Shown here in pieces: positions 1-21,118 of a stretch of 21,118 bases of DNA. Every line of letters begins with the position of its first letter. Position 1 is the stretch's first letter. The notes under the pieces are model-generated. The model did not search any database. It worked only from the letters and a program-made list of their open reading frames with translations, and was not told the DNA's origin. The stretch spans positions 1 to 21,118 of IMG/VR virus record IMGVR_UViG_3300023171_000043; one strand, written 5' to 3'. Source of the DNA: a virus. Made by a program: the position numbers and the translations under genes.

Positions 1-552
1 AACAAGTACGGCAGCGGTTTGGCTAATCTGGTCTAAATCCGGCATACCACGCATTTTAAATAGATAGTCTACTTCCGATAACCATGCGTTTTTTAATGCC
101 TTAGGTAGGGTGTCATAGCCTGTAAGGTAAGTTACTGAATACATTTCTTTGCAGTCTGCTGAGTTCCATGTCCAGGGTTCTACATATCCGTTATGATAAA
201 ACCATTCTATCCCACTGCCAGATCCGCTATTGATAACGATCCGTTTTGCCTGGTAATTAGAAACGGTGTAATCTGCTTCGGCTATATCTCCATCTTTACC
301 CGTAACCGATGTTATCTCTCCCGTTGGCGATAAAGGCAACTCTAACGGATAACCCGGCCACTGAACGATTATCGAACGCTGAACCAGTCCAATATTCAAG
401 TATGCTTCTATCCTTTGACGTGCCGCTGAGATAAGCAAAGTTAGTTCGTCATCAAATGCCGTATAATCAGCATCAATACGGGAAAAGTTCTTAACATCCG
501 CAAGCGTAACCGTTTCGGTGAAATCGGTATCGTCAATTATTTGGTAGCTCAT
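1..552 (-). CDS. Head-tail connector protein, gp6-like (3' end off window)
   Basis: The reading frame is open from an ATG at 552 through the left edge, giving 184 residues with no stop, so the C-terminus is missing. The N-terminal part reads as an acidic start followed by DDELTLLISAARQRIEAYLN, the signature of phage gp6-like head-tail connector proteins, which form the ring under the portal that joins head to tail. A later stretch with ALKNAWLSEVDYLF fits the second helical half of that family. A head position is supported by capsid, protease, portal and terminase genes upstream on the same strand, although a plus-strand cassette (633-1819) separates it from them. A TAnnTTTG box ends 4 nt before the ATG, suggesting its own promoter and almost no leader. 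The family call is from the motif and context only. Confidence 0.78.
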   Translation of the reverse strand, partial: MSYQIIDDTDFTETVTLADVKNFSRIDADYTAFDDELTLLISAARQRIEAYLNIGLVQRSIIVQWPGYPLELPLSPTGEITSVTGKDGDIAEADYTVSNYQAKRIVINSGSGSGIEWFYHNGYVEPWTWNSADCKEMYSVTYLTGYDTLPKALKNAWLSEVDYLFKMRGMPDLDQISQTAAVLV

Positions 553-556
553 AAAG

Positions 557-588
557 CAAATGTAACGAAAATGATATGAAAAGTGAAA
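557..588 (-). promoter_or_regulatory. Promoter for the head-tail connector gene
   Basis: On the minus strand TTTC (588-585) is followed by exactly 20 nt and then TACATTTG (564-557), a full match to the Bacteroidota -7 box TAnnTTTG with a 3/4 match to the -33 TTTG. The ATG begins only 4 nt after the box, so the predicted transcript starts at or within a few bases of the start codon. Confidence 0.6.
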
Positions 589-590
589 AG

Positions 591-598
591 TAGATTTG
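591..598 (+). promoter_or_regulatory. Candidate -7 box for the plus-strand cassette
   Basis: TAGATTTG at 591-598 matches the Bacteroidota -7 box and lies 34 nt before the ATG at 633. No TTTG-like -33 element is visible 19-21 nt upstream, so the promoter is weaker or activator-dependent. It is back to back with the connector promoter at 557-588. Confidence 0.4.
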
Positions 599-632
599 TT
601 ACCTTTAGTGTAAACGAAAAAACAAAACAATT

Positions 633-1127
633 ATGGGTTACAATTTATCAATCGGTCAAGCCGAAATGGAGTTTAATAAAGAATACAGTCATCTGAGTAT
701 TGATGTTCAATACATATCGCTTCCTGAAGCTCCTGCATTTGGCGAGCCTACTGACAACAGTAATCAAAGATGGCCTTCATACTCCGTTTGGAGAAGCTTT
801 ACTAAAAGTGTAGGGTTAGAGGATTTATTCTTTGATAAAGAATTTGAGGGTAATAATGGAGAGCAATGTCTTATTAGAGAACATCCAGGTTTTACCGTAA
901 TTACTGACTACCATAAAGGTGAGATAGACAAAGCGTATGCGGATTTTTACAAAAATAACCCGAGTTGCAAAGCTGGTTACTCACCTTTACTTGACGATAC
1001 CTTAGGTATTTATGAAGATAACGAATGGCCCGAATGCAACAACCAAGCTGTTAGATTAGAATGGCTTAAGTTTTGGGTGGATTGGTCTTTAGATAATTGC
1101 GAAATTCCAATTTTCAAAAACACATAA
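633..1127 (+). CDS. Hypothetical protein, first gene of the opposite-strand cassette
   Basis: An open frame of 164 codons, preceded by an A-rich leader (ACAAAACAATT) typical of Bacteroidota starts without a Shine-Dalgarno sequence. I do not recognise a family. The protein is acidic and aromatic-rich, with many W, Y and F, a central segment containing REHPGFTVITDYHKGE and a C-terminal WLKFWVDWSLDNCEIPIF. There is no signal peptide or membrane segment, so a soluble cytoplasmic protein is likely. It is followed after 1 nt by the zinc-ribbon-like gene, so the two are probably co-transcribed. Its orientation opposite to the flanking head genes suggests accessory (moron-type) cargo rather than a structural role. 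Confidence 0.7.
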   Translation: MGYNLSIGQAEMEFNKEYSHLSIDVQYISLPEAPAFGEPTDNSNQRWPSYSVWRSFTKSVGLEDLFFDKEFEGNNGEQCLIREHPGFTVITDYHKGEIDKAYADFYKNNPSCKAGYSPLLDDTLGIYEDNEWPECNNQAVRLEWLKFWVDWSLDNCEIPIFKNT

Positions 1128-1128
1128 A

Positions 1129-1389
1129 ATGTTCCGTCCTCAAAACCGATGTAACGGCAAAACTGCCTACCCATCAAAAGAGAAAGCTAACGAGACAGCA
1201 AAGCACTTGAATGGGATGGGCGGTAAGCGTGTAACATCGTATCGGTGCAAAGAATGCGCAGGATACCACGTTGGTCACGAAAGCAAAGGACGTAAAATGT
1301 CGGCTGATAAAACAGGAAAAAACAAAATTATACACCATAACCATGTGCCTGGGGTACATAGGATAAAATTAGATGATTATGAAAGCTAG
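1129..1389 (+). CDS. Small zinc-ribbon-like protein
   Basis: 86 residues, basic. Cysteines and histidines are arranged as C8, then C40-x2-C43-x3-H47-x2-H50 (YRCKECAGYHVGH), preceded by a helix starting YPSKEKANETAKHLN. Small phage proteins with this layout are common and are thought to bind one zinc ion and nucleic acid; that role is inferred here. The basic C-terminal tail (K/R/H rich) is consistent with nucleic-acid contact. It starts 1 nt after the stop of the preceding gene and its stop overlaps the start of the next, so the three plus-strand genes form one operon. Confidence 0.65.
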   Translation: MFRPQNRCNGKTAYPSKEKANETAKHLNGMGGKRVTSYRCKECAGYHVGHESKGRKMSADKTGKNKIIHHNHVPGVHRIKLDDYES

Positions 1390-1819
1390 TGAATTAAGAA
1401 TAGGCAATTATATATATGATGACTTTAACGAAGTTCATATAGTTGAGAAAATTGAATCTCAAAAGTTTAATGATTGGAACGGTTCAGAACCGTCTTTAAT
1501 TGTTTTTAGCAAGTTAAAAGAAACTCAAAACGGGATGTACACTTGTGATGTTGTTTCCGGCATACCTTTAACAGTAGAATGGTTGTTAAAGTTTGGATTT
1601 AATCGTCATGATGATGGTAGTGTTTCTGCTCAATTTAGCATAGGCACAAACCCCGTAACTAAGGATTTTATGATGTATTTAATATGGATAAAATCATCTA
1701 AAGATTATAGCTTAAAATATTTCCCTTTTTATAGAAATGGGCATCATATTATTAAATACGTTCATCAACTCCAAAACCTATACTTTGCGTTAACCGGAAA
1801 GGAACTAACTACCTCGTAA
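1379..1819 (+). CDS. Bacteroidota phage protein of the VHQLQNLYFALTG family
   Basis: 146 residues from the ATG at 1379. An in-frame ATG lies at 1373, but relatives typically begin MKxxELRIGNxV, which favours the second. Two landmarks mark this widespread Bacteroidota phage and mobile-element family: the N-terminal ELRIGNYIYD segment and the C-terminal KYVHQLQNLYFALTGKEL, with GIPLTVEWLLKFGF between them. Its function is unknown to me; members are soluble and often encoded among early or accessory genes. The start overlaps the stop of the zinc-ribbon gene by 11 nt. It is the last gene of the plus-strand cassette and runs towards the minus-strand gene ending at 1883. Confidence 0.75.
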   Translation: MKASELRIGNYIYDDFNEVHIVEKIESQKFNDWNGSEPSLIVFSKLKETQNGMYTCDVVSGIPLTVEWLLKFGFNRHDDGSVSAQFSIGTNPVTKDFMMYLIWIKSSKDYSLKYFPFYRNGHHIIKYVHQLQNLYFALTGKELTTS

Positions 1820-1821
1820 TT

Positions 1822-1857
1822 AAAAAAAAAGCCCGGCTATTTCACAAATGCCGGGCT
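1822..1857 (-). terminator. Intrinsic terminator after the leftward gene 1883-2293
   Basis: AGCCCGGC (1830-1837) and GCCGGGCT (1850-1857) form a perfect 8-bp stem with a 12-nt loop. Read leftward it is followed by a run of eight to nine T (1829-1822), so it stops leftward transcription. Read rightward there is no T tract, so it is one-directional and shields the plus-strand cassette from antisense transcription. Confidence 0.85.
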
Positions 1858-1882
1858 AAACCTAAAACAAAACAAACTATAC

Positions 1883-2293
1883 CTATTTCTTTTCGCGGGC
1901 TTTACGCGTCTTAACTTCTTTCACTGGCTCGGCTTCTTTATCAGCAACAATAGGCTCTTGCTGATCTTTGTCGGTTTCAATTTCGGTTTCAGCAACAGGA
2001 TCGGCTTCCGTTTCCTCTTCAGAAGCTATCGTTTCATCCATCTGATTGATAATTGCTAAAGCCGCTTGTTTCTCCGCTTCAGTTGAATTACCTGCCGCGA
2101 TACGTTCTGCTTTATCCTGCTCAGTTTCGACAATCTCCGAGTCATCCGGTGCTATATCAGCCAGTTTATGTTCTGTCAAATAATCCGCGTCTGCCTGGCT
2201 ACATTCAAATACATTTCCCGGATCGTAAATCCGGCCCGTTGGAGCAAATATAAACCTAACATTTGCCTTTACTTTTAAAGTTTCTTTTTCCAT
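1883..2293 (-). CDS. Small structural-cassette protein with acidic tail
   Basis: 136 residues from the ATG at 2293. A frame extension to 2335 would start inside the terminator stem at 2341-2350 / 2323-2332 and is rejected. Residues 1-45 (KVKANVRFIFAPTGRIYDPGNVFECSQADADYL) resemble a small domain common in phage head-tail cassettes, patterned as VKVxxxFxDxxTGxxYxPGDxxExxxxxAxxL. The rest is a low-complexity acidic region (about residues 48-118, rich in E, D, A, T) ending in a basic tail (EVKTRKAREKK). Position next to the major capsid gene suggests an accessory head or head-tail role. It lies between two leftward terminators, so it must have its own promoter. Confidence 0.65.
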   Translation of the reverse strand: MEKETLKVKANVRFIFAPTGRIYDPGNVFECSQADADYLTEHKLADIAPDDSEIVETEQDKAERIAAGNSTEAEKQAALAIINQMDETIASEEETEADPVAETEIETDKDQQEPIVADKEAEPVKEVKTRKAREKK

Positions 2294-2319
2294 AGTTATA
2301 AAGATATGCAATGATACGA

Positions 2320-2350
2320 AAAAACCCTGTAACATTTCTATTACAGGGTT
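2320..2350 (-). terminator. Intrinsic terminator after the major capsid gene
   Basis: AACCCTGTAA (2323-2332) and TTACAGGGTT (2341-2350) make a perfect 10-bp stem with an 8-nt loop, 17 nt past the capsid stop codon. Read leftward the stem runs into TTTTTT. It separates the abundant capsid transcript from the gene at 1883-2293. Confidence 0.85.
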
Positions 2351-2367
2351 CTATACTTATTTAGCTA

Positions 2368-3765
2368 CTATGGCTTAGTTAAAGCGGTAATAGCAGCGGC
2401 AAACGTACCTTTCACGAATGCTGGCAACCAGTTTGATTTAACAAACAGAACTGCCCTCATTTCAGCTAAGATAGTCACTAAGTTTTTGATGAAGTCATCA
2501 TTAACGTAACCGATCTGGATGTTAACGTCCTCGCGGATAGCTAACGTTGCTTTCTTGAAGTCACCTGCAAGGAACGAACCAACAGCAACACCATTGTTAG
2601 CAACGATACGCAGACCAGCGATAGTCATACCATCAACTGAACTGAATGGTGGCAACAGGTAGCGTCCTTCGGCATCTTTGATTAACTGCATTGCGTAGTA
2701 ATCAGCAGGGTTAACGACAATGGTATCACCCATGAAGTTGGCAGCGGCTAATTGAGCAACAGCGGCTACCATTACGTCGAAACGGTTAGGTGTAGGCACT
2801 AACAGGGCCATTGTCGAAACGGCTGCGAACGTAGGCGCAACAGTTAAGATACCTTTAAGGTTAGGGCTAACACCATCACCAGACAGGATTTGTTCGTCTA
2901 ACTTCAACGCAACCAATTCGCGCAGTTCGGTGTTAATCTCACCTTGCAGGAACTTAATGTCCGCTAATGCTTCTTTGGATACCTTAATCCAAACCGCAAT
3001 TTTCTCAACTTTTGCAGTTGCTTCTACGATGTCGAAATCAGTTTGCGGTTTAGTAGCACCCTCAGCAACAGTACCGGCTACACCAGGATCAGCATTTTTC
3101 TGCTCAGCCCATGCGATGTACATATTATCAGTAGTAATGATACGTACCAATTCGCGCATGAATGGTTGACGACGAACAATACGGGCAAATTCAGGATCCC
3201 ATGAAGTAAGACCAATAGTACCGCCTGAGTAGTTACCGGCAATAGTCATGGTTCCGGCTGCTTTCATAGTGAAGTTAACCTTGCCCGACTGATCTTTAGT
3301 CATTGCTTCTAAACCTGCTTTATTGGCTTCTACCAACTCTTTCAATTCAGCCTCGAAAGACTTAACTGCAGCAGGGTTACCATTTTTCAGACCAGAAACA
3401 ACTTTAGCAACATTGTCGTGTTGTTTTTGCATTTCTGCAAGGATTGTTTCAAGTGCTTTCTCCTGGTTGTCTGCAGTGTCTTTCAGCTTCATTGATTTGA
3501 ACGCTTTTTCAGCAATCTCAGCAATCAACTTGTTAGCTTCATCAGTACCTACTTCGGCCTTTAATAAGGCTGCAAGGTTATGAGCTACATACTTTTGAGC
3601 GGCGTCTTCTGCTTGCTCTTTTACAACTTTCATTGCCGCTTCTTTTTTCTGATCATCCGTCAGTTCTCCACCATTACCACCATCAGGCGATAAGTTAGCG
3701 CGGAAAAATTTTGAAACGGATGCAGAGCCAGCCCCCATTACTAATGGGTTAAATACTTTTTTCAT
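2368..3765 (-). CDS. Major capsid protein, HK97 fold
   Basis: 465 residues. Residues 1-165 contain a G/N-rich linker (about 25-35) and a long charged helical region (36-155, K/E/A rich), like the N-terminal delta or scaffolding segment of HK97-type capsid proteins that the head protease removes. From about residue 170 the mature shell domain follows, with typical marks: WDPEFARIVRR (189-199), EGATKP (235-240), the P-domain spine helix with LDEQILSGDG (289-298) and PNLKGIL (301-307). The stop is TAG at 2368-2370 and is followed by a strong terminator. The start lies 5 nt after the stop of the protease gene, so both are on one transcript. Subunits would assemble the icosahedral head around the portal. 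Confidence 0.93.
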   Translation of the reverse strand: MKKVFNPLVMGAGSASVSKFFRANLSPDGGNGGELTDDQKKEAAMKVVKEQAEDAAQKYVAHNLAALLKAEVGTDEANKLIAEIAEKAFKSMKLKDTADNQEKALETILAEMQKQHDNVAKVVSGLKNGNPAAVKSFEAELKELVEANKAGLEAMTKDQSGKVNFTMKAAGTMTIAGNYSGGTIGLTSWDPEFARIVRRQPFMRELVRIITTDNMYIAWAEQKNADPGVAGTVAEGATKPQTDFDIVEATAKVEKIAVWIKVSKEALADIKFLQGEINTELRELVALKLDEQILSGDGVSPNLKGILTVAPTFAAVSTMALLVPTPNRFDVMVAAVAQLAAANFMGDTIVVNPADYYAMQLIKDAEGRYLLPPFSSVDGMTIAGLRIVANNGVAVGSFLAGDFKKATLAIREDVNIQIGYVNDDFIKNLVTILAEMRAVLFVKSNWLPAFVKGTFAAAITALTKP

Positions 3766-3770
3766 GTTTT

Positions 3771-4628
3771 TTAATTTAAATAATCAAAAATTGTTTTTTC
3801 ATTCTTTTGCGGAATAATGAAATCGTCCCACACCGATTTTGACTGCTCTGATGGCGGGTCTAATTGAGTGGATTTCTCCGGCTCAGTATTGTTTATATTG
3901 CCTGTAACGGAATTGCTCCCTAATACTACAAGGCTTGATTCTCTAACGTTTTTCGCTTCTTTAACGACAAAGAAATAAGGGATATATTCAAAGTCTGCTT
4001 TATTGGCGATCATTGGCAGGTATTCATCATAACGCTGTTTCTCCGTTTCGTCTGATGGGTGGTTGCTATCCATTGCAAGTTCGATAGTCACGTACTGCAT
4101 CCGAACGCTTGCTTCGATCTGATCGCCTGATTCTAACCATTCCTTAGCCTTAGCATGGACTACCTTATCTTTAGGGAACTTATAGATCAATGCCTGAGTA
4201 TCGCCCTGGTATGGTTGCCCTAGTAAAGCGAACGGCATTTTAACCACCATCATTTCAATGTATTCCTTTCTGACAATAACATCGTCAATACATAGCTCGT
4301 GGTCGGCAACTAAATAGTTATTCCCTTGCTGCTCCTTTATTGACTTATTCCAGATCCCATCAATATGTAAATCGTTGTGGCTATCCAATATCCGGGTAGT
4401 GTTAACAGCGATATAGTAATAAGCATCGTCTATTTTCAAAGCCTTTACCTGATCAGATAGTTTAAGCAGATCAAGAGATTTACAGGTTACAGCTATACCT
4501 TTATCGCATGACTTCTGTATGTCGGCTTTTTTAAGGTCAATAATTCCTTTAATGTTACCCCTGAACTCGGTAAACATTTCCTCTTTAGTTGAAAACTCGC
4601 GCTTAGGAAAATAAATGCTTTTTATCAC
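3771..4628 (-). CDS. Prohead (head maturation) serine protease
   Basis: 285 residues from a GTG start at 4628 that overlaps the stop of the 40-aa ORF upstream (GTGA), indicating translational coupling. Family marks are the ILDSHNDLHIDGIWNKSIKE segment (80-99) followed by ADHE (108-111, H110 the likely catalytic histidine) and EASVRMQYVTIELA (172-185, S174 the likely nucleophile). That last block and KEAKxxREssLVVLGSNS (223-240) match the Bacteroidota type of herpesvirus/HK97-like prohead protease. It would cleave the capsid N-terminal segment and itself during head maturation. The C-terminal 45 residues (N/S/P/Q rich) look like a disordered tail. Position directly before the capsid gene supports the call. 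Confidence 0.85.
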   Translation of the reverse strand: MIKSIYFPKREFSTKEEMFTEFRGNIKGIIDLKKADIQKSCDKGIAVTCKSLDLLKLSDQVKALKIDDAYYYIAVNTTRILDSHNDLHIDGIWNKSIKEQQGNNYLVADHELCIDDVIVRKEYIEMMVVKMPFALLGQPYQGDTQALIYKFPKDKVVHAKAKEWLESGDQIEASVRMQYVTIELAMDSNHPSDETEKQRYDEYLPMIANKADFEYIPYFFVVKEAKNVRESSLVVLGSNSVTGNINNTEPEKSTQLDPPSEQSKSVWDDFIIPQKNEKTIFDYLN

Positions 4629-4747
4629 TTGTTAACTGGTTTATTTATGTACTTCAGCTTTTTGCTAATAGCGTCCTTAACCTTAGGATCTTCTACGCGT
4701 TCACGTATTGCCTTTAAATCTTGTTCGCTTTTAGTTGGCTTTTCCAT
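4625..4747 (-). CDS. 40-residue ORF coupled to the prohead protease
   Basis: A short open frame from an ATG at 4747, encoding a charged 40-residue peptide (starts MEKPTKSEQDLKAIRERVED, then a lysine-rich C-terminus) predicted to be one helix. The TGA stop overlaps the GTG start of the protease gene in the sequence GTGA, a standard coupling arrangement that supports real translation. An A/T-rich 110-nt leader with a terminator at its far end precedes it. It could be a small scaffold or head factor, or simply a coupling leader for the weak GTG start; I do not recognise it. Confidence 0.6.
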   Translation of the reverse strand: MEKPTKSEQDLKAIRERVEDPKVKDAISKKLKYINKPVNK

Positions 4748-4794
4748 AATTGTAACAATAATGATACGAATATATGCAAAAGATTTGAAATGCA

Positions 4795-4835
4795 AATAAA
4801 AAAGAAAATCCGGCCAAAATTAATTGAACCGGATT
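4795..4835 (-). terminator. Intrinsic terminator after the HNH gene
   Basis: AAATCCGG (4805-4812) and CCGGATTT (4828-4835) form an 8-bp stem with a 15-nt loop just past the HNH stop at 4858. Read leftward it continues TTCTTTTTT, so it ends the HNH transcript before the protease and capsid genes. Confidence 0.75.
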
Positions 4836-4857
4836 TGCGATCTGACGGGAATTATGG

Positions 4858-5442
4858 TTAAGCGAATACGAATGGAATCTTTACTTTCCTTTTACCATGT
4901 ATTAGCGCGCAAAAATTATCTCTATTTCTTTTCCTTTCGGTAGATTCCCATGCTTTAAGAGCTGAATCGTAATAGATGCCAGTTTCAACGTTCAAAACCA
5001 TTTTGGATTTTGGGTTCCTATCTGGGTTTAGAAATTGTTGTCTTCTTAATTCCACTCCTTCTTTAGATACTTTAGCTAAACCTGTTCTGAAAGCGTGCTG
5101 TGTGTTTTCTTTTGAAGTTGCCCATTCTAAATTATCTAAATTATTATTTAATTTATTACCATCGATATGGTTAACGCAGTATTTATTTTCCGGGTTAGGG
5201 ATGAAAGTTATAGCAACTACTCTGTGCATAGTTTGGGCTGGCAGCGACTTTCTGTCCCCTATAGCAATTCTTCTATAACCATGTTTGTCAATAAGCCCCT
5301 CTTTCAATATTCTTCCTTCTAGCCACCTATCAACCTTTCCCCTGCCTGTTTGAATTATTTTGCTTAAAGACCTTGCTCGACCTAAACTGCTAACCTGATA
5401 TCTACCCTCGCAACCAGGTATATCTTTCCACATTTCTTCCAT
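4858..5442 (-). CDS. Free-standing NUMOD4-HNH homing-type endonuclease
   Basis: 194 residues. The N-terminus (WKDIPGCEGRYQVSSLGRARSL, about 5-26) is the NUMOD4 motif. The HNH core follows at about 72-117, with MHRVVAITFIPNPENK, then VNHIDGNKLNNNLDNLEW and TSKENTQHAFRTG. The C-terminal part (about 140-194, with VLNVETGIYYDSALKAWES) resembles a NUMOD1-type DNA-binding module. Such enzymes nick or cut a specific site in related phages and spread their own gene. It sits between the gp7-like and protease genes, flanked by a terminator-like hairpin on each side, so it behaves as an independent insert in the head operon. No split gene or intron is apparent. An alternative in-frame ATG is three codons downstream. 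Confidence 0.88.
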   Translation of the reverse strand: MEEMWKDIPGCEGRYQVSSLGRARSLSKIIQTGRGKVDRWLEGRILKEGLIDKHGYRRIAIGDRKSLPAQTMHRVVAITFIPNPENKYCVNHIDGNKLNNNLDNLEWATSKENTQHAFRTGLAKVSKEGVELRRQQFLNPDRNPKSKMVLNVETGIYYDSALKAWESTERKRNRDNFCALIHGKRKVKIPFVFA

Positions 5443-5445
5443 AAA

Positions 5446-5493
5446 TAAAAATCCATGCCTTTCATCCGTCGAGGTGGACTACTTAGCATGGAT
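5446..5493 (-). terminator. Terminator-like hairpin before the HNH gene
   Basis: Read leftward, ATCCATGC (5493-5486) pairs with GCATGGAT (5458-5451) across a 27-nt loop and is followed by TTTTTATTT. It could end the gp7-like transcript. Because it also lies in the HNH leader (ATG at 5442), it may instead control HNH translation. The long loop makes it weaker than the other terminators here. Confidence 0.45.
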
Positions 5494-5545
5494 ATTTTTA
5501 AATTTCTTAATTCGGCCTCGACTCCGATTAACTAATATACGGTTT

Positions 5546-6382
5546 TTAGCTTGCTCCTACAAGTTTGCCATTGACTATTCTGCCTAATTTTTGATAGCGG
5601 TTATATCTGTTTATTGACATAAAACTACAAGTACACCGGCAATTTATGACTTGATTTGCTGGTAATGAAAAATCTCCCGGCCTTTCGCATAGATGGCCAT
5701 CAAGATTAAATGTACTTTCCATTTCTATAATGGTGTCATTCTCTTCAAGATGCGCCCTGCGTTCGTTTTTGTCGTTTCTACCTAACCAAACCTTATATGA
5801 CTGACCTCCTTGTGTTTCGATCCAAGAAACTGCAGCTATATTTTTACCTAAGTTAGCAATTCGACTTGTTTCGGTACGCGAAATCGTTCCCGCCCTCATT
5901 TTAGCACGTTGCCCTAAGCCTTTAAGGAATAACCTAACACGACCCTCTCTATCCATATCCAAATCGGCAACATCACCTAAAGCCCTGCGTATCATTTCGA
6001 CCGTAGTATCGTTAAGTTCGCGCTGTATCTGGTAAACGTACTGTAAAGCGTAATCTTTCAGTTTGCCCGACCAAACATCTACCAGGAAATCTATTGCGCT
6101 TGCCTTAGTTGCCGTTGGTTCGTTTTTCCGCTGCCTGTAATACTCCGACCTAGCCATTTTCATCCCCGTAATCTCATAAGCACGTTGGTATACTGACTGC
6201 CATACGTTCCGGTTGATTAACTGCTCTACTGGAATGTTATCCGTTCCTTCCAGTTCAACGTACGTCATAACGGGCTGTATTGACTGCATTATAGCTTTAC
6301 GAAATAACGGCAATAGCTGTTTTTCCGCTGTCTTATGAAAACGGTTCCAGATTAGGCGCTCTTCTCGGAATTCTTTAAGCAT
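5546..6382 (-). CDS. Head morphogenesis protein, SPP1 gp7-like
   Basis: 278 residues. The C-terminal third carries the SPP1 gp7 / Mu gpF domain: ISRTETSRIANLGK (about 166-179), W-x-RRAHLEENDTII, then PGDFSLPANQVINCRCTCSF (about 234-253) with the CRC cysteines usual in this family. The N-terminal two thirds are helical and charged. Members are minor head proteins, packaged in a few copies per virion, that associate with the portal. Gene order terminase, portal, gp7-like, protease, capsid is the usual one. The start overlaps the stop of the upstream small gene by 8 nt (ATGCTTAA). Confidence 0.88.
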   Translation of the reverse strand: MLKEFREERLIWNRFHKTAEKQLLPLFRKAIMQSIQPVMTYVELEGTDNIPVEQLINRNVWQSVYQRAYEITGMKMARSEYYRQRKNEPTATKASAIDFLVDVWSGKLKDYALQYVYQIQRELNDTTVEMIRRALGDVADLDMDREGRVRLFLKGLGQRAKMRAGTISRTETSRIANLGKNIAAVSWIETQGGQSYKVWLGRNDKNERRAHLEENDTIIEMESTFNLDGHLCERPGDFSLPANQVINCRCTCSFMSINRYNRYQKLGRIVNGKLVGAS

Positions 6383-6605
6383 TAGATTTATGCCTTTTTA
6401 CTAGCTGTATTTTATCTCCTGAATACCAATATAAAGAACCGTTTCTTTTTACCCAATACTTAGGGAAACCAGTTTCGCTGCAAGACCCTATTGGCTCTAC
6501 CTTTACAAGTTTACCTGTAACTCTCATTACTCTGTCGGTTATTCTGCCGTATTCATCCATCTTGTGGGATATAAACCTAACTGTATCGTTTATTTTTGCT
6601 TCCAT
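6375..6605 (-). CDS. Small hypothetical beta-rich protein
   Basis: 76 residues from the ATG at 6605, chosen because a TATATTTG box stands 3 nt before it; an upstream non-ATG extension would overlap that box. The sequence alternates short hydrophobic strands with charged turns (INDTVRFISHKMDEYGRITDR, then GKLVKVEPIG and YWVKRNGSLYWYSGDKIQLVKR), suggesting a small barrel of the kind found in nucleic-acid or protein-binding domains. I do not recognise a family. It overlaps the gp7-like gene by 8 nt and is probably translated with it. Confidence 0.6.
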   Translation of the reverse strand: MEAKINDTVRFISHKMDEYGRITDRVMRVTGKLVKVEPIGSCSETGFPKYWVKRNGSLYWYSGDKIQLVKRHKSNA

Positions 6606-6608
6606 ACC

Positions 6609-6616
6609 CAAATATA
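6609..6616 (-). promoter_or_regulatory. -7 box abutting the start of the 6605 gene
   Basis: TATATTTG on the minus strand, then GGT, then the ATG at 6605. The -7 box is a full match, but the four bases 20 nt upstream (ACAC) do not resemble TTTG, so the promoter is less certain than those before the portal or connector. Confidence 0.4.
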
Positions 6617-6619
6617 CCA

Positions 6620-6727
6620 CTATCCATCAATATCCGGTGTAACAATTTCGATACCTAACATAAACCCCTCAGCCAGCCCAACTTCGTATGCTGCTATCAA
6701 ATCGGTAGCGTCAAGTTCTAAGATCAT
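6620..6727 (-). CDS. 35-residue ORF coupled to the portal gene
   Basis: An ATG at 6727 overlaps the portal stop codon in ATGA. The frame encodes 35 residues, beginning MILELDATDLIAAYEVGL and continuing with AEGFMLGIEIV, an amphipathic helix with an acidic tail. The tight overlap and clean, low-gap placement argue for translation by coupling with the portal gene. It may be a small portal or head accessory peptide; no family is recognised. Confidence 0.5.
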   Translation of the reverse strand: MILELDATDLIAAYEVGLAEGFMLGIEIVTPDIDG

Positions 6728-8091
6728 AAACCTTCCGCGTTTGGATCTGTTTCGATTTCCCCGCTTACAACGTCCTCGATAAGTATAAGGCCAGATGCTA
6801 CTAAAATAGCCTTACCGATATCGCCACCTACCGCATCATAACTGTAAATAGCGCGTTTTTCATCTACACTTAAATCAGGCTTACCAAATACTGAAGCCAT
6901 AAGCGCCAAATCAGGTGCAAGCTCGGTAAACTCGGTTAAGTCATGGCAGGCGATAATATCCGGCCACCACTGCTTAATGATAGCGTTTAGTTTCTGGTCA
7001 AACTTGCGTAGTTCGGATATAATTAGGTTTGTGACCAATGATTTATAGCCGGTAATAATACTGTTTTCGCTGCTTTGAGACGCGACCGGGGTTAATGCCC
7101 AGGGAATACCCATGACAGCGAATATATTTTTCCAGTTGTTTTCTTCAGACTTGACAAGCTCCATCTCGGCAAGCGTATCGCCATATGGGGTTACTGTAAC
7201 CTCGGCGTTAGTGAACTTCATTCGTCTGTTGTTACGGGCACCCGACATATCGTTTTGGATAGTCCGCTTAAGGTCGTCCATTTCAGAAACCGTCATTTTG
7301 CCTACGCGTTTACCCTCAGATGTAACGTCAACCTTAGACCCAAACAAAGTACCACGCCCTCCGTTCTCAAATGCGGCTCCCTGAGCGGTTATATTTGCTT
7401 GGTTGAGTGATATATCGCCTATTGCTATTTCGTCAACGCCTAGCCCCTTTAAATCGGCTAGATTTGGATTCCAGTGTTTAAGGTGTAATATCCGGTCTTT
7501 CTCGATTCTGATCTGCTGACCGTTATCGCAGGTATACAGATAGTAAGCAACCGGGCTGAACTTCGATGCGTCATCTTTAACGATGGTGATCCGGTCACGA
7601 TCTAGTGAGTGAACGGCAACAGGCAATACGTTTCGGGATAACTCAGCGTCTAAGCCCTCGAAATATAGGAAGCCATCCCCAAACTGGTAGTTATACCAAA
7701 AGTCTGCCATACCTTCCATGCCTAAATTATCAAACAGTTCGTTTAATGGATGATCTTCTAATTCAGTAAGTGTTTGGGATTTTATAAACGCCCTATTCTC
7801 ATTGGATATGGCTTTAGAATAGAACTTGTTGAACTTGCGCGCTGCAGGTTTATTTTTCGCCTGGCTGAACATAATCGGTGCTTCTGTAATCTTGCGAACG
7901 AATATATTCGCACCGGCATAGAATATCTTATTTGAGTAGGCCGATTTATTTGATAACCCCATCAATCGGAATGTATTACCCATCAGCATTGAGACACCCG
8001 TAGCGTAGTTCGGGAAGGTATTGTTTAACGCTTTAACCACCGGAGCCATTACAACGGAAGCTACATTTTTTAAGTAGTGAGTTAATCCCAT
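6724..8091 (-). CDS. Portal protein, HK97 family
   Basis: 455 residues from the ATG at 8091. A TTG two codons upstream falls within the promoter box and is rejected. The protein lies directly downstream of the terminase large subunit and has the features of HK97-type portals: an N-terminal hydrophobic/helical start, the FYAGANIFVRKITEAP segment (about 59-74), the conserved central part with LGVDEIAIGDISLNQA (about 217-232), and GTLFGSKVDV followed by MSGARNNRRMKFTNA. A long helical region then has PWALTPVASQSSENSI (about 334-349). Twelve subunits would form the DNA entry channel at one capsid vertex and dock the terminase. The C-terminus is acidic (GEIETDPNAEGL). Confidence 0.88.
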   Translation of the reverse strand: MGLTHYLKNVASVVMAPVVKALNNTFPNYATGVSMLMGNTFRLMGLSNKSAYSNKIFYAGANIFVRKITEAPIMFSQAKNKPAARKFNKFYSKAISNENRAFIKSQTLTELEDHPLNELFDNLGMEGMADFWYNYQFGDGFLYFEGLDAELSRNVLPVAVHSLDRDRITIVKDDASKFSPVAYYLYTCDNGQQIRIEKDRILHLKHWNPNLADLKGLGVDEIAIGDISLNQANITAQGAAFENGGRGTLFGSKVDVTSEGKRVGKMTVSEMDDLKRTIQNDMSGARNNRRMKFTNAEVTVTPYGDTLAEMELVKSEENNWKNIFAVMGIPWALTPVASQSSENSIITGYKSLVTNLIISELRKFDQKLNAIIKQWWPDIIACHDLTEFTELAPDLALMASVFGKPDLSVDEKRAIYSYDAVGGDIGKAILVASGLILIEDVVSGEIETDPNAEGL

Positions 8092-8094
8092 GCC

Positions 8095-8126
8095 CAAATG
8101 TAACTACAATGTTGCATAAAAGCAAA
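8095..8126 (-). promoter_or_regulatory. Promoter for the portal gene
   Basis: TTTG (8126-8123), exactly 20 nt, TACATTTG (8102-8095), then GGC and the ATG at 8091. Both boxes match the Bacteroidota consensus fully. The start point is expected on or next to the ATG, so the mRNA would have essentially no leader. Confidence 0.7.
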
Positions 8127-8132
8127 ATAGTC

Positions 8133-9446
8133 TTACCCAGCCCCAAATTGAAAATCTTCTTCCTCTGTCTTTATCAGCGGCCATGCCACGTATCTGATCG
8201 GATCAATGTAGTGATTCCATAGGTCAACGGGCACACCGGACTTTTTATCGTGCCACACGTAGTTATTTAATTCTTTGATGATTGGCCTACTTTCCTCTCC
8301 GGGATCTACTATTATTTCGTAATCTTGCATTGAACTGATACCGGCTGTTACAGAACCAGGTGGCTTATAAGCACCTTCAATATTTAGCCCCCTATCTTCT
8401 AACTCGGATACAAGCCTAGATTCCGAACTGTCACCTATAATTAATGAAGTAACCCCCGCATAAAATAAGTTTGATTGATATATAGCATCAGTTGACATCC
8501 CAGTTTTGCCATAGCAGCCTTTAACGTAAATTCGTTTGCGCTTCCGACTTACAGCGACCTTAACTAAGGTAGTAGGGTCATTGTAAAACCCGTAATCCTG
8601 ACCGAACGAATAAGGTAGACTTTCGTCAAACTCGCCAATAGACCAATTTTCAAATACAACACCTTCAGCGTTATCCAGCCATCCACCTAACACAACGTGC
8701 TTATAGTAAACTGCATTTTTAATTACTTTTCGGTCTAACTTTTCGCGATCTGATTTAGGTGTACGCTCATATAATTCGTAATGTTCCCGCTTAATCTCGA
8801 AATCTGTCCAGATGTTATCAGCAATAAGTTCCCGCTCCATATCCATGTAAGAGCTGTGAATATAAAGCACATTGCCTTTAATGCCGTTAAACCCTTCCGA
8901 TACACCTTCAGACTCAAAGAATTCCTCATAAATCCAGTGCGTTTTAGTTGTCGGATTGAGTAGTAATATGGAGAGGTTGCGTACGTCCTTAGCCCGGATT
9001 GACTTTTTGATCTTATCCCAATTATCGAAGCTAGGCATTTCCTCGGCTTCCTCTAACACGAATACTGAAAAGTCTTTAAGCGACTTTAGAGAAGCAGTTT
9101 GGTTACCTGAGCTGGTTTTGATACCCTTGAATACTACCTTGCTATTATTCCCTGTACCTATAATCCTGTCTTTTGTTACCTCAAAACTCGAATGTGCGTT
9201 AAGCATTTCAATCTTTTCGGTAAACTCTGGTATAATCGAGTCCTGAGCTGATGTAAGCGTGTACCTAGTGTATAATACCCGATGTACGAAGTCTTTAGCC
9301 GCAACACATGACCACGTACCTACAGCGAACGACTTTTGACTGTTACGGCCTCCGGTTATGATTACGGTGTCTACGGTGTATAATGGGCTTCTAGGTTCAG
9401 CAGATAGCCACTCGAATAAAGGTTCGTATTTTTCAGATAGGATCAT
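8133..9446 (-). CDS. Terminase large subunit
   Basis: 437 residues with both catalytic halves visible. The packaging ATPase has a Walker A variant GGRNSQKS (32-39), a Walker B VFVLEEAEE (128-136) with paired glutamates and a coupling-type LLLNPTTKTHW (161-171). The nuclease half has its aspartates in FGQDYGFYNDPT (D284), LIIGDSSESR (D339) and NHYIDPIRY (D415), the RNase H-like arrangement of PBSX/phage terminases. It would cut concatemeric DNA and pump it through the portal. It lies between an 84-aa gene and the portal, with the small subunit two genes upstream. Confidence 0.94.
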   Translation of the reverse strand: MILSEKYEPLFEWLSAEPRSPLYTVDTVIITGGRNSQKSFAVGTWSCVAAKDFVHRVLYTRYTLTSAQDSIIPEFTEKIEMLNAHSSFEVTKDRIIGTGNNSKVVFKGIKTSSGNQTASLKSLKDFSVFVLEEAEEMPSFDNWDKIKKSIRAKDVRNLSILLLNPTTKTHWIYEEFFESEGVSEGFNGIKGNVLYIHSSYMDMERELIADNIWTDFEIKREHYELYERTPKSDREKLDRKVIKNAVYYKHVVLGGWLDNAEGVVFENWSIGEFDESLPYSFGQDYGFYNDPTTLVKVAVSRKRKRIYVKGCYGKTGMSTDAIYQSNLFYAGVTSLIIGDSSESRLVSELEDRGLNIEGAYKPPGSVTAGISSMQDYEIIVDPGEESRPIIKELNNYVWHDKKSGVPVDLWNHYIDPIRYVAWPLIKTEEEDFQFGAG

Positions 9447-9466
9447 TAAAATGGTTTAATAATTCA

Positions 9467-9721
9467 TTATAGCTTATCATCAGGATTATTAAGCCCTGCA
9501 TCTTCCATTGCTTTGTAAAGTTCCCAAATTGCTTTTGCTACTTCTGGATACTTACTGATACACCCACCTGACATTGCAAAACGAACACCTACTTTTTTAA
9601 ATTTATCCCCCATGTATTTGTCCTTTGATTGCTGGCAAACAATATAGTAATCACCATTACCGCCATGCATCATATACATTACTGAGTCGCTTATATCACA
9701 GTCGTCTGTTAAAATAGCCAT
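9467..9721 (-). CDS. Hypothetical protein between the terminase subunits
   Basis: 84 residues, acidic, with glycine- and methionine-rich central parts (MYMMHGGNGDYYIVCQQS, FAMSGGCISK). Four cysteines are present but not in an obvious metal-binding spacing. The C-terminal third is an amphipathic helix (KYPEVAKAIWELYKAMEDAG). I do not recognise a family. It sits 20 nt upstream of the terminase large gene and is likely on the same transcript. The leader is A/T rich with no Shine-Dalgarno sequence. Confidence 0.6.
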   Translation of the reverse strand: MAILTDDCDISDSVMYMMHGGNGDYYIVCQQSKDKYMGDKFKKVGVRFAMSGGCISKYPEVAKAIWELYKAMEDAGLNNPDDKL

Positions 9722-9783
9722 ATATTATTACTTTTTTATTTACAATTTAGGCAATTAAAACATACCAAAACCCAACAATCCCG

Positions 9784-10158
9784 TTACTTATGACTCCCCT
9801 TACTAAACGATATAGGTGTAGGCGACATTGAACCGTCTTTACTTGAATGGTCAACTTCTTGTTTGTCTGCCCAATTGAACCTGTTTTTCATGTTCATATA
9901 CCAGCCCGTATAGTTAAAGTCCTTATTTTCAAGGTTTTTACGGCCTTTTCTAGTCCACCATGCTTCAGATAAATCCTTACATTTTTTTATGGTGTCGGAA
10001 AAATGTTCCTCACGTTTAGCGATCTCGTAAAAGCTGTCACGTGATATATCCAATTCAACCGCCAATTCAATTATAGAGGCACCCTCTTCTGATAACGCTA
10101 ACAGCATCAATTCCCACCCATCTGGTAAATCGCTTAGTTCTATTCTAGGTCTGCCCAT
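9784..10158 (-). CDS. Terminase small subunit
   Basis: 124 residues. The N-terminal half has a helix-turn-helix (ASIIELAVELDISRDSFYEIAKREEHF, about 27-53), used by small terminase subunits to recognise the packaging site. The segment with TRKGRKNLENKDFNYTGWYMNMKNRFNW (about 69-96) followed by DKQEVDHSS is a hallmark of Bacteroidota phage small terminases. The tail is S/P rich. The position shortly before the large subunit agrees. It would form a ring that recruits the large subunit to phage DNA. Confidence 0.87.
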   Translation of the reverse strand: MGRPRIELSDLPDGWELMLLALSEEGASIIELAVELDISRDSFYEIAKREEHFSDTIKKCKDLSEAWWTRKGRKNLENKDFNYTGWYMNMKNRFNWADKQEVDHSSKDGSMSPTPISFSKGSHK

Positions 10159-10242
10159 GTTACTTAGTTTTTAATTCGCTTTCCTCTATTGGAACTGGTA
10201 TCCCTACACATGCCCAATGTTTCCAAAGTTAAGTATAATTTG

Positions 10243-10485
10243 TTATTTTTTGGCTTTTGATATAATTGATATAAAGCCGTACCGCGACAACATACTCTGC
10301 ATGAACCATTGCAAAGGTTTAACTGTGTCTTTTACTTCTTTGCTTTCAATAAACAAAGGCACCTCTCCGACTTTTAGGCATAGTAAATCTGCTATACCTG
10401 GTTTATTTGTCTTGATAAGGTTTATAACAAAATAACCCTTAGCCTCGTATTCCTTAATTAATTTTGTTTGGTGTTTTGATGCCAT
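10243..10485 (-). CDS. VRR-NUC domain nuclease
   Basis: 80 residues, close to the minimum for a stand-alone VRR-NUC domain of the PD-(D/E)xK nuclease superfamily. Visible marks are TNKPGIADLLCLKVGEVPLFIESKEVKD (about 26-53), giving the GxxD aspartate (D33), the ExK pair (E48, K50) and a following PLQ glutamine block. Phage VRR-NUC proteins act on branched or nicked DNA, as Holliday junction resolvase-like enzymes. The start lies inside the 3' end of the helicase gene (32-nt overlap), a linkage seen often in phages and pointing to joint action during replication or recombination. Confidence 0.85.
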   Translation of the reverse strand: MASKHQTKLIKEYEAKGYFVINLIKTNKPGIADLLCLKVGEVPLFIESKEVKDTVKPLQWFMQSMLSRYGFISIISKAKK

Positions 10486-11881
10486 AGTCTTTTACGAACT
10501 TTGAAAGTGTATAATCCTTTTTACCCATTACCGTTTTATATATTTTTTCCTCAATACCTCCCTCAGCAAATACCCAATAGACATCGTTAGTTTTCCGCTC
10601 CATTGTTGTCAATCTGTCTTTAGCTTGGAAATACGATATAGCTGAAAAGTCAATATTAAAGAATACAAGGTAATCAGCTTCTTTCAGGCTTATGCCTTCA
10701 CGTCCAGAAATGACCTGTAAGGCAATATTTTTATTTGTTGTATTGAATGTATCAAGGTCTGTACAAAGTTCATCCTGAAATACTGATTTAAGCAAATTAA
10801 GTTCCTCTTTGAATTTATAAAATATTCCGATCTTATATTCTTTGAAAAACTCTTTTATATACTCAGCCTTACTGTAATCAATTATTTTTGATTTAGCCGG
10901 TAGTTCGGTTACATTTTGGTTATCATCAATAACAATTTTCTTTTCAAATTTAATTGTTCCTGAACATAGCTGATGTATTTTACCCATTAATTTAACTGCA
11001 GTGTCCGCTAATATCGTTTCTTCTTTGCCCTCGATCACCCTATCCTTGCTTATACGGTCAATTAAACTGTACGTAATTGGTTTCATTTTTACGGTTAGTA
11101 CGTGTTCCTTTACTTCGCTGGTAAATCCTGCTTCGATCTGGCTGAACTTGACGAAATACTTATTTAACATTGTATCCATTTTTTCATTCGCTTGCTGCAT
11201 ACGTTCTATGTCTTTTTCCTGACGCTCATGTATGTCAGCTAATAGTAGAAGGTAATTTGGGTTCTCTTTAGATACTTTACGTTTTATCGTCGCATAATAC
11301 TTGTAAATTATTTCTTTGTTGTTGGTATAGTTGCCTACTATGCCATACCCTAGATCGAACTCACACTTTACAAATCCCATACCTGAGAACCAGTTGTAAA
11401 AGTTTTTATAGTGTTTAAACGGGGAATTATTGCTAACCCAAAATTGATGATATACCTGGGAATAGCTTTCAGGGTGGGGTGTACCTGATAAGAATATAAT
11501 GGGCAGGTTACCGTATTTCAGTTTAAAGTTCTTTGCTCCCTCACTTGGTTTAGGGAAAGATCCAAATCTGTGGGCTTCATCCATTATAACTAAATCAAAA
11601 TTGGTTTCTTCTATTTTATGTATGCTCTCATTATTGATTATAGTTAACTGGAATTTATTATTGAATCCAAAAGCATTATAATCATCCTCGATAGACTTAA
11701 TTGCTTTTTTCTTCGTGCAAAACAAAACCCTTTTTGCTCCATATAAATATGCGGTATTTAAGGCTGTTGCGGTTTTGCCCGTCCTTACTTGCATAGCAAA
11801 ATAAACTATCATAAAATCAAGTAGGATATTAACCCCTAATTCTGAATTTGTAACCTGGTAATCTCTGAGTTGTTTTTCCAT
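10454..11881 (-). CDS. SNF2-like DEAD/DEAH-type helicase
   Basis: 475 residues from the ATG at 11881. An earlier ATG (11911) would place ten residues on the repeat array and is disfavoured. Motifs in order: Q-like RDYQV (6-10), Walker A variant VRTGKTATA (32-40), Walker B DEAH (101-104), SGTP (132-135, motif III-like), then in the second RecA domain GREGISLKEADYLVFF and FQAKDRLTTMERK (QxxDR, motif VI). This is the short phage SNF2-family helicase usually paired with a VRR-NUC nuclease, as here. It probably remodels or unwinds DNA at forks or origins. It is the first gene left of the repeat region 11882-12251. Confidence 0.88.
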   Translation of the reverse strand: MEKQLRDYQVTNSELGVNILLDFMIVYFAMQVRTGKTATALNTAYLYGAKRVLFCTKKKAIKSIEDDYNAFGFNNKFQLTIINNESIHKIEETNFDLVIMDEAHRFGSFPKPSEGAKNFKLKYGNLPIIFLSGTPHPESYSQVYHQFWVSNNSPFKHYKNFYNWFSGMGFVKCEFDLGYGIVGNYTNNKEIIYKYYATIKRKVSKENPNYLLLLADIHERQEKDIERMQQANEKMDTMLNKYFVKFSQIEAGFTSEVKEHVLTVKMKPITYSLIDRISKDRVIEGKEETILADTAVKLMGKIHQLCSGTIKFEKKIVIDDNQNVTELPAKSKIIDYSKAEYIKEFFKEYKIGIFYKFKEELNLLKSVFQDELCTDLDTFNTTNKNIALQVISGREGISLKEADYLVFFNIDFSAISYFQAKDRLTTMERKTNDVYWVFAEGGIEEKIYKTVMGKKDYTLSKFVKDYGIKTPNKIN

Positions 11882-11964
11882 GTTGTTTTGATAATGCCAG
11901 CATAATGCCAACTGTTTGGCATAAATAATATGCCTTTAAAGGTATTTAAATGATGTTTTTAAAA

Positions 11965-11991
11965 GATAATGCCGAAAATGTCAATAATGCC
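11965..11991 (+). repeat. Left tandem iteron array (3 x 9 nt)
   Basis: GATAATGCC, GAAAATGTC, AATAATGCC in direct tandem with exact 9-nt period. The right array at 12141-12167 is its inverted counterpart. Additional copies lie at 11891-11899, 11902-11910 and, inverted, near 11915-11924. Confidence 0.8.
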
Positions 11992-12140
11992 ACTATAAAA
12001 ATAAAACAGGCATTTAAAGGTTTGTATTTAATATATATAATTATGCTATATGTTAATATATTATATATATAATTAATATATAAAAAAGTACGTGAGATTA
12101 TACTAGCATTATGGCATTTTCTCCGCCGATTTTTTCTGGT

Positions 12141-12167
12141 GGCATTTTCGGCATTATTGACATTTTT
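12141..12167 (-). repeat. Right tandem iteron array (3 x 9 nt, inverted)
   Basis: On the minus strand AAAAATGTC, AATAATGCC, GAAAATGCC in tandem. Two of the three units are identical to units of the left array. Two more inverted units lie at about 12104-12120. Confidence 0.8.
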
Positions 12168-12217
12168 AAAAATAATCATCGTTTAAACGTGTTTAAATGG
12201 CGTTTTTAGTTCACTTC

Positions 12218-12245
12218 ATTATGCCAACTTATGCCAATAATGCCA
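12218..12245 (+). repeat. Third iteron cluster beside gene 12252
   Basis: ATTATGCCA (12218-12226), CTTATGCCA (12228-12236) and ATAATGCCA (12237-12245), direct copies with 10- and 9-nt spacing, ending 7 nt from the stop codon of the neighbouring gene. Confidence 0.75.
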
Positions 12246-12251
12246 AATAGA

Positions 12252-12614
12252 CTATTTTTTATAGTACGTCTCATATAAAACGTGGTCTAAAACTCGCCAT
12301 TCGTAAAATGGTTCACTTGGCTTGATCTCTGATAAAATTATATTGTAGGTTGATTTAAAAGGGTGTAATGAGTTTTCTGGTTGCTTCATGAACATTGCCC
12401 AGTTAGATGACTGTTTGCGCTTTATATCGCATAATAATCGTATCATGTCATATTTAGCCGACTTGATACCTTCTCTTTTCCATTGGTCAATTTTTTTCCA
12501 AAGATATGCCGATACATTTTCAATATATTCCCCCTCAAACATATATCCGTTGTTCTTAGCATCTAACTTAAAGCAGCACTTAAAAAGTATTTTATAATCA
12601 CTATTTCTTGCCAT
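12252..12614 (-). CDS. Hypothetical protein adjoining the iteron region
   Basis: 120 residues from the ATG at 12614, which overlaps the end of the DUF3987 gene by 14 nt. The protein is basic and aromatic, mostly helical, with IENVSAYLWKKIDQWKREGIK and MIRLLCDIKRKQSSNWAMF. I do not recognise a family. Translational coupling to a replication gene, and a position directly against the third iteron cluster, make a replication-related role (even origin binding) possible; this is inference only. Confidence 0.6.
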   Translation of the reverse strand: MARNSDYKILFKCCFKLDAKNNGYMFEGEYIENVSAYLWKKIDQWKREGIKSAKYDMIRLLCDIKRKQSSNWAMFMKQPENSLHPFKSTYNIILSEIKPSEPFYEWRVLDHVLYETYYKK

Positions 12615-13887
12615 AAACACCATGCTTAATTTTAATTATCAGTTTCCCTTTTGGTAACGTGTTCGAATCAATCCAACGTTTACCTGTACGATCTGGGATA
12701 CCTAAAGACACACAAATGTCTGAAAACTCTTTTGTTGTAAATGGTTGGTCCTGGTTGGGAAGCTGATTATATAAATCTTTAAATATACCCTGCAGACTTT
12801 CCGAAGGGTCTGTTGCCCTTGTGAGCATAGCATTTTTAATAAAGTATTCAGCAAGCAAAATAGATTGCTTTATGTTTTCAGTATCTATGGATGTTTTAGG
12901 TGAATAATCGTCTGAGCAAGCAAAATCAATCATATGCTTTATCAGGCAAAACCGATGGATATAGGTCTCCATCTTTGAACGTATAGCCTTTATACTGTCA
13001 AATTCACTGCGGTTAATTAAGTCTGTATTTGTCTTTTGCCACACTTTTAGCGAATCGTATGCTTCTGAAGAGTACCTTACTTCCTCTGGTTGCATATCCC
13101 CCCATTGGTTAATTGGTAGTTCAATATTCAATAACTTTTGGATAATAAAATCGTAATTTGATTTGGTAGACGGTTCTAATGTAACGTCGCTCCAGTATTC
13201 TTTTATAGCATTATCTGGGCAGCATATTAACCACCTATCAAAAAAACCGTTGTCCTCTTTCCCCTCGAATGATTTTGATAAAACAGAGGGCTGTATAGTG
13301 CCAATTATGTTTAACATTGGTTGATTGATCCGAATGGAAACCTGCGTTTTCCTGTCTACCACGACTGGCTTCCCGGACCAAACGGATAAATAAAACTGCT
13401 CGTCGTTACCTTTACTATATCTCTGGAAGGAGTTGATGAAACCAGACAATTCATCATTATAGATCATTATACCGCGTTCATTTTTATGAAGCTGCTGAAC
13501 AACCGCTTCAGGAGTTGCATCTGACACAATGGTTTTTATAAGCGCACCAGGTGTTTTGCCTTTGTTCTCGTCGTTTGATTCAAAGTCTTTTAGGTATGCC
13601 TGGTAACTTTTATAAATTTCACGTTCTTTTTTTTCGATTGGATCTAATGCCCACGTCAAAGGCGCGGACTTATTTACGCCTGGAGTTCCTACCAATGCAA
13701 GGAATATATTGCACCGCTCCTTCCAACTATCAGTAACTTTAATAGAAAAAGTGTTACCGATTGCTGTTGCGGATGTGCATAAAATTGACGAAGCAAGGAA
13801 ATCGGGATGGAAACGGTTTGTTTCGCAAACTTCTAAGATAATATCCTGCATGTTTTTTGGGAAAAATGATAGTGGGAACTTAGACAT
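12601..13887 (-). CDS. DUF3987 replication-associated ATPase
   Basis: 428 residues. The N-terminus (FPLSFFPKNMQDIILE) is the typical opening of DUF3987 proteins in Bacteroidota mobile elements. A P-loop GTPGVNKSAP lies at 67-76, and MIYNDELSGFINSF (141-154) fits a Walker B strand. FYLSVWSGKPVVVDRK (165-180) and GFFDRWLICCPD (about 218-229) are further family landmarks. DUF3987 proteins resemble RepA/DnaB-like helicase domains and are thought to serve in replication of phages and plasmids. The C-terminal 70 residues (FTTKEFSDICVSLGIPDRTGKRWID) look like a winged-helix module. The start overlaps a 16-codon ORF in ATGTCTAA. Confidence 0.82.
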   Translation of the reverse strand: MSKFPLSFFPKNMQDIILEVCETNRFHPDFLASSILCTSATAIGNTFSIKVTDSWKERCNIFLALVGTPGVNKSAPLTWALDPIEKKEREIYKSYQAYLKDFESNDENKGKTPGALIKTIVSDATPEAVVQQLHKNERGIMIYNDELSGFINSFQRYSKGNDEQFYLSVWSGKPVVVDRKTQVSIRINQPMLNIIGTIQPSVLSKSFEGKEDNGFFDRWLICCPDNAIKEYWSDVTLEPSTKSNYDFIIQKLLNIELPINQWGDMQPEEVRYSSEAYDSLKVWQKTNTDLINRSEFDSIKAIRSKMETYIHRFCLIKHMIDFACSDDYSPKTSIDTENIKQSILLAEYFIKNAMLTRATDPSESLQGIFKDLYNQLPNQDQPFTTKEFSDICVSLGIPDRTGKRWIDSNTLPKGKLIIKIKHGVYGKK

Positions 13888-13930
13888 TTTCAGCCCCTTC
13901 CTTTACAATTTGTAAAAAGTCATTAGCCAT
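13880..13930 (-). CDS. 16-codon ORF coupled to the DUF3987 gene
   Basis: An ATG at 13930 opens a 16-residue frame (MANDFLQIVKEGAENV) ending in TAA. Its last codons overlap the DUF3987 start as ATGTCTAA, the same overlap that joins the genes at 18779 and 18772. It may be a coupling leader or a regulatory minicistron. Its DNA also contains the second palindrome (13902-13916), so the frame could be fortuitous. Confidence 0.3.
   Translation of the reverse strand: MANDFLQIVKEGAENV
13902..13916. promoter_or_regulatory. Operator-like palindrome, copy 2
   Basis: TTTACA-ATT-TGTAAA, a perfect 6-3-6 palindrome between the small HTH gene and the DUF3987 gene. It shares its arms with the longer palindrome at 14118-14134. 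Confidence 0.55.
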
Positions 13931-13934
13931 AAAA

Positions 13935-14099
13935 TTATTTCTTAGTTGATTTATCCACGAATGATTTACCCAAAAAAGTAACCATCTTTATTTTATCTTC
14001 TTTTACCCAGTTATAAACAGTCTGCCTTGTTATGCCGTTATCTTTAGCATATTTACCGACTGTTAGTAAATTAGCGGGATTTGGTGGTTTATTCTCCAT
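13935..14099 (-). CDS. Small HTH DNA-binding protein (54 aa)
   Basis: 54 residues from the ATG at 14099. Residues 12-38 (TVGKYAKDNGITRQTVYNWVKEDKI) form a clear MerR/excisionase-type helix-turn-helix, and the following FLGKSFVDK resembles the beta wing of excisionase-like proteins. It is the first gene of the unit containing the DUF3987 gene. Two matching palindromes lie at 14118-14134 (inside its own promoter) and 13902-13916 (just downstream), so autoregulation is likely. No integrase is in the window, so a transcriptional or replication-control role is favoured over excision. Confidence 0.75.
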   Translation of the reverse strand: MENKPPNPANLLTVGKYAKDNGITRQTVYNWVKEDKIKMVTFLGKSFVDKSTKK

Positions 14100-14102
14100 A
14101 TT

Positions 14103-14134
14103 CAAATATACATTTTGTTTTACACTTTGTAAAA
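14103..14134 (-). promoter_or_regulatory. Promoter of the HTH/DUF3987 unit
   Basis: TTTT (14134-14131), exactly 20 nt, TATATTTG (14110-14103), then AAT and the ATG at 14099. The -7 box is a full match, the -33 box 3/4. The transcript is predicted to begin at or beside the start codon. Confidence 0.6.
14118..14134. promoter_or_regulatory. Operator-like palindrome, copy 1
   Basis: TTTTACA-CTT-TGTAAAA, a perfect 7-3-7 palindrome that covers the -33 element and spacer of the promoter at 14103-14134. A bound repressor there would block RNA polymerase; the adjacent HTH protein is the natural candidate. Confidence 0.6.
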
Positions 14135-14192
14135 TTTATAAGCATAAATATTTTATCACAATTCTGCTTTACGGACTTTATTTCGGCTGTTG

Positions 14193-15164
14193 TCATTTCA
14201 AGTACTTAAATATATGCGCAATCACATCTACAGTCCATCCGTTACCCAACATTTTGTAACGCTGAGAATTCGAAACCGATGCGGTGTAATTATCCGGTAC
14301 GGTCTGCAAACGCTCGCATTCGATCGGGGTAGCTTTCCTGTAATTGTAGGATTTTGGGTAGTCACTTATATTGAAGCGTCCCGAAAGTTCAGCAGATATA
14401 CAAACCATTTTCCCTTCAATACCGTATATCCTATTTTGTTGGTATGTCTGCGATCCGTCTGGTTTTTTTGGATTTAGAGTCGTAACATTATTCGTAGTTG
14501 ACGGGTCCATTAATTTTACTCCCTCTCCTTTATTTGTTGTTAGATATGGTGATTTTTTGCCATAGTGAATTTTACCATTCATACCCCTCCCGGATGGATT
14601 TGTATTAAGTGATTCTGATTTTTTATCAAATGGAATATCCTCTAAGACATCTTTTATAAAAATTTCTTTGTCTTGTGGGTAATTACCCTTTATGTCTATA
14701 TTTGTCCAATACAGTCTTTTCCTATTCTGCGCTGAAACTAAAGCCGAATTTATTTCGATAGGCTGAACTCCTAAATATCCGCTTATAACATCTTGATATT
14801 CCTTTTTCATTTTCACGTTTTCGAGCAAAAACTTAACATCCGGATTATACATTCTGCACTCTTTCAATAATCTTACAAACTCGAAAAATAGCTTGGATCT
14901 GGGATCTTCAAAGTTTAACTGTTTACCGGCAAAAGAAAAACCTTGACATGGACTACCAGCGATAAGCAAATCAATGTGCCTGCCCTTGTCAACCTTGACT
15001 TTTGTTACATCGCCTAACCTAACAATTTTAGGATAATTCGCTTCGCTGACTTTAATTGCATACTTGTCAATTTCAGAAGCATAATAATTATCTACCTTAA
15101 TTCCTGCCCTTTCTAAAGCAATCATTCCGCACGACATTCCGTCGAATAAACTTAATACATTCAT
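14193..15164 (-). CDS. DNA (cytosine-5) methyltransferase
   Basis: 323 residues from the ATG at 15164 (MNVLSLFDGMSCG); an upstream extension to 15209 crosses the leader structure and is rejected. C5 motifs in order: I, LSLFDGMSCGMIALERAG (4-21, SAM binding); IV, AGSPCQGFSFAG (69-80) with the nucleophile C73; VI, FLLENVKMK (112-120); VIII, ALVSAQNRKRLYW (141-153); and C-terminal IX/X with RKATPIECERLQTVPDNYT and KMLGNGWTVDVI. It is complete and probably active. No restriction enzyme gene is present, so it is an orphan enzyme, likely protecting phage DNA from host restriction. The target sequence cannot be read from the protein. Confidence 0.93.
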   Translation of the reverse strand: MNVLSLFDGMSCGMIALERAGIKVDNYYASEIDKYAIKVSEANYPKIVRLGDVTKVKVDKGRHIDLLIAGSPCQGFSFAGKQLNFEDPRSKLFFEFVRLLKECRMYNPDVKFLLENVKMKKEYQDVISGYLGVQPIEINSALVSAQNRKRLYWTNIDIKGNYPQDKEIFIKDVLEDIPFDKKSESLNTNPSGRGMNGKIHYGKKSPYLTTNKGEGVKLMDPSTTNNVTTLNPKKPDGSQTYQQNRIYGIEGKMVCISAELSGRFNISDYPKSYNYRKATPIECERLQTVPDNYTASVSNSQRYKMLGNGWTVDVIAHIFKYLK

Positions 15165-15314
15165 ATATATAAACTTAAAACCCCCTTCAAAATTTCTATA
15201 GCGTCTCACTTCTATATCAATTTATCAGGGGTCTGATTAAAATTTCTTTTTGCTGTTGTGAGACGACATTACAATGATAGGCATTAAAGACCGAATCGAA
15301 ATGTAACAAGGTGG
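15165..15314 (-). promoter_or_regulatory. Structured leader of the methyltransferase gene
   Basis: A 150-nt gap. On the minus strand CGTCTCAC (15265-15258) can pair with GTGAGACG (15209-15202), enclosing an inner hairpin ATCAG-ACCC-CTGAT (15237-15224) flanked by further A/T pairing. A separate 6-bp hairpin (TGTAAC / GTTACA) overlaps the stop of the upstream gene. No terminator T tract follows either. It may be an RNA switch or protein-binding leader. Confidence 0.45.
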
Positions 15315-15803
15315 TTACAATTCTCTCTTAATACTTCCCGACTTAATCATCGACCGGATCGAACTTTCGGTTAATTTCGCGTCCGGCTTCATGTCACCTA
15401 AATATTGAACTGTATATATACCTTTGTCAACCGCTTTGAAATATAACCGTCCAGCATCCCCAGACCAAACCTGAGCTTTTAAAGGCATTTCTATTTCATC
15501 TACTTCCACAATCGGAACAACACGACCCCGCAATTCAGGGGAATATTCTTTCCCAGGCAAATATTCCGCTCCAATGCTTGCCTGAATTACGAACGCAAAT
15601 TTATTAATCAAATGCCGGACGTGTAAATTTTCCGCTGCCATATCCATATGGTCGGGCGGAACAAGTACCGCTGCGATTTGCGGATCTACCCTGTACGGTA
15701 TAGATTTGGCTGTCATAGCGATATATTCGATCTCTTTTGCGTTGAACAGGCACACCGTTTCTGGTATGCCGTCTATCAATTTACCTTTTCGTTTCGCTAC
15801 CAT
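15315..15803 (-). CDS. Hypothetical protein
   Basis: 162 residues, mixed alpha/beta, soluble. Segments include KEIEYIAMTAKSIPYRVDPQIAAVLVPP (about 23-50) and a C-terminal RLYFKAVDKGIYTVQYLGDMKPD. I do not recognise a domain. The start overlaps the preceding gene's TAG by 7 nt (ATGGTAG), so it is coupled into the chain of small genes following the recombination pair. A single short hairpin follows its stop. Confidence 0.65.
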   Translation of the reverse strand: MVAKRKGKLIDGIPETVCLFNAKEIEYIAMTAKSIPYRVDPQIAAVLVPPDHMDMAAENLHVRHLINKFAFVIQASIGAEYLPGKEYSPELRGRVVPIVEVDEIEMPLKAQVWSGDAGRLYFKAVDKGIYTVQYLGDMKPDAKLTESSIRSMIKSGSIKREL

Positions 15804-16015
15804 GATAATTTGAATTTATCTGTTCCGAAATCGTTAATTAACTCTACGTTTATACCCTCGTTTCGTAAACGGTTAATCGCATAATCACCAACACGGATTC
15901 TTAACAATTCGTTTTTATGGTTCTGCGCCAATGTCATTAATTGGCTTCTGATCTGCCTGTACTCGATTGATTCGGTACGTTCGGCTAAGATTGTTGATAA
16001 TAGTTTTTTAGGCAT
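15797..16015 (-). CDS. Small hypothetical helical protein
   Basis: 72 residues, basic and mostly helical (SIEYRQIRSQLMTLAQNHKNELLRIRVGDYAINRLRNEG), ending in a short strand-like VELINDFGTDKFKLSW. Its start overlaps the stop of the HTH-like gene upstream by one base (TAATG), and its own stop overlaps the next start by 7 nt, so it sits in a tightly coupled three-gene chain. Family unknown. Confidence 0.62.
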   Translation of the reverse strand: MPKKLLSTILAERTESIEYRQIRSQLMTLAQNHKNELLRIRVGDYAINRLRNEGINVELINDFGTDKFKLSW

Positions 16016-16350
16016 TATACTTTTGATTTTAAGGTTATTGTTTTTGTATTTTCTGATTCTCTTAATTTAAAGCCTTTACGGATTATTTGGTTGACCTTTC
16101 CGTACGGTAATTTTCTTACCATGGCGATTTCTGTCATCGGCAATATACGACCGAAATAGTCTTCCATTATATCGCCATATGTTTGATTTAAGATAGGCTC
16201 TTTCCTTAACCCAATCTTGTATACCAATCTACGTAAAGTATCAACATGACAGCCTATAGCCATCGATATCGCACCGTATGTTTCGGTCTTGTAGTTATTC
16301 ATTAAATAATCTAAATCTTTGTCTGTGAATATGAATTTCGGTCTTGCCAT
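16015..16350 (-). CDS. Putative DNA-binding protein with HTH-like N-terminus
   Basis: 111 residues. Residues 12-50 (DLDYLMNNYKTETYGAISMAIGCHVDTLRRLVYKIGLRK) read as a helix-turn-helix of the kind found in phage regulators, with a second possible HTH at about 70-93 (PMTEIAMVRKLPYGKVNQIIRKGF). The C-terminus is basic. It is preceded by a 103-nt leader with strong alternative pairings and an unusual GGGGG 3 nt before the ATG. A regulatory role is inferred from the fold alone. Confidence 0.6.
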   Translation of the reverse strand: MARPKFIFTDKDLDYLMNNYKTETYGAISMAIGCHVDTLRRLVYKIGLRKEPILNQTYGDIMEDYFGRILPMTEIAMVRKLPYGKVNQIIRKGFKLRESENTKTITLKSKV

Positions 16351-16453
16351 CTACCCCCAAAGGCCGGATCAATGTCCAGCCGTTTGAGGTGTAAGAAGAT
16401 ATTTGTTTTTATTTGTTTTGCCTAACTATTCTGATCCGGTTAGGCTTGCGGAG
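16351..16453 (-). promoter_or_regulatory. Structured leader with alternative helices
   Basis: On the minus strand GCCTAAC (16445-16439) pairs with GTTAGGC (16426-16420); its loop contains CCGGATCA (16439-16432), complementary to TGATCCGG (16371-16364). The latter can instead form a local hairpin, GGCTGGA with TCCGGCC (16381-16375 with 16368-16362), ending 11 nt before the ATG at 16350. No terminator T run is present. Confidence 0.4.
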
Positions 16454-17068
16454 TTACCACTGTTTAGCAGCAAGTAATTTTTCTATAAAGGCATTACGAA
16501 TAATAACCGCTTCATCAATTCTCGACTTCATTAATTCAATTCTAGCCTGATCCCGGGGAACAACTATTTCATGCCATACAGGATCGCCATTATAAATAGC
16601 ATAATTAAAGAAGTATGCTTTATCCGAGCCAGTTACCCACATCTGATGCTGCATCTGATCTATGTAACATTGATCAATTATACCATCCATTACCAAGCGG
16701 AACAATTTAGGCGATTTAGGGCATTTTATTTCTAATACTGCATTATCAGACACCATCCCATCAGGACTTCCCCCCGTGTCAGCATTTAAAGCAAAGAATC
16801 CGCATTGGCTAACTGTTAAGAATTGTAGCTCTTTTAACTTTGAGAATTGTTCAAATGCTAAAGGTTCTGTTTCGATACCATGTTGCATATCGTAACTTAC
16901 AAATCCCTCGTCTTCATCGGCCCCATACGCAATATCTACAGCCATTTCAAAAGCGTATGTTTCACCTGTTTTCCCTAGCCCTTTAATTCCCATCAGGTCA
17001 TTAATACGCGAGCTTGTAAACTTCCCGTATCTTTCTTTTCTCCAAGCTAAACTACGCTGCTCCGACAT
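16454..17068 (-). CDS. YqaJ-type recombination exonuclease
   Basis: 204 residues, the usual length of phage YqaJ / lambda-exonuclease-like proteins. Core marks: RSLAWRKERYGKFTSSRI (5-22), GIETEPLAFEQF (about 64-75), GGSPDGMV (about 98-105, metal aspartate), VLEIKCPKS (about 110-118, the ExK pair) and YIDQMQHQMWVTG (about 135-147). The enzyme degrades one strand of double-stranded DNA from an end, creating single strands for annealing. It overlaps by 17 nt the gene upstream, which encodes its probable single-strand-binding partner. Confidence 0.92.
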   Translation of the reverse strand: MSEQRSLAWRKERYGKFTSSRINDLMGIKGLGKTGETYAFEMAVDIAYGADEDEGFVSYDMQHGIETEPLAFEQFSKLKELQFLTVSQCGFFALNADTGGSPDGMVSDNAVLEIKCPKSPKLFRLVMDGIIDQCYIDQMQHQMWVTGSDKAYFFNYAIYNGDPVWHEIVVPRDQARIELMKSRIDEAVIIRNAFIEKLLAAKQW

Positions 17069-17573
17069 ACTCTAAATATTTTGTTTTTACTTCCTCTGTT
17101 AATTGGTAAGCCTTTTCAATAGCTTCAACTGTTGCATTTGCTGCCTTTGCTTTTTCGAAATTTGCTTCTGAGAACACCGGCTTTTGTTTTTCAACTGGCT
17201 GTGTTGGTTTTATCCTAATACCGTCCTGAACTTTACCAAATGCTTTAATATCTCGTAAGACAAAGAACTCTAAACGGATTCCTTTCCAGTTACCAATATT
17301 CCAGCAGTCAATTTCATTGTGACCGTTTTTTCTTGCAAATCCAGCGATAACTTTACGGTTGGTTGAGTTGAGCACCATATCCTTTATAGGCTCCACAAAC
17401 GAACAAAAATACCCATCTGTTTTTTCGCCTGAAACGTCTACCGCTGTTTGATACCAAGCGTCTTTAATCGTAAATATTAAAGGCTTTCCCTCTATGCTAA
17501 AAGCATCCAAATCAGCAGCAGCTAAGTGCGTTGATTTTCTGTATTTCCTACAGTCTATGTTTTCTTCTCTCAT
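17052..17573 (-). CDS. Putative OB-fold-like partner of the exonuclease
   Basis: 173 residues. Residues about 10-110 resemble a phage family found next to recombination exonucleases, with the pattern STHLAAADLDAFSIEGKPLIFTIKD, then FVEPIKDMVLNSTNRKVIAGFA and WKGIRLEFFVLRDIKAFG (cf. the LNKTNAKxI and WIGKxIxLY pattern of that family). The beta-rich core suggests an OB fold and single-strand DNA binding; this is inference. Residues 120-173 are a P/Q linker and an A/E-rich helix. It overlaps the exonuclease start and begins 1 nt after the stop of the 58-aa gene. Confidence 0.68.
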   Translation of the reverse strand: MREENIDCRKYRKSTHLAAADLDAFSIEGKPLIFTIKDAWYQTAVDVSGEKTDGYFCSFVEPIKDMVLNSTNRKVIAGFARKNGHNEIDCWNIGNWKGIRLEFFVLRDIKAFGKVQDGIRIKPTQPVEKQKPVFSEANFEKAKAANATVEAIEKAYQLTEEVKTKYLEYVGAA

Positions 17574-17574
17574 T

Positions 17575-17751
17575 TTATTTCAATTCTTTACTTAATTCAA
17601 TCATATAAGGCTTAATAATATTGCTGATCCCATACGACAAAGCAGCACCCATTTCTTTACCTGTTTCAGTTTTAAATTCTGCATTTGACATTTCAATAAA
17701 CTGATCGAATATTTTACGGATTAATGCTTTGTCGTGTTCGGTGTCTGTCAT
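17575..17751 (-). CDS. Small helical protein leading the recombination genes
   Basis: 58 residues from the ATG at 17751; the TTG two codons upstream is within a TAAATTTG box and is rejected. It is all-helical and charged (TEHDKALIRKIFDQFIEMSNAEF, then IIKPYMIELSKELK). No family is recognised. It begins 3 nt after a promoter-like box and ends 1 nt before the OB-like gene, making it the first gene of the recombination unit. Confidence 0.58.
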   Translation of the reverse strand: MTDTEHDKALIRKIFDQFIEMSNAEFKTETGKEMGAALSYGISNIIKPYMIELSKELK

Positions 17752-17754
17752 CTT

Positions 17755-17762
17755 CAAATTTA
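17755..17762 (-). promoter_or_regulatory. -7 box abutting the 17751 gene
   Basis: TAAATTTG, then AAG, then the ATG at 17751. The -7 box is a full match, but the -33 position 20 nt upstream reads CAGG. The spacing to the ATG repeats that at the portal and HTH genes. Confidence 0.4.
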
Positions 17763-17806
17763 CTTATTAACCCTATGATTTACCTGTTTTTGGTGTAACG
17801 TGTTCG

Positions 17807-18610
17807 TTACTGTAGTGATTTGTAGGCTTTGTAGATTTCTTCAAGCTCGGTAGCCGAAGTTCTTACTGATTCATAAGGAATAACGAAAACTTCTTTACCT
17901 AAAATAGTTTCTTTATAACCGGTGAGGTTGAAGTAAACGAAATCTTTAGTCACAGTACAAGGTATAGGGGTATCCTCTTGAAGTATAACACACTTTGGCT
18001 TATTCTGCTCTTTTATCCACGCCTCTGCGGCTTCTTTGGTTGAGAAGGCTTTATAGTTAGCGCCATATTTATCTGGAAAGCAAACAGAGTTAAATGATAA
18101 TTTATATCCATCCTCATTAGGATTCCATAGCGTCCAAATACCTTTGTTGTTTTCGTACTCATTAGTAGCACACCACCAATCATCCCCCTCATAAAGCGGT
18201 ACCCCATCCTCACTCGTAAGTACGAATACCGGCGGCTTTATACCTACTTCAGCTGCAAAGTCTGAGAAGGGGATGACCCTGTAAAATGTAGAGTTAAATA
18301 CCTTATATTCTTTACTCTTTTTATCTGTGATATATGGAGATTTAGTATTTGGGTAAACAAAACTGTCAGAGTAAGAAATAAGACTATCGTACTTAGGGAA
18401 TTTGCACTCAGTTGGTAGATCACCCTCCCATGACCTCCACCCCTTACTTTCATAGTGCTCCATCAGCAACTTAAACTCTCGTTCGTTGTTGACTTGGATT
18501 GCGCATTTTCCGGATAGGATGCTTTTACCTTTAAGACTATTATTAATTGCTTCGCTAAGCATTTGCTTTGCCTCTTCTAATTTTGCTAAGGCTTCTTTTA
18601 ATTCGTTCAT
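17807..18610 (-). CDS. Hypothetical protein with coiled-coil start
   Basis: 267 residues. The first 30 form a charged coiled-coil-like helix (NELKEALAKLEEAKQMLSEAI). The rest is beta-rich with several aromatic patches, including EGDDWWCATNEYE (about 141-153) and FSTKEAAEAWIKEQNKPK (about 190-207), a segment common in large hypothetical proteins of Bacteroidota phages. Function unknown. It follows 1 nt after a small membrane protein and shares its helical N-terminal style with the 108-aa gene at 18772, suggesting related origin. Confidence 0.7.
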   Translation of the reverse strand: MNELKEALAKLEEAKQMLSEAINNSLKGKSILSGKCAIQVNNEREFKLLMEHYESKGWRSWEGDLPTECKFPKYDSLISYSDSFVYPNTKSPYITDKKSKEYKVFNSTFYRVIPFSDFAAEVGIKPPVFVLTSEDGVPLYEGDDWWCATNEYENNKGIWTLWNPNEDGYKLSFNSVCFPDKYGANYKAFSTKEAAEAWIKEQNKPKCVILQEDTPIPCTVTKDFVYFNLTGYKETILGKEVFVIPYESVRTSATELEEIYKAYKSLQ

Positions 18611-18611
18611 T

Positions 18612-18779
18612 TTATCTTGTTTTAGTTGTTTCCCACTGACTATTCCTAACCTTAATAACTCCGCATTTATCCAGGCAACATAAGGCTACCATAACGATTA
18701 GCATTGCAGCCACGTACTGAACGAACGGAATAGGGCGCGTGTTGGTGTCTTGTTTGATGTATTGCTGACGGTTAGACAT
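18612..18779 (-). CDS. Small single-pass membrane protein (55 aa)
   Basis: 55 residues from the ATG at 18779. A polar N-terminus (about 20 residues) is followed by one hydrophobic helix (about 19-36, VQYVAAMLIVMVALCCL) with cysteines near its end (C34, C35, C39), then a polar tail. The start overlaps the stop of the 108-aa gene as ATGTCTAA, and its TAA is one base before the next ATG, so it is firmly embedded in the operon. An early inner-membrane protein is likely; the function is unknown. Confidence 0.6.
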   Translation of the reverse strand: MSNRQQYIKQDTNTRPIPFVQYVAAMLIVMVALCCLDKCGVIKVRNSQWETTKTR

Positions 18780-19098
18780 TGGAACCCTCGCTTCCTAAGA
18801 ATTTAAGATAGCTTCCCCGATCATATATCAAGGGCTTATTTAACCTTACTTCATAGCTGTCTACATCATTAAAGTCAAATTCGTCTCCTTGCTTTTTAAC
18901 CAACTTAATAGCCATAATTAATGTGGCCCGACAAGCGTGACGTACAGCCCACAATGCCTTTACCTCCGCTGGCTTTTCGCTTGGCATGAGTTTAAAATAT
19001 TCATTATCTTCGATGCCTTTAAAATTTGCATCAGCTTCCTCAAAGTTGGCTATTGCTCTGTTGAGGTGTTCGATTGATTGTTTTAGGTTTTCTAGCAT
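18772..19098 (-). CDS. Hypothetical early protein
   Basis: 108 residues with a helical first half (LENLKQSIEHLNRAIANFEEADANF) and a more structured second half including ALWAVRHACRATLIMAIKLVKKQGDEFDF. It is soluble and slightly acidic, with no recognised domain. It is 4 nt after the first gene of the leftward operon and overlaps the start of the next. Its N-terminal helix resembles that of the 267-aa protein two genes on. Confidence 0.62.
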   Translation of the reverse strand: MLENLKQSIEHLNRAIANFEEADANFKGIEDNEYFKLMPSEKPAEVKALWAVRHACRATLIMAIKLVKKQGDEFDFNDVDSYEVRLNKPLIYDRGSYLKFLGSEGSNV

Positions 19099-19102
19099 GG
19101 TG

Positions 19103-19372
19103 TTACCCTTTAAGTATTACTTGGTTATAAAATCTGTTAGTTACTTTTTCCCAGTTTTCGTCTAGGTATTCCGAGGCTGTTTGCGTTTCGACGAATTGCG
19201 ACCTGTAGCATCCGTTTTCTTCCTGCTCTACCATCTGTTCTTCGCGGTTCAAACCCAGACATTCGATCCACTTCAGAACGTCATCTTCCAACGCTAAATC
19301 GTACCCCTTTTCGGTAATGAACTTGATTACCTTTGAATTTACTGCCTGTTCGGCTATTATAAGTTTGCTCAT
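19103..19372 (-). CDS. First gene of the leftward early operon, unknown
   Basis: 89 residues from the ATG at 19372. A longer frame to 19459 would run through the divergent promoters and is rejected. The protein is acidic and helical (AEQAVNSKVIKFITEKGYDLALEDDVLKWIECLGL, then QTASEYLDENWEKVTNRFYNQ). It is preceded by a good promoter with a 20-nt A-rich leader (ACAAAACAAT). As the first leftward early gene it may modify host functions or regulate; nothing in the sequence decides this. Confidence 0.65.
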   Translation of the reverse strand: MSKLIIAEQAVNSKVIKFITEKGYDLALEDDVLKWIECLGLNREEQMVEQEENGCYRSQFVETQTASEYLDENWEKVTNRFYNQVILKG

Positions 19373-19378
19373 ATTGTT

Positions 19379-19395
19379 TTGTCTTGTTAGGACAA
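19379..19395. promoter_or_regulatory. Operator-like inverted repeat in the divergent region
   Basis: TTGTC, 7 nt, GACAA (19379-19383 and 19391-19395). It overlaps the end of the leftward -7 box and the expected start point, the position expected for a repressor. The short arms make chance a real possibility. Confidence 0.35.
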
Positions 19396-19424
19396 TGTTA
19401 CGGATTGTAAATGACATTACCAAA
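19393..19424 (-). promoter_or_regulatory. Leftward early promoter
   Basis: TTTG (19424-19421), exactly 20 nt, TAACATTG (19400-19393), a 7/8 match to the -7 consensus. The ATG at 19372 lies 20 nt after the box. It probably drives the early operon from 19372 leftward. Confidence 0.65.
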
Positions 19425-19445
19425 TAATAATTAAAATAAAATAAA

Positions 19446-19477
19446 TTAGTTATTATCAACTATTGTATTTACATTTG
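19446..19477 (+). promoter_or_regulatory. Rightward early promoter
   Basis: TTAG (19446-19449), exactly 20 nt, TACATTTG (19470-19477), then CTTT and the ATG at 19482. The 16 nt TTACATTTGCTTTATG are identical to those at the connector start (552), on the other strand. A short inverted repeat (TAGTT, 6 nt, AACTA) lies in the spacer. Confidence 0.6.
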
Positions 19478-19481
19478 CTTT

Positions 19482-19670
19482 ATGGAAGAATTAAAAAGCA
19501 GATCGCAAATTAAACGCGAGGCGTTGTATGCGAACATAAAAGAACGTTGGGATTTATTATATAAGCCAGGAGAGACACAAAAAACACCTGTAGCTGAAAG
19601 CATCGCTCGGGAATTTGAAACGTCTCTGAGCACTGTAAACAGGATTGTGGGTAATATTAAAGGTAGGTAA
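19482..19670 (+). CDS. Small HTH regulator, first rightward gene
   Basis: 62 residues. The C-terminal half (TPVAESIAREFETSLSTVNRIVGNIKGR) is a recognisable helix-turn-helix; the N-terminal half is a basic helix (KSRSQIKREALYANIKERWDLLY). It starts 4 nt after a -7 box, with no leader to speak of, and faces the leftward early operon. It is the natural candidate for controlling the divergent promoters 19393-19477. It lacks the peptidase domain of CI/LexA-type repressors, so it is more Cro-like in scale. The identity is by motif only. Confidence 0.68.
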   Translation: MEELKSRSQIKREALYANIKERWDLLYKPGETQKTPVAESIAREFETSLSTVNRIVGNIKGR

Positions 19671-19671
19671 T

Positions 19672-19869
19672 ATGGAAAGGTTAATCATTAATTGTCAAGT
19701 AGACAAAAAAGATAGTGCAGTCGTTACTTCGGTAGGCAAATCGTTAAGTAAAAACCCGGAAACATTAGAATTAACCGTTAGTGAAAGTGGTAATTTCGCA
19801 TCAATACGTGTTGGTAAAGATGATGCTGTTAAACTGATAGACCATTTAATTAAGGCATTCAGCTTATGA
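19672..19869 (+). CDS. Small hypothetical protein
   Basis: 65 residues from the ATG at 19672, 1 nt after the HTH gene's stop. Mostly beta, ending in a helix (VGKDDAVKLIDHLIKAFSL), with ELTVSESGNFASIRV in the middle. No family is recognised. Its stop overlaps the next start in ATGA, so it is coupled to the small peptide gene that follows. Confidence 0.6.
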   Translation: MERLIINCQVDKKDSAVVTSVGKSLSKNPETLELTVSESGNFASIRVGKDDAVKLIDHLIKAFSL

Positions 19870-19946
19870 AACCCACACACGCAGCAATAGCATTAATTTG
19901 CTTCGGACTTTTGGTTTGGGTTGTAAAATATATGGAGACGATATGA
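19866..19946 (+). CDS. 26-residue membrane peptide
   Basis: An ATG at 19866 overlapping the preceding stop (ATGA) opens a 26-residue frame, MKPTHAAIALICFGLLVWVV followed by six residues, which is almost entirely one membrane helix. Its stop overlaps the next start at 19943, again in ATGA. The double coupling argues that it is translated. Phages often make such single-helix peptides; the role is unknown. Confidence 0.5.
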   Translation: MKPTHAAIALICFGLLVWVVKYMETI

Positions 19947-20182
19947 GACACGAAAAGATATTTAAACGTGAAGACGGAACACAAGTTCAGATAAGCATAA
20001 CACTTAGTGTTGAGACCTATAGAGATTCCCATAGATATGAACCCCAAGTTAGATGTAAATACAAAGGAAAGAGGACATGGATTTCACCTTTATTAGAAGA
20101 CACATTTAAATTCACAACTGAGCAAGAGATTCAAGAAACAGCCCTAGAGTTATGGGAGCAATTAAAACCTAAATTCATATAA
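19943..20182 (+). CDS. Small hypothetical protein
   Basis: 79 residues from the ATG at 19943, chosen by its ATGA overlap with the peptide gene over a TTG 45 nt upstream. It is basic and beta-rich in the first half (FKREDGTQVQISITLSVETY, RCKYKGKRTWISPLLEDT) with a helical C-terminus (EQEIQETALELWEQLKPKF). No family is recognised. The next gene starts 1 nt after its stop. Confidence 0.62.
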   Translation: MRHEKIFKREDGTQVQISITLSVETYRDSHRYEPQVRCKYKGKRTWISPLLEDTFKFTTEQEIQETALELWEQLKPKFI

Positions 20183-20183
20183 T

Positions 20184-20522
20184 ATGAAAACAATAACAGA
20201 AATACTTGACGAGATAGCCCCTAAATATCATCATGAAAACTATGAAATGTTAATTTGTGGTGTAGAAGATTTCGGATTAGAAAGAATTACTTCTGCACTC
20301 TCAGAAGCATCCGAAATCTATGCTAATCAGAGTAAATGGATTAGTGTTGAGGATAGGTTGCCGGAAAACAGGACCTACGTTTTATCTTTTTCACCTAACT
20401 ACAATAACATAGCCGAATTTAAGCATGGTTGTTTTTTTGAAGGGTTAGAGAGATTATATAACGTCACCCACTGGCAACCATTACCTACAACCCCTCCAAA
20501 ACCCGACCTAACAGATCAGTAA
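20184..20522 (+). CDS. DUF551 domain protein
   Basis: 112 residues. The C-terminal half (about 51-104) is a DUF551 domain: WISVEDRLPENRTYVLSFS, then a variable loop and VTHWQPLPTTPPKP, the recognisable W-xx-xLP and THWxPLPxPP blocks. DUF551 proteins are small, common in phages and of unknown function. The N-terminal 45 residues are a helical extension. It is the last gene of the rightward unit, and its last 38 nt overlap the end of a minus-strand gene, with no terminator between them. Confidence 0.8.
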   Translation: MKTITEILDEIAPKYHHENYEMLICGVEDFGLERITSALSEASEIYANQSKWISVEDRLPENRTYVLSFSPNYNNIAEFKHGCFFEGLERLYNVTHWQPLPTTPPKPDLTDQ

Positions 20523-20691
20523 CATTCTGGCCCAACTTCCTCGCTAAAAAAGGCTTAATCAAAGGCCATACAGCAATGAACAGTAAACGTTTAACCCACC
20601 CCAGTTTAGCTTCTTTAGCTAGATCCTGGGGTGTTACGTTTTCTAGTAAATCCACGTCGCCAACTAGCGATTCTATTTCGGATCTTCTCAT
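20485..20691 (-). CDS. Small hypothetical protein in the lysis cassette
   Basis: 68 residues. The start overlaps the holin-like gene's stop as ATGA. Residues 30-52 (LGWVKRLLFIAVWPLIKPFL) form a moderately hydrophobic helix with basic flanks, suggesting membrane association; the rest is charged. It could be a lysis accessory protein, but the sequence does not settle it. Its 3' end overlaps the DUF551 gene tail to tail. Confidence 0.6.
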   Translation of the reverse strand: MRRSEIESLVGDVDLLENVTPQDLAKEAKLGWVKRLLFIAVWPLIKPFLARKLGQNVTDLLGRVLEGL

Positions 20692-20933
20692 AACTTCGGT
20701 GCTTCTGGAATGCTGTTAGCCATTGATACGATTGCTTCATCTTTCTTTGCACTGGATTGACTTGATCCAAAGAAGTAGTTTAGGACTTGTGTTAATGCCG
20801 CTACGATTGCAATAATTACCTGCGGATCGGATTGAGCCTTACCTTGGAAGTAAGTCGTAAAGAAGTAAGCGAATGATAGTACAACCACGAATAGCGCGAT
20901 TGATACCTTTAATGTTTCTGTTGAAAATTTCAT
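20688..20933 (-). CDS. Holin-like membrane protein
   Basis: 81 residues with two hydrophobic helices (about 10-28, VSIALFVVVLSFAYFFTTYF, and 37-56, PQVIIAIVAALTQVLNYFFG) joined by a short polar loop, and a tail SSQSSAKKDEAIVSM. Phage proteins with this layout and the NYFFGSSxxSAKKDE end are common next to endolysin genes and are taken as holins that permeabilise the inner membrane. It follows directly after the endolysin-like gene. Holin function is inferred from layout and context. Confidence 0.7.
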   Translation of the reverse strand: MKFSTETLKVSIALFVVVLSFAYFFTTYFQGKAQSDPQVIIAIVAALTQVLNYFFGSSQSSAKKDEAIVSMANSIPEAPKL

Positions 20934-20936
20934 ATG

Positions 20937-21118
20937 TTATTTAGCTAATTCAATATGTGGTAGGTCTGGCAAAGTTCGCCACGTACCACCCAAGATAATA
21001 GGAATGTCCATACATTTAGCCGTAGCCATGATGTGAGCAGCTATAATTCGAAACGCTGTATCAGCATTCCAATCTATTTTACCATTCACAAACGGAACAA
21101 AATCGATTGCGTGCCCAT
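20937..21118 (-). CDS. Endolysin, M15-type peptidase (5' end off window)
   Basis: The last 60 codons of a gene whose start lies beyond the right edge. GHAIDFVPFVNGKIDW carries the metal-ligand aspartate block of M15 peptidases (typically SxHxxGxAxD), and LPDLPHIELA ends the domain with the conserved DxPHxEL histidine. This is the pattern of phage L-alanyl-D-glutamate or D-Ala-D-Ala peptidases such as the T5 endolysin, which cut peptidoglycan peptides. The first zinc histidine must be just outside the window. It opens the lysis cassette. Confidence 0.82.
   Translation of the reverse strand, partial: GHAIDFVPFVNGKIDWNADTAFRIIAAHIMATAKCMDIPIILGGTWRTLPDLPHIELAK

Follow-up and report, generated by a model that had tools for sequence, protein, structure and literature searches.

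Six promoter boxes directly before start codons

The window, meaning the whole 21,118-nt stretch of viral DNA analysed, carries six TAnnTTTG -7 boxes lying 4, 3, 3, 3, 3 and 4 nt before an ATG, and on recheck every coordinate given for them in the initial annotation was exact. The boxes and the genes behind them are listed below with copies of an 18-bp palindromic operator, whose two positions relative to the box define promoter classes A and B.

1..552, minus strand: head-tail adaptor gene, cut by the window end, predicted leaderless, class B (PF05135; phrog_442, E 3.8e-20)
557..564, minus: -7 box TACATTTG, 4 nt before ATG 552
561..578, minus: degenerate operator (3/12 mismatches), 4-nt overlap with the 552 box, class B register
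6375..6605, minus: 76-aa accessory gene with no assigned function, between the portal and head-morphogenesis genes, predicted leaderless, class A
6609..6616, minus: -7 box TATATTTG, 3 nt before ATG 6605
6638..6655, minus: operator GGTATCGAAATTGTTACA (2 mismatches), ending 21 nt before the 6605 box, class A register
6724..8091, minus: portal gene (PF04860), predicted leaderless
8095..8102, minus: -7 box TACATTTG, 3 nt before ATG 8091, with a TTTG -33 element 20 nt upstream
8099..8116, minus: perfect operator TGCAACATTGTAGTTACA, 4-nt overlap with the portal -7 box, class B register
13935..14099, minus: 54-aa HTH_17-like gene, downstream of the next box
14103..14110, minus: -7 box TATATTTG, 3 nt before ATG 14099
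15302..15319, minus: another perfect operator, TGTAACCACCTTGTTACA; the sequence after it, TACATTTC, differs by one base from a class B box
17575..17751, minus: 58-aa gene, downstream of the next box
17755..17762, minus: -7 box TAAATTTG, 3 nt before ATG 17751
17794..17811, minus: operator AGTAACGAACACGTTACA, ending 31 nt before the 17751 box, one helical turn beyond class A
19470..19477, plus: -7 box TACATTTG, 4 nt before ATG 19482
19482..19670, plus: 62-aa HTH protein, predicted leaderless, candidate palindrome regulator (lead only)

At all six sites the box reads TANATTTG, where N is C, T or A, with no G at positions 3-4, and fits TAHHTTTG, the -7 form described for Flavobacterium johnsoniae (PMC6847099). 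TAnnTTTG occurs 37 times in the window compared with 26.1 in shuffles, a modest excess indicating that the signal is carried by positioning. Among called window genes, boxes at gaps of 0-45 nt were found only at 3 (four genes), 4 (one), 34 and 45 nt, the 552 gene being uncalled and running off the window. Based on a background rate of 21 matches over 12 gap values in 1,060 related-phage genes, 0.13 boxes are expected at gaps 3-4 across ~39 genes compared with the six seen (Poisson P about 6e-9). The initial annotation had also placed a -33-like element 20 nt further upstream in four cases; the words are literally there (TTTC, TTTG, TTTT and TTAG), but the word set is lax and only the TTTG at 8091 makes a good element.

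Start-abutting boxes in related phages

The scan of relatives that the initial annotation had proposed as a check covered 60 related viral loci with 1,060 distinct genes, and bore out an enrichment at -3/-4. Boxes were concentrated at gap 3 (n = 36), gap 4 (n = 30) and gap 5 (n = 7; total 73), with 21 at all other gaps from 0 to 14, whilst permuted control patterns stayed flat at 3-4 matches. Upstream of the portal gene, 24 of 28 distinct sequences had TAnnTTTR at 3-5 nt from the ATG, over a range of 98 to 34% protein identity. That chance and A/T-rich composition put these boxes near ATGs, a reading that the window's excess of boxes (37, with 26 expected) might favour, was rejected as having a negligible probability, given the gap counts in the window, the sharp peak in relatives over flat controls and the conserved portal footprint.

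The base preceding the ATG was a pyrimidine in about 54 of 60 leaderless-position starts (90%) compared with about half of 786 other genes (P 2e-10), and the A-rich -3 and -11 to -14 context of leadered genes was lost at these starts. Start codons at gaps 3-5 were almost exclusively ATG (83 ATG, 1 GTG, 0 TTG), compared with 72, 6 and 13 at gaps 15-29 (P 2e-5). Together with the gap peak and the portal layout, these features make it well supported, at the level of sequence, that transcription from these phage promoters would start on the ATG and yield leaderless mRNAs, as originally proposed.

Published spacings are in part less favourable. Mapped starts follow the box by 4 or 5 nt in Flavobacterium (PMC6847099), or by 4 nt (PMC9723704). 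Gap 4 matches the mapped Flavobacterium spacing exactly, whereas gap 3 needs the next shorter spacing, the usual start there falling on the U or G of AUG. The leaderless minority in studied hosts also counts against the leaderless reading: 87% of F. johnsoniae leaders exceed 10 nt (PMC6847099), 3.7% of 5' UTRs in B. thetaiotaomicron are under 10 nt (PMC7366714) and 5.5% in F. psychrophilum are leaderless (PMC9723704).

The same phages show a second TAnnTTTG hump at 15-29 nt, as for leadered promoters. Across the window and nine large phage records (642 genes), 49 boxes were at leaderless and 44 at leadered positions, so that about half of the recognisable promoters in this phage group abut a start codon. 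Promoters of host chromosomes and named Bacteroidota phages were mostly leadered, with 3 leaderless-position versus 22 leadered-position boxes in seven such phages (409 genes); gap 3, common in this phage group, was nearly absent from two sampled host chromosomes (1/820 genes). In relatives, a genuine excess of TTG(C/T) stood further upstream, 19 nt from the box (16/60). These promoters resemble Bacteroidota sigma-ABfr promoters (-33 TTTG / -7 TAnnTTTG) in their -7 box, no-G rule and, in most of class B, TTG -33 element, but differ in how many abut the ATG and in the frequency of gap 3.

Alternatively, the start-adjacent sequence could be a translation-initiation signal on leadered mRNAs and no promoter at all. 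Many genes carry it next to their start, which recalls the start-associated sequences (SAS) of cluster K mycobacteriophages, elements proposed to act in translation initiation (PMC3203893). We consider such a signal very improbable here: the motif is exactly the host -7 consensus and recurs in the hump at 15-29 nt, the operator keeps its registers to the box in leadered genes (below), the base at -1 and the choice of start codon suit a transcription start, and the A-rich context seen at leadered Bacteroidota genes is missing.

A palindromic operator in two registers

The palindrome and its two fixed positions were absent from the initial annotation and make up most of the biology. The operator, TGYAAC-N6-GTTRCA, was found in 18 of 20 phage records. 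In 297 sampled Bacteroidota genomes the exact operator occurred at most twice per genome and was no commoner than a reversed control; on that rarity, a host regulon for the palindrome was rejected for these genomes.

Among 60 leaderless promoters, the palindrome ended 21/22 nt before the box in 19 and at -4 in 11, with other offsets at most twice each and 28 promoters operator-free. Across 86 operators, the box offsets were -4 (n = 25), 21 (n = 28), 22 (n = 8), 26 (n = 7) and 31 (n = 5), and registers 21/22 and -4 also held in leadered genes. Class A, with the palindrome ending 21-22 nt before the box, comprised 59 promoters (35 leaderless) of small accessory, HNH endonuclease and methyltransferase genes. 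Class B, in which the palindrome overlaps the -7 box by 4 nt, comprised 34 promoters (20 leaderless) of connector, tail and lysis families (portal, head-tail adaptors, major tail, amidase). Ten divergent promoter pairs had one palindrome common to both promoters.

A TTTG-like -33 element ~19-20 nt upstream was clear at 8091 and in 27 of the 34 class B promoters. In class A the palindrome stands in its place, and a TTG -33 element was found in 0/59, partly because the operator occupies those bases. Taking the A of ATG as the start, the class A palindrome is centred at -41.5 (gap 3) or -42.5 (gap 4), the position of a class II activator site (centre near -41.5, overlapping the -35/-33 element).

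Individual window sites vary. The site homologous to the degenerate operator at 561..578 is perfect in a related locus (L007), and no ORF lies at leaderless distance from the operator at 15302..15319. The site at 2328-2345 was not counted as a clear operator, as it doubles as a terminator-like hairpin stem after the capsid gene (ACCCTGTAA..TTACAGGGTTTTTT).

Neither pattern is widely spread beyond this phage group. In an exact scan of all viral contigs, the class B pattern matched 53 contigs, with a leaderless ORF at only 2 of 62 sites, which places these matches near chance; the class A pattern matched 21, of which contig names assign about half to this phage group. The portal had one weak match among 50,697 named phages, and a search for a cultured member of this phage group found none. 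No report of TAnnTTTG promoters abutting starts in Bacteroidota phages was found in the literature searched, which covered papers outside subscription.

A putative two-position regulatory code

We consider it highly likely that these phages use host-type leaderless promoters with a palindromic operator in two fixed positions and a dedicated regulator acting at both. The TAnnTTTG promoter would be placed for RNA polymerase to start on the A of ATG, giving a leader-free mRNA that the ribosome would have to load at its 5'-terminal AUG. In class A, the palindrome ~42 nt before the predicted start, replacing the -33 element, would work like a class II activator site, whilst in class B a protein bound on the -7 box, downstream of the TTG -33, would block polymerase. 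One regulator on one site could then turn on accessory genes while silencing virion genes. Such a dual role, activation of class A and repression of class B, is probable, with activation suggested by operator position.

Alternatively, the leaderless promoters may be real but the palindrome simply a repressor site, or the site of a phage sigma-like factor, tolerated at -42 in class A. We regard this as less likely, though it has points in its favour: operators at -42 can also repress, 28 of the 60 leaderless promoters do without one, and the 16015-16350 gene has a weak Sigma70_r4-like match (E 0.029). Strict 21/22-nt phasing and replacement of the -33 element by the palindrome, as polymerase contact would require, speak against it, as does the separate blocking position already present in class B.

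A regulator was sought among 102 small proteins, for which Pfam and PHROG searches returned weak HTH matches only. The 62-aa protein from 19482 is a candidate and a lead only. AlphaFold models it as a three-helix HTH (pLDDT 82.7), with no significant PDB match, the nearest plausible being DeoR and TrpR domains (E about 2). Iterative profiles found its family in the window and six relatives (G005, G008, G012, G016, G017 and G024) but, as searched, not in the large related phages G011 and G013, which counts against a single common regulator.

Start-adjacent elements have precedents elsewhere. Leaderless genes of Actinobacteria and Deinococcus-Thermus carry a TA-like box that precedes the start codon by about 10-12 bp (PMC3160421), likewise at a fixed distance; that survey looked for TANNNT boxes, and many Bacteroidota genes remained 'atypical' in it, whereas here the box is TAnnTTTG in a phage regulon. 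Cluster K SAS/ESAS are also repeated start-adjacent elements, many with upstream inverted repeats, dispersed through one phage group and virtually absent from hosts, but SAS could pair with rRNA, and ESAS has 17-bp arms separated by spacers of varying length (PMC3203893). In the phages studied here, a promoter occupies the start-adjacent place, and the palindrome has 18 bp, a fixed N6 and two fixed registers. The SAS 13-mer GGGATAGGAGCCC, which stands immediately before the start, was absent from the aligned upstream regions; in these, TAnnTTTG followed by 3-5 nt adjoins the start.

In lambda, the cI mRNA transcribed from PRM has no leader, and CI at PRM/PR, like other dual activator-repressors, binds operators placed so that it activates one promoter while blocking the divergent one. 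Unlike in lambda, virion genes would be the ones blocked, and the switch is repeated genome-wide and not confined to one immunity region. Integrase PF00589 was found in 0 of 14 records and HTH_3 PF01381 above cut-off in one, an operator-free record (records may be fragments); with no integrase and no strong HTH_3 in operator-bearing records, lambda-type lysogeny was rejected. The palindrome can also be written as TGT-N12-ACA, like the Ogr/Delta sites of P2/P4 late promoters, which activate late genes from near -55, as opposed to -42, or the -7 box of late genes, here.

Building on the favoured reading of one regulator at two positions, we tentatively propose, at somewhat less than even odds, a phage-wide code tied to leaderless mRNAs in which a dedicated regulator reads one palindrome, activating accessory genes when the site is at -42 and blocking virion genes when it is at -7. 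A divergent leaderless pair would then be a travelling cassette, allowing accessory genes to be inserted into a late operon with the late promoter restored beyond the insertion.

In the Bacteroidota studied so far, ribosomes work without Shine-Dalgarno pairing. If a phage group relies on leaderless mRNAs for its portal and further virion genes, it would offer a natural setting for testing 5'-terminal AUG uptake by such ribosomes. From the operator code one can read promoters, the likely expression class of genes and corrected start codons in these uncultured phages; the code also suggests a design of compact bidirectional promoter for Bacteroidota.

A start-abutting promoter in the phage and its relatives

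The 21,118-bp IMG/VR virus record is a tailed phage encoding a capsid protein (PF05065), portal (PF04860), terminase (PF04466/PF17288), head-tail adaptor, C5 methylase and YqaJ. Prophage-like relatives of the terminase (53-64% identity) sit within genomes of Dyadobacter, Sphingobacterium and Chryseobacterium, which makes a Bacteroidota host probable. No integrase was found among 14 related records, and the portal gave a single weak match among 50,697 named phages. Relatives were gathered by terminase, portal and capsid similarity, ORFs were called by one simple procedure, and identical copies were dropped. We measured the gap from the -7 element TAnnTTTG (the box) to each in-frame ATG within the first 30% of the ORF; because some records are close relatives (G012 and G013), counts are not all independent.

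The initial annotation placed a box 3 or 4 nt before six ATGs of the window, and all six boxes and spacings proved exact. Chance placement was, as it had argued, far rarer, with 0.13 expected at gaps 3-4 in ~39 genes versus six seen (background of 0.00165 matches per gene and gap, taken from related phages). The -33 elements it described 20 nt further up in four cases are literally present, but weak except at ATG 8091. Among 60 close loci (1,060 genes), its suggested scan of relatives peaked at gaps 3, 4 and 5 (36, 30 and 7 matches; 21 at all other gaps 0-14 combined), with a second hump at gaps 15-29 (75 matches) made up of conventional leadered promoters; neither the reversed nor the reverse-complement pattern gave a peak. 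Boxes at leaderless versus leadered positions numbered 49 versus 44 in the window plus nine large records, 3 versus 22 in seven named Bacteroidota phages, and 12 versus 50 and 6 versus 31 in two host chromosomes (400 kb each), where gap 4 was commonest and gap 3 nearly absent.

Indications that transcripts begin at the ATG

The proposal that these mRNAs lack a leader gained support from several features. Base -1 was a pyrimidine in ~90% of 60 de-duplicated leaderless-position sites, versus roughly half of 786 other genes; these sites also lack the A-rich context that leadered genes usually have. The start codon was ATG in 83 of 84 cases at gaps 3-5, versus 72 of 91 at gaps 15-29. TAnnTTTR was kept 3-5 nt before the portal ATG in 24 of 28 distinct upstream regions, a layout retained as protein identity dropped from 98 to 34%, and most of these regions also carried a TTG -33 element and the palindrome described below. 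Several portal promoters have TACATTTA or TACTTTTA as box, which the exact pattern misses, so our box counts are too low. In published work transcription begins 4-5 nt past the box (PMC6847099, PMC9723704), which counts against gap-3 promoters starting on the ATG, since these would need the next shorter spacing. Overall, the sequence evidence strongly supports a leaderless layout of the predicted promoters.

A palindromic operator in two registers

GTTACA and TGTAAC were enriched upstream of leaderless genes and combine as TGYAAC-N6-GTTRCA, with the N6 spacer in 34 of 36 exact palindromes. The window holds two perfect copies (0.017 expected), and 18 of 20 phage records contain this putative operator with at most one mismatch; across 297 Bacteroidota genomes, exact copies numbered at most two per genome, no more than the reversed pattern. 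Among 60 leaderless promoters, the operator ended 21-22 nt upstream of the box in 19 (class A), overlapped it by 4 nt in 11 (class B) and lay at each other offset in no more than two. Box offsets from 86 distinct operators were -4 (25), 21 (28), 22 (8), 26 (7) and 31 (5), plus a few others. Leadered promoters share these registers, which therefore belong to the promoter rather than the start codon, and leaderlessness is independent of the operator, which is missing from 28 of the 60. As a sequence feature, the two-register operator is strongly supported. If the transcript starts at the A of ATG, the class A palindrome is centred at -41.5/-42.5, which adds to the indications of a start there. 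The smaller groups at 26 or 31 nt lie about half or one helical turn past the class A position.

Predicted leaderless promoters of the window
ATG 8091 (-), portal: class B
ATG 552 (-), head-tail adaptor: class B, left half of operator degenerate
ATG 6605 (-): class A
ATG 17751 (-): operator 17794-17811, 31 nt from the box, one turn farther than class A
ATG 14099 (-) and ATG 19482 (+): no clear operator in the window

The late operon is split by three opposite-strand genes (633-1819, +), which lie between the post-capsid gene (ending at 1883) and the head-tail adaptor gene; the adaptor has its own promoter at this point. A divergent pair in the related locus L007 is comparable. Divergent from the 552 promoter, TAGATTTG (591-598, +) lies 34 nt before ATG 633; 12 nt, rather than 21, separate it from the degenerate operator that the two promoters share, so this class A side looks decayed. 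After the capsid gene, the operator-like palindrome at 2328-2345 doubles as a terminator-like hairpin (ACCCTGTAA..TTACAGGGTTTTTT). TATCTTTA comes 21-22 nt after it, and the ATG of the gene ending at 1883 another 5 nt on; the palindrome recurs in related locus L130 before another gene and is possibly a single sequence with two jobs. A different perfect inverted repeat, TTTTACA-CTT-TGTAAAA (14118-14134), closely precedes leaderless gene 14099 (54 aa, HTH_17-like) and is a possible self-control site. The perfect operator at 15302-15319 has a near-box TACATTTC but no ORF at leaderless distance; the ATG of the C5 methylase follows ~140 nt further on. The late operon also contains a NUMOD4/HNH endonuclease (4858-5442, -). 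Its relative in locus L102 (13524-) is preceded by a leaderless promoter of class A, suggesting that such mobile genes may carry their promoter along.

A proposed regulatory switch

Of the 59 class A promoters, 35 are leaderless; the class serves small genes of unknown function, an HNH endonuclease (phrog_959) and a DNA methyltransferase (phrog_757). Class B comprised 34 (20 leaderless), serving portal, head-tail adaptor (phrog_442), tail completion (phrog_5), head closure (phrog_25), major tail (phrog_1407) and amidase (phrog_1794) genes. TTG occurred at -33 in 27 class B promoters; its absence from class A is partly by construction, as the palindrome itself covers those bases. In ten divergent pairs a single palindrome is at once the A site for one gene and the B site for its neighbour; the L007 pair consists of two leaderless genes with ATGs ~57 nt apart and one perfect operator in common.

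Read most simply, a single dedicated regulator would act at both classes. At class A it would stand in for the -33 contact and activate, whilst at class B it would cover the -7 box and repress, keeping virion genes silent during accessory gene expression. The main rival to this inferred mechanism is plain repression at both classes. A candidate for the single regulator is the 62-aa HTH protein at 19482, itself predicted leaderless and modelled as three helices. It has relatives in six other records, and five of the seven family members have a leaderless box; the family was not found, as searched, in two large operator-bearing records.

In distant viral loci (L031-L084, L136-L165), gaps 4 and 5 dominated (16 each) and the palindrome was almost absent from the two checked (one near-match in L033, none in L036); start-abutting promoters therefore extend further than the operator does. 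Both leaderless phage mRNAs and start-associated elements have precedents elsewhere; the variant seen here joins a leaderless layout with the Bacteroidota promoter, phage-group-wide use and the two-position operator.
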